NCBI RefSeq assembly: GCF_014636495.1
Contig: NZ_BMEM01000005.1
Span: forward strand, 1 to 64,000
From: Ornithinimicrobium tianjinense
GTDB taxonomy: Bacteria; Actinomycetota; Actinomycetes; Actinomycetales; Dermatophilaceae
Length of the DNA: 64,000 bases
Reading direction: 5' to 3'
In this document: positions 1 through 64,000 of the stretch, piece after piece
Position numbering within the stretch: the stretch's first letter is position 1
Layout of the letters: the number at the start of each line of letters is the position of its first letter
Notes under the pieces: generated by a model
Databases searched by the model: none
What the model saw: only the letters and a program-made list of their open reading frames with translations
What the model was told of the DNA's origin: nothing
Made by a program: the position numbers and the translations under genes

Positions 1-109
1 GCCGGTGGAAGGGGCGGGGTGGAGCGGCCGCCGTCGAGGGTGGGCTTGCGGAGGGGCGGGCGGGGCAGTCCGTGGCACGCGAACCGGACGCGCGACGCAG
101 ACAAGATCT

Positions 110-148
110 TGCACCTGATGCACCCTCGTCGACGCTGCATGAGGTGCA
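110..148. promoter_or_regulatory. Inverted repeat, candidate operator
   Basis: The left arm TGCACCTGATGCA (110-122) and right arm TGCATGAGGTGCA (136-148) pair at 12 of 13 positions across a 13-bp spacer. The long spacer and TGCA half-site ends suggest a protein-binding dyad more than a terminator, since no T-run follows. It may control a gene left of the window. The regulator is unknown. Confidence 0.4.
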
Positions 149-173
149 CAATCCTGTCTGGCTAGGAGGGGAT

Positions 174-310
174 GGCCGAGGTCAGGTGGGCCCGAGCGAC
201 ACGTGGCCGAGGTCAGGGGGCCGGGGGCGACACGTGGCGGAGGCCAAGGGGCCCGAGGCCACGCGTGGCGGAGGTCAGGGCGCCGGGGGCGACACGTGGC
301 CGAGGTCAGG
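174..310. repeat. 31-bp tandem repeat array
   Basis: The element GGCCGAGGTCAGG or a close variant starts at 174, 205, 236, 267 and 298, an exact 31-bp period. Between these lie G/C-rich segments and GACACGTGG, which contains the palindrome CACGTG. The array lies downstream of the ilvA stop in the sense of ilvA transcription. Units differ at several positions, so the array is not recent. Confidence 0.85.
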
Positions 311-360
311 TGGGCTGAACAGGGCTGACGACGGGCCGACGAGGGCCGGCGCCGCCGGCC

Positions 361-1614
361 TCAGAGGATGAACCGGAAGAGCGGGCTGTCCGGCGCGATC
401 GGCTCGACCTCCATGGAGCTGCCGGCCATCCGCTCCAGCAGCGGCGCGAGGTCGGCCCGTGACCCGAGCTCGATGCCGACGAGCGCAGGCCCGGTCTCGC
501 GGTTGTTGCGCTTGACGTACTCGAACAGCGCGATGTCGTCGTCCGGGCCCAGCACCTCGTCGAGGAAGCGCCGCAGCATGCCCGGCTCCTGCGGGAAGTC
601 GACGAGGAAGTAGTGCTTGAGCCCCTCGTGGATGAGGGACCGCTCGACGACCTCGGCATACCGGAGCAGGTCGTTGTTGCCGCCGGAGACGACGACGACC
701 ACGTCGCCGCCGTCCGGCAGGTCGAGCTGGTCGAGCGCCGCGGCGGCGAGGGCTCCGGCAGGCTCGGCGATGATCCCGTCCGACTGGTAGAGCGCGATCA
801 TCTCGGTGCACACGCGTCCCTCCGGGACGGCGACGAGCCCGGGGGTATGCCGTGCGACCACCTGGTAGGTCCAGTCGCCCGCGCGCGCGACGGCCGCGCC
901 GTCGACGAACCGGTCGATGTGCTCCAGGGTGACCGGGCCGCCGGCGCGCGTGGCCTCGATGAGGCACGCAGCGCCCCCCGGCTCGACACCGACGACGCGG
1001 GTGTCAGGGTGCCGCTCCGCGAGCCAGGTCAGGCAGCCCGCCAGCAGACCGCCGCCGCCGACCGGAAGGACGAGGACGTCCGGCGCGTGACCGAGGTCCT
1101 CGACGACCTCGCGGGCGACCGTGCCCTGGCCGGCGATGGTGTGCGGGTGGTCGAAGGCCGGCACCAGCGTGGCCCCGGTCCTCTCCACGTCGGCCTTGGC
1201 CGCAGCGGCGGCCTCGTCGTAGGTCTGGCCGCCCACGATCGCCTCGACCCAGTCGCCGCCGAACGCCGCCACCCGCTCGCGCTTCTGGCGCGGGGTGTTG
1301 GCGGGCAGGTAGATCCGGGCGTTGACGCCCAGGGTCGAGCAGGCATGCGCCACGCCCTGGGCGTGGTTGCCGGCGCTGGCGCAGACGACACCGGCCCAGA
1401 TCTGCTCGCTGTCCAGCTGGGCGATGAGGTTGGCGGCCCCACGGACCTTGTAGGAGCGGACCGGCTGCAGGTCCTCCCGCTTGAGCCAGACCCGGGCACC
1501 GGTCGCCTCCGACAGCCGGCTGCAGAGCTGCAGCGGCGTGCGAGCAGCCCGACCGGAGATGCGCTCTGCTGCGGCGTCGACGTCCTCGGCGCTCGGCAGC
1601 GTCAGCTCGCTCAC
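361..1614 (-). CDS. ilvA: Threonine ammonia-lyase (threonine dehydratase)
   Basis: A 417-residue fold-type II PLP enzyme that deaminates L-threonine to 2-oxobutanoate, the first committed step to isoleucine, in the cytoplasm. Lys56 in SYKVRGA is the PLP Schiff-base lysine, SAGNHAQG (80-87) contacts substrate, and VGGGGLLAG (about 185-193) is the phosphate-binding loop. Residues from about 330 form an ACT-like domain, as in the shorter actinobacterial IlvA, so isoleucine feedback is plausible. The start is GTG, overlapping the stop of the upstream amidohydrolase by 4 bp (GTGA), which implies translational coupling. No truncation is seen. Confidence 0.93.
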   Translation of the reverse strand: MSELTLPSAEDVDAAAERISGRAARTPLQLCSRLSEATGARVWLKREDLQPVRSYKVRGAANLIAQLDSEQIWAGVVCASAGNHAQGVAHACSTLGVNARIYLPANTPRQKRERVAAFGGDWVEAIVGGQTYDEAAAAAKADVERTGATLVPAFDHPHTIAGQGTVAREVVEDLGHAPDVLVLPVGGGGLLAGCLTWLAERHPDTRVVGVEPGGAACLIEATRAGGPVTLEHIDRFVDGAAVARAGDWTYQVVARHTPGLVAVPEGRVCTEMIALYQSDGIIAEPAGALAAAALDQLDLPDGGDVVVVVSGGNNDLLRYAEVVERSLIHEGLKHYFLVDFPQEPGMLRRFLDEVLGPDDDIALFEYVKRNNRETGPALVGIELGSRADLAPLLERMAGSSMEVEPIAPDSPLFRFIL

Positions 1615-2801
1615 GACGCCTCGCGGGCCAGCCGGCGCAGCGCCAGCTCGGCCAGGGCAGCGGCCTGGTCAGCCAGGACGGCGTCGTCGAAGAGGACGCC
1701 CGGGGAGTGGTTCATCGCCGCCGTGGCGTGGTCGACGCCGGCGGGGCTGGCGTGCAGGAAGAGGAAGGTGCCCGGCACCTCCTCGAGGACGAAGCTGAAG
1801 TCCTCAGACCCCATGAGCGGGTCCGGGGACTCGATGACGCGCTCGGCACCGAAGAGGTCCCGCAGCTGCTCACCCACCCACGCGGACTCCGCGTCGTCGT
1901 TGATCGTCACGGGGTACTGCGCCGCGAACTCCACCTCCGCCGTGCACCCGTGCGCCGCGGCGATGCCCTGGGCGAGGCGGGTCGTCTGCTCGCGCATGGC
2001 GTCCACGCTCGCGTGGGAGAGCGTGCGCACCGTGGCGCCCAGGGAGGCGCTCTCCGGTATGACGTTGACCGCCTCTCCCGCGGACAGCTGGGTCACGGTC
2101 AGCACGACCGGGTCGAAGACGCTGAAGCGACGGGTGACCATCGTCTGCAGCTCGCCCGCGACGGCGATCAGCGCTGCGACGGGGTCGACGGCGGTGTGCG
2201 GCTGCGAGCCGTGGCCGCCCTTGCCGGTGACGGTGATGCGCAGGGTGTTGGAGCCCGCGAGCGCGGGGCCGGAGCGGTGCTCGAAGACGCCGACCGGCCC
2301 GGGGAAGACGTGGATCGCGTAGGCCGCGACCGGCTTCTCGCCGCTGGCCGTCAGGAGACCCTCCTCGAGCATGACCTTCGCCCCGGCGTAGCCCTCCTCG
2401 CCCGGCTGGAACATGAAGAGGACGTTGCCGGCGAGCTCCTCACGACGGGCGCTGAGCAGCCGCGCCGCCCCCACGAGCCCGGCCGTGTGCAGGTCGTGCC
2501 CGCACGCGTGCATGGTGCCGGTGGTGGCGGCGTAGTCCAGGCCGGTCTGCTCGGTGACGGGCAGGCCGTCCATGTCCCCGCGCAGCAGCACGGTCGGACC
2601 GGGACGCCCGCCGCGCAGCACGGCGACGACCGACGTGGTCCGGGTGCCGGTGGTGATCTCCAGCGGCAGCCCCTCGAGCTCGCGCAGCACGATGGCCTGG
2701 GTCTGCGGCAGGTCGAGCCCGACCTCGGGCACCTGGTGCAGCTCACGACGGAGCGCGGACAGGGACGGCTGGAGGGACTGCGCGTCGGTGAGGAGCGTCA
2801 T
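1611..2801 (-). CDS. M20 family amidohydrolase
   Basis: A 396-residue metal-dependent amidohydrolase of the HipO/IAA-amino-acid hydrolase group, which cleaves N-acyl amino acids. Metal ligands are visible in HACGHD (98-103), the catalytic Glu pair in GEEG (134-137), and the C-terminal metal motif in MGSEDFSF. I chose ATG 2801 (MTLLTDAQ) over an upstream start at 2846, because the extra residues are not family-like and would nearly reach pfkA. The gene is 46 bp downstream of pfkA and overlaps ilvA by 4 bp. A link to threonine or acyl-amino-acid salvage is inferred from position only; the substrate is unknown. Confidence 0.88.
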   Translation of the reverse strand: MTLLTDAQSLQPSLSALRRELHQVPEVGLDLPQTQAIVLRELEGLPLEITTGTRTTSVVAVLRGGRPGPTVLLRGDMDGLPVTEQTGLDYAATTGTMHACGHDLHTAGLVGAARLLSARREELAGNVLFMFQPGEEGYAGAKVMLEEGLLTASGEKPVAAYAIHVFPGPVGVFEHRSGPALAGSNTLRITVTGKGGHGSQPHTAVDPVAALIAVAGELQTMVTRRFSVFDPVVLTVTQLSAGEAVNVIPESASLGATVRTLSHASVDAMREQTTRLAQGIAAAHGCTAEVEFAAQYPVTINDDAESAWVGEQLRDLFGAERVIESPDPLMGSEDFSFVLEEVPGTFLFLHASPAGVDHATAAMNHSPGVLFDDAVLADQAAALAELALRRLAREAS

Positions 2802-2847
2802 ACCGCTCGATCCTAGGGAACGACCACCCCACAGCGCGGAGGCCACC

Positions 2848-3870
2848 TCAGCCGAAGAGGATCGCGGCCTCTTCCCACTGGTCCCGGGGGACCGTCTTGA
2901 GCGCGCTCGTCGCGTCCCGGAGGTTGACGTTGACGATGTCGATGCCCTGGAGGGCGACCATCGTGCCCCACAGCTTGGCGCTCACCGCGTCGACCGCGGC
3001 GGTGCCGAAGCGGGTCGCGAGCACGCGGTCGTAGGAGCTCGGCACGCCGCCGCGCTGGAGGTGGCCCAGCGTGGTGTTGCGCGTCTCGATGCCGGTCTGC
3101 TCCTCGATGAGGCGGGTCACCTGCTCGCCGATGCCGCCCAGGCGCGGGCGGCCGAGGGCGTCCGCCTGACGCGTGTCGGCCTGCTGCTCCTCGCCCGGGA
3201 AGCTGAAGCCCTCGGCGACCACGACGACCGGCGCGCGACCGCGGTCCATCGCGTGCTGCACCCAGCCGCAGACCTGCTCCCGGGTCACCGGGACCTCCGG
3301 GATCAGGATGACGTGGGCGCCGCTGGCCATCCCCGCGTGGAGCGCGATCCAGCCCACCTGACGGCCCATGACCTCCACGACCATGCAGCGGCTGTGCGCC
3401 TCGCCGGTGGTCCGGAGGCGGTCTATCGACTCGGTCGCGACCGAGACCGCCGTGTCGAAGCCGAAGGTGCGGTCGGTGGCGGACAGGTCGTTGTCGATGG
3501 TCTTCGGCACGCCGACGACGTGGATGCCGTCGTCGTGGAACATCCGGGCCACCGTCAGCGTCCCCTCGCCGCCGATCGCGACGAGCGCGTCGATCTGGTG
3601 CTTGTCCATGACCTCCTGGACCCGCTCCGTGCCGCCGTGGTCGAACGGGCTCACCCGGGAGGTGCCCAGGATGGTGCCGCCGACCTTGGACAGTCCGCGG
3701 ACCCGCTGGCGCGGCAGCGGCACGATGTCGTCCTGCACCAGGCCTCGGAAGCCGCCCTTGATCCCCACGAACTCGTGCTCGTAGATGCGGTCGCCCTTGA
3801 GCACCACGCCGCGGATGACGGCGTTGAGGCCGGGGCAGTCGCCACCGGCGGTGAGCAGGCCGATCTTCAT
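2848..3870 (-). CDS. pfkA: 6-phosphofructokinase
   Basis: A 340-residue phosphofructokinase that phosphorylates fructose 6-phosphate in glycolysis. TAGGDCPGLN (8-16) binds the phosphoryl donor, GGEGT (100-104) carries Gly where PPi-dependent enzymes have Asp, and PKTIDND (122-128) holds the catalytic Asp with the Lys seen in group III actinobacterial enzymes. The Gly favours ATP as donor. An RBS (GGAGGAA) lies just before ATG 3870, and a consensus-like promoter sits about 105 bp upstream. It is the first gene of a probable pfkA-amidohydrolase-ilvA transcription unit. Confidence 0.95.
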   Translation of the reverse strand: MKIGLLTAGGDCPGLNAVIRGVVLKGDRIYEHEFVGIKGGFRGLVQDDIVPLPRQRVRGLSKVGGTILGTSRVSPFDHGGTERVQEVMDKHQIDALVAIGGEGTLTVARMFHDDGIHVVGVPKTIDNDLSATDRTFGFDTAVSVATESIDRLRTTGEAHSRCMVVEVMGRQVGWIALHAGMASGAHVILIPEVPVTREQVCGWVQHAMDRGRAPVVVVAEGFSFPGEEQQADTRQADALGRPRLGGIGEQVTRLIEEQTGIETRNTTLGHLQRGGVPSSYDRVLATRFGTAAVDAVSAKLWGTMVALQGIDIVNVNLRDATSALKTVPRDQWEEAAILFG

Positions 3871-3972
3871 GTGTTCCTCCGGGTCGGGGCTCGGGCGTGC
3901 GGGTGCGGGCGCAGGCCCGTGACGCAGGACGCCGGGCGCCTCGAGGAGGCGTCCGGCGTCGTCGCGGTTCTC

Positions 3973-4003
3973 AGGGTATGCCGTGCGCGCGCCCGGGTGT
4001 CAA
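3973..4003 (-). promoter_or_regulatory. Candidate housekeeping promoter of pfkA
   Basis: Read on the minus strand, TTGACA (4003-3998) is followed after 17 bp by CATACC (3980-3975), or after 19 bp by TACCCT (3978-3973), which fits the actinobacterial TANNNT -10. It lies about 105 bp upstream of the pfkA start. The -10 region coincides with one copy of the recurrent GGTATGCC motif. Confidence 0.45.
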
Positions 4004-4131
4004 CGTGAGGCCGGTCCGGACTCCTGAGTAGGGGTGCCGCTGTGGCAGGCTTGGCCCACGTTGTCCCGTCGGTGGGCGTGCGCTGTCGGGCCGCCTCCCG
4101 CCCCGTCCATCTCGTGATCCAGGAGCCATCA

Positions 4132-4725
4132 GTGTCGACCTCCACCGCCGTCGCCCGCCCGGGCGTGCTCGCCGACCGTCTCGTCCCCACCAGCTCGGTG
4201 CTCACCGACGCCGCGCTCGTCGTCGGCGGCGCCGCCATCGTGGGTGCCCTGGCCCAGGTGACCATCCCGATGTGGCCGGTGCCGATCACCGGTCAGACGC
4301 TGGCCGTGATGCTGGTCGGCGGTGCGCTGGGGATGCGTCGGGGGGCGCTGTCGCTGCTCGTCTACATGCTCGTCGGCCTCGCCGGTGTGCCGTGGTTCGC
4401 CGAGGCCAACGGCGGGACGGCGATGGTGATGGCCCCGTCGTTCGGCTACATCGTCGGCTTCGTGCCCGCGGCCGCGCTCGCCGGCTGGGCGGCCGAGCGC
4501 GCGTGGGACCGCAACGTCGCCAAGGCGATGCTGGGCTTCCTCGCGGCGACCGCGCTGCCGTTCGTCGTCGGCGTGCCGTTCATGGGCTACGTGCTGGGCG
4601 AGTCCGACCCGGCCCTGCTCATGGAGTGGGGCGTCACCCCGTTCATCGTCCCCGGCATCATCAAGGCCGGCATCGCCGCCCTGCTCTTCCCGGCCGTCTG
4701 GAAGCTGGTCGGTCGCCGGGGCTGA
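4132..4725 (+). CDS. bioY: Biotin transporter BioY
   Basis: A 197-residue membrane S-component for biotin uptake. About six hydrophobic segments are visible, with the family pattern PMWPVPITGQT in the first third followed by a Gly-rich helix and the loop GLAGVPWF. GTG 4132 is chosen because AGGAG lies 6 bp upstream; a longer frame from 4042 adds a non-membrane N-terminus unlike the family. No EcfA/EcfT genes are adjacent, so it either acts alone or uses a shared ECF module elsewhere. Its 3' end carries short repeats and a strong hairpin. Confidence 0.93.
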   Translation: MSTSTAVARPGVLADRLVPTSSVLTDAALVVGGAAIVGALAQVTIPMWPVPITGQTLAVMLVGGALGMRRGALSLLVYMLVGLAGVPWFAEANGGTAMVMAPSFGYIVGFVPAAALAGWAAERAWDRNVAKAMLGFLAATALPFVVGVPFMGYVLGESDPALLMEWGVTPFIVPGIIKAGIAALLFPAVWKLVGRRG

Positions 4726-4795
4726 GCCTCCTCGCTTGGGCTGAGCCTCCTCACGGGGGGCTGGAGCCTCCTCGCGGGGGGCTGAGCCTCCTCGC
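4720..4795. repeat. 19-21 bp tandem repeat after bioY
   Basis: Four copies of GGCTGAGCCTCCTCRC (one reads CTGGAGCC) lie head to tail with spacings of 19, 20 and 21 bp. The first copy contains the bioY stop codon. The array lies in the convergent gap between bioY and the coiled-coil gene. Confidence 0.75.
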
Positions 4796-4798
4796 GCC

Positions 4799-4854
4799 AG
4801 AAGACCGTGGCGACCTGTGGCCCTCCCGGGGGCCATAAGTCGCCACGGTCTTCT
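4799..4854. terminator. Long perfect hairpin, bidirectional terminator
   Basis: The arm AGAAGACCGTGGCGAC (4799-4814) pairs perfectly over 16 bp with GTCGCCACGGTCTTCT (4839-4854). The loop itself contains a second hairpin, GGCCC/GGGGGCC. It sits between the convergent bioY and coiled-coil genes, so it most likely ends both transcripts. Confidence 0.8.
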
Positions 4855-4912
4855 TCGTGACGGGACGGGTGGCCACGGCACGTCGGGTCCGGTCCGGTCC
4901 GGTCCGCAAGCG

Positions 4913-5977
4913 TCAGGAGTCCTCGGCCTCCTCCAGGGCCGCGCGGGCCAGGTCACGCTGGTCCCGCGCGCTCCGGAGGTCCTCCTCGGCGGACTCGAGA
5001 GCCGCGGCCGCCTTCGTGCGCGAAGCGTCGGCGGTGTCCTGATGGGCGCGGGCCTGGGCGAGCAGCCGCTCGGCCTGGGCCACCTGCTCGCGCGCGACCT
5101 CAGCGTCGTCGGCGGCCTTCTGGTCGGCGTCGGCAGCCGCCTTGCGGGCAGCGCGGGCCGCGGCGACGGCCTTCTCGGCCTCGTCCAGCTCCATCTCCAG
5201 CTCGGCCACGCGATCGGCGGTGGCCTTCCCGTCCTGATGCTCGACCGGCTCGGCGGGTTCCGCTGCCTCGGGCCCCGCGGGCTCCACCCGCTCCTGTGCC
5301 TCGGGCTCCGGGGGCTCCACCTGCTCCTGTGCCTCGGCGGGCTCGACCGGCTCTTCCGGCTCTTCCGGCTCTTCCTGCTCGACCGGCTCCTCCGGCTCCT
5401 CGCGCGCGGCCCGACCACCCTCGATCCGGGTGAACACCACGCCGGTGCTGGTGCGGGCGACCGCGTCGGCGACGTCGACCTCGCCGAACCCGCTGTAGCT
5501 CAGGCCCCGGGTCAGCGACCCGCTCGTGACCACCTCGGTCGCGGCGGCGTCCGCGAGCGCGGCGACGGCGGTGTCGCGCACCTCCGCCTCGACGGCGGCG
5601 GTCAGGCTGCCCCCGGGGGAGTGCGCCCTCGCTGCGGCGACCCACGCCGCGAGCAGGTCGTCGCGCTCGCCCCTCAGGCCGGCCAGCGCCGCCATGTCCA
5701 TCGCCGACTGCGCGTGCCGCATCCGCGCGCCGACGTCGAGCAGCTCCTCCACCACCGGGTCGTCCGCGCGCACGAGGGCGTTGACGGCCGCGGCGGCGAC
5801 GCTCGGCTTGCTCAGCGCCGCGACCTGCGTGGCCACCTCGCGCAGCCCCTCGGCCCGCAGCCGGGCGACCTGCTCCTTGCGCGTCGCGACGAAGGCCTCC
5901 GGCGCCACGGCGTAGACCGCGTCGACCGCACGCGCCAGCGCCTCCGCGGCGACGGGGTCGGGAGCGCTGTCGGCCAT
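4913..5977 (-). CDS. Coiled-coil protein with acidic linker
   Basis: A 354-residue cytoplasmic protein with no enzyme motif that I recognise. Residues 1-190 are helical and Ala-rich. They are followed by a Glu/Pro-rich low-complexity linker (about 195-275, with repeats of the form EEPEEP and VEPAE), then a heptad-like Ala/Glu/Arg coiled coil to the C-terminus. ATG 5977 was chosen because upstream codons run into the divergent gene. The layout suggests a structural or scaffold role, possibly partner binding through the coiled coil. The divergent neighbour starts 37 bp away and may share a promoter region. Confidence 0.7.
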   Translation of the reverse strand: MADSAPDPVAAEALARAVDAVYAVAPEAFVATRKEQVARLRAEGLREVATQVAALSKPSVAAAAVNALVRADDPVVEELLDVGARMRHAQSAMDMAALAGLRGERDDLLAAWVAAARAHSPGGSLTAAVEAEVRDTAVAALADAAATEVVTSGSLTRGLSYSGFGEVDVADAVARTSTGVVFTRIEGGRAAREEPEEPVEQEEPEEPEEPVEPAEAQEQVEPPEPEAQERVEPAGPEAAEPAEPVEHQDGKATADRVAELEMELDEAEKAVAAARAARKAAADADQKAADDAEVAREQVAQAERLLAQARAHQDTADASRTKAAAALESAEEDLRSARDQRDLARAALEEAEDS

Positions 5978-6013
5978 GGTGCCGACCCTAGAGGAGTGCC
6001 GGCCACCTAGGCT

Positions 6014-6883
6014 GTGCCCGTGGCCGCGTCCGACATCGTCCCCCTGCACGTCCTGGGGACCGATGTGGACCTCCACGTCGGCGGCCACCGCACGCCTCAT
6101 CTGGTCCAAGTCCTCCGTGACCGCTGGCACCTGTGCCTGCGCGCCGACGGGACGCCGACCTCTGCCGAGCCTCCGCAGGTCGTGGGCGCCACCCTCCTCG
6201 AGCCGGACGCCGCGCCCGGCGCGAGCGCCACCTCGGACCCGGCCGCCGCGCCCGGCTGGGCCCGCGGGGACTCGGTCAGCGACTCCGACGAGCCCCGGCT
6301 CCTCCAGCGCCTGACGCAGTCCGTGACGTATGCCGCGATCGGCGCCCGCTCCGGCGAGCTGCTCATGCTCCACGCAGCCGGCCTCGCCGACCCGGTGACG
6401 GGCGCGACCGCGGCGTTCGTGGCCCCCGGCAACACCGGCAAGACGACCCTGTGCCGCACCCTGGGGCCGGCACGCTCCTATGTCTCCGACGAGACCGTAG
6501 GGGTGCGCCGGGACGGGACGGTCACGCCATACCCCAAGCCGTTGTCGACCCGCCGGCCCGACTGGGCGGGCGTCAAGGACGAGCAGGCGCCGGGGAGTCT
6601 GGGGCTGCGCGCGCCGGAGGTGACCCCCTGGCTGGCCGGGGTGGTCCTGCTGCGGCGCGTCGAGGGGCACAGGGGGGCCCCGGAGGTCGAGGAGCTCGAC
6701 GTGCTCGACGCCATCATGGCCATCACCCCGGAGTCCTCGGCGTTCATGCGGACGGAGCGGCCGCTGCACTGGCTCGCGGACGTCCTCGACCGCACGGGCG
6801 GCGCACGCCGGGTCACCTACGGCGAGGTGGGCGAGCTCGAGCCGCTCGTCGGCGAGATCTGCGGGCGGAGGTCGCCGTGGTGA
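6014..6883 (+). CDS. HPr kinase-like P-loop protein
   Basis: A 289-residue protein with a P-loop APGNTGKTT at 137-145, preceded by LMLHAAG (118-123), and followed by SDETVGVRRDG and PYPKPLS. This arrangement matches the C-terminal kinase domain of HPr kinase/phosphorylase relatives that occur with PqqD-like proteins. The N-terminal about 110 residues are variable. The start is GTG 6014, with GTG 6020 a near alternative. The stop overlaps the next gene by 4 bp, so the two are coupled. A phosphoryl target is not identifiable. In some lasso-peptide clusters a kinase of this type phosphorylates the peptide, but no precursor or cyclase is visible here. Confidence 0.75.
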   Translation: MPVAASDIVPLHVLGTDVDLHVGGHRTPHLVQVLRDRWHLCLRADGTPTSAEPPQVVGATLLEPDAAPGASATSDPAAAPGWARGDSVSDSDEPRLLQRLTQSVTYAAIGARSGELLMLHAAGLADPVTGATAAFVAPGNTGKTTLCRTLGPARSYVSDETVGVRRDGTVTPYPKPLSTRRPDWAGVKDEQAPGSLGLRAPEVTPWLAGVVLLRRVEGHRGAPEVEELDVLDAIMAITPESSAFMRTERPLHWLADVLDRTGGARRVTYGEVGELEPLVGEICGRRSPW

Positions 6884-7143
6884 CCTGGCGCGCGGTCCCC
6901 GCGCACGACGAGCTGCACCGCGACGGGGAGTCGCTGGTGCTGGTCGACGGCCGGGTCCAGCGCGTCTCCGCGCTGGGGACGGCCGTGCGGGAGCTCGCTG
7001 CGCAGCCGGTCGGGGAGGACGTGCTCGCGCGGATGCTGGAGGAGCGGTTCGGGGCGCCGCCGACGGGCGACCTCCTCACCCTGACGCGGGCCGCGCTCGC
7101 CGACCTCGTCCGCGCCGGGCTGCTCGAGCGCCTCGAGGACTGA
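6880..7143 (+). CDS. PqqD-like peptide-binding protein
   Basis: An 87-residue protein with the small winged-helix PqqD fold used by RiPP systems to hold leader peptides. VLVDGRVQRVSALGTAV matches the strand-turn-helix of the family, where 'L' and 'G' of the turn are conserved. The middle contains a helix ending in ERFG, and the C-terminus LVRAGLLERL closes the fold. The start is GTG 6880 inside GTGA, overlapping the kinase-like gene (GTG 6877 is in frame too). No radical SAM enzyme, precursor or cyclase is adjacent, so the peptide partner would have to be encoded elsewhere. Confidence 0.72.
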   Translation: MTWRAVPAHDELHRDGESLVLVDGRVQRVSALGTAVRELAAQPVGEDVLARMLEERFGAPPTGDLLTLTRAALADLVRAGLLERLED

Positions 7144-7179
7144 GCTCCACCCCGGTCGTGGCTGGCACACTGGTCGGCC

Positions 7180-9039
7180 GTGACACCTGCTGCCTACCTC
7201 GCCCTCGTCCTGACCGTGGGGGCGGTCTGTCAGCTGGTGGCCTACCGTCTGCGCATCCCCTCGATCCTGCTCCTGCTCGTCGCCGGCTTCGGCCTTGGCC
7301 AGCTCCTCTCGCCGGAGAAGCTGCTCGGTCGCGACGTGCTCTTCGCCGGGGTCAGCCTGGCCGTGGCGGTGATCCTCTTCGAGGGCTCGCTGTCGCTGCG
7401 GTTCCGTGACCTGCGGGGGCTGTCCCGCTCGGTATGGCGTCTGTGCACCGTCACCGTCGCGCTCGCCTGGGTGCTCATCACCTCGGCGGCGATGGTGGCC
7501 GGCCTGCCGTGGGAGCTCGCGCTGCTGGTCGGGGCGCTGCTCGTCGTGACCGGCCCCACCGTGATCGCGCCGATCGTGCGCCAGCTGCGGCCGACCCGGC
7601 GGGTCTCCTCGATGCTGCGCTGGGAGGGGATCGTCGTCGACCCCATCGGCGCGGTGCTGGCCCTGCTCGTCTTCCAGGCCATCATCGTCGGCGGCTCGGA
7701 GGGGGCGCTCGCCACGGCGGGGCTCACGCTCGTGCGGACGGTGGTGGTCGCGACGGTGCTGAGCGTCGCGGTCGGGGCGCTGCTGGAGGTCGCGCTGCGT
7801 CGCTACGTCATACCCGACTTCCTGGAGGGGGTGTGCTTCCTCGCCGCCGCGGTCGGTGCGTTCGTCCTCTCGGGTGCCCTGCAGCCGGACAGCGGGCTGC
7901 TCACCGTGACGATGCTGGGGATCTACCTGGCCAACCGTCCGGGCCTGCGGCTGGAGCACGTCCGGGAGTTCAAGGAGAACCTGCAGATCCTCATCGTCGG
8001 GACCCTCTTCGTGCTGCTCGCCGGACGGGTCACGCCGGCACAGGTGGTCGAGGTGGCCCCGACCGCGGTGGTCTTCGTCACCCTGCTGGTCCTCGTGGTG
8101 CGGCCGGCCTCGGTGTGGCTGGGGCTGCTCGGGACCGAGGCGTCCCGCGCGGAGCGGACCCTGATGGCGTTCATGGCGCCGCGCGGCATCGTGGCCGCGT
8201 CGGTGACGAGCGTCTTCGCCCTGGAGATCGAGCACGCCGCCGAGCGGGCGTCCGAGCGGGCGCTGCGCGGCGGCGAGACCCCGGTGGAGACGCTGGCGCT
8301 GGAGGCCGACGCCGAGCGGCTCCGGTCCCTCGTCGTGGAGTCGGCCGACCTCGTGCCGCTGGTCTTCGTCACCATCGTGGTGACCGTCGCCGTCTACGGC
8401 CTGGGCGTCGGTCGGCTCGCGGAGCGGCTGGGCCTGGCCACGACGACCCCCAACGGCGTGCTCTTCGCGGGCGCCTCCACCTGGGCCCGGCAGGCCGCCG
8501 AGGTGCTGGGTCGCCTCGGGGTGCCCACCCTGCTGGTGAGCCTGGCCCCCTCGGAGGTCATGCAGGCGCGGCTCGCCGGCCTGCGCGTGGAGCGCACCCA
8601 CATCCTGTCGGAGTATGCCGTGGAGGACATGGAGCTCGCCGGCATCGGCTCGTTGGTCGCCGCCACCTACGACGACGACAGCAACTCCACGGCGGTCAAG
8701 GAGTTCGGGCGGACGCTGGGCTCGCGGCAGACCTACCAGCTGAGCCGGCAGGGGGTGGGCAGCAAGGACACGCAGCGCACGGCCTCCCGCCTCACCGGGC
8801 AGATCGCCTTCGACCCGCCGCTGACCGCACCCGAGCTGGAGCGGCGCGTGCGCGAGGGGATGCAGGTGCGGCATACCCGGCTCACCGACAAGCACTCGCT
8901 GGCGCAGTTCGAGGAGCGCGAGCCGGACGCCGTGCACCTCTTCACCGTCACCGGCCGCACGGCCCGGGTGGTGACGGTCGCGGACCCGGCCCCGCAGACG
9001 GGCGTGACCCTGGTGGCGCTGGTCCGTCCTCGCGTCTGA
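7180..9039 (+). CDS. Cation:proton antiporter with TrkA-N-like domain
   Basis: A 619-residue monovalent cation/H+ antiporter of the CPA1 type. About 12 hydrophobic segments fill residues 1-420; the motif VTGPTVIAPI (about 122-131) and the WEGIVVDPIGA segment (about 148-158) are family signatures, the latter with the ion-coupling Asp. The C-terminal part (about 425-600) starts with GVLFAGASTWARQAAEVLG and resembles a Rossmann-like TrkA-N regulatory domain, so nucleotide control of transport is likely. The start is GTG 7180. It lies 36 bp after the PqqD-like gene and could be co-transcribed. Confidence 0.88.
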   Translation: MTPAAYLALVLTVGAVCQLVAYRLRIPSILLLLVAGFGLGQLLSPEKLLGRDVLFAGVSLAVAVILFEGSLSLRFRDLRGLSRSVWRLCTVTVALAWVLITSAAMVAGLPWELALLVGALLVVTGPTVIAPIVRQLRPTRRVSSMLRWEGIVVDPIGAVLALLVFQAIIVGGSEGALATAGLTLVRTVVVATVLSVAVGALLEVALRRYVIPDFLEGVCFLAAAVGAFVLSGALQPDSGLLTVTMLGIYLANRPGLRLEHVREFKENLQILIVGTLFVLLAGRVTPAQVVEVAPTAVVFVTLLVLVVRPASVWLGLLGTEASRAERTLMAFMAPRGIVAASVTSVFALEIEHAAERASERALRGGETPVETLALEADAERLRSLVVESADLVPLVFVTIVVTVAVYGLGVGRLAERLGLATTTPNGVLFAGASTWARQAAEVLGRLGVPTLLVSLAPSEVMQARLAGLRVERTHILSEYAVEDMELAGIGSLVAATYDDDSNSTAVKEFGRTLGSRQTYQLSRQGVGSKDTQRTASRLTGQIAFDPPLTAPELERRVREGMQVRHTRLTDKHSLAQFEEREPDAVHLFTVTGRTARVVTVADPAPQTGVTLVALVRPRV

Positions 9040-9251
9040 GTCGGGTCCGAGGCGGGGTGTGAGTCGGGTCTGAGGCGGCGTCTGGTGCGGGGGACACGCG
9101 CGACACGCCGGGGTGCTGGCGTCGGCGCGACAGCCGCACTATGGTACGGGAGCGTCAGAAGTTGCACCTGTGTCATTTGTGACTGGTGTGACTCCTGATA
9201 CGTGAACGGGCGGGGCAGGTCGCCACGTCGTCGCCGTCGAGAGGAACCGCT

Positions 9252-9887
9252 ATGCGCACCACCATGACCGCCCGCGGCCTTGCCGCAGGGACCGGTGCCG
9301 CCGTCCTGGTCCTGGCCGGTGCCGTGGCCGCCCAGGCCATCCCCGGACAGCCCACCGGCGAGTTCTGGGAGGAGTACTACACCGGCCTCGGCATGGAGGG
9401 GGTCGCGTGCACCGCCGTGCCCGCGCCGTCCAACGCCGACCTGTCCATCACCGTGACCGACGCCTGGGACGCCGAGCTGTCCGAGGGCAACGAGTGGATC
9501 GGGATCGTCCTCAAGGTCGCCGACGACTACGAGCCCCAGGCCTGGACCGGCTACGGGGTCTACACCTACGGCGGCGAGGTCCCGGGCGAATCCCCGGGCA
9601 ACGTCACCCACATCATCATGTGCCAGGGCCCCGGCGAGGACGCCGAGGAGACCACCGACCCGGAGCAGACGACCGACCCGGAGGAGACCACGGATCCCGG
9701 CGAGACGACCGAGCCGGGGGAGACGACCGAGCCCGGCGAGACCACCTCGCCCACCGGTCCGCCCGTCGAGACCGACGGTCCGTCCTCGCGGTCGGCCAAC
9801 GTGGGTCTCGTGGGCGGCGCCGCGCTCGCGCTCGCCGGTGCGGGTGCGGCCGGGTGGGCGATGCGTCGTCGGCCCGACGCCCGCTGA
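9252..9887 (+). CDS. Secreted protein with TTxPxE repeats and C-terminal anchor
   Basis: A 211-residue exported protein. An N-terminal signal peptide (positive start, hydrophobic core, cleavage probably after AQA near residue 29) precedes a domain with two cysteines. Six hexapeptides of the TTDPEQ/TTEPGE type follow (about 132-167). The C-terminus is a hydrophobic helix followed by RRRPDAR, the layout of a cell-wall sorting signal. No LPXTG or LAXTG motif is present before the helix; the nearest sequence is SRSANVG. A GAGAGGAA RBS precedes ATG 9252. The next gene is a sortase, so it is the probable client. Confidence 0.75.
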   Translation: MRTTMTARGLAAGTGAAVLVLAGAVAAQAIPGQPTGEFWEEYYTGLGMEGVACTAVPAPSNADLSITVTDAWDAELSEGNEWIGIVLKVADDYEPQAWTGYGVYTYGGEVPGESPGNVTHIIMCQGPGEDAEETTDPEQTTDPEETTDPGETTEPGETTEPGETTSPTGPPVETDGPSSRSANVGLVGGAALALAGAGAAGWAMRRRPDAR

Positions 9888-9961
9888 GCCTCGACACCCT
9901 GTCGTCCGCGAGAGAAGCCCGACCCGACCGGGCCACCGGACCTGACCCACGGCATACCTGA

Positions 9962-10549
9962 ATGAAACGCAACCTCAGCCTCGTCGTCCCCACCGGCCTG
10001 CTCGTCGCCGCGCTCGGAGTGAGCACGCTGACCGTGCAGGCGGTGGGGGCGCTGGCCGACAGCCGGGGGCGGTCGGTGTCCGCCGACGGGGCCGACGCCC
10101 CGGCCTGGCTGACCGTCCAGGCGGCCGGCATCGAGAAGGAACCGGTCGCGCCGGAGGGGCTCACCGCCCAGGGGACCGTGGACCCCGACCAGGGGGAGAC
10201 GATCTGGTACGACGGCAGCGGCCGCGTCGTGCCGGGCCAGCGCGGGACCGCGGTCATCGCGGCGCACATGATCTACTACGAGGAGCCGGACGTCTTCTAC
10301 GACCTCGGCGAGGTCACGGAGGGCGACGTCGTCACCATCGGCTACCGCAACGGCACCACGCGCGACTTCGTCATCACCGACACCCAGCAGATCAGCAAGA
10401 AGGGTCTGCAGACCGCGCCGCAGGTCTGGGGCGACCAGGACGAGGTGGCCCGCATCGCCCTCATCACCTGCGACGACTCCCTGGGCGAGCGCTCCGACGG
10501 TCACCGCAAGGCCAACTTCGTCGCGATCGCCGAGGCCGTCGACGGCTGA
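9962..10549 (+). CDS. Sortase (class F-like)
   Basis: A 195-residue membrane-anchored transpeptidase. An uncleaved N-terminal hydrophobic helix (about 8-30) is followed by the sortase barrel: His102 in AAHM, Cys170 in LITCDD and Arg182 in HRKANFV form the catalytic triad. The short length and the absence of C-terminal helices resemble class F/E actinobacterial enzymes. The start ATG 9962 has no visible RBS. It lies 74 bp after the secreted repeat protein and probably acts on it or on other surface proteins. Confidence 0.85.
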   Translation: MKRNLSLVVPTGLLVAALGVSTLTVQAVGALADSRGRSVSADGADAPAWLTVQAAGIEKEPVAPEGLTAQGTVDPDQGETIWYDGSGRVVPGQRGTAVIAAHMIYYEEPDVFYDLGEVTEGDVVTIGYRNGTTRDFVITDTQQISKKGLQTAPQVWGDQDEVARIALITCDDSLGERSDGHRKANFVAIAEAVDG

Positions 10550-10618
10550 CCCGACGTCAACCAGGTGGGTGGGGGTGGGTAGCCTGCTCGGGTCCGGCAC
10601 CCCGACCCCGAGGAACCC

Positions 10619-11596
10619 ATGAGCGTCGTCGACGAACACACCCCCGCCACCGGCCCCACCGCCGCCGAGGACGCGAGCGCCCTGCGCGCCGTGACCATCT
10701 TCCCGGTCCTCGTGCTGCTGGCGGGCCTCGCCGGATGGCTCTTCGCCGGCCCCATCTCCACGCAGGTCGGGCTGATCACGCCCCTGCTCGGCGTCATCAT
10801 GTTCGGGATGGGCCTGACGCTCACCCTGCCGGACTTCCGGCTCGTCGTCGCGCGGCCGCTGCCGGTGCTGCTCGGCGTCGTGGCGCAGTACGGCATCATG
10901 CCGCTCCTCGGTCTGGCCGTCGCCACCCTCCTGCGGCTGCCCCCCGAGCTCGCCGTCGGCGTGATCCTCGTCGGCTGCGTCCCCGGTGGCACCGCCTCCA
11001 ACGTGGTGTCCTACCTGGCCCGCGCCGACGTCGCGCTGTCGGTGGCCATGACCTCCGTGTCGACGCTGCTGGCGCCGATCATGACGCCGCTGCTCACCCT
11101 GTGGCTGGTCGGCGAGCGGCTGCCCGTCGACGGCGTCGGTATGGCGCTGGCGATCGTCCAGATCGTGCTGGTGCCGGTGCTGCTCGGGCTCGTGGTCCGC
11201 GCCTTCCTGCCCTCGCTCGTGCGTCGGTTCCTGCCGGCGCTGCCGTGGTTCTCGGTGGCCGTGATCTGCATCGTCGTCGCGATCGTCGTGTCGCTGTCCG
11301 CGGACAAGATCGTCGAGGCCGGTCTGGTCGTCCTGCTGGCGGTGATCCTGCACAACGGTCTGGGCCTCGCGCTGGGTTACGCCTTCGGCCGGGTCACCGG
11401 ACAGGGCGAACGGTCGGCCCGCACCATGGCGATCGAGGTCGGTATGCAGAACTCCGGCCTCGCCGCGGGTCTTGCCGCCCAGTTCTTCACCCCGGTCGCG
11501 GGCCTGCCCGGCGCGGTCTTCTCCGTGTGGCACAACCTGTCCGGCGCAGTGCTGGCCGGCTACTTCCGCCGCCGGGACGCGCGCGGTCAGGGCTGA
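10619..11596 (+). CDS. Bile acid:sodium symporter (BASS) family protein
   Basis: A 325-residue membrane transporter with nine to ten hydrophobic helices. GCVPGGTASNVV (about 120-131) and EVGMQNSGLA (about 276-285) are the two crossover motifs that bind Na+ in this family. Substrates vary (organic acids, pantoate, bile acids), so I do not name one. ATG 10619 follows AGGAAC. It stands alone between the sortase and the MFS gene. Confidence 0.9.
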   Translation: MSVVDEHTPATGPTAAEDASALRAVTIFPVLVLLAGLAGWLFAGPISTQVGLITPLLGVIMFGMGLTLTLPDFRLVVARPLPVLLGVVAQYGIMPLLGLAVATLLRLPPELAVGVILVGCVPGGTASNVVSYLARADVALSVAMTSVSTLLAPIMTPLLTLWLVGERLPVDGVGMALAIVQIVLVPVLLGLVVRAFLPSLVRRFLPALPWFSVAVICIVVAIVVSLSADKIVEAGLVVLLAVILHNGLGLALGYAFGRVTGQGERSARTMAIEVGMQNSGLAAGLAAQFFTPVAGLPGAVFSVWHNLSGAVLAGYFRRRDARGQG

Positions 11597-11706
11597 GCGA
11601 CCGGGTCCACCCCGAGGGCCTGTTGCCCGCCCGGCCGGTCGCGTAGGTGCCCGGCATCACTGTGGCAGGGAAGGGCCGCCCTGCCCAGGGGCCGTAGCCT
11701 GGTTCG

Positions 11707-12870
11707 GTGCCCAGTCGTCAGCTCGCCGCCATCGCCCTCGTGCTCGGCGGGGTCGGCATCGGGATCACCGAGTTCGTCACCATGGGCCTGCTGCCCCAGA
11801 TCGCCGAGGGGCTGGGGGTGGACCTGCCGGCCGCGGGGCACGCCATCTCCGCCTACGCCCTCGGTGTCGTCGTCGGCTCTCCCCTCATCGCCCTGGGCGC
11901 CGCCCGTATGCCGATGCGCGCCGTCCTCGTCGCGCTCATGGGGGTCTTCGCGGTGGGGAACGCGCTCGCTGCCGCGGCCCCGACCTACGAGACGCTCGTC
12001 GGGGCCCGCTTCCTCGCGGGGCTGCCGCACGGCGGCTTCTTCGGTCTCGCCTCGCTGGTCGCCGTCGCGATGGCGCCCCGCGGTCAAGGGGGCCGGGCAG
12101 TCGGGACGGTGATGCTCGGCATTCCGATCGCGATGGTCGTCGGGGTGCCGCTCGGGACGTGGGCGGGGCAGGTGCTCGGCTGGCGGGCCGCCTACTGGGC
12201 GGTGGCCGTGATCGGGTTGGTCACAGCCCTGCTGGTGCGGGCGTGGGTGCCCCACTTCCCGGCCGAGAAGGACCGCTCCTTCCGGACCGAGCTCCGCGCA
12301 TTCGGCAACCTGCAGTTCTGGCTGGCGATGCTCGTCGGGGCGGTCGGCTTCGGCGGGATGTTCGCGATGTACTCCTACATCGCGCCCACCATCGAGCAGG
12401 TGACCGGCCTGGACCGCGGGTGGGTGCCGCTCTTCCTGCTGGTGTACGGCGTCTTCTCGCTGATCGGGACCTCGATGGGCGGCCGGCTCGGGGACTGGTC
12501 GGTCCTGCGATCGCTGGCCCTCATGGGGATCGTCTCGGCGGTGTCGCTGCTGGCGTTCTGGCAGACGAGCCGCTGGGCCGTGCCTGCCCTGGTGACCCTC
12601 GCGTTCGTGGCGCTGTCGGGGTCGTCATGGGTGGTCGTGCTCCAGCTGCGGCTGATGCTGGTCGCCGGCGAGGCCAAGACGCTCGGCGCCGCCATGAACC
12701 ACTCCGCCCTCAACGTCGCGAACGCTCTCGGTGCCTGGCTCGGCGGCCTCGTGATCGCCGGCGGCTACGGCCTGCGTGCCCCGTCCCTCGTCGGGGCCGG
12801 CCTGTCCGCGGGCGGGCTGGCGCTGCTCGCGCTCTCCGTCCTGCTGCACCGCCGACCGGACAGGCGTTAG
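11707..12870 (+). CDS. MFS transporter, DHA1/AraJ type
   Basis: A 387-residue, 12-helix major facilitator. The N-terminal GITEFVTMGLLPQIA and the loop RFLAGLPHGGFFG are typical of the AraJ/CmlR-like drug or sugar efflux group, an export function by family. The start is GTG 11707. The last residues DRR and the stop codon lie within the first unit of the 22-bp repeat array, so the gene's 3' end has been shaped by the repeat. Substrate unknown. Confidence 0.88.
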   Translation: MPSRQLAAIALVLGGVGIGITEFVTMGLLPQIAEGLGVDLPAAGHAISAYALGVVVGSPLIALGAARMPMRAVLVALMGVFAVGNALAAAAPTYETLVGARFLAGLPHGGFFGLASLVAVAMAPRGQGGRAVGTVMLGIPIAMVVGVPLGTWAGQVLGWRAAYWAVAVIGLVTALLVRAWVPHFPAEKDRSFRTELRAFGNLQFWLAMLVGAVGFGGMFAMYSYIAPTIEQVTGLDRGWVPLFLLVYGVFSLIGTSMGGRLGDWSVLRSLALMGIVSAVSLLAFWQTSRWAVPALVTLAFVALSGSSWVVVLQLRLMLVAGEAKTLGAAMNHSALNVANALGAWLGGLVIAGGYGLRAPSLVGAGLSAGGLALLALSVLLHRRPDRR

Positions 12871-13029
12871 TGCCCGACCGGACAGGCGTTGCTGCCCGAC
12901 CGGACAGGCGTTCTTGCCGGACCGGACAGTCGTTCCTGCCGGACCGGACAGGCGTTCCTGCCCGACCGGACAGGCGTTAGTGCCGGACCGGACAGGCGTT
13001 AGTGCCGGACCGGACAGGCGTTCCTGCCC
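12854..13029 (+). repeat. 22-bp tandem repeat array, forward arm
   Basis: Eight units start at 12854, 12876, 12898, 12920, 12942, 12964, 12986 and 13008, an exact 22-bp period. The core is GACCGGACAGGCGTT, followed by a more variable five to seven bases ending TGCC. It starts inside the MFS coding sequence and reads away from it. There are no unique spacers, so it is not CRISPR. Confidence 0.93.
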
Positions 13030-13095
13030 GAAGTGACTGGCACTAACGCCTGGCCGGTCGGGTGAGAGCAGATGCCCTGACCGTGGTGGCGCTAG

Positions 13096-13316
13096 CGCCT
13101 GTCCGGACGGGGTGGGGACAGGACAGGCGGAGCGGGTCTGGCGCTAGCGCCTGTCCGGTGTGCAGTAGCGCCTGTCCGGTGTGGCAGGAGCGCCTGTCCG
13201 GTCGTGTGGGGGCAGGACACGCGGGGCGGGGCTGGCACTAACGCCTGTCCGGTGTGCAGTAGCGCCTGTCCGGTGGCAGTAACGCCTGTCCGGTGTGGCA
13301 GTAACGCCTGTCCGGT
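13096..13316 (-). repeat. 22-bp repeat family, inverted arm
   Basis: The same core in reverse orientation (CGCCTGTCCGG) occurs at 13096, 13148, 13169, 13191, 13242, 13263, 13283 and 13305. Spacings are 20-22 bp with two gaps of 51-52 bp; a degenerate copy lies near 13047. It follows the malic enzyme stop and faces the forward arm, so a transcript crossing the junction could fold into one long imperfect hairpin. Confidence 0.88.
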
Positions 13317-13318
13317 GG

Positions 13319-15034
13319 TCAGATGGCTTCGATCTCGGGGTAGCGCGGCTGCCACATGCGCTCGAAGACCTGGCCGACCGGGTCGGTGAGCGGCCGCTGG
13401 GCCACCCCCTCCTCGGTCGCCCGCGTGGCCACGGCGATCGCGACTGTGGCGGAGACCAGGCGCAGGTCGCCCATGCCCGGCAGGAGCGGGGCGCCGGGGC
13501 GCCAGGTGTTGACCATGCCGGCCAGCGCCTGGGCCGCCGCGGCGATCATCCCGTCGGTCACCCGGCTCGCGCGGCACGCGGCCACACCCAGCCCGAGCCC
13601 GGGGAAGATGAGCGCGTTGTTGGACTGGGCGATGACGTGCCGCACCCCGTCGTGGTCGACCGGGTCGAACGGGCTTCCCGTCGCCACCAACGCCTTGCCG
13701 TCGGTCCACTCCAGCAGGTCGGCGGGCGTCGCCTCCGCGCGGCTCGTCGGGTTGGACAGGGGGAAGATGATCGGCCGCGCCGTGTGGCGGGCCATCTCCT
13801 CGACGATCTCCCGGGTGAAGGCGCCGCCCTTGGTCGAGGTGCCGATGAGGATCGTGGGCCGCACGTTGCGGATGACGTCCATCAGTCCGATGTGGTCCGG
13901 CCGCTCGAGCTCCCACCCGGCCACGTCCGTGCGGCTGCGCGCCCACGGCTTCTGGAACTCGTGCAGCCGGTGGTCGTCCTCGAGGTAGAGGCCCTGGATC
14001 CCGATCGGCCAGAACCGTGAGTAGGCCTCCTCCTCGGTCTCCGAGTGCCCGGTCCGCAACATCTGGTCCCGCACCAGGCTGGCGATCCCCATGCCCGCGC
14101 TGCCCGCGCCGAAGACCACGATCCGGTGGTCGTCGAGGTCGACACCGGTCACCTCCACGGCGGCCAGGAGCGCGGCGAGGACCACGGCTGCGGTCCCCTG
14201 GATGTCGTCGTTGAAGGTGCAGACCTCGTCCTTGTAGCGATCCAGGATCCGGTAGGCGTTGGCCGTGCCGACGTCCTCCCAGTGGATCAGGGCCTGGGGG
14301 AACAGCTCGGTCACCGTCGAGACGAACTGGGCGATGAAATCGTCATACCGCTCGCCGCGCACCCGGCTGTGCGGCTCGCCCAGGTAGAGGTCGCTCGAGA
14401 GCAGCCCGAGGTTGTCGGTACCTACGTCCAGCACCACCGGGATGACCCGCCGCGGGTGGATGCCGGCGGCGGCGGTGTAGACCGACAGCTTGCCGATGGC
14501 GATCTGGATCCCGCCGATGCCCTGGTCGCCGATGCCGAGGATGCCCTCCGAGTCGGTCACGCAGATGAGGTCGACGTCGTCGGCGCCCAGGCCGTAGTTG
14601 CGCAGCGACTGCTCCATCTTGTCGGGGCGGTCGATGGACAGGAAGACGCCCCGGGGCCGGTTGTAGGTGCTGCTGAACCGCTCGATCGCCTCACCGATCG
14701 TCGGGGTGTAGATGACCGGGAGCATCTCCTGGAGGTGGTCGGAGAGCAGGCGGTAGAAGAGGACCTCGTTGCGGTCGCGCAGGGCGTTGAGCGTGAGGAA
14801 CTTGCCGAGCATCGACTTGTTGGAGCGGTACTGCTCGTAGACGCGGCGGGTCTGGTTCTCAAGGGTGGTGTAGCCCGTCGGCATGAGGCCGTCGATCTCC
14901 AGCGCCTCGCGCTCCGCCGCGGTGAACGCGGTGCCCCGGTTGGTCATCGGGTTGGACAGCACCGCCCGTCCCCGGGTGCGGATGCGCAGCTTGCCGGCGC
15001 CGATCGTCGTGTCCTGGTCGTACTCGCGGCCCAT
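13319..15034 (-). CDS. NAD-dependent malic enzyme
   Basis: A 571-residue oxidative decarboxylase converting malate to pyruvate and CO2 with NAD(P)+. IYTPTIGEA (about 107-115) contains the catalytic Tyr, the TDSEGILGIGDQG segment follows, FNDDIQGTA (about 254-262) holds metal ligands, and FGAGSAG is the Rossmann glycine loop. The length matches the large (SfcA/MaeA) malic enzymes. ATG 15034 starts the protein. The stop abuts the inverted repeat arm. It stands divergent to the lactonase gene, 32 bp away. Confidence 0.95.
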   Translation of the reverse strand: MGREYDQDTTIGAGKLRIRTRGRAVLSNPMTNRGTAFTAAEREALEIDGLMPTGYTTLENQTRRVYEQYRSNKSMLGKFLTLNALRDRNEVLFYRLLSDHLQEMLPVIYTPTIGEAIERFSSTYNRPRGVFLSIDRPDKMEQSLRNYGLGADDVDLICVTDSEGILGIGDQGIGGIQIAIGKLSVYTAAAGIHPRRVIPVVLDVGTDNLGLLSSDLYLGEPHSRVRGERYDDFIAQFVSTVTELFPQALIHWEDVGTANAYRILDRYKDEVCTFNDDIQGTAAVVLAALLAAVEVTGVDLDDHRIVVFGAGSAGMGIASLVRDQMLRTGHSETEEEAYSRFWPIGIQGLYLEDDHRLHEFQKPWARSRTDVAGWELERPDHIGLMDVIRNVRPTILIGTSTKGGAFTREIVEEMARHTARPIIFPLSNPTSRAEATPADLLEWTDGKALVATGSPFDPVDHDGVRHVIAQSNNALIFPGLGLGVAACRASRVTDGMIAAAAQALAGMVNTWRPGAPLLPGMGDLRLVSATVAIAVATRATEEGVAQRPLTDPVGQVFERMWQPRYPEIEAI

Positions 15035-15075
15035 GAGGCCTCACTCTAGGCCGGGGTGCTGACACGATGGGCAGC

Positions 15076-16086
15076 ATGTCGACGATCTACCTCGGTGGGT
15101 ACACCAGCGGCCAGCCCCCGCACCGGTCCGGTCTCGCGCGGGTGACCTGGACGCCGGACGGCTTCGGTGACGTCGAGCAGGTCGACGGCCCCGCCGACCC
15201 CTCCTGGCTGGTCCGTGCCGGCACGGAGGTGTATGCCGTCTCCGAGGGTCCCGCCCCGAGCGTCGCCCGGGTGCGTCCCGGCTCGGGCGTGGTCGCCGAG
15301 GCGGCCCTCGAGGGCGGGGGCCCGTGCCACCTCGCGCTGTCGCCGGACGGCCGGCGTCTGGTGGCCAGCAGCTACGTCGGGGGCAGCATCACGCTGCTCG
15401 GGATCGACGGCGACGCCGAGGCCCACGACCCCGGTCTGCGGGTGCTCGACCGGCTGGTCTTCGGCGGGTCCGGGCCGCACGAGCGGCAGGACGCCCCGCA
15501 CGCGCACCAGGCCGTGTTCCTGGACGAGGAGCGGCTGCTCGTCTGCGACCTGGGGACCGACCAGGTCCACGAGGTGAGCGTCGGGGAGGGGGCGCTGCGG
15601 CATACCGGGGACATCACCCTGCCCCCGGGCACGGGCCCCCGCCACCTGGCCCTCGCGCCCGGCCGGGAGGACCTCCTGTGGGTCGTCGGCGAGCTCGACC
15701 AGAGCGTCCACACCGTGGTGCGCGAACCTGCGGGATGGGCCGTGCGGCAGACGGTCTCGACCGTCCCCGGCGGACCGGGCCCCGGCGAGACGACCACCGC
15801 GGGGATCGTCGTGTCGCCCGACGGCTCCCACGTCTACGTCAGCACCCGCGGGACGGACACCGTCTCGGCGTTCGCGGCCGGCGACGACGGGCGGCTCACG
15901 CTGCGGCAGCAGGTGGTGACCGGGCACTGGCCACGATTCATCGGCTGGCTGCCCGGTGAGGAGGGCCGCCACCTCGTGGTCGCCGCCGAGCGCGAGGGCT
16001 CCGTCGACGTCTGGTCGGTCGACGAGGGCACCCTCGAGGAGATCGGCCACAGCCTCGCCTGGTCCGCTCCCACCTGGGCCGGGTGA
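15076..16086 (+). CDS. Lactonase family beta-propeller protein
   Basis: A 336-residue seven-bladed beta-propeller of the 6-phosphogluconolactonase/cycloisomerase-2 type. YLGGYTSG at the N-terminus, SPDGRRLVASSY, and GTGPRHLALAP followed later by SPDGSHVYVS are the recurrent blade motifs. ATG 15076 gives MSTIYLGG; ATG 15067 would add three residues. Members hydrolyse 6-phosphogluconolactone or are of unknown activity. A G6PDH-family gene lies 2.2 kb downstream, which fits the pentose phosphate route but is not an operon. Confidence 0.85.
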   Translation: MSTIYLGGYTSGQPPHRSGLARVTWTPDGFGDVEQVDGPADPSWLVRAGTEVYAVSEGPAPSVARVRPGSGVVAEAALEGGGPCHLALSPDGRRLVASSYVGGSITLLGIDGDAEAHDPGLRVLDRLVFGGSGPHERQDAPHAHQAVFLDEERLLVCDLGTDQVHEVSVGEGALRHTGDITLPPGTGPRHLALAPGREDLLWVVGELDQSVHTVVREPAGWAVRQTVSTVPGGPGPGETTTAGIVVSPDGSHVYVSTRGTDTVSAFAAGDDGRLTLRQQVVTGHWPRFIGWLPGEEGRHLVVAAEREGSVDVWSVDEGTLEEIGHSLAWSAPTWAG

Positions 16087-16136
16087 CCACCCCACACCCC
16101 CAGCCACCATTCCCACCGAGCGCGTCAGGTGGTTGC

Positions 16137-16155
16137 TCAGGCAAGCCTTCCCACC
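16137..16155. promoter_or_regulatory. Candidate DtxR/IdeR iron box
   Basis: TCAGGCAAGCCTTCCCACC matches the known actinobacterial iron-box consensus TWAGGTWAGSCTWACCTWA at 14 of 19 positions, including the central AG-S-CT. It lies 38 bp before the start of a VIT1/CCC1-type iron/manganese transporter, the kind of gene that iron regulators control. The mismatches make this a moderate call. Confidence 0.4.
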
Positions 16156-16192
16156 CTGGCGGACGGGCCACCGATCGGCCAGGATGGGCTTC

Positions 16193-16903
16193 ATGAGCCA
16201 GGTAGACGAGACCCACGTCGAGCCCGACACCAGCGCCGCCCGGCTCAACTGGCTGCGCGCCGGTGTCCTCGGGGCCAACGACGGCATCATCTCCACGGCC
16301 GGTGTCGTGATCGGTGTCGTGGCCGCCACCCCTGACCGCACCGCGGTCGCCGTCGCCGGCCTTGCGACGCTGGCAGCGGGCGCGATGTCGATGGCCGTCG
16401 GTGAGTACGTCTCGGTGAGCACCCAGCGGGACAGCGAGATGGCGCTCCTGGAGAAGGAGCGCCGCGAGCTCGCCGAGACGCCCGAGGAGGAGCTCGAGGA
16501 GCTCGCCGGCATCTACCGCGACAAGGGGATCAGCGACGACCTCGCCCACGAGGTGGCGCGGCAGCTCACCGAGCACGACGCCCTCGCCGCGCACGCGGAG
16601 GCCGAGCTCGGGATCAACCCCGACGAGCTCACCAACCCCTGGCACGCGGCCTGGGCGTCGATGGTCGCCTTCACCCTGGGTGCGCTGCTCCCGCTCGCCG
16701 CGATCCTGCTCGCCCCCACCGGCTGGGAGGTCGTCGTCACGGTCGGGGCCGTGCTCGTCGCCCTGTTCACGACCGGCGCCGTGAGCGCGACCCTGGGCGC
16801 CAGCGCGCGCACCCCGGCCGTGCTGCGCAACGTGCTGGGTGGCCTGCTGGCGATGGGCCTGACCTACGCGATCGGCTCGCTCCTCGGGGTCACCGTCGTC
16901 TGA
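16193..16903 (+). CDS. VIT1/CCC1 family iron/manganese transporter
   Basis: A 236-residue membrane transporter that moves Fe2+ or Mn2+ out of the cytosol. The first helix GANDGIISTAGVVIGV is the family signature, followed by a helix with GAMSMAVGEYVSVSTQRDSE. An acidic cytoplasmic domain (about 75-140, rich in Glu) is the metal-binding part, and three C-terminal helices follow. ATG 16193 (MSQVDET) is preferred; ATG 16184 is possible. The gene ends 9 bp from a convergent gene. A candidate iron box lies upstream. Confidence 0.9.
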   Translation: MSQVDETHVEPDTSAARLNWLRAGVLGANDGIISTAGVVIGVVAATPDRTAVAVAGLATLAAGAMSMAVGEYVSVSTQRDSEMALLEKERRELAETPEEELEELAGIYRDKGISDDLAHEVARQLTEHDALAAHAEAELGINPDELTNPWHAAWASMVAFTLGALLPLAAILLAPTGWEVVVTVGAVLVALFTTGAVSATLGASARTPAVLRNVLGGLLAMGLTYAIGSLLGVTVV

Positions 16904-16912
16904 CGGGGACGG

Positions 16913-18151
16913 TCACGGCATACCGGGCAGGAGGCGGTGATCCACCGCCAGCGGCTCGGCCAGGTCGATCGTGAGGAACTCGTTGACGTCCTGGACGCCC
17001 GGCCCCCGGCCACCGGCGGCCGGGTAGTTGTTGTCGTTGAGCACCGCGATCGTGTCGGCGTCGAGGATCTCCACGTCCTCGATCGTGAAGTAGGGGAAGG
17101 TGAACGGGTCGGTGCCGGTGCCCAGGAGCTCGGGGTTCGGCACGTCCATCAGGTCCACGAGCAGCTGCTTGTCGACATAGCCGTCGCGGTCGCGGTCGCG
17201 CAGGTCCACGAGGTAGACCCGCTTGAAGGACGCCTCCGCGCCCTGCTTGCTGTCGCGCTCGATGATGAGCAACTGGTGCGCGTTGATCGCGATGGCGTCG
17301 CCCAGCGCGTGCGCCGCCGACTCCATGCGGTAGCGGACGAACTCACCGGTGAACGCGGCGCCCGTGGCCGGGTGCAGCCGGACGTCGTAGATGCGCAGGT
17401 CCGCGGCGAGCCCGGCAGCCTTGTCCTCCGCCGTCGCGCCCTCCAGCATCGGGTAGAGGTGCTGACCGTTCGGGGCGATGGCCATCCCCTCGAAACCCTT
17501 GGAGCCCAGCAGGTTCGGCTCGCCGACGAGCTGGGCGTTCTGCGGTGCCTGCACGCCGGGGGTCGGGATCGGCGCCTCCAGCAGCCGGCCCTGCGCGTCG
17601 GTGTGCAGCAGGTAGGGGCCGAACTCGTCGCCGAACCAGAACGTGCCGTCCGTGGCGATCTGCATCGACTCGATGTCGAAGTCCCAGCCGGTGAGCACCC
17701 GGTCCGCGCGCCACAGGCTCCAGCCGACGTGCGCGTCAGGGTCGCTGAGCACGAAGCCGCCGTCGAGGAGCTCGACCTCGCCGCTGACCAGGTCCGGACG
17801 GATGTGGTGGACGCGCAGCTGGAAGTCCTGGGAGTTGGTCCTGGCGCCGAAGCCGTTGTCGCTCATCACCAGGTAGCTGCCGTCCCCGACGGCGTGCACG
17901 GCCGAGAAGCCCTGGACGGGCTGCCCCGGGAAGGGCGCCGCGGGGTTGCCGGTGAACGCTCCGGACTCCTCCGAGCCCGGCACGAAGGTCTCCGCCGGCA
18001 GCACCGCCCACCCGGAGAGGTGGTATGCCGAGCGCGTGCTGTCCGCGTCCGCGCCGGTCGGCGTGGGGCGGGCGGCGAAGGCAGGGGACGTCGCGAGGGC
18101 GAGGACGCAGGCGGCGGAGGTGACGGTCAGGGAGCGGCGGGCGATCTGCAT
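16913..18151 (-). CDS. Secreted esterase-like phytase family protein
   Basis: A 412-residue exported protein of the 'esterase-like activity of phytase' family. A signal peptide (MQIARRSLTV start, cleavage after AFA near residue 26) precedes a beta-propeller-like body with SDNGFGA, FWFGDEFGPYLL and GFEGMAIAPNG, typical motifs of the family. A Ca-loop-like DRDRDGYVDK is near residue 335. ATG 18151 lies next to a recurrent CATACC motif. The true substrate of such proteins is usually unknown. Confidence 0.85.
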   Translation of the reverse strand: MQIARRSLTVTSAACVLALATSPAFAARPTPTGADADSTRSAYHLSGWAVLPAETFVPGSEESGAFTGNPAAPFPGQPVQGFSAVHAVGDGSYLVMSDNGFGARTNSQDFQLRVHHIRPDLVSGEVELLDGGFVLSDPDAHVGWSLWRADRVLTGWDFDIESMQIATDGTFWFGDEFGPYLLHTDAQGRLLEAPIPTPGVQAPQNAQLVGEPNLLGSKGFEGMAIAPNGQHLYPMLEGATAEDKAAGLAADLRIYDVRLHPATGAAFTGEFVRYRMESAAHALGDAIAINAHQLLIIERDSKQGAEASFKRVYLVDLRDRDRDGYVDKQLLVDLMDVPNPELLGTGTDPFTFPYFTIEDVEILDADTIAVLNDNNYPAAGGRGPGVQDVNEFLTIDLAEPLAVDHRLLPGMP

Positions 18152-18261
18152 ACCGCAGATCAGACCGGCTCGCGGTGGCGTCCGGGTGGCGCCCCGGTGT
18201 CGCCCGCGTGACGGGTCGGCGACGACCTGCCGAGGCGAGGGCGACCGCATACCCTGGCCCC

Positions 18262-19644
18262 ATGGCTGACGCACCCACCACCCTGGTGATCCTCGGCGCC
18301 TCCGGCGACCTGACCCGTCGACTCCTCCTCCCCGGCCTGGGCACTCTGCTGTCCGCCGAGCCCACGCGGCGCGTGCGCGTCGTCGGGGCCGACCGCGTCG
18401 ACCTCAGTCAGGAGGACTGGCAGACCAAGGTCCGCGACGCCTTCGCCGAGGCCGGGCTGGACACCGCGGTCGCCGAGCCGATCGCCGCGGACTCGCGCTA
18501 CCTCAAGACCGACGTGCTCGACGAGGCGCAGGTGCGCTCGTTGCTGGCGGAGGCCGGCGAGCCCCTGGTCCTCTACTTCGCGCTCCCGCCCGCGGTGACC
18601 GTCCAGGCCTGCGCGCTGCTCGAGAAGATCGGGGTGCCGCGGGGGACGCGCCTGGCGCTGGAGAAGCCGTTCGGCAACGACCTCGAGTCCGCGCGCGAGC
18701 TCAACCGCCAGCTGCTCCGGGTGGTGCCGGAGAACGACATCTTCCGCATCGACCACTTCCTCGGCGTCAACACCATCCTCAACCTCATCGGGATCCGCTT
18801 CGCCAACCGGCTGCTGCAGCCCATCTGGACCAGCGAGCACATCGAGAAGGTCGAGATCGTGTATGACGAGTCGCTCGCCCTGGAGGGGCGTGCCGGCTAC
18901 TACGACAAGGCCGGCGCGCTGCTCGACATGACGCAGTCGCACCTGCTGGAGATCCTGGCCTTCTTCGCCATGGAGCCGCCGGCGACGATGCACGCCGACG
19001 AGGTCCGCGGCCTCAAGGCGCAGGTGCTGCGCGCGACGCACGCCTGGGGCCACGACCCGGCGCGGGCCTCGCGCCGGGCGCGCTACACCGCAGGGTCGAT
19101 CGAGGGGCGCTCGATCCCTGACTACGTGGCGGAGGAAGGGGTCGAGGCCGCACGGCATACCGAGACCCTGTCCGAGCTCGTCGTGCAGATCGACAACCTG
19201 CGCTGGAGCGGGGTGCCGTTCATCCTGCGCTCGGGCAAGGCCATCGGGGACCAGCGCAAGGAGGTCGTCGTGACCTTCAGGCCGCCCGCGCACGTGCCGA
19301 CCGGTCTGGAGGACAACACCGAGCCCGACCGCCTCGTCCTGCAGCTCAAGCCCGGCGCAGTCGACGTCGAGCTGTCGATGAACGCCGAGGGCAACCCCTT
19401 CGAGCTGGAGCAGAAGGAGCTGCACGCCGAGCTGGGCAAGCCGCGGATGCTGCCCTACGGCGAGATCCTCGGCGCGATCCTGGACGCGGATCCCCTCCTG
19501 ACGATCCGCGGCGACGAGGCGGAGGAGCTGTGGCGCATCGTCGAGCCCGTCCTCGCCGCCTGGCGCGCCAACAAGGTGCCGCTGCAGGACTACGCGGCCG
19601 GGTCCGACGGGCCGGCCGGCTGGGGGACCGTGCCCCGGCGCTGA
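18262..19644 (+). CDS. zwf: Glucose-6-phosphate dehydrogenase family protein (divergent)
   Basis: A 460-residue protein with the G6PDH fold: GASGDLTRRLLLPGL (12-26) binds NADP and RIDHFLG (162-168) is the substrate motif. The residue after that motif is Val where classical enzymes have an invariant Lys (DHYLGKE), and canonical AKRKL near the N-terminus reads TRRLL. It may still oxidise a hexose phosphate, but the substrate or rate may differ, and a second classical zwf would be expected elsewhere. ATG 18262 is used. The 3' end overlaps the convergent RND gene by 55 bp. Confidence 0.82.
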   Translation: MADAPTTLVILGASGDLTRRLLLPGLGTLLSAEPTRRVRVVGADRVDLSQEDWQTKVRDAFAEAGLDTAVAEPIAADSRYLKTDVLDEAQVRSLLAEAGEPLVLYFALPPAVTVQACALLEKIGVPRGTRLALEKPFGNDLESARELNRQLLRVVPENDIFRIDHFLGVNTILNLIGIRFANRLLQPIWTSEHIEKVEIVYDESLALEGRAGYYDKAGALLDMTQSHLLEILAFFAMEPPATMHADEVRGLKAQVLRATHAWGHDPARASRRARYTAGSIEGRSIPDYVAEEGVEAARHTETLSELVVQIDNLRWSGVPFILRSGKAIGDQRKEVVVTFRPPAHVPTGLEDNTEPDRLVLQLKPGAVDVELSMNAEGNPFELEQKELHAELGKPRMLPYGEILGAILDADPLLTIRGDEAEELWRIVEPVLAAWRANKVPLQDYAAGSDGPAGWGTVPRR

Positions 19645-22600
19645 GCCCGGCGCTCCCCCCGGCGGTGCACCCACGACGACCCGCGCTCGACCAGCTCGTA
19701 GAGCACGGGCACGAGGACGAGCGTCAGCAGCGTCGAGCTGAGCAGCCCGCCGATCACGACGATGGCGAGCGGCTGGGAGATGAAGGCACCGCCACCGGTG
19801 ACAGCCAGCGCCATCGGCGTGAGCGCCAGGACCGTCGCCAGGGCGGTCATGACGATCGGCCGGAGCCGGTGCCGGGCTCCCTCGATGAGCGCGGTACGGC
19901 GGTCGAGGCCGCGGGACCGGTACTGGTTGACGAGGTCGATCAGCACGATCGCGTTGGTGACCACGATGCCGACGAGCATGAGCAGACCGACCATCGAGGC
20001 CACGTCCAGCGGGGTGTCGGTGAGGAGCAGCAGGGCGATCGAGCCGGTGGCCGCGAAGGGCACCGACACCAGCAGGATCAGCGGCTGCACGAGCGAGTTG
20101 AAGGTCGCCACCATGACGAGGTAGACGATCGCCACCGCTGCGGCGAGCGCGAGGGACATGGCGCGGAAGGCCGACTGCTGGTCGGCGCTGACCCCGGCGA
20201 GCTCGACCGAGACACCGTCGGGCACCTCCAGCGTGTCGAGCCGCGTCTGGAGGTCGCGGGTCACCGCGCCCAGGTCGTCGCTGGCCGGTCGGCCGGTGAC
20301 GGTGGCGGCCCGGAGCCCGTCGATGCGGGTGATGCTCACCGCCTCCTCGACGGTCGACAGGCGCGCGACGTCGCCGAGCCGGAGCGGCTCACCCGCGGCG
20401 CCCGGCCCCACCTCGAGCGTCTCGAGCTCCTCGACGTCGGATGCCTCGGCCTGCCGGACGACGACGTCGACCGGTGTGCCGTCGAGCTCGATCCGGCCGA
20501 CCGTGGCGCCGGACGTCGCCGCCTGGACGACCTGGCCGAGCTGCGCCTCGGTCAGCCCGGCGTCGGCCGCGGCCGCCCGGTCGACCTCGACGTGCAGCGC
20601 GGGCACGGTGTCGGTGAGGTTGTTGGTGACGTCGTCGGCGCCGGAGTCGCGCATGAGCGCGGTGACCTCGTCGGCGGTGGCGCGCAGGTCGTCGGCGTCC
20701 TGGGCCTGGACCCGCACCTCCAGGGAGGTCGGCCCCATCGACTGGCCGGCCTGCGCGACGAAGCTCGCCTCGCCGGGGAGGTCGTCCTCGAACGCCCCGG
20801 TCATCTCGGCGCCGAAGGCCCGGCCCTCCACACGCTCGTCGAGGGTGATCGCGAAGGTCGCGGTGTTGGCCCCGCTGCCGAGGAAGACCGCCTCGATGCC
20901 GCCGGGGGAGCCCACGGTCACCTGGTAGGACTCGACGTCAGGATGCTCCCCGAGCCAGGTCTCGACGTCGGCCGCCCGGGAGTCCGTCTCGTCCAGCGTG
21001 GTGCCGGTCGGCATCCGCAGGGTGGCCTGCAGGGTGTTCTCGCCGGAGCCGCCGATGAAGTCCGTCTTGAGCTGGGTCGCCGCCCAGCCGGTGCCGCCGA
21101 GGACCGCGGCGGCCAGGAGCAGGGTGACCCACGGGTGGGCCACGGCGCCGCGGAGCACGGGCAGGTAGGCCCGCTGCAGCCGGTCGGGCCGGTCCGCAGC
21201 CTCGGTCTGCTCGCGCGCGGACGCCTCCTCGTGCCGTCCGTGGGCGGCACCGCCGAGGAACCAGTAGCCCAGGACCGGGACGATCGTCAGCGCCACGAGC
21301 AGCGAGGCCAGCATGGCCAGGGAGACCGTCACGGCGAACGGCCGGAACAGCTCACCCACCTGACCGCCGACGAAGCCGAGCGGCAGGAACACCGCCACCG
21401 TCGCGACGGTCGCCGAGGTGATCGCGCTCGCCACCTCGCGGGTCGCCTCCACGACGGCGGTGCGCCGCTCGTCGCCCCGGGCGATGTGGCGCTTGATGTT
21501 CTCGATGACCACGATCGAGTCGTCCACCACGCGGCCGACCGCGATCGTCAGGGCGCCCAGGGTGAGGATGTTGAGGCTGTAGTCCAGCGCCTTGAGGCCG
21601 ATGAGCGCGATGAGCAGGGACAGCGGGATCGACAGCGCCGTCACCAGCGTCAGCCGGACCGACAGCAGGAAGACGAGCACCACGAGGATCGCGAAGCCCA
21701 GCCCCAGCAGCCCCTCGGTGGCCAGGTCCTCGATGGACTTCTCGATGAACGGCGCCCCGTCGTAGATCGTCACCAGCTCGCCGCCCGCGAGCGACGTGCT
21801 CACCTCGGGCGCGAGGTCCGCCAGCGCGTGACTGATCTCGACGGCGTTGCCGTCGGGGGTCTTCGTGATGGCCAGGCCGACGCTCGGCTCCCCGTCGGTC
21901 CTCGTGTATGCCGTGGCCTCCCGGTCCTCCAGCGTCACCGCCGCGACGTCCCCGAGGGTGGGGGTCTCCACCCCGACCGGCTGCCGCTGCTGAGCCGCTG
22001 CCTGCTGCTGGGCGAGGATCTGAGGGGTCAGGAGCGGCAGGTCGGCCACCTCCTGCGCCGAGGCCAGCCGGGCCCCGACCTGCACCGGCAGCTCGGTCTC
22101 GCCGTCGAGCACCCGCCCGCCGGGCAGGACGACGCCGTTGGCCTGGAGCACCTGCGCGACCGTGGCCGGGGAGATCCCCTGGGCGGCTGCCTCGTCCTCG
22201 TCGAGGTCGACGGTGACGATGCGGTCGGCGACCCCGGAGAGCGTGACGGCGCGCACGCCCTCGAGATCCTCGATCTCGGGGATGACGAAGCGCTCGAGCC
22301 GGTCGACCAGCTCGTGCGCCTCGACCCCCGCACCCCCGACGGCCGCCAGCTGGATGATCGGGAAGTCGTCCAGGTTGCCCGCGAAGATCTGGGGCGTGGC
22401 GGTGTCGGGGAGGTCGGGCAGCGCCAGGACGGAGCGCTGCAGGTCCGTCTGCGCGGAGCCCAGGTCGGTCCCGTAGTCGAGCTCGACGATGACCGAGGAG
22501 AAGCCTTCCGCGGTGGTGGACTGCACCTCCACGACGTCCGGGAGACCCTGCGCCGCCACCTCGACGGGCTTGGTCACCTGCTCCTCGACCACGCTCGCGC

Positions 22601-22766
22601 TCGATCCCTGCACCGGCGTCGCCACGACGAGCACGGGGAACTGGAGGGAGGGGAAGAGCTCGCGGGGCAGCGCCCCGGCTGACCACAGGCCGGCCACGAC
22701 CGCGAAGAGGGTCGCCAGGGCGACCAGTGCCCGGTTGCGGACGCTGAAGAGGGTCAGGCGGGACAC
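19590..22766 (-). CDS. RND family efflux permease (HAE1/AcrB-like)
   Basis: A 1058-residue RND pump: a first helix, a large periplasmic-type loop with two porter halves (about 35-320 and 550-850), and six-helix groups. GRVVDDSIVVIENI carries the proton-relay Asp pair of helix 4, followed by FLPLGFVGG. HAE1-type members export hydrophobic compounds. GTG 22766 (VSRLTLFSV) is chosen, with AAGGAC upstream. No membrane fusion protein or outer channel gene is adjacent, as expected for a Gram-positive cell. Residues about 265-280 form a Gln-rich insertion. The last 55 bp overlap zwf on the other strand. Confidence 0.9.
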   Translation of the reverse strand: MSRLTLFSVRNRALVALATLFAVVAGLWSAGALPRELFPSLQFPVLVVATPVQGSSASVVEEQVTKPVEVAAQGLPDVVEVQSTTAEGFSSVIVELDYGTDLGSAQTDLQRSVLALPDLPDTATPQIFAGNLDDFPIIQLAAVGGAGVEAHELVDRLERFVIPEIEDLEGVRAVTLSGVADRIVTVDLDEDEAAAQGISPATVAQVLQANGVVLPGGRVLDGETELPVQVGARLASAQEVADLPLLTPQILAQQQAAAQQRQPVGVETPTLGDVAAVTLEDREATAYTRTDGEPSVGLAITKTPDGNAVEISHALADLAPEVSTSLAGGELVTIYDGAPFIEKSIEDLATEGLLGLGFAILVVLVFLLSVRLTLVTALSIPLSLLIALIGLKALDYSLNILTLGALTIAVGRVVDDSIVVIENIKRHIARGDERRTAVVEATREVASAITSATVATVAVFLPLGFVGGQVGELFRPFAVTVSLAMLASLLVALTIVPVLGYWFLGGAAHGRHEEASAREQTEAADRPDRLQRAYLPVLRGAVAHPWVTLLLAAAVLGGTGWAATQLKTDFIGGSGENTLQATLRMPTGTTLDETDSRAADVETWLGEHPDVESYQVTVGSPGGIEAVFLGSGANTATFAITLDERVEGRAFGAEMTGAFEDDLPGEASFVAQAGQSMGPTSLEVRVQAQDADDLRATADEVTALMRDSGADDVTNNLTDTVPALHVEVDRAAAADAGLTEAQLGQVVQAATSGATVGRIELDGTPVDVVVRQAEASDVEELETLEVGPGAAGEPLRLGDVARLSTVEEAVSITRIDGLRAATVTGRPASDDLGAVTRDLQTRLDTLEVPDGVSVELAGVSADQQSAFRAMSLALAAAVAIVYLVMVATFNSLVQPLILLVSVPFAATGSIALLLLTDTPLDVASMVGLLMLVGIVVTNAIVLIDLVNQYRSRGLDRRTALIEGARHRLRPIVMTALATVLALTPMALAVTGGGAFISQPLAIVVIGGLLSSTLLTLVLVPVLYELVERGSSWVHRRGERRAQRRGTVPQPAGPSDPAA

Positions 22767-22935
22767 GGTCGTCCTTCGGTCGGTGGTCCAGGCGGGCAAG
22801 CGCCCCCGCGTGCCCGGTCCCCTCAAGTATCACCGATGCCCCCGGTGGGCACGGCGCGAGCAGAGGCTTCCACCACGCGGTGACCACAGGCCAGGCGCTC
22901 GACACGACCTCTCGTCGTAGGCGTAGGTTGACCCC

Positions 22936-25023
22936 ATGAACCGCAATGCTGCGGCGCCGTTCGCCGCTCCTGGTGCCCCGTCCGAGATCCGCAACGTGGT
23001 CCTGGTGGGACCGCAGGGCACGGGCAAGAGCGCGCTCCTGGAGCAGCTGGCCAGCGGCCAGCTCGGTCACGTCAAGGAGGCCGAGGACGCCTCCACCGCG
23101 CTCGGCGTGGTCAGCACCGTGCACGAGGCCAGCGGCACGGTGGTGACGCTCGTGGACACCCCTGGCCGCCCCGAGTTCGTGGGCGAGGTGCGCGCCGGGC
23201 TGCGGGCGGCCGACGCCGTCCTCTTCGTCATCGCGGCCGGCAGCGGCATCGACGAGGCCACCCGGATGCTCTGGCGGGAGTGCGCGGCGGTCGGCATACC
23301 CCGGGCCGTGGCGGTCACCCAGCTCGAGCTCGCCCGCGCCGACTGGGACCAGGTCGTCAGCGACTGCCGACGCATCCTCGGCGAGGCGGTGCCGATGGGT
23401 CTGCCCGTGATCGAGGGCGCCCCGGCCGCCATGACCGGTGTCCTGGACCTGCTCGAGGAGGTGGCGCACGACGCGACGGGAGAGGCGCGCGCGCTGACCG
23501 AGGAGGAGGCGGCCCGGGTGGAGGAGGCCCGCGGCGCCTTCGTCGAGGCCGTGATCGAGCAGTCCGAGGACGAGGGGCTGCTCGATCGCTATCTGGAGGG
23601 TGAGCAGATCAGCGCCGACGTCCTGCGCGAGGACCTGGCCAAGGCCGTGGCGACCGCGCGGTTCTTCCCGATCGTGCCGGTGAACCCGCCGACCGGCGTC
23701 GGGGTGCCCGCGCTCCTGGACCTCATGGTCAACGCGTTCCCCTCACCGGACCGGGCCTGGCTGCCCGCGGTGATGACGCCGGAGGGCGGCGACGTCGGAC
23801 CGCTCGCGGCCGACCCCGACGGGCCCCTCGTCGCCCAGGTGATCCGCACCACGACCGACCCCTACGTCGGCCGGCTCTCGCTCGTGCGCGTCTTCTCCGG
23901 CACCCTCCGCGCCGACGCCCACCTCCACGTCAGCGGCCACCTGGAGTGGGTCGTGGGCCACGAGGTCGAGGGGCACCCGGGCCACGACGAGGACGACGAG
24001 CGCCCGGGCCAACTGAGCTCCCCGGTGCTCGGCGGGTCTGCGCCCCGCGACGCCGCGATCGCCGGCGAGCTGGTGCAGGTCACCAAGCTGACGACGGCCG
24101 GCACCTCGGACACCCTCTCCTCCGTCGAGCGCCCGGCCCTCGTCGAGCCCTGGCTGCTGCCCGAGCCGCTCCTGCCGGTCGCGATCGCCGCCGCCAACAC
24201 CAAGGACGAGGACAAGCTCGCGGCCGCCCTGCAGCGGCTCATCTCCGAGGACCTGACCCTGCGGCTCGAGCGCAACGCCGAGACGCACCAGCTCGTCCTC
24301 TGGACCCTCGGGCAGGCGCAGGTGGACGACATCCTCGACCGCCTCCGTGACCGGCACCGCGTCGAGATCACCACCGAGCCGGTCCGCACCTCGATGCGCG
24401 AGACCTTCGTGCGGCCGGTCTCGATCCAGGGACGTCTGGTCAAGCAGTCCGGCGGGCACGGTCAGTATGCCGTCGTCCAGCTCGAGATCGAGCCCCTCGA
24501 GCGCGGGGCCGGCTTCGAGTTCGTGGACAAGGTCGTCGGCGGCGCCGTGCCCCGCAACTTCATCCCGTCCGTCGAGAAGGGGTTGCGCCACCAGCTCACC
24601 GAGGGCGTCCTCGCGGGCTACCCCTGCGTCGACGTGCGGGTCACCCTGACCGACGGCAAGGCCCACTCCGTCGACTCCTCGGACATGGCCTTCCAGTCCG
24701 CCGCGGCCCAGGCGCTGCGCGAGGCGGCCAACGAGTCCACGGTCTCCCTGCTGGAGCCGGTGGACCTCGTGGAGGTCGTCGTGGGCGACGACTTCGTCGG
24801 CGCGGTCATGGCCGACCTGCGCGGGCGGCGCGCCCAGGTGCAGGGCACCGAGCCGGCCGAGCTCGAGGGCCACACGCTGGTGCGGGCGGAGGTGCCGCAG
24901 CACGAGCTGTCGCGCTACCCGATCGACCTGCGCTCGGTCTCGCACGGCTCGGGCAGCTTCACCCGGTCCTTCGTCCGCTACGACTACCTGCCCGCCAGCC
25001 TGGCCCGCGAGCTCACCGGCTGA
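22936..25023 (+). CDS. Elongation factor G-like protein (FusA2 type)
   Basis: A 695-residue EF-G paralogue with G domain, domain II, III, IV and V in order. The P-loop is GPQGTGKS (25-32) and the G3 motif DTPG (74-77) is intact, but the guanine-specificity motif NKxD is replaced by TQLE (128-131) and the switch I RGITI motif is absent. Domain IV (SGGHGQYAVVQ) and the C-terminal LRSVSHGSGSF are recognisable. It resembles mycobacterial FusA2 rather than the canonical FusA, so an auxiliary ribosome role is likely. ATG 22936. Confidence 0.87.
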   Translation: MNRNAAAPFAAPGAPSEIRNVVLVGPQGTGKSALLEQLASGQLGHVKEAEDASTALGVVSTVHEASGTVVTLVDTPGRPEFVGEVRAGLRAADAVLFVIAAGSGIDEATRMLWRECAAVGIPRAVAVTQLELARADWDQVVSDCRRILGEAVPMGLPVIEGAPAAMTGVLDLLEEVAHDATGEARALTEEEAARVEEARGAFVEAVIEQSEDEGLLDRYLEGEQISADVLREDLAKAVATARFFPIVPVNPPTGVGVPALLDLMVNAFPSPDRAWLPAVMTPEGGDVGPLAADPDGPLVAQVIRTTTDPYVGRLSLVRVFSGTLRADAHLHVSGHLEWVVGHEVEGHPGHDEDDERPGQLSSPVLGGSAPRDAAIAGELVQVTKLTTAGTSDTLSSVERPALVEPWLLPEPLLPVAIAAANTKDEDKLAAALQRLISEDLTLRLERNAETHQLVLWTLGQAQVDDILDRLRDRHRVEITTEPVRTSMRETFVRPVSIQGRLVKQSGGHGQYAVVQLEIEPLERGAGFEFVDKVVGGAVPRNFIPSVEKGLRHQLTEGVLAGYPCVDVRVTLTDGKAHSVDSSDMAFQSAAAQALREAANESTVSLLEPVDLVEVVVGDDFVGAVMADLRGRRAQVQGTEPAELEGHTLVRAEVPQHELSRYPIDLRSVSHGSGSFTRSFVRYDYLPASLARELTG

Positions 25024-25026
25024 GGG

Positions 25027-25275
25027 TCAGATCCCGCCGCGCGGGCGCTCCGGCGGGATGTTGCCGCGCCGCACGAGCGACTCCGCCTGGTCGTGCACGT
25101 GCTGCTGGTCGGCGAGCCGTTGCCCCTGGCCGAGACGCATCACGTGCAGCGTGCCGACGGCGAGGATGAGGACGCCGAGCAGGGCCAGGAGGCCGTTCTG
25201 GGTGAGGGCGCCCAGCGCGAGCGCCAGCAGGGCCGACAGGGCGTACGCGAGCGCCAGTCGTGACTTCGTCGACAT
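25027..25275 (-). CDS. Small membrane protein
   Basis: An 82-residue protein with two hydrophobic helices (about 8-24 and 28-45) separated by a short TQNG turn, followed by a charged tail with QQHVHDQAESLVRRG. No family is recognised. ATG 25275 has a GGAGAGGAGG Shine-Dalgarno sequence that lies inside a hairpin. It ends 3 bp from the convergent fusA2 stop and follows the M3 peptidase gene on the same strand. Confidence 0.65.
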   Translation of the reverse strand: MSTKSRLALAYALSALLALALGALTQNGLLALLGVLILAVGTLHVMRLGQGQRLADQQHVHDQAESLVRRGNIPPERPRGGI

Positions 25276-25276
25276 G

Positions 25277-25298
25277 AGGACCTCCTCTCCGAGGTCCT
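25277..25298 (-). promoter_or_regulatory. Hairpin covering the RBS of the small membrane protein
   Basis: The arms AGGACCTC (25277-25284) and GAGGTCCT (25291-25298) are perfectly complementary around a 6-bp loop. On the minus strand the Shine-Dalgarno sequence of the small membrane protein falls in the loop and 3' arm, one base from the ATG. It could lower translation, or act as a partial terminator of the upstream peptidase transcript. Confidence 0.4.
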
Positions 25299-25351
25299 TC
25301 CCAGCCTACGCCCACGCCTCCCGGGCCGGGCGCGTCGCCGGCACGGAGCCG

Positions 25352-27457
25352 TCAGCCCAGGCCGAGACGGGCGAGGAGCGGCCCGACCTCCGGGTCGCGG
25401 CCCCGGAACCGGCGGTAGGTCTCCAGCGCGTCGATCGACCCGCCCCGCCCGAGCAGCTCGCGGCGGAAGCGCTCGCCGGCGGCGCGCGTCATACCTCCGG
25501 GGTTGTCGGGGTCGCCCTGCTCGCGGAACCACGCCACGGTGTCGGCGTCCATCACCTCCGACCACAGGTAGGAGTAGTAGCCCGCGGCGTAGCCACCTCC
25601 GAAGATGTGGTGGAAGTAGGCCGACCGGTAGCGCGGCGGGACGAGGCGGTGCGCGGCGCCGGCCCGCTCCAGCGCGGCGGCCTCGAACGCCTCCACGCCG
25701 GAGCCGTCCTCGGGCAGCTCGGCGAGCGGCGTCTGGTGCCAGGCCTGGTCGAGCAGCATCGCCGCCAGCAGCTCCAGGGTGTCGCGGCCGCTCTCCTGCC
25801 GGCTCGCCACGAGGGCCTCCACCCACCCGGCCGGGGCCGGCTCGCCCGTCTCGTGGTGGCGCAGGTACGCCGTGAGCAGGCTCGGCTCCCACGCCCAGAT
25901 CTCGTTGACCTGGCTGGGGAACTCGACGAAGTCGCGGGGGACCGAGGTGCCCGAGCGCGACGGGTAGCGGACGTCGGAGAGGAGGCCGTGCAGGTCGTGA
26001 CCGAACTCGTGGAAGAGCGTGATGACGTTGTCCCAGGTCATCAGGCTGGGGGACCCGGGCGCGGGCGGCGGCACGTTGCAGGTGTTGGTCACCAGCGGCG
26101 CCTCGCCGAGCAGGTGCGACTGGTGCACGATCGAGGTCATCCACGCGCCGCCCTTCTTGGTCGGGCGGGTGTAGGGGTCGATGGCCACCGCCCCGAGCAC
26201 GCTGCCGTCCTCCTCGCGGACCTCGAAGACCCTCGCCTCCTCGGTGTAGCCGACCAGCTCCGGGCGCTCGTGGAAGGTCAGCCCGTAGAGCGCGGTGGCG
26301 GCGGCGAAGACGCCCTCGTGCAGGACCCGCTCGAACTCCAGGTAGGGCTTGAGCTGGTCGGTGTCGAACGACTCCGCGCCGCCGGAGGAGGCGGCCCGGG
26401 TGGAGAGGTACTGCCAGTCCCACGGCTCGAGGGTCGCGCCGGGCTCGATCTGCTCCAGGAGGGCCGCCAGCTGCTCGGCCTCCCGGTCGGTGATCTCGAC
26501 GACGCCGGGGGTGAGCCGGGCCAGGATGTCGTTGACCGCGTCGGTCGAGCCCGCGCAGGCCACCTCGTGGACGTAGGCGGCGTGGTGGGGGTAGCCAAGC
26601 AGCTCGGCCCGCTCGGCGCGCAGCCGGGCGATGCGCACGAGCAGGTCGCGGGTGTCGTGCGACGTGTCGCTGCCGTTGTCGCCGTCGCTGCCCTCGCGGC
26701 CGACGCCGAGACCCCGGTCGACGGAGGCGCGGTAGAGGCGCTCGCGCAGCCCGCGGTGGGCCAGCGAGTCGAGCAGCGGCTGACCGGAGGTGTTGACGAC
26801 CGGGATGAGCCAGCCGTCCAGCCCCCGCGCGGCCGCGGCCTCGCGCAGCGTCGCGCGCTCGTCGTCGGCGAGCCCATCGAGCTCGGCCTCGTCCGTGACG
26901 TGGACGGCGGCGGCGTTGCGGCCGGCCGTGAGCGCGGTGTCGAACGCGGTCGACAGCGTGGCGAGCTCGGCGTTGAGGCTCCGCAGCCGCTCCTTGCCGT
27001 CCTCGGCCAGGTCGATGCCGCTGCGGCGGAAGTCCTGCAGACGGCGGGTCAGGAGGTGCTCGTCCTGCTCGTCCAGGGTCACCTCGCCGGCGTCGGCCCG
27101 CGCGCGCAGGGCGACGAGCCGCCGGAAGAGCGCCTCGTCGAGCATGACCGCGTCGCTGTGCGCCGCCAGGAGCGGCGACAGCTCGGCCATGAGCGCGTCA
27201 CGCGCAGGCGTCGTGTCCGCCGCCCGCGCGACCCAGAACGCCGCCATGGTGCGGGTCAGCGTGCGGCCGGTGCGCTCCCAGGCGTGCAGGACGTTCTCGA
27301 CCGTGGCGGGGGCGGTGTCGGCCGCCACGGCGGCCAGCTCCCGCAGCTGCTCGTCCATGCCGAGGAGGGCGGCCTCGCGGACGTGCTCGTCGGTGAGGTT
27401 CGCGTAGTCGGGCAGGGCGAAGGGCAGCTCCGAAGGAGCCAGGAGCGGGTTGGTCAT
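25352..27457 (-). CDS. M3 family oligopeptidase (Dcp/PrlC type)
   Basis: A 701-residue cytoplasmic zinc metallopeptidase that trims short peptides. HEFGHDLHG (483-491) is the HExxH-type zinc site and its flanking YASGYYSYLWSEV-like segment (here AAGYYSYLWSEVMDAD) near residue 630 is the substrate loop of the family. The length matches peptidyl-dipeptidase Dcp and oligopeptidase A (about 680-700). ATG 27457. It lies between the lipase maturation gene and the small membrane protein on the same strand. Confidence 0.93.
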   Translation of the reverse strand: MTNPLLAPSELPFALPDYANLTDEHVREAALLGMDEQLRELAAVAADTAPATVENVLHAWERTGRTLTRTMAAFWVARAADTTPARDALMAELSPLLAAHSDAVMLDEALFRRLVALRARADAGEVTLDEQDEHLLTRRLQDFRRSGIDLAEDGKERLRSLNAELATLSTAFDTALTAGRNAAAVHVTDEAELDGLADDERATLREAAAARGLDGWLIPVVNTSGQPLLDSLAHRGLRERLYRASVDRGLGVGREGSDGDNGSDTSHDTRDLLVRIARLRAERAELLGYPHHAAYVHEVACAGSTDAVNDILARLTPGVVEITDREAEQLAALLEQIEPGATLEPWDWQYLSTRAASSGGAESFDTDQLKPYLEFERVLHEGVFAAATALYGLTFHERPELVGYTEEARVFEVREEDGSVLGAVAIDPYTRPTKKGGAWMTSIVHQSHLLGEAPLVTNTCNVPPPAPGSPSLMTWDNVITLFHEFGHDLHGLLSDVRYPSRSGTSVPRDFVEFPSQVNEIWAWEPSLLTAYLRHHETGEPAPAGWVEALVASRQESGRDTLELLAAMLLDQAWHQTPLAELPEDGSGVEAFEAAALERAGAAHRLVPPRYRSAYFHHIFGGGYAAGYYSYLWSEVMDADTVAWFREQGDPDNPGGMTRAAGERFRRELLGRGGSIDALETYRRFRGRDPEVGPLLARLGLG

Positions 27458-27555
27458 GCACCCATCCCAGCACAGCGCGAGGAGTGGGCCCGGCCGTGGG
27501 GCGTCCTCACCACCAGTCCGGCACGGCGTCCGCGAGCGTCAGGGCGGGCACCAGC

Positions 27556-28875
27556 TCACCCTGGCAGACCCGGCGCCAGCAGTCGCCCCGAGGCCCGCAG
27601 CTCGGCCCAGGTCGTGTAGCGGTAGCGGTAGACCAGCGCGCGCACCGCGACGGGGCGGCGGCCCTCGAAGGGGTCGTGGGCCAGCAGCCGCAGCGTCCGG
27701 GGGTCGGCCTCCAGCAGCCGCCTGAGCAGCCGCGGCAGCCACGGGCGGGCGTAGCCCGGCGACAGGCTGACGAACCACATCAGCCAGTCGAGCCGCAGGT
27801 GGTAGGGCGCGACCTGCCGGGGCCAGCGCGAAGGGAAGCCGGGCTTGCCCCGGAAGCCGTACTCACGCCATACCCCGTCCTGACCCCGGCCCTCGAGCAC
27901 CACCTCGTGCCGGACCTTGCTCACGGAGCCGAAGGCGCCGTAGGTGTTGACCAGCCGCAGCGGGTCGAAGGAGGCGTTCATCGCCTGGTGGGGGGAGAGC
28001 ATGTTGAGCACGGGGCGCCGGCTCAGCACGAGGACCAGCCCGGTCAGGAGCAGGACCGCGACGACCCAGGGGTATGGCGTGGCGTCGCCCTGCGCGGGCA
28101 CGAGCCAGTCCTCGACGGGGCGGGGCAGCGCCCGGACCCAGGCGCCGTCCGGGATCGCGGAGGTGGCCAGCAGCACGGCCAGCCAGTTGAGCCAGGCGAA
28201 GTTGCCCGAGGCCACGAGCCACAGCTGGGTGACGAGCATGACCGCGGCGCAGCTCCCGGAGACCGGCTGGGGGAGGAACAGCCCGAAGGGCAGGACCAGC
28301 TGGGTCACGTGGTTGGCGGCGACCTCGACCCGGTGCAGCGGCCGCGGCAGGTGGTGGAAGAACCAGGAGAGCGGCCCCGGCATCGGCTGGGTCTCGTGGT
28401 GGAAGTCCAGGCAGGTGAGGTCGCGCCAGCACGGGTCGCCGCGCAGCTTGATCAGGCCGGCCCCGACCTCCAGGCGGAAGAGCACCCACAGGAGAAGCAG
28501 CATCCCGGGCAGGGGTGGGACGACGTCGGCGTTGCCGAGGAAGACCGCGAGGAAGCCGACCTCGCACAGAAGCGTCTCCCAGCCGAAGGAGTACCAGACC
28601 TGCCCGACGTCGACGACCGAGAGGTAGAGCGCCCAGAGGACCAGCCACACGGCGGCCGACAGCAGGAGCGGGAGGCGGCTGGTCACCCCGACCAGGGACA
28701 GCGCGGCCAGCCCGGCACCCGTCCAGCAGACGGCGGTGAAGAATCGGTCGGACCAGTGCAGGTGGAACAGGCTCGGCGCCCGGCGGAAGCCGATGCGGCG
28801 CAGGAAGGTGGGTGCGGGGGTCAGGCCGCGGGTGCCGATGAGTGCCGGTCCCTGCCGGGCGGCGGCGACGAACGC
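27556..28875 (-). CDS. Lipase maturation factor family protein, 5' end damaged
   Basis: A membrane protein of the lipase maturation factor family: FSLFHLHW-type start region, WGWQTLLLE-like FGWETLLCEVGFLAVF, RLEVGAGLIKLRGDPCW, and C-terminal YRYRYTTWAELR are signatures. The intact frame starts only at GTG 28686, yet family sequence (FVAARQGPALIGTRGL) continues upstream in frame to 28872. Before that point the expected first helix is missing and a family-like APRRYRLAR appears in another frame, with no start codon in the open frame. A deletion plus frameshift is likely. It may be a pseudogene or a shortened product; coordinates mark the extent of homology. Confidence 0.6.
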   Translation of the reverse strand, partial: AFVAAARQGPALIGTRGLTPAPTFLRRIGFRRAPSLFHLHWSDRFFTAVCWTGAGLAALSLVGVTSRLPLLLSAAVWLVLWALYLSVVDVGQVWYSFGWETLLCEVGFLAVFLGNADVVPPLPGMLLLLWVLFRLEVGAGLIKLRGDPCWRDLTCLDFHHETQPMPGPLSWFFHHLPRPLHRVEVAANHVTQLVLPFGLFLPQPVSGSCAAVMLVTQLWLVASGNFAWLNWLAVLLATSAIPDGAWVRALPRPVEDWLVPAQGDATPYPWVVAVLLLTGLVLVLSRRPVLNMLSPHQAMNASFDPLRLVNTYGAFGSVSKVRHEVVLEGRGQDGVWREYGFRGKPGFPSRWPRQVAPYHLRLDWLMWFVSLSPGYARPWLPRLLRRLLEADPRTLRLLAHDPFEGRRPVAVRALVYRYRYTTWAELRASGRLLAPGLPG

Positions 28876-28916
28876 GCCAGGCGGTATCTGCGCGGCGCGC
28901 CGATCCTCCAGAGTGC

Positions 28917-29675
28917 ATGACGACCGCCACGCTCACCCGCCCGGGCCCGCCCGCCGACGCGCACCGGGCGCTGGGCGCCTACCAGACCCTGTGCTCGGCG
29001 CTGCCGGGCACCGAGGTCTGTGTGGAGCTGCCGTCGGGTGGGGCCGACGCCGGGCTGCTGCGGCTCCTGCGCGCGGCCCGGGTCCGCGTGGACGTGCCCG
29101 ACGTCGTGACCGCCCGGGTCTGCGTCGACGGCGGCGTCCGGACGGGCGACCTGGTGCTGGCCGACGCCCGCGCAGGACGGGACGAGCTCGCCGGGCTGGC
29201 CGCCCTCGGGGTGCGCCGCACGGTGGTGCGCGACGTCGGCGGGGTGATCCGGCTCGCCGCCGCGTGCGCGGGCGATGACGCGGCGGTGCTCGCCGAGGTG
29301 TCGGGTCGCTGCGGTGACGGGGCCGACGACGCCGTCGACGCGCTCCTCCTCGCCGACCAGCTCGGTATGACGACGCTCGGCGTCCGCGTGCCGCTCACCT
29401 GGGCCGACCCGGGGGTCTGGGTCCAGGAGCTGACGACCGCCCGGGCGGTGCTGAGCGAGCTGCTCACCTTCCGCGTCGCGCCGCACGTGGTGGACCTCGG
29501 CAGCGGCTTCCCGGTGCTCTCCGAGGAGGAGCCGGACGTCTGGCGCCAGGGCCGCCTGCTGCGTCGCGCGGTGACGACGGTCTTCGGTCCCCGGCCGCCG
29601 CGGACCGCGGTGTCCTCCACGCTGCCCCCGGCGATCCTGGGGTCGGTCACCTGGTTCGGCTCCGCGGTCGGGTGA
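28917..29675 (+). CDS. Decarboxylase-barrel-like protein lacking PLP lysine
   Basis: A 252-residue protein resembling part of the alanine-racemase-fold barrel of group IV (ornithine/diaminopimelate-type) decarboxylases. DLGSGFPVLSE (about 193-203) matches the DIGGGFP motif that binds the PLP phosphate. The N-terminal strand with the PLP lysine (A-x-K) and the whole C-terminal beta domain are absent. It is either a relic or a PLP-independent derivative. ATG 28917. It is divergent from the lipase maturation gene and followed 18 bp later by the carboxypeptidase gene. Confidence 0.55.
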   Translation: MTTATLTRPGPPADAHRALGAYQTLCSALPGTEVCVELPSGGADAGLLRLLRAARVRVDVPDVVTARVCVDGGVRTGDLVLADARAGRDELAGLAALGVRRTVVRDVGGVIRLAAACAGDDAAVLAEVSGRCGDGADDAVDALLLADQLGMTTLGVRVPLTWADPGVWVQELTTARAVLSELLTFRVAPHVVDLGSGFPVLSEEEPDVWRQGRLLRRAVTTVFGPRPPRTAVSSTLPPAILGSVTWFGSAVG

Positions 29676-29693
29676 GGCCGTAGGGTCGCCGTC

Positions 29694-31199
29694 ATGACGG
29701 ACACCGACGTGACGAAGCCCGGCACCACCGTGGCCACCCCGGACCGGCCCGAGCCCCAGGACGTCCTGGTCGAGACCTCGCACACCGTGCGCACCGACGA
29801 CGGCGAGCTGGCCTACACGGTGCGCACCGGCCGCGTCGTGCTCCGTGAGGAGGAGTACAAGGACGACGTCTTCCAGGGCTGGAGGCCGCGCGCCGAGCTG
29901 GCGGTCACGGCCTACACGCTGGACGTGGAGGGTCCCGACGGGCGCACCGGCGCCGACCCGACTCGGCCGATCACCTTCGTCTTCAACGGCGGCCCGGGCT
30001 CCAGCTCGCTGTGGCTGCACCTGGGCGTGCTCGGCCCGCGTGTCGTCGACGCGGGGGAGCCCGGGGCGCCGACGCCCCCGCCCTACGCCCTTGAGGACAA
30101 CCCGCAGACGGTGCTGCGCGCGACCGACCTCGTCTTCGTCGACCCGATGTCGACCGGGCTCTCGCGGGCGGTCGAGGGCGGCAAGGCCAAGGACTACCAC
30201 GGCTGGAAGAAGGACGTGGAGCAGGTCAGCGAGCTGATCCGCCTCTGGTGCACCCGCGAGGACCGGTGGATGAGCCCGAAGTTCCTCTGCGGCGAGTCCT
30301 ACGGGACGACGCGGGCCGTGTCGGTCGCCGAGCACCTCTTCGAGCGCTTCGGCATGCAGCTCAACGGCCTGGTCCTCATCTCGAGCGTGCTGGACTTCGG
30401 CACCCAGGACTTCCGCTTCCTGCGCCACGACGAGGCCTGCCAGTCCTACCTGCCGACCTACGCCGCGATCGCGCACTACCACGGCAAGCACGAGGGTCGG
30501 ACGCTGCAGGAGGTGCTGACCGAGGCCGAGGAGTTCGCCGCCGGCACCTACCGGTGGGCGCTCGGGCGCGGGCACCGGCTCACCGACGAGGAGCGGTATG
30601 ACGTGCGCGCCCGCCTGGCCTCGCTCACGGGCCTGTCCGAGGACTACCTCGAGCGCTGCGACCTGCGGCCCGAGCACTGGCGCTTCTGCACCGAGCTGCT
30701 GCGCGACCGGGGGCTGACCGTCGGGCGCATCGACGGCCGGATCACCGGGGTGCTGCACTCGGGCATCGCCGAGGGGATGGACGCCGACCCCTCGATCGAC
30801 ATGATCATGGGCCCCTACTCCGCCGCGATCCACCACTACCTGCGCGGCGAGCTGCGCTCCGAGCTCGACCTGCCCTACGCGGTCTTCTCGGACGCCATCG
30901 AGCACTGGTCCTACAAGGAGTTCGAGGGCCGGCCGGTCAACGTGACCGACAAGCTGGAGCGGGTCATGCGCGCCAACCCGCACCTGCGGGTGCGGATCGA
31001 GTACGGCTACTACGACCTCGCCACGCCGTACGGCGCCGCCGAGGACATGGTGGCCCACCTGAAGCTGCCGGAGCAGGCGCTCGACCGGATCGAGCACGCG
31101 TGGTTCGAGACCGGTCACATGCCGTATGTCGGTGCCGCGACCCGCGCCGAGGAGGCCGAGGGCATCACCGACTTCGTGCGGCGCGCCAGCGCGCTCTGA
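29694..31199 (+). CDS. S10 family serine carboxypeptidase-like protein
   Basis: A 501-residue alpha/beta-hydrolase of peptidase family S10. FNGGPGSSS supplies the oxyanion hole, Ser202 in GESYGTTR is the nucleophile, Asp in GYYDLATP and His in TGHMPY complete the triad. No signal peptide is present, so it is probably cytoplasmic, unlike eukaryotic S10 enzymes. ATG 29694. The gene is followed by the 52-bp repeat array. Confidence 0.9.
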   Translation: MTDTDVTKPGTTVATPDRPEPQDVLVETSHTVRTDDGELAYTVRTGRVVLREEEYKDDVFQGWRPRAELAVTAYTLDVEGPDGRTGADPTRPITFVFNGGPGSSSLWLHLGVLGPRVVDAGEPGAPTPPPYALEDNPQTVLRATDLVFVDPMSTGLSRAVEGGKAKDYHGWKKDVEQVSELIRLWCTREDRWMSPKFLCGESYGTTRAVSVAEHLFERFGMQLNGLVLISSVLDFGTQDFRFLRHDEACQSYLPTYAAIAHYHGKHEGRTLQEVLTEAEEFAAGTYRWALGRGHRLTDEERYDVRARLASLTGLSEDYLERCDLRPEHWRFCTELLRDRGLTVGRIDGRITGVLHSGIAEGMDADPSIDMIMGPYSAAIHHYLRGELRSELDLPYAVFSDAIEHWSYKEFEGRPVNVTDKLERVMRANPHLRVRIEYGYYDLATPYGAAEDMVAHLKLPEQALDRIEHAWFETGHMPYVGAATRAEEAEGITDFVRRASAL

Positions 31200-31221
31200 C
31201 ACCCGAGGCCTGCGCACGGGC

Positions 31222-31443
31222 CACTCACGTGAGTGGGTGGGGCACGGCATACCCGGCAAGCGCGTGCGCAACTCACTCACGTGAGTGGGTTGGGCACGGC
31301 ATACCCGGCAAGCGCGTGCGTAACTCACTCACGTGAGCGGGTTCTGCACGGCATACCCGGCAGACGCGTGCGCAACTCACTCACGTGAGTGGGTTAGGCA
31401 CGGCATACCCGGCAAGCGCGTGCGTAACTCACTCACGTGAGTG
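31222..31443. repeat. 52-bp tandem repeat array with 14-bp palindrome
   Basis: The palindrome CACTCACGTGAGTG (one copy ends GAGCG) starts at 31222, 31274, 31326, 31378 and 31430, an exact 52-bp period. Between copies lie a GGCACGGCATACCCGG element and GCGTGCG. It fills the convergent gap between the carboxypeptidase and the oxidoreductase, each unit able to form a short hairpin. Confidence 0.93.
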
Positions 31444-31482
31444 GCCCGTGCTCGGGGAGCCGCGGTGCGGCGGAGGAGAAGC

Positions 31483-32058
31483 TCAGGCGACGACGCCGAA
31501 GCCGCCGGTCCAGGAGATCTTCTCGGAGGCCGCGAGGGTCAGCTGCAGGAAGCCCAGGGCCTCCATCTCGCGGGCGCGCTTGAGGGCACCGGCGTCGACG
31601 GCGTTGAGGCCACCGGCGCGGACGATGCCGGCCAGCTGCTCCTTGGCGGCGGTGTCGTCACCGGCGATGAGCACGGTCGTGGTCAGCGGGCCGACGGTGC
31701 CGGCCGCGAGGGTGCCCGCGAAGGTGGTGTTGAAGGCCTTGAGCACGCGGGCGGTCGGCAGCTGGGCGGCGATCTCCTGCGCGGCGGAGGAGTCGGCGGG
31801 CACGACGAGCGAGTCGAAGGTCTCGAAGTTCAGCGGGTTGGTGATGTCCACCACGATCTTGCCGTCGAGCTGGCCCGGGCGCTGCGCGATGACCTCGTCG
31901 ACCGCGGGGAAGGGGACGGCCAGGACGACGATCTCGCCCGCGACCGGGGTGGCGAAGTCCTCGGTGCCGAGGAGCTGGGCGGTGCCGCCGGCCTTGCTGA
32001 CGATGCCGGAGATCGCCTGGGCCATGTTGCCGGTGCCGATGATCGTGACGGTGCTCAT
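31483..32058 (-). CDS. NADPH-dependent F420 reductase-like oxidoreductase
   Basis: A 191-residue single-domain protein with a Rossmann fold: IIGTGNMAQAI (6-16) binds NADP, followed by VVLAVPFPAV and VDITNPLNF, the pattern of F420H2:NADP+ oxidoreductase relatives. AFNTTFA near residue 128 matches the F420-binding region of the family. Whether F420 is used here is inferred. ATG 32058 has AAGGAC upstream. It is divergent from a MarR regulator with an operator-like dyad between them. Confidence 0.82.
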   Translation of the reverse strand: MSTVTIIGTGNMAQAISGIVSKAGGTAQLLGTEDFATPVAGEIVVLAVPFPAVDEVIAQRPGQLDGKIVVDITNPLNFETFDSLVVPADSSAAQEIAAQLPTARVLKAFNTTFAGTLAAGTVGPLTTTVLIAGDDTAAKEQLAGIVRAGGLNAVDAGALKRAREMEALGFLQLTLAASEKISWTGGFGVVA

Positions 32059-32108
32059 GAGGTGGGTCCTTTCGGGGCGGGTGTACCCGGTCCAACACCA
32101 CCTGGCAA

Positions 32109-32128
32109 ATACTTGTTCCTACAACTAT
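32109..32128. promoter_or_regulatory. MarR-type operator between divergent genes
   Basis: ATACTTGT and ACAACTAT form an inverted repeat (7 of 8 paired) around TCCT, in one of the few AT-rich patches of the window. The position between the F420-reductase-like gene and the marR gene, and the 20-bp size, fit a MarR binding site controlling both. Confidence 0.6.
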
Positions 32129-32146
32129 GCCTGCTAGGGTGTGATC

Positions 32147-32656
32147 ATGGTCACGACGTGGCTCGACGACGAGCAGCTCAACGTGTGGGTCCGGCTCAAG
32201 GCCGTCATGGAGCTCCTGCCCAGCGCCCTCGACTCGGAGCTGCGCCGCGCGGCCGAGCTCACCTACTTCGAGTACTACGTCCTCGCGATGCTCTCCGAGG
32301 CGGACGGGCGGGTGCTGCGCATGAGCGCCCTCGCCGCCCGCACCAACGCCACCCTGCCGCGGCTCTCGCACGTCGTCCGCAAGATGGCCGAGCGCGGTCT
32401 GGTGCGGCGCACGCCCGACCCGCAGGACGGCCGCTCGGTCCTCGTGCACCTGACGGAGGAGGGGTATGCCGTGCTCGTCGCCGCGGCCCCGGGGCACGTC
32501 GACGCGGTGCGGCGCTACGTCTTCGACCGGCTGGACGACGAGCAGGTCTCCCAGCTCGGGGCGATCGCCGACGCGATGCTCGACCGGCTCGACCCCGAGG
32601 GGGTCCTCACCCACGAGTACCGTCGGCCGGCCGACCCGGGTCGCCCGGCCGGCTGA
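32147..32656 (+). CDS. MarR family transcriptional regulator
   Basis: A 169-residue winged-helix repressor. The helix-turn-helix lies around residues 60-85 (MSALAARTNATLPRLSHVVRKM) followed by the beta wing RRTPDPQDGRSVLVHLTEEG. ATG 32147 has AGGG upstream; GTG 32141 would add two residues. It probably represses the divergent oxidoreductase and itself in response to a small aromatic or redox signal. Confidence 0.9.
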   Translation: MVTTWLDDEQLNVWVRLKAVMELLPSALDSELRRAAELTYFEYYVLAMLSEADGRVLRMSALAARTNATLPRLSHVVRKMAERGLVRRTPDPQDGRSVLVHLTEEGYAVLVAAAPGHVDAVRRYVFDRLDDEQVSQLGAIADAMLDRLDPEGVLTHEYRRPADPGRPAG

Positions 32657-32666
32657 GCGCCGCGTC

Positions 32667-33617
32667 TCAGGGGGCCGGGACCGGCTCGACCTCGATCGGG
32701 CTCTCGTCGTCGCGCTCGTCGATCTTGACCGCGACGACGCCGGCGAGGATGAGCAGACCGCCGAGCAGCTGCACGGGGGCGGGCAGCTCGCCGAGGAGCA
32801 GCCAGGCCCACAGCACCGCGAACATCACCTCGGCCAGGCCGACGAACGAGCTCACCTTGGCGCCGAGCGCCCGCGCGGCCACGATCCCCGTGACATAGGC
32901 CAGCGCGGCGGCCCCGACCCCCAGCCACAGCAGCGGCACCCAGAAGGGTGCCTCGACGCCGGCCAGCGACACCGCGCTCGTCGACCAGGCCATCGGGACC
33001 AGGCCGACCGCCCCGGCGAGGGCGAGGGCCGCGGCGCCGATCGCCATACCGAAGCAGGAGAAGGCGATCGGCGGCAGGCCGGAGGCGTCGTCCGAGCCGA
33101 TGACGAAGAAGACGGCCAGGCCGACCGCGGCCGCAAGACCCCAGAGCACGCCGACGGTGCTGAGCTGCACGTCGCCCATCACGTCGAGGACGAGGAGCAG
33201 GCCGACCATCGCCAGGCCGATCCCCGCGACGGTGAGGCGCCGCGGACGCTGCCCGTGCGCCAGCCAGAGCCACCCGACGACGAGGATCGGGCCGAGGTAC
33301 TCCAGCATGAGAGCCACGCCGACCGAGAGCCGCTCGACGGCGAGGAAGTAGAAGAGCTGGCACCCGGCGACCGCGACCAGGCCGAAGCCGCCGACGTGGG
33401 CGAGCGCGACGGGGGTGCGCAGGAGGTGCCAGCGGCCGGCCATCGACCGGAGGGCGAAGGGCGCCAGGACGAGGGCGCCGAGGGAGATGCGCATCGCCAC
33501 CGCGGCGCCGGGGTCCCAGCCGGTGACGATCAGGCTCTTGGCGACCGCGCCCGAGGTGCCGAAGAGCGCGGCGGAGACGACGGCGACGAGCAGGCCGATG
33601 ATCAGGGCGCGTCGCAC
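32667..33617 (-). CDS. EamA/DMT family transporter
   Basis: A 316-residue transporter with ten helices in two EamA halves; FGTSGAVAKSL in helix 1 and YLGPILVVGWLWL are typical of the drug/metabolite group (often amino acid or metabolite export). GTG 33617 is preferred because AGGAGG lies 6 bp upstream and the first helix starts at once; ATG 33683 (MTTIQSHH) with a GGGGGAG RBS would add 22 His/Thr-rich residues. The divergent CGNR gene and its operator suggest local regulation. Confidence 0.88.
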   Translation of the reverse strand: MRRALIIGLLVAVVSAALFGTSGAVAKSLIVTGWDPGAAVAMRISLGALVLAPFALRSMAGRWHLLRTPVALAHVGGFGLVAVAGCQLFYFLAVERLSVGVALMLEYLGPILVVGWLWLAHGQRPRRLTVAGIGLAMVGLLLVLDVMGDVQLSTVGVLWGLAAAVGLAVFFVIGSDDASGLPPIAFSCFGMAIGAAALALAGAVGLVPMAWSTSAVSLAGVEAPFWVPLLWLGVGAAALAYVTGIVAARALGAKVSSFVGLAEVMFAVLWAWLLLGELPAPVQLLGGLLILAGVVAVKIDERDDESPIEVEPVPAP

Positions 33618-33709
33618 GGTGTCCTCCTGGGTGGTCGTGCTGGTGGGCTCGTGGAGCGTGTGGTGCGACTGGATCGTCGTCATCCGCGATCTCCCCCTCT
33701 CTCGTGTCA

Positions 33710-33767
33710 TCATGGATGTCAGGACTTGACACCCATGACGATACGTCCAGTCCCGGTCAGGAGTCAA
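33710..33767 (-). promoter_or_regulatory. Promoter and operator of the EamA gene
   Basis: On the minus strand TTGACT (33767-33762), a 17-bp spacer and GTATCG (33744-33739) form a promoter. Immediately downstream lies a dyad: TCATGGATGTCA (33710-33721) and TGACACCCATGA (33727-33738) pair at 11 of 12 positions around a 5-bp spacer. A repressor bound there would block transcript start. The adjacent CGNR protein is the obvious candidate. Confidence 0.6.
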
Positions 33768-33768
33768 G

Positions 33769-34326
33769 ATGCAGTTCACCCATGACACGGAGATCGCCCT
33801 CCAGAGCGCGGCGGGTCTGGTCAACACGGCCGTCCGCCGCCCCGGCGACGCGGACGAGCTCTCGACCGTCGCGGACCTCGACGACTACGTGCGGGTATGG
33901 CGCTGGTCGGGTCGGCGCGACCGTGACCGGGCCGAGGTGGACCTGGTGCGCGCCCTGCGCCCCCGGCTCGCGCAGTTCTGGGAGCTCGACGAGGTGCCGT
34001 TCGCGGACCTGTGCAACGCGCTGCTCGAGGAGGCCCGCGCCCTGCCGCGCCTGGTCAACCACGACGACTACGGCTGGCACCTGCACGCCACCTCCGACGA
34101 CGCCCCGCTGGCGCAGCGGATGGCGGTGGAGGCCGCGATGGCCATGGGTGACGTGCTGCGCGCCGGTGAGCTGCGGCGGCTGCGCACCTGCGAGGCCGAC
34201 GACTGCGAGCGCGTCCACGTCGACCTCTCCCGCAACCGGTCGCGGCGCTTCTGCAGCACCACCTGCGGCAACAGGATGGCCGCGGCGGCCTACCGGGAGA
34301 GGCAGGCCACCGCGGCCACGGACTGA
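33769..34326 (+). CDS. CGNR zinc finger / ABATE domain regulator
   Basis: A 185-residue DNA-binding protein. The N-terminal ABATE-type ligand domain (about 1-130) has the HTDTEIALQSAAGLVNT start typical of the family (here HDTE). The zinc finger uses Cys141, Cys146, Cys162 and Cys166, with CGNR at 166-169 followed by AAAAYRERQ. ATG 33769 has AGGAG upstream. Such genes usually sit beside transporters; here it is divergent from an EamA gene with a strong dyad between. Confidence 0.92.
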   Translation: MQFTHDTEIALQSAAGLVNTAVRRPGDADELSTVADLDDYVRVWRWSGRRDRDRAEVDLVRALRPRLAQFWELDEVPFADLCNALLEEARALPRLVNHDDYGWHLHATSDDAPLAQRMAVEAAMAMGDVLRAGELRRLRTCEADDCERVHVDLSRNRSRRFCSTTCGNRMAAAAYRERQATAATD

Positions 34327-34358
34327 CGGGCACGCGCGCGGCATACCCGGGGAAGGGG

Positions 34359-35885
34359 TCAGACCTGGGCGGCGCGCTCCTCCGCGTGGGTGCGACCGAG
34401 CTCGGCCTCCATCTGGGAGAACTCCTGCTCGATCTCCGGCTTGTGCTCCGGAGCCAGCTTGGACACGACGACCGCCACGATCAGGGTGACGAGGAAGCCG
34501 GGGACGATCTCGTACATCGTGCTGGAGAGCGACTCGATGTTGCCCCAGACGAAGACGGTGACCGCGCCCAGGACCATGCCGGCCAGCGCGCCCTTGGCGG
34601 TCAGGTCACGCCAGTAGAGGCTGAGCAGGACCAGCGGGCCGAAGGCGCCGCCGAAGCCGGCCCACGCGAAGGCCACCAGCTCCAGGACCGAGGAGTCGGG
34701 GTTGAGCGCCAGCAGGAAGGCGATGATCGCGACGACGAGCACGCCGAGACGGCCGAGCATGACCTCCTGCTTGGGGGTCGAGCGCCGGCCCGCGAGGTTG
34801 TAGAGGTCCTCGACCAGGGCCGAGGAGCACACGACGAGCTGGGAGGACATCGTCGACATGATCGCGGCGAGCACCGCGGCCAGCACCAGGCCCGCGACGA
34901 GCGGGTGGAAGAAGATCTGGCTCAGCAGGAGGAAGACCGTCTCGGGGTCCTCGAGCTGCTTCTCGGGGTTGTCGGCGAAGTAGCCGATGCCGACGAGCGC
35001 GGTGGCGATGGCGCCGAGGCAGGTCAGGACCATCCAGCCGATGCCGATGCGACGACCGGCCTTCGCGTCCGCGGGGGAGCGCAGCGCCATGAACCGGGTG
35101 ATGATGTGCGGCTGGCCGAAGTAGCCCAGGCCCCACGCGGCGGTGGAGATGACGCCGACGACCCACATGAGGGCCGAGCCCTCGCCGATGCCGGCGAAGA
35201 GGTTGAGCGCGTCGGGGTTGACCTCGCGCATGCCGGCGAAGGCGTTGTCGAGGCCGCCGACGGCGAAGACGGCGACGATCGGCACGGTGACGAGGGCGGC
35301 GAACATGAGCAGGCCCTGGGCCACGTCGGTCAGGGTCGCGCCGAGGAAGCCGCCGAACATCGTGTAGACGAGGGTGACGCCGGCCACCAGCATCAGGCCG
35401 GTCGTGTAGTTCCACCCGAACGAGGAGTCGAAGAACTTGCCCGCGGCGACCATGCCGGAGGAGACGTAGAAGGTGAAGAACACGAGGATGATCACGCTCG
35501 CGGCGATGCGCAGCAGGTGCGAGCTGTCCTTGAGGCGCTTCTCGAAGAAGCTGGGGATGGTGATGGCGTTCTGCGACACCTCGGTGTAGGCGCGCAGGCG
35601 CGGGGCGACGAACTTCCAGTTGAGCCAGGCGCCGATCGTCAGGCCGATCGCGATCCAGGCCTCGAACAGGCCGCTGGCGTAGATCGCCCCGGGCAGACCC
35701 ATGAGCAGCCAGCCCGACATGTCCGCCGCACCGGCGGAGAGGGCGGCGACGGCGGGGTGCAGGCCGCGGCCGGCGAGCATGTAGTCGTCCAGGTCGGACG
35801 TGCGGCGGTAGGCGACGTAGCCGATGCCGAGCATGGCCAGCATGTAGATCGCGATCGCGATCAGCTGGTAGGTGGAGTCACTCAT
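34359..35885 (-). CDS. putP: Sodium/proline symporter
   Basis: A 508-residue, 13-helix symporter of the SSS family, importing L-proline with Na+. [31 protein letters not shown] in helices 1-2 (cited in parts: [16 protein letters not shown]) and [14 protein letters not shown] in helix 8 region are PutP signatures. ATG 35885 starts MSDSTYQ. It is flanked by convergent CGNR and divergent PLP enzyme genes and is not in an operon; putA is not in the window. Confidence 0.94.
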
Positions 35886-35975
35886 GGTCCTGCCTTTGTT
35901 CTGGGCAGCGCGTCGCTGCTTCCTTTCCGAGCGGCCGCGCCGTGCGCAGCGCACCGAGTATGGCAGCGTTGAGGC

Positions 35976-37094
35976 ATGGAGCACCTTCCCCACGCGGCAC
36001 GCGCCGCGACCCAGGTCGTGGCGCTCGGCCGCCCGGAGCGCGCTCCGGGTGCCGCCGTCAACGTGCCGGTGACCTTCACCTCGACGTTCGTGGCGGGGGG
36101 ACCGACGATCTACGCCCGCACCTCCAACCCGACGTGGGAGGCGCTGGAGGAGGTGCTGGGGGCGCTCGAGGAGGGCCCGGGTATGGCGCTCGCGTTCGCC
36201 TCGGGCATGGGCGCGCTCGCAGCGGTCGTGGGGCTGGTCCCCGCCGGCGGCACGGTGGTCGCCCCGCGGCACGTCTACAACGGGGTGACCGGTCTGCTCG
36301 ACGAGCTGGCCGCCACCGGTGCGCTGCGGGTGCGGCGGGTCGACCCCGAGGACGTGGAGTCCGTCGTCGCCGCCTGCGAGGGAGCCTCGCTGCTCCTGCT
36401 CGAGTCGCCGAGCAACCCGATGATGGAGCTGACCGACGTGCCGGCGGTGATGCGCGGGCTGCGCACCCGCTACGGCGCCGAGCGGCCGGTCGTCGCCTTC
36501 GACAACACCTTCGCCACGCCGTTGGGGCAGCAGCCGCTGCGGTGGGGCGTCGACCTGGTCGTGCACTCGGCGACCAAGTACCTCGCCGGCCACTCCGACG
36601 TGCTGCTCGGCGCGGTGGTGGCCCATCCGGAGCGTGCTGACCTGCGGGAGCGGGTGCACACCTACCGGACGCTGCACGGGGCGATCCCGGGTCCGATGGA
36701 GGCGTGGCTGGTGCTGCGCGGGATCCGCACCCTGCACGTGCGGCTGGAGCGCGCCAGCGCCTCGGCGGAGGTGCTCGTCGCGCGGCTGGAGGAGCACCCT
36801 GCCGTGCAGCATGTCCGCTACCCCGGGTTCGGCGCGATGGTCTCGATCGAGGTGGACGGGGGAGCTGACGCGGCGGACGCGGTGTGCGACGCCACGCGGC
36901 TGTGGATGCACTCGACCAGCCTGGGCGGGGTCGAGTCGCAGCTGGAGCGACGGCGCCGGCACGTCCTCGAGGTCGACACCGTGCCCGAGAACCTCATCCG
37001 GCTGTCCGTCGGCGTGGAGGACGTTGAGGACCTCTGGGCCGATCTCGACCAGGCGCTCCGCCACGGCGTCCGCCGCTCGCTCGACGGCCGATAG
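35976..37094 (+). CDS. Cys/Met metabolism PLP enzyme (trans-sulfuration type)
   Basis: A 372-residue fold-type I PLP enzyme of the cystathionine gamma-synthase/lyase group. FASGMGA binds the cofactor phosphate, FDNTFATP holds the Asp that pairs with the pyridine nitrogen, and Lys about 200 in [12 protein letters not shown] is the PLP lysine. SLGGVESQ and [12 protein letters not shown] near the C-terminus are family motifs. The exact reaction (gamma-lyase, gamma-synthase or methionine gamma-lyase) cannot be read from these. The YciI-like gene follows after 10 bp. Confidence 0.88.
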
Positions 37095-37104
37095 ATTGCC
37101 TGCC

Positions 37105-37419
37105 ATGAGCCTCTTCGCCGTGCACTACAGCTACACCGACGACACGGCCGCGCGGGACGAGCACCGCGCGGCGCACCGGGAGTTCCTGTCCGGCCTGGCC
37201 GCCGACGGTGTCGTGATGATCTCCGGCCCCTACGCCGCCGTGGACGAGGCGCCCGACGCGGCGCTGCTCATCCTGCGGGGGGAGTCGGCGGCCGAGCTCG
37301 TCGAGCTGCTGCGGGAGGACCCCTTCCAGCAGCAGGGCCTGGTCGAGCAGGTGGCCGTGCGCGAGTGGACGCCGGTGCTGGGCGCGTGGTTCGACGGAGC
37401 GCTGGCCGACGAGCTCTGA
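37105..37419 (+). CDS. YciI-like protein
   Basis: A 104-residue ferredoxin-like fold protein of the YciI group. The conserved His/Asp pattern appears as RDEHRAAHREFL (17-28) and the second half GPYAAVDEAPDAALLIL and DPFQQQGLVEQVAVREW are family motifs. The reaction of this family is usually unknown. It is probably co-transcribed with the preceding PLP enzyme, 10 bp upstream. The stop region carries a short duplicated GAGCTCTGAC. Confidence 0.85.
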   Translation: MSLFAVHYSYTDDTAARDEHRAAHREFLSGLAADGVVMISGPYAAVDEAPDAALLILRGESAAELVELLREDPFQQQGLVEQVAVREWTPVLGAWFDGALADEL

Positions 37420-37441
37420 CGCCGAGCTCTGACTGGCGGCC

Positions 37442-38359
37442 TCAGCCGTCGGCCGTGACGAACGTGCCGGCCGACCCGTCGACGAGGGCCAGCGCCTCCT
37501 CGAGGTTGCCGATGGCGGCGGCCACGCCCTTCCCGCCCAGCTCGACGAAGCGGCATACCGCCTCCACCTTGGGCCCCATCGACCCGTCCGGCAGGTCGAG
37601 CGCGCGCAGCGCGGCGGGCGTGGTGCGCCGCACCGGTCGGGCGTCCGTCGTCCCGAAGCCCTCCATCACCGCCGGCACGTCCGTGAGCACGAGGAGCCGG
37701 TCTGCCTTGAGCCGGTGCGCCAGCAGCGCGGCGGACAGGTCCTTGTCGATCACCGCCTCGACGCCCCGCAGGTCGCCGGAGGACGTCCGCACGACGGGCA
37801 CCCCTCCGCCGCCGGCGCAGACGACGATCACCGACTCGTCCAGGAGGTGGTCGATGAGCCTGGTCTCGATGATCTCCCGCGGCCGCGGCGAGGCCACGAC
37901 CCGACGCCAGTGCTGGCCGTCCTGCCTGACCTGCCACCCGTGCCGGTCCGCGAGCGCGCGGGCGGCGGCCTCGTCATACACCTCCCCGACGAACTTCGTG
38001 GGGTTGTCGAAGGCGGGGTCGTCGGCGTCCACGAGCGTCTGGTTGAGGACGGCGGCGAACTGCCGGTAGGGGCGCTCGTTGCCGATCGCCTGCAGGATCC
38101 AGTAGCCGATGAGCCCCTGGGTCATCGCGCCGAGCGCGTCGAAGGGGTAGGGCTGGCTCAGCCGGGCGTCGTCGGCGCTCTCCATCGCCAGGATGCCGAC
38201 CTGCGGGCCGTTGCCGTGGGTGATGACCACCGCGTGGTCGTCGGTGAGCGGCGCCAGGGCGTGCATGGCCCGGCGGATGTTGTCGACCTGGGCGGCGGCG
38301 TCCGGCACCTGCCCGCGCTGCAGCAGCGCGTTGCCCCCGAGCGCGACGACGACCCTCAT
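37442..38359 (-). CDS. arcC: Carbamate kinase
   Basis: A 305-residue amino acid kinase that transfers phosphate between carbamoyl phosphate and ADP, making ATP. ALGGNALLQRG (6-16), THGNGPQVG (47-55) and AGGGGVPVV (about 195-203) are signature loops. ATG 38359 starts MRVVVALGGNA. No arcA or arcB is adjacent, so its role (arginine, agmatine or allantoin-linked energy recovery) is open. Carbamoylase-like M20 enzyme at 62.7 kb is too far to be in an operon. Confidence 0.94.
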   Translation of the reverse strand: MRVVVALGGNALLQRGQVPDAAAQVDNIRRAMHALAPLTDDHAVVITHGNGPQVGILAMESADDARLSQPYPFDALGAMTQGLIGYWILQAIGNERPYRQFAAVLNQTLVDADDPAFDNPTKFVGEVYDEAAARALADRHGWQVRQDGQHWRRVVASPRPREIIETRLIDHLLDESVIVVCAGGGGVPVVRTSSGDLRGVEAVIDKDLSAALLAHRLKADRLLVLTDVPAVMEGFGTTDARPVRRTTPAALRALDLPDGSMGPKVEAVCRFVELGGKGVAAAIGNLEEALALVDGSAGTFVTADG

Positions 38360-38399
38360 GAGCGGTGAGTATGCCGCAGGTCGTGGCAGGCTAGGAGGC

Positions 38400-38978
38400 A
38401 TGGCCTCGCTCGGGTCCTTCCCCTTCGCGCTCACGCTGGTCCTGCTCTGGGCCGGGGCGATGACGCGCGGGCAGGCGACCTACTGGCTGGCCCGCACCGT
38501 GACCGAGCAGACGCTGCGCCGCACCCGCCCGACGCGGGGCTGGCGCGCGAGGGTCCACCGGTGGCTCTCGAGCGAGGCGATGGACCATGGGCGAGGGGCG
38601 ATCGAGCGCTGCGGGGTGGCCGCCGTGCCGCTGTGCTACCTGACCGTCGGTCTGCAGAGCGTCGTCATCGCCTCCGCCGGGGTGCTGCGCATGCGCTGGC
38701 TGCGGTTCACGCTCGCGCAGGTGCCCGGTGCGCTGGCCTGGGCGGTCATCTACGCCACGATCGGCTTCGCGGTCTGGGCGGCGCTCCTGGAGGCAGCGGT
38801 CGCCGGCGGCCCTGGGCTCGTGGTCGCCGTGGCGGTCGCGCTCGCCCTGGTCGTCGCGCTCGCCCACCGCTGGTATGCCGTGCGCCGTCGCCGCGCCGCG
38901 GACCCGGCCTCCGACGAGGTGGGGGTCACGACTGCTGACCGGTCAGCGCCAGCTCCTTCTGCTGCGCGATCACGCTGA
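38400..38978 (+). CDS. VTT/DedA-like membrane protein
   Basis: A 192-residue protein with three or four hydrophobic segments. GVAAVPLCYLTVGLQSVVIASAGVLRM and WAVIYATIGF (parts of longer helices) resemble the VTT/SNARE-associated core, though the N-terminal half is short. ATG 38400 has AGGAGG upstream. The last about 25 residues are encoded by a direct repeat whose second copy is the 3' end of the DsbA-like gene, so the natural C-terminus has probably been altered. Confidence 0.7.
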   Translation: MASLGSFPFALTLVLLWAGAMTRGQATYWLARTVTEQTLRRTRPTRGWRARVHRWLSSEAMDHGRGAIERCGVAAVPLCYLTVGLQSVVIASAGVLRMRWLRFTLAQVPGALAWAVIYATIGFAVWAALLEAAVAGGPGLVVAVAVALALVVALAHRWYAVRRRRAADPASDEVGVTTADRSAPAPSAARSR

Positions 38979-39226
38979 CGGCCTGTGCGTCGGACGTGCT
39001 GCAGGATCCGCGTCATGGCGCGCGACACGCAGCACCAGAAGTGCACGGTGCGCGACACGCCGGGGGAGTGGGTGGGACGGCGAGCGGCAGATGACGACGC
39101 GGCTTCAGGGTGACTGCGCGAAGCCCTCGCGGCTCTCTCGGTCACCGCGGAGCCGGCCTCCGACGAGGTGGGGTCACGACTGCTGACCGGTCAGCGCGAG
39201 CTCCTTCTGCTGCTCGATCACGCTGA
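38897..39226. repeat. 82-bp direct repeat flanking the dsbA-like 3' end
   Basis: The segment 38897-38978 recurs at 39146-39226 with three substitutions and one missing G. The second copy contains the stop and last codons of the DsbA-like gene; the first lies inside the VTT-like gene. The 167 bp between has no gene that I can support. The arrangement points to a partial tandem duplication. Confidence 0.85.
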
Positions 39227-39971
39227 TCACGTGCGCGGCGTCGGAGGCGCCCTGCACGACCGCGGTGTTGATGAGGAAGGTCGGCGTCGAGCTGATCCCG
39301 AGCCCCTTGGCCTCCGCGGTGTCCGCCGTGACGAGAGCGTCCAACCGGTCGTCGTCCAGCGCGGCCTCGAACGCCGCGAGGTCCGGCACGCCGACCTCCT
39401 CGGCGATGGCGAGGAGGTCCTCGCGGGCGAGCTCGGCGTGACCCGCGGAGCTGCGGGCGAACAGCGCCGTCTGGTAGTCGGCGCCCTTGTCCTGCTGCGC
39501 TGCGGCCCGTGCCGCGACGGCCGCCTGCTGGGACTGCTCCTCGAAGATCACGAGGTCGCGGTACTCGATCCGCAGGGTGCCGTCGTCGACCAGCTCCTGC
39601 AGCGCAGGGCGCACCTCGGCGTGGAACTTCGCGCAGTAGGGGCAGCGGTAGTCGGCGTACTCGATCATCACCACCGGCGCGTCGACCTCGCCGACGGCCA
39701 GCAGGTCCTCGGGGTCGGGCCGCTGCAGGTCGAGCATCATCTGCGCCACCTCGGGCTCGGGCGCGGTCGGGTGGGACGCGGTCGGCTGGGGCGCGGTCGA
39801 GGCGGTGCCGGGCGGGGCCGCCGTCTGCTCAGCGCGGTCGCCCATGGCCAGCCAGGCGATGAACCCGATCACCAGGGCCACGACGATCGCCGCCGCCGCC
39901 CAGGCGATGGACACCGCGCGGCTGTCGCTCGGAGGGGCTGGTGGGGGCGGGGACGACGGCGTCACGGTCAC
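39174..39971 (-). CDS. Membrane-anchored DsbA/DsbG-like thiol oxidoreductase
   Basis: A 265-residue protein with an N-terminal helix (about 22-44), a Pro/Thr-rich linker (about 50-75) and a thioredoxin-like domain. CPYC (110-113) is the redox pair and STPTFLIN holds the cis-proline. The active domain should face the cell-wall side, making or reshuffling disulfides in exported proteins. GTG 39971. Its 3' end is duplicated upstream of the next gene (repeat at 38897-39226). Confidence 0.88.
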   Translation of the reverse strand: MTVTPSSPPPPAPPSDSRAVSIAWAAAAIVVALVIGFIAWLAMGDRAEQTAAPPGTASTAPQPTASHPTAPEPEVAQMMLDLQRPDPEDLLAVGEVDAPVVMIEYADYRCPYCAKFHAEVRPALQELVDDGTLRIEYRDLVIFEEQSQQAAVAARAAAQQDKGADYQTALFARSSAGHAELAREDLLAIAEEVGVPDLAAFEAALDDDRLDALVTADTAEAKGLGISSTPTFLINTAVVQGASDAAHVISVIEQQKELALTGQQS

Positions 39972-40012
39972 GCACCCACCCTGCCACGGCCCTCCCGTGG
40001 CAGGCTGGGCGG

Positions 40013-40582
40013 GTGCGCGCCTTCCTCGCCGTCGTGCCGCCCGCGGAGGTGGTGGAGTCCGTCGAGGCCTTCCTCGAGCCGCGCCGGGACGCGCTGTCCG
40101 GCTCGGGGCAGTGGCGCTGGACCCGTTCCGAGCACGTGCATCTCACCCTGGCCTTCCTGCCCGAGCTGGAGGAGTGGCGCGAGGAGCAGCTCGTCGAGGA
40201 CGGGGAGAGGTGGGCGGAGCGGCATACCCCGGTCCGCCTGGCGCTCGCCGGCGCCGGGGCCTTCCCCGACCCGGGCTCCGCGCGGGTGCTCTGGGCCGCG
40301 GTCGAGGAGCACGCGCCGGGGACGCTGGCCGGCTGGGCCAAGGACCTGCGGGCCCTGGCCAGCCACGCCGGGGCCTCGGTCACCGGGACGAGGTTCAGCC
40401 CGCACGTCACCCTCGCCCGCTCCGTCGGTCGACCGCGGTCGGCCGGCCACCTTCTCCAGGCCCTCGACACGCTGCGCACGCCCGCCTGGACGGCCGACGA
40501 GGTCGTGCTGGTCGCCTCATTCCTGGGGCAGGGGCCCGGGGGGACGCCGAGGTACGAGGTGCGCCACACCTGGCGGCTGTGA
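40013..40582 (+). CDS. thpR: RNA 2',3'-cyclic phosphodiesterase
   Basis: A 189-residue 2H phosphoesterase (LigT/ThpR type). The paired HxTx motifs are HVHLTLAF (His43) and HVTLAR (His131). It opens 2',3'-cyclic phosphates on RNA ends. GTG 40013 gives VRAFLAVVPP, matching the family N-terminus; an upstream frame start at 39941 overlaps the divergent gene. Not in an operon. Confidence 0.9.
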   Translation: MRAFLAVVPPAEVVESVEAFLEPRRDALSGSGQWRWTRSEHVHLTLAFLPELEEWREEQLVEDGERWAERHTPVRLALAGAGAFPDPGSARVLWAAVEEHAPGTLAGWAKDLRALASHAGASVTGTRFSPHVTLARSVGRPRSAGHLLQALDTLRTPAWTADEVVLVASFLGQGPGGTPRYEVRHTWRL

Positions 40583-40593
40583 CCGCCGCGCCG

Positions 40594-42237
40594 TCAGGGC
40601 ACGGTGGTGACCGACGAGTCGTCGCCGGTCGTCCCGCCCAGCGGCGGGCCGCTGGAGAGCGGACCGACGGTCAGGCCGAGCTCAGGTCCGCAGGTGCGGC
40701 CCTCGGGCACGTCCGGCTGGAGGGTCCGGCCGTTGAGGACGCTGACATCGTCGTACTGCGGGCGCCCGGACACCAGGTTACGGTAGCTGAACCGCGTGAG
40801 GCTGAGCAGCGAGCAGTCCTGGCCGACGGTGAGGATGTCGAAGGCGTAGGGGTTGCCCTCGAGCTCACCGCGCGTCTCCGGGTCCTCGGCGGCGGCCTCA
40901 CGCGCCTCCTCGGTCAGCGGCGGCAGCTGGAACTGGTTGACGAGGCCGCCCCCGGTGAACGAGCCCACCTGCACGTGCTCTCGTTCAAGGGCCGGGACGT
41001 GCATGTGCCCGTTGACGGTGATGGCGCCGGTGGTGACCCGGTGCGCGGCGTAGGGCTGGTGGGTGACGACAAGGTCGGTCGGCTCCAGACCGTCCTGGGC
41101 AGCCCCGAAGCGCTCGGCCGCCGAGACCTGCTCCCCGCCGTAGTCCTCGCTGCGCTGGTTGTACCAGCGGACGTCGTTGAAACCGCTGAGCGAGACGCCG
41201 TTGACCTCGACGCGGTTGAACTGTCCCGCAGTCGGCTCGAGCAGCACCACGTTGGGCACCCGCGCCATCCGCCGCAGCAGACCCTCGTCCGTCGCGGAGA
41301 ACGCGTCGTGGTTGCCGCGAACGAAGATGTAGGGCACGCCCAGGCTCTCGATCCCGTCGTACATCCCGGTCAGCTCGCCCTCGCGCGCCTGCCCGAAGTT
41401 GATGAGGTCGCCGGCGTCGATGACCGCGTCGATGTCCTCCGAGGCGATGACCTGACGCATGAGCGGGTACTGGTTCATCCCGTGGATGTCGCTGACCAGC
41501 AGGAAGCGCGCGGCCTCGGGCTGCTGCGCCACCGCGGAGGTGAACTCCTCACGCACCGCGTCGGAGAGCGCGAGCAGGTTGGTGACGTAGATCGCGCCCT
41601 GGTCGGCCTTGCGGTCGAGGTCGTCCAGGATGCTCGCGTTGGTCTGGACCAGCGACAGGAGCGAGGTCGCGCGGTACTCCGCGACGCGGTCGGTGCGGTA
41701 GGTCAGGGAGGCCGCCCCGCCCGACCCGGCCAGCGCCAGCCCCGTCGCCAGCCCCGACGCCACGACGACCTGACGGGCGTGGTGGGGGCGGGAGACGGCA
41801 TACGCGAGGAGGGCGAGCAGGGAGGTGCCGAGGGCACCGGCGGCGAACTTCCACGCCACCTCGCGCACCGCGCCGTCCATGGCCGCCCGCAGCTCGGCCC
41901 GGTCGGGCTGGAGGTCGGCGCTGCGCAGGCGCCCCGAGCGGAGCAGGTCGGTCACCTCGTCGCGCACCTGCACCTGTGCGGTCAGCCCGGGCGCGGGCAG
42001 GGGGCCGTCGAAGGTGATGATCACGTCGCCGACGACCGTGGGCAGCTCGACCGTCGAGTCCAGCCTCGGCGTGACCGCGACGTCGGCCGAGAAGTAGCGC
42101 GTCTGCGCGTGCACCGGCCACAGCTGGGTCGCGGAGACGCCCCCGAGGAAGGCGACGAGGGCGAGCAGCCCCACGACGAGACCCCGCCGCAGGCCGAGGG
42201 CGACGGTCGTCGGGATGCGCTCACGGATGCCCATCAC
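40594..42237 (-). CDS. Membrane metallophosphoesterase
   Basis: A 547-residue protein with an N-terminal helix, an extracytoplasmic domain, a second membrane region (about 130-180) and a calcineurin-like phosphoesterase domain from about 235. Metal ligands are visible in SDIHG, DAGDLINFG, GNHDAF and GHMHVPA in the standard order. The C-terminal tail is low in complexity (Gly/Ser/Thr). ATG 42237. Substrate unknown; the double-helix layout suggests action at the membrane. Confidence 0.87.
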   Translation of the reverse strand: MMGIRERIPTTVALGLRRGLVVGLLALVAFLGGVSATQLWPVHAQTRYFSADVAVTPRLDSTVELPTVVGDVIITFDGPLPAPGLTAQVQVRDEVTDLLRSGRLRSADLQPDRAELRAAMDGAVREVAWKFAAGALGTSLLALLAYAVSRPHHARQVVVASGLATGLALAGSGGAASLTYRTDRVAEYRATSLLSLVQTNASILDDLDRKADQGAIYVTNLLALSDAVREEFTSAVAQQPEAARFLLVSDIHGMNQYPLMRQVIASEDIDAVIDAGDLINFGQAREGELTGMYDGIESLGVPYIFVRGNHDAFSATDEGLLRRMARVPNVVLLEPTAGQFNRVEVNGVSLSGFNDVRWYNQRSEDYGGEQVSAAERFGAAQDGLEPTDLVVTHQPYAAHRVTTGAITVNGHMHVPALEREHVQVGSFTGGGLVNQFQLPPLTEEAREAAAEDPETRGELEGNPYAFDILTVGQDCSLLSLTRFSYRNLVSGRPQYDDVSVLNGRTLQPDVPEGRTCGPELGLTVGPLSSGPPLGGTTGDDSSVTTVP

Positions 42238-42351
42238 GGCCCACCCTAACGAGCCCCGTGACTACTCCGGGTGGGACCGTCCCGGAGCCGGTAGGGTGGC
42301 GCAGGGTGTCGGGGGAGGACTGGCGCCGTCTTCACCACCGGGAGGAAGCAC

Positions 42352-43188
42352 ATGGCACGGCTTGACGAGGTACGCCAGCGGATCGAGGTCACCGAGAGGG
42401 AGCTGGAGGCCCTGCGGGAGATCAACCACGGGGCCGCGGTCAGCGACAGCGAGGCAGGTCGACGGGTGCGCGAGAGCGGCCTGGTCGTCGAGCACGACGG
42501 CACGGAGGCGGTCCACCCGCTCGTGCTCGACCTCGTGCAGGCGGTGCACGAGCCGCTGCTGCAGGTGCTGGTCGAGGTCGCCGGGCCGCAGGGTCCGACC
42601 GTGGCGACGGTCGCCGTGCACGGCGAGACGATGTGGTACACCGACCCGTGGCCCGGGGAGACCCGCGACGCCACGGTCTACCACCGGGACGAGCTGACCC
42701 AGCTGGTGTTCCTCATGGCCCGCCTCACCGGTCTGCGGCGGCACGAGGTCCCCGCGGCCGCCAGGCCGTTCAGCGTCCCGCTCGGGGCGGTCGACGCGGT
42801 GCTCGGCGCCATGGCGGTCGACGCCGAGGCGTGGGACTCGGTGCGCACGGTCGTGACCGCGAAGTTCGACACCTACTTCGACGGCCTGCCCGACGAGGAC
42901 GCCCACCTGGTCATGGCCACGCTGGCGCACCTGCGCAGCAGCCACCGGGTCACCGTGGTCTGGGGGCCGGAGGTCTCGGACTGCGCCGGGGTCGCGGTGT
43001 GGGACTGCGGCGACGGTGGCTACTGGGTCCGCGAGAGCCCGGCCGAGCCGCTGCGGCGCGAGGACGTCACCCCGGAGACGGTCGCCACCTTCCGTCCCGT
43101 CCGGGCCGCGGAGGTCTGGACGCTGTATGCCGGTCTGCTCCCCGGCTCCTCGCAGCTGCGTGAGGCGGTCACGAGGGCGGCCGGCTGA
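42352..43188 (+). CDS. EspG-like secretion-associated protein, putative
   Basis: A 278-residue soluble protein starting with a helix (MARLDEVRQRIEVTERELEALREI) and continuing as alternating strands and helices with many Val/Thr pairs and repeated Trp. Composition and layout resemble EspG chaperones of type VII secretion, but I cannot confirm homology. A GGAGGAA RBS precedes ATG 42352, and a CTCCGGG/CCCGGAG dyad (42265-42287) lies upstream. The stop overlaps the next ATG by one base (TGATG), so it is coupled to the 474-residue gene. In this context, binding of the small helical product is the best guess. Confidence 0.55.
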   Translation: MARLDEVRQRIEVTERELEALREINHGAAVSDSEAGRRVRESGLVVEHDGTEAVHPLVLDLVQAVHEPLLQVLVEVAGPQGPTVATVAVHGETMWYTDPWPGETRDATVYHRDELTQLVFLMARLTGLRRHEVPAAARPFSVPLGAVDAVLGAMAVDAEAWDSVRTVVTAKFDTYFDGLPDEDAHLVMATLAHLRSSHRVTVVWGPEVSDCAGVAVWDCGDGGYWVRESPAEPLRREDVTPETVATFRPVRAAEVWTLYAGLLPGSSQLREAVTRAAG

Positions 43189-44612
43189 TGGGGGTCAAGG
43201 TCGACCCGGACGTGCTGGCCGCCACCGTGGTCGCCCTCGACACCGCGGCGCGTGAGCTGCCCGGGCTGCTGAGCCGGGCCCGTGACCTGGACGCGGCCGG
43301 CGACGTCGCCCGCCTCGCCCCGGTGGAGGGCTGGGCCACCGACACCTCTCGCGAGATCACCAAGCGGATCGGCATCGTCGACAAGATCAACGGCGCCACC
43401 GTGACGATCGGCGGCGTGACGATGTCCCGCGAGCTGGCGACCGAGATCGCCGGCGGGCAGACGCCGATCGACGACGCGATGATCGCCGTGGCGCTCGCCG
43501 ACCCCGACGACCGCAGGTGGCAGAACACCGACCCCGCCAACCTCAAGGAGCTCTTCGAGCAGCTCCAGGCCGACGCGATCCGGCGCCTCGCGGGGATGGC
43601 CAACCAGGAGCAGGCGGAGGCGCTCGTCGAGGCCTTCGGGCTGGTCAACGACGTCGCGCAGGTGGGTTACGTCAGCGTGTCCTCGATGGCCGCGATCTTC
43701 CAGGTGGGCGGGCCGGCGCTGGCCAACCTGCTCGCGCGGTCGCGGATCGTCACCCCGGCCCTCGACGCGCTCGCCACGGTCAACGAGGGCTCGCGGGCCG
43801 CCTGGGCCAACCGCATCAGCTCGGCGCTGAACACGCTCGACGACTACTACCTGCGGGGGCGCACGCAGTTCAAGTACCCCGGCGCCTTCGTGCCCAACAC
43901 CGCCGGGCGGGTCCTGACGACGATCACCCCGATCACCGAGAACTTCGACGACTGGGTCGCTCGCATGGCCAGCCGGACCCAGCCGTACCAGGTCCAGGGG
44001 GTGCAGCGGTCCACCCTGCTGGCCCGCTTCCTGCAGTCCCAGACCGGGACCCGGGCGACGACGTGGGTGAGCGGCATCCTCAGCACCACCAGCGGGGGGC
44101 AGCTCGCCACGCGGCTGTCCGCGATCACCAACGGCGTCCTGGGCCGGGCCTGGACCAACCCGACGACCGGGGCGACCTATGTCCGCGGCGCGGGCAACAT
44201 GCTCTCGATGGCCAACCAGAGCGGGGTGCGCACCATGCTCTCCTCCGCCGGCGCGCTGCGCGTCGCGGGCGCGGCAGGCAGCGCGTTCGCCACTGTGGAC
44301 GGGGTCGTCGGCCTGGTGAACAACTTCGACGAGCACCAGCAGATGTGGAACGAGGGAGGGGTCGAGGGCCGGGCGCACGTCGTCGGGGAGTATGCCGAGA
44401 CGGCCTTCAACGCCTCCATGACGGCCGCCATGGTCGCGCCGAACCCGGTGACGCTGGGCCTGGTGGCCGTGACGGGCGTGGTCTGGGCCGGTGCCGAGGT
44501 CGTCGAGCACTGGGACGACATCACCGCCGCGGCCGACCAGGCCGCGGACTGGGCCGGCGACCGGCTCGAGGACGTCGCCGAGTCCGACCTCAACCCGATG
44601 AACTGGTTCTAG
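43188..44612 (+). CDS. Large helical protein, putative type VII substrate
   Basis: A 474-residue protein with no enzyme motif. An N-terminal helix (VKVDPDVLAATVVALDTAARELPGL in part) is followed by EGWATDTSREITKRIG, a helix-turn-helix with a Trp where WXG proteins have theirs. The middle is Asn/Ser/Thr/Gln-rich and weakly hydrophobic; near the C-terminus are two glycine/alanine helices that could enter a membrane, then NPMNWF. No export signal is visible. The ATG overlaps the preceding stop and the next gene starts 13 bp on. A pore or effector role is speculation. Confidence 0.6.
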   Translation: MGVKVDPDVLAATVVALDTAARELPGLLSRARDLDAAGDVARLAPVEGWATDTSREITKRIGIVDKINGATVTIGGVTMSRELATEIAGGQTPIDDAMIAVALADPDDRRWQNTDPANLKELFEQLQADAIRRLAGMANQEQAEALVEAFGLVNDVAQVGYVSVSSMAAIFQVGGPALANLLARSRIVTPALDALATVNEGSRAAWANRISSALNTLDDYYLRGRTQFKYPGAFVPNTAGRVLTTITPITENFDDWVARMASRTQPYQVQGVQRSTLLARFLQSQTGTRATTWVSGILSTTSGGQLATRLSAITNGVLGRAWTNPTTGATYVRGAGNMLSMANQSGVRTMLSSAGALRVAGAAGSAFATVDGVVGLVNNFDEHQQMWNEGGVEGRAHVVGEYAETAFNASMTAAMVAPNPVTLGLVAVTGVVWAGAEVVEHWDDITAAADQAADWAGDRLEDVAESDLNPMNWF

Positions 44613-44625
44613 GACAGGAGCAGCC

Positions 44626-44898
44626 ATGACCTCTGAACAGCTCTTTGCCCGTGCCCGCCAGCTCGAGACGCTCGCGGACGACGTCGAGACGGTCCTCGAC
44701 GGCGTGAGCGCTACGGCGGCCAGTCCGCTCTGGGACTGCCCCCACGCCGACGACGTCCGCGGGCAGGTCTGGACCTACCGCAACGCCGCCCAGGCCGCGG
44801 CACGCGACCTGCGGCACCGGGCCGGCCGGGTCCGGGCCGACGCCTGGGCCGCCCAGGCCCGTGAGCGCGAGCTGGCCACGACCGGTGCGCCGCAGTGA
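44626..44898 (+). CDS. WXG100-like small helical protein
   Basis: A 90-residue, all-helical protein: helix 1 about 4-28, a turn with SPLWDCPHADD (Trp36), helix 2 about 43-80 with a charged tail. This is the size and hairpin layout of ESAT-6/WXG proteins, although the motif reads WDC rather than WXG. The C-terminal YxxxD/E signal of secreted forms is not seen. ATG 44626 has AGGAGCA upstream. Its stop overlaps the next gene by 4 bp. Confidence 0.6.
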   Translation: MTSEQLFARARQLETLADDVETVLDGVSATAASPLWDCPHADDVRGQVWTYRNAAQAAARDLRHRAGRVRADAWAAQARERELATTGAPQ

Positions 44899-45575
44899 GC
44901 CCGGGCGCCTCGCCGGGCGCTGACGTGTGGGACACGCTCCTGGCGGCCGGCTCGGCCACCACGACCTTCCTGGACCGGCGCACCTGGGACCGGCGCTCGA
45001 CGGAGGAACCGGGGTCGCTGCCCCGGGGCTCGTACGACCTCGCCCAGGGACGCCTGGAGCTCGCGTGGGCCACCGGCCGCCAGCTCGTCGCGACCTGGCG
45101 CGGCGCGCCGGTCGCGAGCGGGCAGGCGCAGTTCCACGAGGCGCTGCCCTGGCCCTGGACCACGATGCCGCTGACGCTGGGCGGCGTGGAGGTCACCTGC
45201 GGGCGGGTGGCCGTCGAACCTACGCCGCGCAGCCCGCTGGTGGCGCACACCCAGCTCGTGGCGGCTCGTGAGGACGGCGGTGGCTCGTGGGTCTACCGGG
45301 TGGTGGGTCCGACGGTCCCCCGGCCGGTCAAGGAGCGCTCGGTCGGCACGCACCGCGCGCTCCTGGAGCGCGCCGACGGCACCGTCGTGGTCACGCACGA
45401 CCTGCCGCCCCTGCTCGAGCAGGTGATGGCGGAGGGGTCGCGGACCACCGGCGTGAGCTGGGTGGAGGGCACTCGCCTGGCCGAGCTCGTGCTGGCGCTC
45501 ATGTGGACGGCCGACGAGCTCTTCCGTGGGGTGGCGCCCCCGGCCTACCGGACGGCTAATCTCGACTTCTGGTGA
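44895..45575 (+). CDS. Hypothetical protein of the WXG-like operon
   Basis: A 226-residue soluble protein with no family that I recognise. It is strand-rich in the middle (GRLELAWATGRQLVATW, VEVTCGRVAVEP) and helical near the end (LAELVLALMWTADELFRG), ending YRTANLDFW. GTG 44895 overlaps the previous stop (GTGA). It ends 20 bp inside the convergent gene. Conserved position in the operon suggests a partner or immunity role for the 474-residue protein. Confidence 0.5.
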   Translation: MSPGASPGADVWDTLLAAGSATTTFLDRRTWDRRSTEEPGSLPRGSYDLAQGRLELAWATGRQLVATWRGAPVASGQAQFHEALPWPWTTMPLTLGGVEVTCGRVAVEPTPRSPLVAHTQLVAAREDGGGSWVYRVVGPTVPRPVKERSVGTHRALLERADGTVVVTHDLPPLLEQVMAEGSRTTGVSWVEGTRLAELVLALMWTADELFRGVAPPAYRTANLDFW

Positions 45576-46005
45576 GCGCGGCGCGCAGGGCCTCGGCCAG
45601 CTCCTCCGGCCGGTGGGTCGGGAAGCGGACCTGACCCCGGCCGTGCACGAAGGCGGCGACCGCCTTCATGCCCAGCGGCACGGCATACCCTCCGCCAGCC
45701 AGGTTGCCCCGCGGGGCGGGGTCCGGCTCGCCGGGGGCCCGGACGCTCGCCGGGTCGATCGAGGAGAGCGGGATCCTGTCGCGGCCGACGACCAGGTGGG
45801 TGTCGGTGATCCGCAGACCGGAGTAGTGGTTGGTCGACCACATCGCGATGGCGGCCGGGACGGCGACCACCCCGACGATCGCCAGCGCCAGGCCGTCGAG
45901 GGTGCCCAGGCGCAGCCGGACGAGGTAGAGACCGAGCAGGATCAGGGCGGCGAGGACGAGCCAGGCGACGGGACCGACGGGCTTCTCTCGATACGTAGGC
46001 GACAC
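45556..46005 (-). CDS. Two-helix membrane protein, DUF3093/PH-like
   Basis: A 149-residue protein with two adjacent hydrophobic helices (about 12-30 and 35-52), then a soluble domain GLRITDTHLVVGRDRIPLSSI and RPEELAEALRAAL at the end. The domain resembles bacterial PH-like or DUF3093 proteins. GTG 46005. Its stop overlaps the convergent operon by 20 bp. Function unknown. Confidence 0.65.
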   Translation of the reverse strand: MSPTYREKPVGPVAWLVLAALILLGLYLVRLRLGTLDGLALAIVGVVAVPAAIAMWSTNHYSGLRITDTHLVVGRDRIPLSSIDPASVRAPGEPDPAPRGNLAGGGYAVPLGMKAVAAFVHGRGQVRFPTHRPEELAEALRAALTRSRD

Positions 46006-46067
46006 GGTGCCTCATCGTGCCATGCGGTGGCCGGGCCGGTGCCAGGTCGATGTGGTTGGGTGGACGG

Positions 46068-46583
46068 ATGGACACGGGCACGCTGCGCCGCAAGCTGGGG
46101 ACGGCTGCGCTGCTGGCCTTCCGGGGGATCCCGACGCCGCTGAAGCGCCACGTGGTGCGGCTGGCCTCGCCCAGCTACACCGCCGGCGCCGTGTGCGTCC
46201 TGGAGCATGCCGGCGAGATCCTCGTGCTGTGGCAGCCGCACCGGGCGGGCTGGAGCCTGCCCGGCGGGTTCATGGGCAAGGGCGAGACGCCCGAGGACGC
46301 CGTGCGCAGGGAGGTGGCCGAGGAGATCGGGATCGAGGTCGACCCCGGCGACGTCGTGGCCGTGCAGGTCGACGTGGAGCGGCAGGGCATCGACGTGATC
46401 TTCCGGGTGCCGCTCGAGGCCAGGCCCGTGCTGGGGCTCGCGACCGAGGCCAGGAAAGCGATGTGGGTGGCGCCTGCCGAGCTCGATGAGGCCGACCGCA
46501 GCACCGTCGGCATCCTCGCGGCGATCCAGGCCGCGGACCAGCCGCGCCGACCGGGGCGGCTGCTGCGGGACGCCGGCCGGTAG
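46068..46583 (+). CDS. Nudix hydrolase
   Basis: A 171-residue Nudix protein. The box GX5EX7REUXEEXGU occupies residues 67-89 (GFMGKGE to EEIGI), so a diphosphate-linked nucleoside is hydrolysed in the cytosol. ATG 46068 (MDTGTLRR) is preferred over upstream starts that overlap the divergent gene. The C-terminus and stop (TAG) lie at the first partial unit of the 22-bp repeat array. Confidence 0.88.
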   Translation: MDTGTLRRKLGTAALLAFRGIPTPLKRHVVRLASPSYTAGAVCVLEHAGEILVLWQPHRAGWSLPGGFMGKGETPEDAVRREVAEEIGIEVDPGDVVAVQVDVERQGIDVIFRVPLEARPVLGLATEARKAMWVAPAELDEADRSTVGILAAIQAADQPRRPGRLLRDAGR

Positions 46584-46745
46584 GCGCAACGGCCGGACCG
46601 GACAGGCGCAACGGCCGCACCGGACAGGCGCAACGGCCGGACCGGACAGGCGCAACGGCCGGACCGGACAGGCGCAACGGCCGCACCGGACAGGCGCAAC
46701 GGCCGCACCGGACAGGCGCAACGGCCGGACCGGACAGGCGCAACG
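46583..46745 (+). repeat. 22-bp tandem repeat array after the Nudix gene
   Basis: The core ACCGGACAGGCG starts at 46597, 46619, 46641, 46663, 46685, 46707 and 46729, an exact 22-bp period, with CAACGGCC[G] in between; a partial unit precedes at 46583. Orientation is sense to the Nudix gene. It fills the convergent gap to the quinone oxidoreductase stop. Confidence 0.95.
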
Positions 46746-46752
46746 GCCACGG

Positions 46753-47739
46753 TCAGGCGGGGCCCACGTCGAGGAGGATCTTGCCGACGTGTCCGGAGGC
46801 CTCCATCTCCCGATGGGCGTCGGCGGCCCGGTCGAGCGGGTAGCGGGACTGGATGACGGTGCGCACCCGTCCGTCCTCGAGCCACGGCCACACCCGCTCG
46901 CGGACCTCGGCCACGATCCCGGCCTTGCCGTCCGCCGGTCGGGAGCGCAGCGACGTGGCGATGACCCGCGCGCGTTTGCTCAGCAGCGTCCCGAGGTCCA
47001 GCTCGGCCCGCCGTCCGCCGAGGAGCCCGATGACGACGAGCCGGCCGTCCGGGGCCAGCGCGTCGACGTTGCGGGTTAGGTACTTCGCACCGACCACGTC
47101 GAGGATCACGTCGGCTCCCCGGCCATCGGTCGCCGCCCGCACCTCCTCGACGAAGTCCTGCTCGCGGTAGTTCACGAGCACGTCCGCGCCGAGCTCACGG
47201 CACGCGTCGAGCTTGTCCTCGCTGCCCGCGGTCACGACGACCCGCGCCCCCAGCGCCGAGGCGACCTGGATCGCCATGGTGCCGATGCCGCTCGAACCGC
47301 CGTGCAGCAGCACGGTCTCGCCGTCGCGCAGGCCGGCCTCGCTCACCAGGTTGCTCCAGACCGTGCACGCCACCTCCGGCAGTGCCGCGGCATCGGCCAG
47401 GGGTATGCCGTGCGGCACCGGCAGGAGCTGCCCCGCGGGGACGGCGACGTGCTCGGCATACCCGCCGCCGGTGAGGAGCGCGCAGACCTCGTCGCCGACG
47501 GACCAGCCGTTCACCCCGGGGCCGAGCGCGGCCACCCGGCCGCTCACCTCGAGCCCCGGCAGCGGGCTGGCGCCGGGCGGCGGCGGGTAGAAGCCTTTCC
47601 GCTGCTGCACGTCGGCGCGGTTGACGCCGGCCGCGACGACGTCGACGATGACCTCACCCTCGCCGGGGGTGGGGGCGGGGACGTCCACGGGCACGAGGAC
47701 CTCGGCCTCGCCCGGCTCTCGGATCTCGATGGCGCGCAT
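46753..47739 (-). CDS. NAD(P)H-dependent quinone oxidoreductase (PIG3-like)
   Basis: A 328-residue MDR-superfamily oxidoreductase without zinc ligands. [22 protein letters not shown] (38-57, in part) is the family start and [15 protein letters not shown] binds [30 protein letters not shown] is the typical ending of the PIG3/crotonyl-reductase group. ATG 47739 (MRAIEIREP) is chosen over GTG 47745. It lies 10 bp from the TauE gene on the same strand, so it may join that operon. Confidence 0.87.
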
Positions 47740-47749
47740 GAGCACAACG

Positions 47750-48499
47750 CTAGGCGAGGCTCAGCAGCCCGCGCACCAGGGCGGCGCAGGCGCCGGCGGT
47801 GGCCAGCACCAGCGCCGTGCGTGCCGCGGCGCGGGCCGAGAGTCGCCTCGCCACCGGCCTGCCCAGGAGGACGCCGAGCACCGCGGCTGCCGCCAGGGCT
47901 GGCCAGATCACCACAGGCAGCACCCCCGGCGCGGGTGCGGCGCCGAGCAGTCCCTTGGTGAGCAGCGAGGTCAGGTTGGCGGTGAGGAAGACCGGTTGCA
48001 GGGTGGCGCGGAAGGCGCGGTGCTCCCACCGGGTGGCCAGCGAGTAGGCCGTCATCGCCGGTGCGGCGACGCCTGAGGTGGTGTTCATGAAGCCGGCGGC
48101 CAGGCCGGCGACCACGGAGGTGCCGGGCAGCGTGATCTCGGTGCGCCTGGCCAGCACGCCGCCGGCGACGAGGGCGAGGAGCACCGAACCTCCCACCAGC
48201 ACGTCGAGCCAGGCGGCCGGCGTCGAGCGGACGGCGAGGGCGCCCAGCACCGAGCCCACGACGATGAGCGGCGCGAGCGCGGCATACCGGCGCCAGTCGA
48301 CGTGGTGCCGCAGGTCGCGGAGCACGAGCAGGGCGACGGCCACGGCAGCCATGTTGCTGGTCGTCACCCCGGCGACCGGGCCCAGCAGCAGGGTCAGCAG
48401 CGGGGCCGCGACCATGCCGAGCCCCATCCCCGCCGTCCTCTGCAGGAGCGCGCCCAGGCACACGGTGCCGCACATCAGGAGCAGCACCTCGAGCGGCAC
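47750..48499 (-). CDS. TauE/SafE family membrane protein
   Basis: A 249-residue transporter of the sulfite/organic anion exporter family, with about eight helices. The start MPLEVLLLMCGTVCLGALLQ and the repeat-motif AGFMNTTSGVAAPA (family AGxxxxxxGxxGG-like) are visible. GTG 48499 follows the tctA stop codon with no gap, so translation is coupled. Being last in the tct operon, it may move a related carboxylate or sulfonate. Confidence 0.85.
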   Translation of the reverse strand: MPLEVLLLMCGTVCLGALLQRTAGMGLGMVAAPLLTLLLGPVAGVTTSNMAAVAVALLVLRDLRHHVDWRRYAALAPLIVVGSVLGALAVRSTPAAWLDVLVGGSVLLALVAGGVLARRTEITLPGTSVVAGLAAGFMNTTSGVAAPAMTAYSLATRWEHRAFRATLQPVFLTANLTSLLTKGLLGAAPAPGVLPVVIWPALAAAAVLGVLLGRPVARRLSARAAARTALVLATAGACAALVRGLLSLA

Positions 48500-50008
48500 C
48501 TACTCCTCCTCGGCGAAGACCACCTCGCGCTTGCGGCGGATCGTCGGCAGGACCGCGATCACCAGGGCCACGAGGGCCAGCCCCAGGAGCGTCGCGGAGA
48601 TCGGGCGGGTGAGGAAGGTCATCGGGTCGCCACGGCTGATGATCAGCGCGCGACGGAGGTACTCCTCCAGGAACGGGCCGAGGACGAAGCCGAGCAGCAG
48701 CGGGACCGGCTCGCAGCCAGCGCGGATGAGCAGGTAGCCGATGAGGCCGAAGACCACGATCCCCAGGACCTCGTAGATGTTGCCGCGGATCGAGTAGCAG
48801 CCGATGCAGGCGAAGACGACGATGGCCGGGAAGAGCACCCAGTAGGGCACCTGCAGCATCTTGACCCACATCCCGATCAGGGGGAGGTTGAGCAGCACCA
48901 GCAGGAAGTTGCCGATCCACATCGAGGCGATGAGCCCCCAGACCAGCTCCGGCTCGTCCTGGATGACCGAAGGACCGAGGGCGATGCCCTGCAGGATGAG
49001 GGCGCCCGCGATCATGGCCATGACGCCGTTCGCCGGCAGGCCCAGGGTCAGGAGGGGTATGAAGCTCGTCTGCGCCGCGGCGTTGTTGGCGGCCTCGGGT
49101 CCGGCGACGCCGGCGATCGCACCGTGGCCGAACTCCTTGGGGTTCCTGGAGACCTTCTTCTCCAGGGCGTAGGAGCCGAACGACGCGAGCACGTGACCGC
49201 CGCCGGGCAGCACGCCGAGGATCGATCCCAGCACGGTGCCGCGGGTGGCGGGCGCCACGGACCGGCGCAGGTCCTCGCGCCCCGGCCACAGGCCCTTGAT
49301 GGCGCCGACGATCCGGCCGCTGTGCTGGGGGTCGTGCAGGTTGCGCAGGATCTCGGCGACGCCGAACAGGCCGACGGCCACCGAGACGAAGTTGAACCCG
49401 GCGTCAAGGTCGGGGATGCCGAAGGTGAAGCGAGCCGTGTTGGTGAAGCCGTCGCGGCCGACGGTGCTGAGCAGGATGCCCAGGACGATCATCGCCAGCG
49501 CCTTGAGCGGTGAGCCGCTGGCCAGGGCGATCGAGACGATGAGGCCGAGCACCACGACGGAGAACAGCTCGGCCTGCCCGAACTTCAGCGCCACCGCCGT
49601 GAGCGGCGGGGCGGCGACGGCGATCGCCACCGTGGCCACGGTGCCGGCGGCGAAGGAGGAGAGGGCGGCGATGGCCAGGGCGGTCCCGGCCTTGCCCTGG
49701 CGAGCAAGCTGGTGTCCGTCCAGGGCGGTGACCGCCGAGGACGACTCTCCCGGAAGGTTGATCAGGATCGCGGTGGTGGAACCGCCATACTGCGCGCCGT
49801 AGTAGATGCCGGCGAGCATGATGATGGCGGTGACCGGCTCGTCGAAGCCGAAGGTGATCGGCAGCAGCATCGCCACCGTGGCCGTCGGGCCGATGCCCGG
49901 GAGCACGCCGACCGCTGTGCCCAGCGCGACGCCGAGCAGGCAGAAGAGGAGGTTCTTGAGCTGGAACGCGGTCGTCAGGCCCAGGATGAGGTTGTCGAAG
50001 AGGTCCAC
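48500..50008 (-). CDS. tctA: Tripartite tricarboxylate transporter, TctA subunit
   Basis: A 502-residue, 11- to 12-helix permease. The N-terminal GVLPGIGPTATVAMLLP is the TctA signature and a second copy-like GVLPGGGHVLASFGSYALEKKVS follows at about 265. ATG 50008 starts one base after the tctB stop. With TctB and the binding protein it imports a carboxylate, typically citrate-like, driven by an ion gradient. The actual substrate is not readable. Confidence 0.94.
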   Translation of the reverse strand: MDLFDNLILGLTTAFQLKNLLFCLLGVALGTAVGVLPGIGPTATVAMLLPITFGFDEPVTAIIMLAGIYYGAQYGGSTTAILINLPGESSSAVTALDGHQLARQGKAGTALAIAALSSFAAGTVATVAIAVAAPPLTAVALKFGQAELFSVVVLGLIVSIALASGSPLKALAMIVLGILLSTVGRDGFTNTARFTFGIPDLDAGFNFVSVAVGLFGVAEILRNLHDPQHSGRIVGAIKGLWPGREDLRRSVAPATRGTVLGSILGVLPGGGHVLASFGSYALEKKVSRNPKEFGHGAIAGVAGPEAANNAAAQTSFIPLLTLGLPANGVMAMIAGALILQGIALGPSVIQDEPELVWGLIASMWIGNFLLVLLNLPLIGMWVKMLQVPYWVLFPAIVVFACIGCYSIRGNIYEVLGIVVFGLIGYLLIRAGCEPVPLLLGFVLGPFLEEYLRRALIISRGDPMTFLTRPISATLLGLALVALVIAVLPTIRRKREVVFAEEE

Positions 50009-50009
50009 G

Positions 50010-50591
50010 TCAGCCCCCCAACCACTCGCCCAGCAACGGCAGTCGTTGCTGGAGTCCCAGGACGAAGATCAACCACGATGCGACGGTCAGCCCGGCGGCC
50101 GGCGCGAGAGCCTGCACCGCCGTCGTCCCGGGGCGGGCGTAGGAGGCGAGCAGAGAGGTGCCGAAGACGGAGAGGAACAGCCCGAGGCCCTCGAAGGTCA
50201 GCGCGAAGAAGAGCACCGCGGCCAGCACGAGGACCGTAGGCCGCCACTGCAGCCGCCCGAACTCACGGGGTGCGCCCTGCGGGTCGCTGACGCCGGCGAG
50301 ATCCGCCGTGCGGTCGGGACCGACGAACGCCTTGACGATCACGCCGACGCCGAGGGCGCACAGCACGAGCCCGACGCTCAGCGGGACGTAGCCCGGGCCC
50401 ATCTTCAGCAGGGTGCCCATCTCGTACTGCAGCGAGCCGAGGGCGAAGGCGAGCCCGAGGAGCACGAAGATGATGCCCGCGGCGAGGTCCGCGGAGGACC
50501 AGGTGCGCTGCCGTGCCCCCTCCGACGGGTCGACGTTCGTCGGCCCGTCGGAGGAGGACGCGGCGGGGGTGCCGGCGCTGATGTCAGCCAC
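50010..50591 (-). CDS. tctB: Tripartite tricarboxylate transporter, TctB subunit
   Basis: A 193-residue small subunit with four helices (about 38-55, 68-85, 115-135 and 145-180). GPGYVPLSVGLVLCALGV in the second quarter is the TctB motif. The N-terminal 35 residues are polar. The start overlaps the end of the tctC gene by 8 bp. It partners TctA. Confidence 0.87.
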   Translation of the reverse strand: MADISAGTPAASSSDGPTNVDPSEGARQRTWSSADLAAGIIFVLLGLAFALGSLQYEMGTLLKMGPGYVPLSVGLVLCALGVGVIVKAFVGPDRTADLAGVSDPQGAPREFGRLQWRPTVLVLAAVLFFALTFEGLGLFLSVFGTSLLASYARPGTTAVQALAPAAGLTVASWLIFVLGLQQRLPLLGEWLGG

Positions 50592-51588
50592 CGGCCGGCA
50601 GGATCCCCGCCCAGAGCTCGGTCTGCTCCTTGAGCTTGGCCGAGTGCGCCTCCGGGGTGGCCTGGTCCTCGGCCACCGGTGCGGTGCCGAGCTTGGCCAT
50701 CTCGTCGATGACCGTCTGGTCCTTGAGCGCGGCCTGGAGCGCCTCGGTCAGCTTCGCGACGACGTCGTCAGGAGTCTCCGCCGGCACGTAGAGGCCGTGC
50801 CACACGCTGACCTCCAGGTCCAGTCCCGACTCCTGCGCCGTCGGGAGGTCCGAGAGCGACTCGACACGCTCTGGCGTGGTCACCGCGTAGGCCTTGACGC
50901 TGCCGTCCTTGATCTGGCTGGAGGTGTTGGTCGTCTGGTCGCACATGAGGTCGACCTGTCCGCCCACCAGCTCGGTCATGGCCGGGCCTGTCCCGTCGTA
51001 GGGCACCTCGTTGAACGTCACGCCCAGCGCGTCCTGCAGCAGCAGGCCGCAGAGGTTGGAGGCCGAGCCGACACCGGCGTGGGCGAGGTTGACCGAGTCG
51101 GCATTCTCCTTGAGATAGGTGATGAGGTCCTTGGCGTCGGTCGCCTCGAAGTCCTTGCGGGCGATGATCGTCATCGGCACCTCGGTCACCAGCCCGACGG
51201 TCTTGAAGTCGGTCTGCGGGTCGTAGGCGAGGTCCTCGTAGAGCGTCGGCGCGGTGGACATGCCGATGTGGTGCATGAGGACGGTGTAGCCGTCGGGGTC
51301 GGCCTGAGCGGCCTCGGCGCCACCGACGGTGCCGCCGGCGCCCTCGACGTTCTCGACGAGGACCTGCACCTCCAGCGCCTCGCCCATAGGCTCGGCGATG
51401 AGGCGGGTCACGGTGTCCGTGGGGCCGCCGGCGGAGAAGGGCACGATCATCGAGATGTCGTCCTCGGGGAAGGAAGCGGCGTCGCCGCCCTCGCCCCCGC
51501 CGTCGCCGCAGGCGGTGAGGGTCAGGAGCGCGGCTGCCGCGACAGCCCCGGCTCGAAGCGTGCGGGTGGGCCAGCTGCGAGGTGACAT
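50584..51588 (-). CDS. tctC: Tripartite tricarboxylate transporter binding protein (TctC/Bug)
   Basis: A 334-residue lipoprotein. Its signal peptide ends in a lipobox LTAC with Cys27 as the lipid site, then a Gly/Asp linker. FSAGGPTDTVTRLIAEPM and ENVEGAGGTVGGAEAAQADPDGYT are Bug-family motifs that contact the carboxylate. ATG 51588 starts the operon tctC-tctB-tctA-tauE. An IclR gene lies 250 bp upstream. Confidence 0.93.
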   Translation of the reverse strand: MSPRSWPTRTLRAGAVAAAALLTLTACGDGGGEGGDAASFPEDDISMIVPFSAGGPTDTVTRLIAEPMGEALEVQVLVENVEGAGGTVGGAEAAQADPDGYTVLMHHIGMSTAPTLYEDLAYDPQTDFKTVGLVTEVPMTIIARKDFEATDAKDLITYLKENADSVNLAHAGVGSASNLCGLLLQDALGVTFNEVPYDGTGPAMTELVGGQVDLMCDQTTNTSSQIKDGSVKAYAVTTPERVESLSDLPTAQESGLDLEVSVWHGLYVPAETPDDVVAKLTEALQAALKDQTVIDEMAKLGTAPVAEDQATPEAHSAKLKEQTELWAGILPAGG

Positions 51589-51737
51589 AAGGAGGCTCCG
51601 ATCGTCGTCGACCTGGGGGAGCGAGGGTCGGCTCCCGTGGGAAGAAAGTACCCCCGTGCGGGCCGGTGCGCCAGAGATCGTCGCCGGTGGCGCGTGGATC
51701 GGTGCTGGTCAGCGACTCGGGGCCGGTCCGGCAGGAG

Positions 51738-51837
51738 CGCCTGTCCGGTGGGGCAGGAACGCCTGTCCGGTGGGGCAGGAACGCCTGTCCGGTGGGGCAG
51801 GAACGCCTGTCCGGTCTGGCAGGAACGCCTGTCCGGT
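51738..51837 (-). repeat. 22-bp tandem repeat array after the IclR gene
   Basis: The core CGCCTGTCCGGT starts at 51738, 51760, 51782, 51804 and 51826, an exact 22-bp period, with GGGGCAGGAA or TGGCAGGAA between. It begins just after the IclR stop and reads sense to IclR. The rest of 51589-51737 shows no gene. Confidence 0.95.
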
Positions 51838-51840
51838 CGG

Positions 51841-52617
51841 TCAGCGGGTCGTGGAGGTGCTGCGTCCGCCCAGCCGGCGCGAGATCTCCTCGGTGGTGCG
51901 CCGGACCTGGCGGACGATCTCCTCCCGGGCCTCCGGCGTCATCCGCCCGACCTCCGCGGTGACGGCGACGCCCGCCACCGGGTGACCGCCGTGGTCGAGC
52001 ACGGGGGCGGCCACCGAGTTCAGGCCGGGCGTGACGTAGCCGGACTCCGCGGCATACCCCTGCGCCCGTGCCTGCGCCAGCAGGGGGTGCAGGGTGGTGA
52101 GCGAGGTCGGCCCCGCGCCGTGCCGCTGCACGAAGGCGTCGGGGGAGGGGAAGAGCGCGCGGACCTGCGCCGCGGGGAGCGCGGAGAGGATCGCCAGACC
52201 GGTCGCCGTCAACGACGCCGGCAGCCGCACGCCGACGTCGCTGACGAGCGAGGGCCGTCCGGCGACCCGCTCCTCGACGAGGTAGACGATGTCCCGGCCG
52301 TGGAGCACCGCCAGGTGGGCGTTCTCCTGGACGCTGTCGGCGAGGCGCCGCAGCACCGGCGCGGCCAGCCGCTGCAGCGGGCCGTGCCTCGAGTAGGCCG
52401 AGCCCAGCTCGAAGGCCGCCACGCCGAGGCCGTAGCGACGCTCCTCGGGCAGGTGCACGACGAAACCGCGCTCCACGAGCACGGTGAGGAGGTGGTAGGT
52501 CGTGGACCTTGGCAGCCCCAGCTCGCGCGCGATCGCGGCGGCCGGCTGGGGGGTCGCGTGGCGGGCGAGGAAGGTGAGCACGTCGAGCGCGTGGGCGGCG
52601 GCGCGTGCGTTGGCCAT
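51841..52617 (-). CDS. IclR family transcriptional regulator
   Basis: A 258-residue regulator. The winged helix (about 5-65) contains AIARELGLPRSTTYHLLTVL; the effector domain includes GHPVAGVAVTAEVGRMTPEAREEIV near the end. ATG 52617 is 102 bp from the divergent hutH start. Given its place between hut and the tct operon, it may sense a histidine breakdown product or a carboxylate, but neither is proven. Confidence 0.92.
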   Translation of the reverse strand: MANARAAAHALDVLTFLARHATPQPAAAIARELGLPRSTTYHLLTVLVERGFVVHLPEERRYGLGVAAFELGSAYSRHGPLQRLAAPVLRRLADSVQENAHLAVLHGRDIVYLVEERVAGRPSLVSDVGVRLPASLTATGLAILSALPAAQVRALFPSPDAFVQRHGAGPTSLTTLHPLLAQARAQGYAAESGYVTPGLNSVAAPVLDHGGHPVAGVAVTAEVGRMTPEAREEIVRQVRRTTEEISRRLGGRSTSTTR

Positions 52618-52718
52618 CCCTCAAGTATGGCGCAGGACGCGGGCGCGGTCTTGCATCTGAGACGGGACCCCCCTCCACGACGCACCACGAGGGCGCAGTA
52701 TGCCCCGACAGTAGTGTC

Positions 52719-54305
52719 ATGAGCCGCCTCCCCGAGCACGACACCCCCACCGAGGTCACCGTCGACGTCGGCCCCCTGAGCTTCGCCGACGTCGTGGCCG
52801 TCGCCCGCCACGGTGCCCCCGTCCGCCTCTCCGACGCCGCCGTCGAGGGCATCGCGGCGACCCGCCGGATCATCGAGGACCTCGCGAGCGACACCCAGCC
52901 GCACTACGGCATCTCCACGGGCTTCGGCGCCCTGGCCAACACCAGCATCCCGCCGGAGAAGCGCGCCCAGCTGCAGCGCAGCCTCGTCCGCAGCCACGCC
53001 GCGGGCTCCGGCCCCGAGGTCGAGCGCGAGGTGATCCGTGCGCTCATGCTGCTGCGCCTGTCGACCCTGGCCACCGGCCGCACCGGCGTCAAGGTCGAGA
53101 CGGCGCAGGCGTATGCCGCGCTCCTCAACGCGGGCATCACCCCGGTCGTCAAGGAGTACGGCTCGCTCGGCTGCTCCGGTGACCTGGCCCCGCTGGCCCA
53201 CTGCGCCCTCGCCGTCATGGGCGAGGGCATGGTCCGGGTCGGCGACGGCACCGACGGGACCGCCGGCGAGCTCGTGCCCGCCGCCCAGGCGCTCGCCGCG
53301 GCCGGGATCGCCCCGGTCCAGCTGGCCGAGAAGGAGGGCCTGGCCCTCATCAACGGCACCGACGGCATGCTCGGCATGCTGGTCCTGGCCCTGCACGACC
53401 TGCGGACCCTGCTGACCACCGCCGACATCGCCGCGGCGATGAGCGTCGAGGGACAGCTCGGCACCGACGACGTCTTCGCCGCCGACCTGCACGCCCTGCG
53501 CCCGCACCCGGGCCAGGCGCGCGCCGCCGAGAACATGCGCACGCTCATGGCGGGCAGCGCCATCCGCGAGAGCCACCGCACCGAGGCCTGCACCCGGGTG
53601 CAGGACGCCTACTCGCTGCGCTGCTCCCCGCAGGTCCACGGCTCGGTCCGCGACACCTGCGACCACGCCGAGGTCGTGGCCCAGCGCGAGCTGGCCGCCG
53701 CCGTCGACAACCCGGTGGTCACCCTGGACGGCCGCGTCGAGTCCAACGGCAACTTCCACGGCGCCCCCGTCGCCCACGTCCTGGACTTCCTGGCCGTGGT
53801 CACCGCCGACCTCGCGAGCATCTCCGAGCGGCGCACCGACCGGTTCCTGGACGTGGCCCGCAACCACGGCCTCCCGCCGTTCCTCGCGGACGACCCCGGC
53901 ACCGACAGCGGCCACATGATCGCGCAGTACACCCAGGCCGCGATCGTCTCCGAGCTCAAGAGCCTCGCCGCCCCGGCGAGCGTGGACTCGATCCCGAGCT
54001 CGGCGATGCAGGAGGACCACGTCTCGATGGGCTGGAACGCCGCGCGCAAGCTGCGCAGGAGCGTCGACGGCCTCGGCCGGGTCCTCGCGATCGAGATCCT
54101 CACCGCGGCGCGCGCCCTCGACCTGCGCGCCCCGCTCGCCCCCGCCCCCGCGACGGCCGCCGTCGTCGCGCTGCTGCGGGAGTCCGGCGTCGAGGGCCCC
54201 GGCCCCGACCGCTACCTCTCCCCGGAGATCGAGAGCACCGTCGACCTCGTCCTCGACGGGCGCGTCCGCGCCGCCGCCGAGCGCGAGACCGGCCTGCTCA
54301 GCTGA
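52719..54305 (+). CDS. hutH: Histidine ammonia-lyase
   Basis: A 528-residue lyase converting histidine to urocanate and ammonia. The MIO prosthetic group forms from Cys-Ser-Gly in GSLGCSGDLAPLAH (about 147-160); many actinobacterial histidases have Cys where others have Ala. DNP and the QDAYSLRCSPQ motif further on are canonical. ATG 52719 is preferred; it follows no obvious RBS, so the mRNA may be leaderless. hutU follows after 72 bp. Confidence 0.96.
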   Translation: MSRLPEHDTPTEVTVDVGPLSFADVVAVARHGAPVRLSDAAVEGIAATRRIIEDLASDTQPHYGISTGFGALANTSIPPEKRAQLQRSLVRSHAAGSGPEVEREVIRALMLLRLSTLATGRTGVKVETAQAYAALLNAGITPVVKEYGSLGCSGDLAPLAHCALAVMGEGMVRVGDGTDGTAGELVPAAQALAAAGIAPVQLAEKEGLALINGTDGMLGMLVLALHDLRTLLTTADIAAAMSVEGQLGTDDVFAADLHALRPHPGQARAAENMRTLMAGSAIRESHRTEACTRVQDAYSLRCSPQVHGSVRDTCDHAEVVAQRELAAAVDNPVVTLDGRVESNGNFHGAPVAHVLDFLAVVTADLASISERRTDRFLDVARNHGLPPFLADDPGTDSGHMIAQYTQAAIVSELKSLAAPASVDSIPSSAMQEDHVSMGWNAARKLRRSVDGLGRVLAIEILTAARALDLRAPLAPAPATAAVVALLRESGVEGPGPDRYLSPEIESTVDLVLDGRVRAAAERETGLLS

Positions 54306-54377
54306 CCACCCGGCCCGCGCCACCCGGCGCTGGCCCCCTGCCCCAGCCCACGCCATACCCAGTCGAAGGAGACCACG

Positions 54378-56042
54378 ATGGAAGGCGCACGACCCGTCCG
54401 CTCACCCCGCGGAACCACCCTGACCGCCCGGTCCTGGGCGACCGAGGCCCCCCTGCGGATGCTCATGAACAACCTCGACCCCGAGGTCGCCGAGCGTCCC
54501 GACGACCTCGTCGTCTACGGCGGCACCGGCCGCGCCGCGCGCGACTGGAAGAGCTTCGACGCGATGGTGCGCACCCTCACCACGCTCAAGCAGGACGAGA
54601 CCATGCTCGTCCAGTCCGGGCGTCCGGTCGGCGTCATGCAGACGCACGAGTGGGCGCCGCGGGTGCTCATCGCCAACTCCAACCTCGTGCCCGACTGGGC
54701 CACCTGGCCGGAGTTCCGTCGCCTCGAGCAGCTCGGGCTGACGATGTACGGCCAGATGACCGCGGGTTCCTGGATCTACATCGGCAGCCAGGGCATCCTC
54801 CAGGGCACCTACGAGTGCTTCGCCGCGATCGGCGAGCGCAAGTTCGGCGGCACGCTCGCCGGCACCCTGACCCTCACCGGCGGCTGCGGCGGCATGGGCG
54901 GCGCCCAGCCCCTGGCCGTCACGCTCAACGGCGGCGTCTGCCTCATCGTCGACGTCGACCGCTCGCGCCTGCAGCGCAGGGTCGACCACGGCTACCTGGA
55001 CGTGATCGCCGACTCCCTCGACGCCGGTGTCGAGCAGGCGCTGAAGGCGAAGGCCGAGCGGCGCGCGCTGTCGGTCGGCATCGAGGGCAACGCTGCGGAG
55101 ATCTTCCCCGAGCTGCTGCGCCACGGCGTCGACATCGACATCGTCACCGACCAGACGTCGGCCCACGACCCGCTGTCCTACCTACCGGTCGGGGTGTCGG
55201 TGGACGAGTGGTTCGAGTATGCCGAGAAGAAGCCCGAGGAGTTCACCGACCGCGCCCAGGAGTCCATGGCCCGCCATGTGGAGGCCATGGTCGGCTTCCA
55301 GGACAAGGGCGTCGAGGTCTTCGACTACGGCAACAGCATCCGCGACGAGGCGCGCAAGGGCGGCTACGACCGCGCCTTCGACGTCGAGGGCTTCGTGCCG
55401 AAGTACATCCGCCCGCTGTTCTGCGAGGGCAAGGGTCCGTTCCGCTGGGCGGCGCTCTCGGGCGACCCCAAGGACATCTACGCCACCGACCAGGCCGTCA
55501 TGGATCTCTTCCCCGACAACGACCGCCTGCAGAAGTGGCTGCGCGGCGCGCGGGACAAGGTCCACTTCGAGGGTCTGCCCGCCCGCATCTGCTGGCTCGG
55601 CTACGGGGAGCGCGACAAGGCCGGCGTGAGGTTCAACGACATGGTCGCCTCCGGCGAGCTGTCCGCGCCGATCGTCATCGGTCGCGACCACCTCGACTGC
55701 GGCTCCGTGGCCAGCCCCTACCGCGAGACCGAGGGGATGCTCGACGGGTCCGACGCGATCGCCGACTGGCCGCTGCTCAACGCCCTCGTCAACACGGCGT
55801 CGGGTGCCTCGTGGGTGTCGTTGCACCACGGCGGCGGTGTCGGGATCGGCCGGTCCCTGCACGCCGGCCAGGTCTCCCTCGCCGACGGCACGGACCTGGC
55901 CCGGATGAAGCTCGAGCGCGTGCTGACCAACGACCCGGGGATGGGCGTCATCCGCCACGTCGACGCCGGCTACCCAGAGGCCGAGCACGTCGCCCAGGAG
56001 CGCGGTGTGCGGGTGCCGATGCGAGAGGGGCAGGCGTCGTGA
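54378..56042 (+). CDS. hutU: Urocanate hydratase
   Basis: A 554-residue enzyme that uses NAD+ to hydrate urocanate to imidazolonepropionate. [13 protein letters not shown] (about 172-184) binds the nicotinamide and [21 protein letters not shown] (about 434-454, in part) is the active-site loop. AAGGAGA lies just before ATG 54378. The stop overlaps the yjiH start by 3 bp (GTGA). Confidence 0.97.
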
Positions 56043-57406
56043 GCCGCAAGCACGCCGAGCACGAGGACGCCGGGCAGGAGCACCTCGCCGAGGTGATCGG
56101 CGACGAGCCCAGCACCGTCGGGAACCCGGGCATGTGGAAGTTCTTCGTCCTGTCCGCCATCGGGATCTTCATGTTCTTCGTGCCGATCACGATCGGCGAG
56201 AAGAACACCATCCCGCTCGACCACATGGTGAGCTGGCTGCGGGCCGAGATCCCGGCCGTGCTGCCCTACTACGCCCTCGCGCTCATCGCGGCGGGCGCGG
56301 CATACCCCTGGGTGTCCGGGACGTGGAAGCGCAACGTGACCACGACGGTCTTCTCGGTCCTGCGGGTCGTGGGCCTGGTCGTCGGGATCATGCTGGTCTT
56401 CAAGCTGGGCCCCGCCTGGCTGTTCGAGGACGACATGGGGCCGTTCCTGTTCAACGCCCTCGTGGTCCCCGTCGGCCTGCTCGTCCCGATCGGTGCGGTC
56501 TTCCTGGCGCTGCTGGTCGGCTACGGCCTGATGGAGTGGGTGGGCGTGATCGTGCGGCCGTTCATGGTGCCGGTCTTCAAGACGCCCGGCCGCTCCGCCG
56601 TGGACGCGGTGGCCAGCTTCGTCGGCTCCTACTCGCTGGCGCTGCTCATCACCAACCGCGTCTACCTCGAGGGCAAGTACAACCGGCGTGAGGCGCTGAT
56701 CATCGCGACCGGCTTCTCGACGGTCTCGGCGACGTTCATGATCGTCGTGGCCAAGGCGCTGGACCTGATGGAGCACTGGACGCTCTACTTCTGGTCCACG
56801 CTCGTCATCACCTTCCTGGTGACGGCGGTGAGCGTGCGCGTCTGGCCGCTGAGCCGCGAGCCCGAGGAGTATGCCGAGGGCGCCACCCCTCAGCCCGAGG
56901 TCGACCACGAGGGCAGCCGGTGGGCGGCGGCCTGGCAGGCGGCCAAGGGCACGGTCGCGGCCGACCCCGGCGTGGGGCGCACCATCCTGGCCAACTTCAG
57001 GGACGGTCTGCTGATGGCGATGGCGATCCTGCCGTCGATCCTGTCGGTGGGTCTGATCGGTTTGGTCCTGGCCAAGTACACGCCCGTCTTTGACTGGCTG
57101 GGCTACCTCTTCTACCCGATCACCTGGGCGATGCAGATCCCTGAGCCGCTGCTCGTGGCCAAGGCCGCCGCGCTCGGCATCTCGGAGATGTTCCTGCCGG
57201 CCGCGCTGGTGACGGAGTCGGCGATGTCGGTGAAGTTCGTCGTCGCGGTGGTCTGCGTCTCGCAGGTGATCTTCTTCTCCGCGATGGTGCCGAGCCTGCT
57301 GGGCACCCAGATCCCGATCTCGATCCCGCGACTGCTGGTCATCTGGTTCGTCCGGGTGGCGATCAGCCTGATCCTGACCATCCCGCTGGCGCTCTGGCTC
57401 TTCTAG
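56039..57406 (+). CDS. YjiH family membrane protein
   Basis: A 455-residue protein with eleven or so helices and two Gate-type domains (about 130-240 and 330-445). [22 protein letters not shown] and [14 protein letters not shown] are recognisable. The coupled start (GTG inside GTGA) ties it to hutU, so it most likely carries histidine, urocanate or a breakdown product across the membrane. The N-terminal 40 residues are polar. Confidence 0.85.
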
Positions 57407-57479
57407 CGCCTGTGGACGGCTCCTGAGGGCGCTACCCCTCCTCGTGCAGGCTGGACGGCCTTGCACGGGGAGGGGCAGC

Positions 57480-58034
57480 ATGGGAGTCGTGAGCAGCATG
57501 ACCGAGGTCGGGGTCTACACGGTCGAGGACCTATACGCCTACCGCGAGGAGCGGGACGACATGACGATCCAGCTCATCGAGGGTGAGCTGATCGTGTCGC
57601 CGAGCCCGGGCGTGGCGCACCAGGTCGTGAGCAGCGAGCTCCACGTCCTCCTGGCTCGCGCCGTCCCTCGCCACCTGCGTGTCCTCGCCGCCCCCCTCGA
57701 CCTGCTGGCGGGGGAACGCACCGTCGTGCAGCCCGACCTGGTGATCGTGCCCCGCTCTCTCGTCGAGGGCCCGGCGGTGGACGAGCCGCCGGTGCTCGCG
57801 GTCGAGATCCTGTCGCCGTCGAGCCGTCGCACCGACCTGGTCCGCAAGCCGGAGGTGCTGGCTCGCTTCGGCGTCGAGCACTACTGGGTGGTCGACCCCG
57901 TCAACCCCGCGATCCGGGTCTTCCGCCTCGTGGACGGCACGTACGTGTCAGGGCTGGTCGTGTCGGGCAAGGAGCTCTTCGAGACCGAGGTGCCCTTCCC
58001 GGTCAGCTTCCGCCCGGCCGACCTGGCGCGCTGA
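57480..58034 (+). CDS. Uma2 family endonuclease-like protein
   Basis: A 184-residue protein with the PD-(D/E)xK-like Uma2 fold. TVEDLYAYREERDDMTIQLIEGELIV is the family N-terminus, followed by QPDLVIV (catalytic Asp), LAVEILSPSSRRTDLVRK (catalytic Glu/Lys) and EHYWVVDP. It may cut DNA, although many members have unknown roles. ATG 57480 with GAGGGG upstream; ATG 57498 is an alternative. A hairpin follows the stop. Confidence 0.9.
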   Translation: MGVVSSMTEVGVYTVEDLYAYREERDDMTIQLIEGELIVSPSPGVAHQVVSSELHVLLARAVPRHLRVLAAPLDLLAGERTVVQPDLVIVPRSLVEGPAVDEPPVLAVEILSPSSRRTDLVRKPEVLARFGVEHYWVVDPVNPAIRVFRLVDGTYVSGLVVSGKELFETEVPFPVSFRPADLAR

Positions 58035-58040
58035 CCCGCC

Positions 58041-58090
58041 GGAAACGTCCGCGACCGGCCAGCTATAACCGGCCGGTCATGCACGTTTCC
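58041..58090. terminator. Two-part hairpin between convergent genes
   Basis: The outer arms GGAAACGT (58041-58048) and ACGTTTCC (58083-58090) and the inner arms GACCGGCC (58053-58060) and GGCCGGTC (58071-58078) are perfectly paired. It lies between Uma2 and the convergent membrane protein gene, so it probably ends both transcripts. Confidence 0.7.
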
Positions 58091-58096
58091 GGCCGG

Positions 58097-58489
58097 TCAG
58101 CGCGTCGACGACCTGCCGCGCCACCTGCCGACCCACCTGCCGACGGCGAGGAGCACTCCGGACAGGGCCAGCAGGCCGAGGCCCGCGACCAGCCAGGGGA
58201 CGGGGTCGAGCAGCTCGGAGCCGCCTCCGCCCGTGTCGGTCTCGTAGGTCACCCATCCCGGACCGCGCCGGTGGAGCCAGGCGACCCAGAGCAGCGGGAG
58301 CGCGGCGCCTGCGAGCACCAGCGGCCAGCCGGCCCCGCGGGTCACGATGCCGGCCGCCGCGAGGATGACGACGGCGCCGAGCAGGACGAACATGCCGATG
58401 CTCGGCAGGGACGCGACCCCGAATCCGAGGGCTGCCCCGCCGACGAGCCACAGCCAGAAGCCGGCGGCGCCGGTGCGCGGGATGCTCAT
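58097..58489 (-). CDS. Small membrane protein coupled to TetR
   Basis: A 130-residue protein with four hydrophobic helices (about 10-27, 32-47, 53-70, 95-113). A hydrophilic loop with GGGGSELLDP joins the third and fourth. No family is recognised. Its ATG overlaps the tetR stop by 4 bp (ATGA), so TetR and this protein are made together; a transporter-like target of TetR is possible. Confidence 0.65.
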   Translation of the reverse strand: MSIPRTGAAGFWLWLVGGAALGFGVASLPSIGMFVLLGAVVILAAAGIVTRGAGWPLVLAGAALPLLWVAWLHRRGPGWVTYETDTGGGGSELLDPVPWLVAGLGLLALSGVLLAVGRWVGRWRGRSSTR

Positions 58490-59094
58490 GACCCGGCTCC
58501 TGCCAGCCGGCCGACCTTCTCCAGGTCGGTCAGGACGTCCTCCGTGCCTGCCCCGTCGCCGCGCAGGTCGCGCAGCAGCTCCAGGCCCAGGAAGCCCGCC
58601 ACGACCGCGTGGGCGACCACCGCGGGGCGGACCGTGCTGCGCAGCGGACGGGGTATGAAGCGCTCGGCCACCTGCGCGACGAGCTCCTCCCACCGCCCGA
58701 TGCGCTCGGCGACGCCCGCCGTGAGGTCGGGGCGGGCGGACGCCCCGGCCACCAGCTCGACGAGCACCCGCAGGTCGCCGGAGCGCACGTCCTCGGCGGC
58801 GATCCTGCGCCCGAGGCGGGCGAGCTGCCCGGGCGTGCGGGCCGCCAGGAGAGGCTCGCGGTAGGCCGCCATCCTCCGGTCGCTGACCTCGTCGAGCACC
58901 GCGAGGAGCAGCTCGGCCACCCCGTCGAAGTGGTAGAAGAGGCTGGCCTGCGAGCAGCCGGCCCGCGAGGCGACGGAGCGGGCGCTCGTCCGGGCGAATC
59001 CGTCCTCGACCAGCGTCTCGCGCGCGGCCGTGACGAGTGCGTCCCGCGTCGCCGCGCCCGCACGGTTCCCCACCTTCGCTTCTGCCGTGGCCAT
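58486..59094 (-). CDS. TetR family transcriptional regulator
   Basis: A 202-residue repressor. The helix-turn-helix is at about 28-62 (TLVEDGFARTSARSVASRAGCSQASLFYHF, in parts). The ligand domain is Leu/Ala/Arg-rich. AGGAGGTGA lies just before ATG 59094. A perfect palindrome at 59122-59135, 27 bp upstream, is the likely self-operator. It is divergent from an EamA gene. Confidence 0.9.
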   Translation of the reverse strand: MATAEAKVGNRAGAATRDALVTAARETLVEDGFARTSARSVASRAGCSQASLFYHFDGVAELLLAVLDEVSDRRMAAYREPLLAARTPGQLARLGRRIAAEDVRSGDLRVLVELVAGASARPDLTAGVAERIGRWEELVAQVAERFIPRPLRSTVRPAVVAHAVVAGFLGLELLRDLRGDGAGTEDVLTDLEKVGRLAGAGS

Positions 59095-59121
59095 CGATGG
59101 TCACCTCCTGAACGGAGAATC

Positions 59122-59135
59122 TGAGCAGTTGCTCA
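59122..59135. promoter_or_regulatory. TetR operator palindrome
   Basis: TGAGCA-GT-TGCTCA is a perfect 14-bp inverted repeat in an AT-richer patch, 27 bp before the tetR start. It matches the size and spacing of TetR-family sites and is the best candidate for autoregulation. Confidence 0.65.
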
Positions 59136-59169
59136 AATCGTACGCCGGCCCGGGGGTGGGAGGCAACGG

Positions 59170-59255
59170 GTCGCGGGGAGGTGCGTCGGGGGAGGCGCGT
59201 CGGGGGGAGGTGCCGGGGAGGTGGGTCGGGGGGAGGTGCGTCGGGGGACGAGCGG
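59170..59255. repeat. G-rich imperfect tandem repeats
   Basis: Five imperfect copies of GAGGTGCGTCGGGGG begin at about 59178, 59192, 59207, 59218 and 59233 in the divergent gap between tetR and the EamA gene. Runs of five or six G give quadruplex potential. No gene is present. Confidence 0.6.
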
Positions 59256-59288
59256 CGAACGTGGCGGTGACGGCATACCCTCCCTCGT

Positions 59289-60182
59289 GTGCCGCCCGTC
59301 CTCCTGCTCGTGCTCGCGACCCTGTTCTGGGCGGGCAACTTCACGGTCGGCGAGGTGGCGGTGCGCTCGGTCGACCCGCTGTCGCTGACCTGGCTGCGGT
59401 GGACCCTGGCGGCGGTGCCGCTCCTGCTCGTCGCGCACGTCGTGGAGCGCCCCGATTGGCGCGCGGTGGCGCGGCGCTGGCCCGCGCTGCTCGCCCTGGG
59501 GGTGCTGGGGATGAGCGGCTACCCGATGCTGCTCTACGCCTCGCTGGAGCGCACCTCGGCGGTCAGCGCCTCGGTCATCAACGCCATCAACCCTGCCGTC
59601 ATGGTGGTCCTGGCTGTGCTGGTCGGTATGGCGCGGGCCGGGTGGCGGACGTGGGCCGGGGTCGGCGTCGGTCTGCTGGGCGTGCTGCTCGTGCTCTCCC
59701 GCGGCGACCTGGGGGTGCTGCTCGCGCTGCGCCTCAACAGCGGCGACCTGATCATGCTCGTCGCGGTCGTGGTCTGGTCGGCCTACACCCTCGCCAGCCA
59801 GCGCCTGGGCCTGCCCGCCCTCAGCGCCACCGCCCTGCAGGTCCTGCTCGCGGCCCTCGTGCTCACGCCGTTCGCCCTCGCGGCCGGCGTGCTGCTGCCG
59901 CAGGACGGGCCGACGTGGGGGGCCGTGGCCTACATCGTGGTCTTCCCGTCGATCGGGGCCTACCTGTGCTGGAACCATGCCGTCCCCCGGGTGTCCCCCG
60001 GCGCGGCCGGCACCTCGATGAACCTCATCACCGTGTTCGTCATGCTCCTCGCCGCGTTCCTGGGTCGTCCCCCGACACCGGTGCAGGTCCTCGGTGCCGT
60101 GCTCGTCGTCGGGGGCGTGCTGCTCGCCACCCCACGCGGCGGCGGACGTGCACGGCATACCCCTCGGGGTGTGGCAGCGTGA
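59289..60182 (+). CDS. EamA/DMT family transporter
   Basis: A 297-residue, ten-helix transporter. FWAGNFTVGEVAV in helix 1 and NAINPAVMVVLAVL are family motifs of RhaT/EamA proteins. GTG 59289. The MFS gene starts 5 bp after the stop, so both may share a transcript. Substrate unknown; control by the divergent TetR is possible. Confidence 0.88.
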   Translation: MPPVLLLVLATLFWAGNFTVGEVAVRSVDPLSLTWLRWTLAAVPLLLVAHVVERPDWRAVARRWPALLALGVLGMSGYPMLLYASLERTSAVSASVINAINPAVMVVLAVLVGMARAGWRTWAGVGVGLLGVLLVLSRGDLGVLLALRLNSGDLIMLVAVVVWSAYTLASQRLGLPALSATALQVLLAALVLTPFALAAGVLLPQDGPTWGAVAYIVVFPSIGAYLCWNHAVPRVSPGAAGTSMNLITVFVMLLAAFLGRPPTPVQVLGAVLVVGGVLLATPRGGGRARHTPRGVAA

Positions 60183-60187
60183 GAGGC

Positions 60188-61483
60188 GTGCCGGCCTCCC
60201 TCCGCCTCTACCAGCGCCTGGTGCGGGCCGACCGGTCCGACCAGGAGCCCGACGAGCAGCGGCTGGTCGGTCGCAACGGGCTGCGCTACCTCCTCGCCCA
60301 CGTCCTGCAGGCGACCGGCGACCAGGTGGTGAACACCAAGACGGTGCTGCCCTGGGCGCTGTCCGCGATCGGGGCCCCGGCGGCGACGCTCGCGCTGCTG
60401 GTGCCGGTGCGCGAGTCCGGGTCGATGCTGCCGCAGGCGGCGTTCTCACCGGTGCTGCAGGGCTCGCGGTTCCGGAGCCGCTACTGGTTGTGGGGGTCGG
60501 TCGGGCAGGCGGTGGCGACGGCAGGTATGGCGTTCGCCGTCGCCACCCTCTCGGGCTGGGTGGCGGGCGTGGCCACGGTGCTGCTCCTGGCGGTCTTCGC
60601 CCTGGCGCGGTCGCTGAACTCGCTCGCCGGCAAGGACGTGCTCGGCCGCATCACCCCCAAGGGCGAGCGCGGCCAGATCAGCGGGATCTCCACGATGCTG
60701 TCGGGGCTCGTCGCGGTCACGCTGGGTCTGGCGCTGCGCGTGCTCGGCGGCGACGTGTCCGTCGCCGTCATCGCCTGGCTGCTGGGCGCCGCGGCGCTGG
60801 CCTGGGTCGCGGCGGTCGCGGTCTTCGCCGGGATCCGCGAGCCGGAGGCCGAGGTCGTGCCCCCTGAGGAGGGGCCGGGGTGGGTCCGGGAGTCGTGGGA
60901 GCTGCTCCGGTATGACGCGCCCTTCCGGCGGTTCGTCATGGCGCGCGGGCTGCTCCTGGTGTCGGCGCTGTCGCCGCCCTTCGTCGTCGCGCTGGCCGCG
61001 CAGGAGGGCGAGAGCAGCCTGCGCGGCCTGGGGCCCTTCGTGATCGCGCAGGGGCTGGCCGCGCTGATCGGGGGCCGGTGGTTCGGGCGGAGGGCCGACG
61101 CGTCCTCCCAGCGGCTGCTGACGCGGGCGGGCGCCGCCGCGAGCGCTGTCGTGCTGCTCTTCCTCGGGCTGCACCTGCTGCCCACGACCCAGGGCGCCTG
61201 GTGGCTCTACCCGGTGACCTTCCTGCTGCTGTCCCTGGCGCACACCGCGGTGCGGGTCGGGCGCAAGACCTACGTCGTGGACATGGCCGAGGACGACCAG
61301 CGCACCCGCTACGTCGCCGTGTCCAACACCGCGATGGGTGTCCTGCTGCTCGTCGTCGGCGCGGTCTCGGCCGGGCTGGCGGTCCTCGGCCCGGTGGCGG
61401 CGCTGGTGTTCCTGGCCGTGCTCGGGCTGGCCGGCGTGCTCGTCTCGAGGTCGCTGCCCGAGGTGAGCAAGGGCACGGCCTGA
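60188..61483 (+). CDS. MFS transporter
   Basis: A 431-residue, 12-helix major facilitator. The N-terminal half has NSLAGKDVLGRITPKGERGQISG, an unusual loop between helices, and the second half DMAEDDQRTRYVAVSNTAMGV, similar to MFS proteins that act on permeases of unclear substrate. GTG 60188 is tight to the EamA stop, so translational coupling is likely. A clear drug-efflux signature is absent. Confidence 0.82.
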   Translation: MPASLRLYQRLVRADRSDQEPDEQRLVGRNGLRYLLAHVLQATGDQVVNTKTVLPWALSAIGAPAATLALLVPVRESGSMLPQAAFSPVLQGSRFRSRYWLWGSVGQAVATAGMAFAVATLSGWVAGVATVLLLAVFALARSLNSLAGKDVLGRITPKGERGQISGISTMLSGLVAVTLGLALRVLGGDVSVAVIAWLLGAAALAWVAAVAVFAGIREPEAEVVPPEEGPGWVRESWELLRYDAPFRRFVMARGLLLVSALSPPFVVALAAQEGESSLRGLGPFVIAQGLAALIGGRWFGRRADASSQRLLTRAGAAASAVVLLFLGLHLLPTTQGAWWLYPVTFLLLSLAHTAVRVGRKTYVVDMAEDDQRTRYVAVSNTAMGVLLLVVGAVSAGLAVLGPVAALVFLAVLGLAGVLVSRSLPEVSKGTA

Positions 61484-61498
61484 CTGGCTCGCGCGAGG

Positions 61499-61975
61499 CT
61501 AGCCGGTCGGCTCGGTCACGTCGGCGACCTGCGCGCCCCAGTGCGCCAGCGCGGCCTCGGCGTTGACCGTGACGGCGACGCCGTGGGCGCCGGCGCCCAT
61601 CGAGACGACCCGGTCGGGGTCGCCGGTGAGTGACGCGTCGGCGACCACGGGCCAGGCGGTGGTGGACCCGAAGGGCGTGATCGTCCCGCGCTCGTAGCCC
61701 GTCGCGTCCTTCGCCACCGCCGCGTCCGGCATCGACAGCCGGCTCACGCCGAGCAGCGCGCGCAGCTTGGGCCAGGCGATCTCGCGGTCGCCGGGCACGA
61801 GGACGAAGAGGTAGTCGCCCTCGCCCCGGCGGACGACGAGCGTCTTGACGATGTCGCGGGGCTCGACGCCGCGCGCCGCCGCCGCCTCCGCCAGGCTGCC
61901 GACCCGACCGTGCCGGGTCACCGTGTGCTCCAGGCCCGCGCTCGCGACGGCCGCCAGTGCTCGCTCCTCGCTCAT
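61499..61975 (-). CDS. ybaK: YbaK/EbsC family protein (Cys-tRNA deacylase type)
   Basis: A 158-residue trans-editing domain that removes wrongly attached Cys or Pro from tRNA. IVKTLVVRRGEGDYLFVLVPGD (about 42-63, in part) holds the conserved Lys. FGSTTAWPVVAD and SMGAGAHGVAVTV near the C-terminus are family loops. ATG 61975 (MSEERALA) is chosen over 62017, which would lie in the promoter region of the divergent gene. Confidence 0.9.
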   Translation of the reverse strand: MSEERALAAVASAGLEHTVTRHGRVGSLAEAAAARGVEPRDIVKTLVVRRGEGDYLFVLVPGDREIAWPKLRALLGVSRLSMPDAAVAKDATGYERGTITPFGSTTAWPVVADASLTGDPDRVVSMGAGAHGVAVTVNAEAALAHWGAQVADVTEPTG

Positions 61976-62014
61976 GACACCGAGCGTAGATCGGACGGAC
62001 CGGTCCCGTCCGGC

Positions 62015-62049
62015 CATTACATAACCTCACCTTTGAGGATGCATAATGT
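62015..62049. promoter_or_regulatory. AT-rich dyad and leaderless promoter before DUF4395 gene
   Basis: CATTACATAACCTCA and TGAGGATGCATAATG pair at 11 of 15 positions across CCTT, in the most AT-rich patch of the region. CATAAT at 62042-62047 would serve as a -10 placing transcript start at about GTG 62054, giving a leaderless mRNA. The regulator is unknown. Confidence 0.45.
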
Positions 62050-62053
62050 AGGG

Positions 62054-62566
62054 GTGTCCTCTTCTCGATTCCCCGCCGTGGTCGACGACGTCACCGTCCG
62101 GCTGATCGCCGGCGTGGTCCTGGCCGTCGTCCTCGTCACTGCCGTGACCCAGCAGTGGTGGCTGTTCGCCGTGCTCGCCCTCGACTTCGCCCTGCGCGCG
62201 ACGGTGGGCCCGGCCGCCAGTCCGGTCGCCCAGCTCGTGCGGCGCGTGATCCGTCCGCGCGTCAGGGCCCTGCCGCACCCGACGCCGGGGGCGCCCAAGC
62301 GGTTCGCCGCGGCGATCGGCGCCACGATGACCGGTGCGGCGACCCTGCTGTGGGTGTTCCACGCGGCGACCGGCAGCGGCGCCGCGATCGCGGCCGTCTA
62401 CGTCATCGCCGGGGTGATGGTGCTCTTCCCGGCCCTCGAGTCGCTGCTCGGCCTCTGCGTCGGGTGCGTGATCTTCTCCTGGCTGATGCGCCTCGGCGTC
62501 GTGCCCGAGTCCGTCTGCGTCGAGTGCGCCGACATCACCTCCCGCCTGCGCACCGCCTCCTCCTGA
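62054..62566 (+). CDS. DUF4395 domain membrane protein
   Basis: A 170-residue protein with four helices. The first block FPAVVDDVTVRLIAGVVLAVV and the C-terminal SLLGLCVGCVIFSW are DUF4395 signatures; the CxxxC-like LCVGC pair may be redox active. Such genes are often near thioredoxin or rhodanese genes, none of which is here. GTG 62054 is chosen (see the dyad); ATG 62039 would add five residues. Confidence 0.87.
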   Translation: MSSSRFPAVVDDVTVRLIAGVVLAVVLVTAVTQQWWLFAVLALDFALRATVGPAASPVAQLVRRVIRPRVRALPHPTPGAPKRFAAAIGATMTGAATLLWVFHAATGSGAAIAAVYVIAGVMVLFPALESLLGLCVGCVIFSWLMRLGVVPESVCVECADITSRLRTASS

Positions 62567-62699
62567 CGATTGCTGCTGACGTCGCCGCGCTGAGGTGTCC
62601 TGCTGAGGCCCCCTGCCGGCGCGAGATGTCTCGGATCTCGGACGCGGCGCTCGCGGCTCCCTCCCGCGGGCACCCCGTCCACGCCTAGAGTCAGGGGGC

Positions 62700-63941
62700 A
62701 TGAGCGCCGCCTCCTTCGACAGCATGTGGGCCGACCTCGACCCGGTGGGACGGGCCGGCAGCGGGGGTTACCGACGCTTCGCGTGGACGGCCGAGGACCA
62801 CACGCTGCGCGAGTGGTTCGCCGGGGAGTGCGCCCGACGCGGGCTGGACCTCACCGAGGACCGGGTCGGCAACCAGTGGGGCTGGTGGTGGGACGGCCCG
62901 GGCACCGTCGACGAGGCGGTCGCCGCCGGCCGCAAGGCCGTCGTCATCGGCTCGCACCTCGACTCCGTCCCCGACGGCGGTGCCTTCGACGGCCCGCTCG
63001 GCGTGGTCAGCTCGCTCGCCGCCGTCGACCGGCTGCGCGCGGCCGGGGTGCGCCCCGCGGCGCCCGTCGCGGTCACCAACTTCGTGGACGAGGAGGGGGC
63101 CCGCTTCGGCATCGCCTGCGCCGGCTCCCGCGTCCTCACCGGCCAGCTCGACCGCGACAGGGCGCTCGGGCTCACCGACGCCGACGGTGTGAGCATGGCC
63201 GAGGCCCTGCGCGCCGCCGGCCGCGACCCCGACGCCTACGGCCCGGACGCGGAGGCCCTGGCGCGCGTCGGCTCCTTCGTCGAGCTCCACGTCGAGCAGG
63301 GCCGGGCGCTCGTCGACCTCGGCGCCCCGGTCGCCGTCGCCAGCGACATCTGGCCGCACGGGCGCTGGCGCTTCGACTTCCCGGGCGAGGCCAACCACGC
63401 CGGCACCACCCGCCTGGTCGACCGCCGCGACGCGATGCTCGGGTATGCCGATCTCGTGCTGGGGGCGCGCCACGTCGCCACCCAGCGGGGCTGCGTGGCC
63501 ACCGTCGGCAAGGTGCGCGTCACCCCCGGCGGCGTGAACGCCATACCCTCCCACGTCACCGGCTGGCTCGACGCGCGTGGTGCCGACGAGGACCAGGTGA
63601 TCGCGATGGTCGACGAGCTCACCGCGCGCGGGCAGGAGATGGGGGCGACCGTGACCCGCGAGAGCTGGACGCCGACCACCCGCTTCGACGCCGGGCTGAG
63701 CGAGCGGCTGCGGCGCGTGCTCGACAGCGCCGCGGGGGTCTCCGCGCCCGTCCTCGGCACCGGCGCCGGGCACGACGCGGGCATCCTGGCCACCGCGGGC
63801 GTCCCGAGCGCGATGCTCTTCGTGCGCAACCCCACCGGCGTGTCCCACAGCCCCGAGGAGCACGCCGAGGCCGACGACTGCCATGCGGGGGTCGAGGCGC
63901 TGGCCGCGTGCGTGCGCGACCTGACGGCGGCCCCGGCATGA
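62700..63941 (+). CDS. M20 amidohydrolase (allantoate amidohydrolase / hydantoinase-carbamoylase type)
   Basis: A 413-residue metal-dependent amidase. IGSHLDSVPDGGAFDGPLGV (83-102) supplies metal ligands, DEEGARFG (about 128-135) the catalytic Glu pair, ELHVEQG another ligand, and GAGHDAG plus FVRNPTGVSHSPEEHAE the C-terminal motifs. The family includes allantoate and N-carbamoyl amino acid hydrolases and, in actinobacterial hut clusters, an alternative N-formylglutamate deformylase. That last role fits hutH/hutU nearby. ATG 62700; its stop overlaps the next start (ATGA). Confidence 0.9.
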   Translation: MSAASFDSMWADLDPVGRAGSGGYRRFAWTAEDHTLREWFAGECARRGLDLTEDRVGNQWGWWWDGPGTVDEAVAAGRKAVVIGSHLDSVPDGGAFDGPLGVVSSLAAVDRLRAAGVRPAAPVAVTNFVDEEGARFGIACAGSRVLTGQLDRDRALGLTDADGVSMAEALRAAGRDPDAYGPDAEALARVGSFVELHVEQGRALVDLGAPVAVASDIWPHGRWRFDFPGEANHAGTTRLVDRRDAMLGYADLVLGARHVATQRGCVATVGKVRVTPGGVNAIPSHVTGWLDARGADEDQVIAMVDELTARGQEMGATVTRESWTPTTRFDAGLSERLRRVLDSAAGVSAPVLGTGAGHDAGILATAGVPSAMLFVRNPTGVSHSPEEHAEADDCHAGVEALAACVRDLTAAPA

Positions 63942-64000
63942 GCGTCGGCGCCGCGACCAGGCCCGCGAGCAGCGGCAGCGTCACCACCACGCGCGTGCTC
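63938..64000 (+). CDS. Partial CDS running off the window, product unknown
   Basis: ATG 63938 overlaps the M20 stop by 4 bp (ATGA) and opens a frame of 21 codons to the window edge, MSVGAATRPASSGSVTTTRV being visible. The sequence is too short to assign. By position, formiminoglutamate deiminase (HutF) or imidazolonepropionase (HutI) would be expected, which is inference only. Confidence 0.5.
   Translation, partial: MSVGAATRPASSGSVTTTRVL

Follow-up and report, generated by a model that had tools for sequence, protein, structure and literature searches.

Three 22-bp arrays lie at gene 3′ ends

We interrogated the repeats of the window, the whole 64,000-nt stretch of DNA analysed, together with the genes that flank them. 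Our own codon-usage gene caller and Pfam place an MFS transporter gene (11707..12870, + strand, MFS_1) convergent with a malic enzyme gene (13319..15034, − strand, Malic_M), a NUDIX hydrolase gene (46068..46583, + strand, NUDIX) convergent with a zinc-binding dehydrogenase gene (46753..47745, − strand, identified by Pfam), and an IclR-type regulator gene (51841..52617, − strand, IclR_C). The MFS, malic enzyme, Nudix and IclR identities agree with those of a first-pass annotation. Tandem Repeats Finder detects 22-bp arrays at 12852-13031, 46582-46748 and 51723-51844, and these intervals, together with the positions of the core CCGGACAGGCG, confirm that annotation's three exact 22-bp arrays with a common core. 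Allowing up to one mismatch, the window holds 32 core matches against 8.7 expected, a number reached in 0 of 100 shuffles.

The first array (12854..13031, + strand) begins at the 3′ end of the MFS gene and consists of eight head-to-tail units in its sense direction, with cores at 12856 + 22n, one of which reads CCGGACAGTCG. Its first unit lies inside the MFS open reading frame, where the unit's TTAG provides the stop codon TAG. The variable half reads TTAG, TTGC, TTCT or TTCC, followed by TGCC; it does differ between loci, as had been claimed, but this locus holds four variants and not TTNCTGCC alone. Facing this array is an inverted arm (13047..13315, − strand) in the sense direction of the malic enzyme gene, with its first unit 2 nt past the stop codon. 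The first-pass annotation had recognized this arm but missed its eight exact cores (13096-13315), which are accompanied by a degenerate copy at 13047 and spaced 20-22 bp apart with jumps of 51-52 bp.

The Nudix-side array (46582..46748, + strand) contains seven exact units (46598-46740) with a period of 22 bp and the variable part CAACGGCC, in sense to the Nudix gene; the first exact unit lies 13 nt past the stop, and by eye a degenerate unit overlaps the stop itself. The IclR-side array (51723..51844, − strand) begins 3 nt past the IclR stop and contains five exact units (51738-51836) with the same period, in sense to that gene. Neither of these two arrays has an inverted arm.

The core recurs across the genome and expands locally

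Across the genome of the window, 243 exact cores are present compared with nine for the reversed control, and the scan for cores at 22-bp spacing that the first-pass annotation had proposed returns 82 exact pairs against none in that control. The exact 22-bp period holds for all three window arrays, whereas genome-wide 22 is the modal period in only 33 of 52 arrays, the rest having 21, 26, 27, 29, 32-34, 37 or 40-42 bp (21-22 in 34 arrays, 32-34 in eight and 40-42 in five). By eye, units start with ACCG, usually after CCCG, CG or TG. Linkers resemble the flanks of their own locus (0.75 compared with 0.57 for shuffled pairings; 16 arrays, 0 of 200 shuffles), supporting the earlier proposal of local expansion from a common seed. 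As read from the sequences themselves, the arrays evidently grew in place, as the motif and a few bases next to it were duplicated in tandem.

We also searched for an external source or a genetic anchor. A two-unit sequence has no match in phage or plasmid records, and a phage or plasmid origin was rejected. Four IMG/VR contigs carry a spaced core pair. A GTDB scan returned only two isolated pairs, in Streptomyces sp. S465 and in a Deltaproteobacteria MAG. tRNA genes were dismissed as an anchor (three tRNAs in 39 stretches, none at an array), as was a mobile element between the arms, the genes between facing arrays being ordinary by eye (deoC, thymidine phosphorylase, cytidine deaminase, fumarase). 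Among the 25 of 137 Pfam families listed for 79 array-neighbour proteins, no family has more than four members and none is a transposase.

Sister species carry other motifs, including a second family

The 12-bp core occurs in only zero to seven copies in each of thirty sister species, and ten of them carry arrays of other motifs. The first-pass annotation had reckoned with an assembly artefact should sister strains lack such arrays; its core is indeed scarce there, but the sisters have arrays of other motifs, so an artefact is not indicated. The MFS/malic, Nudix and IclR gaps are repeat-free in comparable sisters, a set that at the malic locus excludes G018, G003 and G015, which have other neighbours. 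The G018 flank at that locus carries a few ACCGGACACACC copies. Other genomes contain zero to four ACCGGACA pairs, with controls reaching up to four (G023). At one orthologous gap, relatives show the arm patterns ><, ><<, ><<<<, ><<< and >><<<, and three have none. In the reading favoured below, motif families are replaced quickly between species.

In a second motif family of the genus, spacing is 32 bp in 65 of 77 cases and 33 bp in eight, with linkers that are unrelated. These linkers resemble local flanks (6.8/11 versus 5.7/11 shuffled; 28 arms representing 15 different gaps, 0 of 200 shuffles), and adjacent linkers within one arm are on average 9.4/11 identical (45 pairs); usually no whole copy of a linker exists outside its array. 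What stands out is how closely the period keeps to 32 bp although the linkers are unrelated; were simple slippage at work, one would not expect a single length to be chosen in 15 different gaps. The Y1 transposase (RAYT, PF01797) is found in none of the 31 genomes of the genus, while the positive control matches five of 14 known genomes; RAYT-driven REPs were rejected on this basis. It is conceivable, though unlikely, that a Y1-independent dispersal-and-amplification system operates instead, in which a factor would recognize an ACCG-headed motif, place it at stops facing the gap and duplicate motif and flank by a fixed 22- or 32-bp ruler, the motif being exchanged repeatedly within the genus.

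Arms mostly face inward from stop codons

Placement was tallied in 482 called gaps (534 kb) in stretches chosen for holding cores; the listing of cores is exhaustive only as far as part of contig C1, whereas from the other contigs stretches were taken where 22-bp pairs occur, which biases the sample towards array loci. Of 278 cores, 246 lie in gaps and 32 outside them (19 inside genes, 13 at stretch edges). Within this sample, the core is present in 17 of 77 convergent gaps compared with 24 of 405 other gaps (p 4e-5). For the 41 arms that point into the gap from a stop codon, the median distance to that codon is 4 bp, and 36 of them begin within 30 bp; for the 15 arms measured from start codons the median is 67 bp (p 1.4e-5). 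Nine of the 41 share the A of TGA with the stop codon. The annotation's rule that arrays begin at 3′ ends stands for arms pointing away from a stop. Its sense direction is not universal, since same-direction gaps hold 39 antisense cores beside 52 sense ones (nine gaps sense-only, four antisense-only, six mixed), and some arrays occupy upstream and divergent positions.

Single arms and singletons are common, and gaps with both orientations mostly have them facing inward. For the window's own family, 14 of 15 such gaps begin with > and end with < (11 cleanly, three with inner reversals), the remaining one being outward-facing. For the second family, 11 of 11 mixed rows do so, but these equal only six independent gaps, five rows being the fumarase gap and two others (L221 and L223) a single gap; in this tally duplicate loci were dropped and the G017, G028, G029 and G030 blocks left out. 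Taken together, the two families have 21 independent mixed gaps, of which 20 have > first and < last. Among independent gaps, 21 of the 49 that contain a 3′ end have both orientations, as against none of eight divergent gaps (p 0.021; own genome alone, p 0.14). We amend the plain 3′-end rule to the fuller 'inward-facing in the gap'.

These patterns bear on a reading in which the repeats are neutral or selfish, expand by slippage, have no function and sit at stop codons owing to purifying selection that keeps coding and promoter DNA from damage. A species-specific core missing from the orthologous gaps examined, copy-number change between relatives, local duplication, single-arm arrays that lack strong structure (see below) and neighbours sharing no family among those listed are all consistent with it. 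It gives no account, however, of the > ... < order in mixed gaps or of the arms that share the A of TGA, and we consider it rather unlikely.

Facing arms are predicted to fold, most single units are not

In the MFS/malic gap, the + and − arms are predicted to form a single hairpin (−364 kcal/mol, z −18.7), whereas the single-arm Nudix and IclR arrays fold hardly beyond shuffles (z −2.0 and −1.5). Most of 18 units folded on the sense strand give no hairpin, and some variants do: TTCC (z −2.4) and TTGC (−1.9) of the window's own family, and sister units of G007 (−1.6 and −4.0), G021 (−2.7) and one of G002 (−3.2). The other 12 units range from −1.0 to +2.0 (four own, two G002, G026, G018 and four second-family). 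A hairpin unit is rejected as a general rule, as it holds for some variants and not for the group. Rfam 15 gives no match above gathering score within the window.

Beyond the array at L056, at an sdhB-like gene, a separate GC-rich terminator-like inverted repeat is visible by eye.

That the arrays are ordinary intrinsic or bidirectional terminators, multiplied, would fit their start right behind stops and the stems of facing arms. A terminator as such had been among the roles first suggested, but no T-tract hairpin is present in 12600-13500, the region scanned; single arms lack strong stems, a separate terminator-like repeat accompanies the L056 array, and upstream and divergent arrays occur. 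This explanation appears very improbable.

In another reading, the arrays would offer a DNA-binding protein its sites on one helix face (22, 32, 42 bp) and so influence supercoiling or folding in the DNA that separates genes; BIME-gyrase sites and iterons would be parallels. The 21-22, 32-34 and 40-42 bp classes, the 32- and 33-bp spacing of the second family despite unrelated linkers, linear units whose middle varies and which mostly form no hairpin, and the favouring of convergent gaps all point this way. Periods of 26, 27/17, 29 and 37 bp speak against it, and a test for a 10.5-bp rhythm in just the 18 arrays of other than 22-bp period yields p about 0.15; helical phasing is suggestive but not significant outside the 22-bp arrays, a result that does not demonstrate the previously proposed two-helical-turn protein array. 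We know of no protein that binds the units, and regard this reading as improbable.

Relation to known repeats and proposed origin

BIMEs of enterobacteria are intergenic repeats behind genes, as here, and have been proposed to protect mRNA 3′ ends and to bind gyrase; their units alternate in orientation, whereas the arms described here run head-to-tail, with two arms opposed. VNTR/MIRU loci of mycobacteria are likewise intergenic tandem repeats of changing copy number, but here a single short motif is found at dozens of sites, its linkers are particular to each locus, and its orientation follows a rule. The second family resembles CRISPR in its constant motif, constant-length linkers and usual lack of whole linkers elsewhere. 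It differs in being many small dispersed arrays whose linkers resemble local flanks and are repeated within the array, neighbouring linkers being near-identical rather than unique spacers.

In two species for which their positions have been plotted, REPs lie mostly <20 bp from a 3′ end where the flanking genes converge, and a short way past the first gene where both genes run in the same direction. Stop codons are provided by some REPs, families are species-specific, REPs form head-to-head pairs, tandem REPIN clusters take in flanking DNA, and the CGTC REPs lack a dedicated transposase as well (PMC3733652, PMC3116915). The arrays share with REPs and REPINs the tens to hundreds of extragenic copies near 3′ ends, species-specific families, stop-codon supply and flank-including tandem clusters. 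The mostly inward-facing mixed gaps may correspond to the head-to-head doublet that serves as the REPIN replicative unit, although single arms and singletons are common too. The arrays differ in that most units tested form no stem-loop, whereas a REP unit is an imperfect palindrome; in starting with ACCG instead of the GTAG or CGTC tag of the REP super-families; and, from GTAG REPs, in the absence of the Y1 transposase. Among the literature matches listed, no title or abstract opening reports such arrays, and among the papers listed for the motif letters none deals with such repeats.

We favour, at a probability of roughly 0.55, that the arrays are REP/REPIN-like extragenic repeats but distinct from REPs and REPINs, and that long 3′ hairpins can form from arms that face each other. 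A short motif, ACCGGACAGGCG plus about four variable bases, usually TGCC, would have spread over the chromosome. As the sequences show, it sits mainly where least harmful, directly behind stop codons, and has been amplified there, together with a few flanking bases, by local tandem duplication, with periods mostly of 22, 32-34 and 40-42 bp. Where arms face each other (> > < <), a very long stem is predicted for the transcript at the gene 3′ end. By analogy with the role attributed to REP hairpins elsewhere, this stem may impede both 3′ exonucleases and transcription running on from one gene into a convergent or following one; single-arm arrays would represent expansion without the hairpin function. 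Counting against this explanation, many arrays have one orientation only, as do two of the window's three, same-direction gaps contain antisense arms, and L056 has its separate terminator-like repeat. The arms fit both selection for 3′ hairpins and mere insertion tolerance, as the own-genome p of 0.14 reflects.

One genus thus holds two families with similar rules: a 12-bp ACCG head, three to four variable bases, a preferred period, and inward placement near stops. A comparison of its species can therefore ask what drives repeats without a Y1 transposase, and whether very long hairpins protect gene ends.

Arrays in the window

The first-pass annotation had described three 22-bp arrays, at 12854-13029 (between the MFS and malic-enzyme genes), 46597-46740 (Nudix) and 51738-51837 (IclR). 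All three are present at these positions, and the observation is correct and bigger in extent than claimed. A partner arm had been missed, comprising eight exact cores at 13096-13315 on the strand opposite to the first array, so that the 448 bp separating the convergent MFS and malic-enzyme genes consist mostly of two facing arms (an arm being a run of cores in one orientation). As RNA, 12850-13320 is predicted to form a single long hairpin (-364 kcal/mol, z -18.7 against shuffled sequence). At Nudix and IclR the arrays are single-armed, with predicted folding barely stronger than that of shuffled sequence. Another tandem repeat (31222-31444, 52 bp x 4.3, unit containing CACGGCATACCCGG) occupies most of the gap between the convergent genes 29694-31199 (+) and 31483-32058 (-).

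Genome-wide abundance and local expansion

Across the 3.31-Mb genome of O. tianjinense (12 contigs; the window is C5:1-64000), exact CCGGACAGGCG occurs 243 times, compared with 9 for the reversed control, and exact core pairs at 22 bp occur 82 times, compared with 0. The unit is ACCGGACAGGCG followed by four variable bases, usually TGCC. The modal period of 52 arrays is 22 bp in 33, 32-34 in eight, 40-42 in five and 37 in two, with single arrays at 21, 26, 27 and 29. Periods of 22, 32 and 42 bp make it attractive to view the arrays as phased protein-binding sites, but arrays with other periods give no significant phasing (p about 0.15). The bases directly flanking an array allow long linkers to be partly reconstructed (mean match 0.75, compared with 0.57 for shuffled pairings; 16 arrays, 0/200 shuffles as high), as expected from local tandem duplication of the motif plus its flank. 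N runs lie within or next to arrays at loci L048, L056, L063 and L069, and array lengths there are therefore uncertain.

A different word, ACGGCATACC, is over-represented together with overlapping words in intergenic DNA of this genome and of sister genomes G018, G027, G014, G002 and G007. Here, ACGGCATAC is found in 38/337 intergenic pieces (0.2 expected), and 34/45 intergenic ACGGCATACC-type copies are directed at a start codon, many 3-40 bp from one; a further 116 copies lie within genes. This word is possibly a promoter element.

Inward-facing arms at gene 3' ends

We fetched 39 stretches beyond the window (534 kb in total, window included) and predicted genes by codon usage with a caller of our own, which agreed with Pfam for six window genes. 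Allowing at most one mismatch, we tabulated 278 cores: 246 in gaps, 19 within genes and 13 at stretch edges. Cores are present in 17/77 convergent, 19/326 same-direction and 5/79 divergent gaps, fractions to be read as a comparison among gap types rather than as genome averages, because the stretches were selected for holding cores; convergent gaps are enriched over all others (p 4e-5). Arms that face inward from a stop codon begin close behind it (median 4 bp; 36/41 within 30 bp), and in nine of them the last base of a TGA stop is the unit's first base. Inward arms from a start codon lie farther away, at a median of 67 bp (15 arms; p 1.4e-5).

Among 15 gaps with both orientations in this genome, 14 open with > and close with <. 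Eleven of these are clean > > < <, and three contain inner reversals (L037, one L042 gap and the window); L033 faces outward. Both orientations are found in 21/49 independent gaps with a 3' end versus 0/8 divergent gaps (p 0.021), or 15/36 versus 0/5 in this genome alone (p 0.14). In same-direction gaps, 39 cores are antisense beside 52 sense ones, which counts against a pure sense rule. The first-pass annotation read the arrays correctly in part: a 3'-end rule exists, while its wording, that cores run in the gene's sense direction, is better replaced by "inward-facing". By eye, L044 (contig C3:56173-56652) and L045 (C3:203105-203748) share a similar extra piece with CCGCTGACGTTGACGTCAA amid facing arms.

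Turnover among relatives

No exact 22-bp core pair was found in 96 relatives searched, 30 of them of the genus, and the 12-mer ACCGGACAGGCG occurs 234 times in O. tianjinense, compared with a range of 0-7 copies per genome across 30 sisters. The malic/MFS gap is without repeats in G005, G014, G027 and G001 (G018, G003 and G015 have different neighbours there); in G014, G027 and G001 the 3' ends of the Nudix and IclR genes are likewise free of them. Pairs of a shorter box, ACCGGACA, are frequent in G002 (14, of which 12 exactly 22 bp apart), G007 (15), G021 (5) and G026 (3), with differing right halves; remaining sisters have 0-4 and controls up to 4. Counts of CGACCGGACA against controls are 37 vs 8, 58 vs 1, 36 vs 2 and 35 vs 3 in the same four genomes, and 135 vs 3 in O. 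tianjinense. One gap (L062 here, L174 in G007; flanking products 70% and 46% identical) carries ACCGGACA-type repeats with different right halves in both genomes.

A second motif, ACCGRGCGNCGCNNNTGGTTG, was found in 9/31 genomes (control 0): G012 (17 copies), G028 (97), G007 (8), G026 (138), G021 (64), G011 (91), G017 (82), G030 (91) and G029 (62). With O. tianjinense and G002, at least one such repeat family is present in 11/31 genomes. The 28 second-family arms examined come from 15 distinct gaps: the fumarase gap, sampled in several species, accounts for seven arm rows, and L221 and L223 are the same gap in two species. Spacing is 32 bp in 65/77 and 33 bp in 8/77. The 11-bp linkers are alike at 9.4/11 positions inside one arm and 4.9/11 between arms, and whole linkers are mostly absent outside their own arm (exceptions, L220 and one L235 arm); an upstream/downstream flank split accounts for part of them (6.8/11 vs 5.7 shuffled). 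Facing arms are inward in 11/11 rows, equal to 6/6 independent gaps. The fumarase gap reads >< in G030, ><< in G029, ><<<< in G028, ><<< in G017 and >><<< in G011, and holds no second-family arms in G012, G021 and G007; in the fumarase DNA tree, G017, G012, G028, G029 and G030 group together with full support. In the orthologous convergent gap L221 (G028)/L223 (G026), both species carry facing second-family arms, whose linkers and variable triplets differ between the two. At the fumarase 3' gap of G002 (L196), a further repeat, CGACCGGGCGCACGGTTCTCCCGG, stands where O. tianjinense and others have different motifs.

A REP-like family and its possible function

The repeats have the same life style as REPs, which are surveyed in PMC3733652, and REPIN tandem clusters including flanks are reported in PMC3116915. 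As a group, however, they fail the palindrome, tag and RAYT tests, and we therefore name them REP-like rather than REPs. The Y1 transposase (PF01797), the known mover of GTAG REPs, was detected in 0/31 genomes by a search positive in 5/14 control genomes. Among the families listed for 79 proteins adjoining the arrays, no Pfam family is common to more than four. At a gene identified by eye as sdhB-like, visual inspection shows the array followed by a separate GC-rich inverted repeat with a short T-rich tail, the array itself coming directly after the stop codon; the terminator at this site may thus be something other than the array. Terminator and protein-binding array are both candidate functions only. 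Our sequence comparisons show that the motif is dispersed, that its arms lie close to stop codons and face inward, that it has been duplicated locally in tandem and that it turns over between species. We propose that an enzyme spreads the motif and that facing arms would form 3' hairpins, which may limit read-through and decay.
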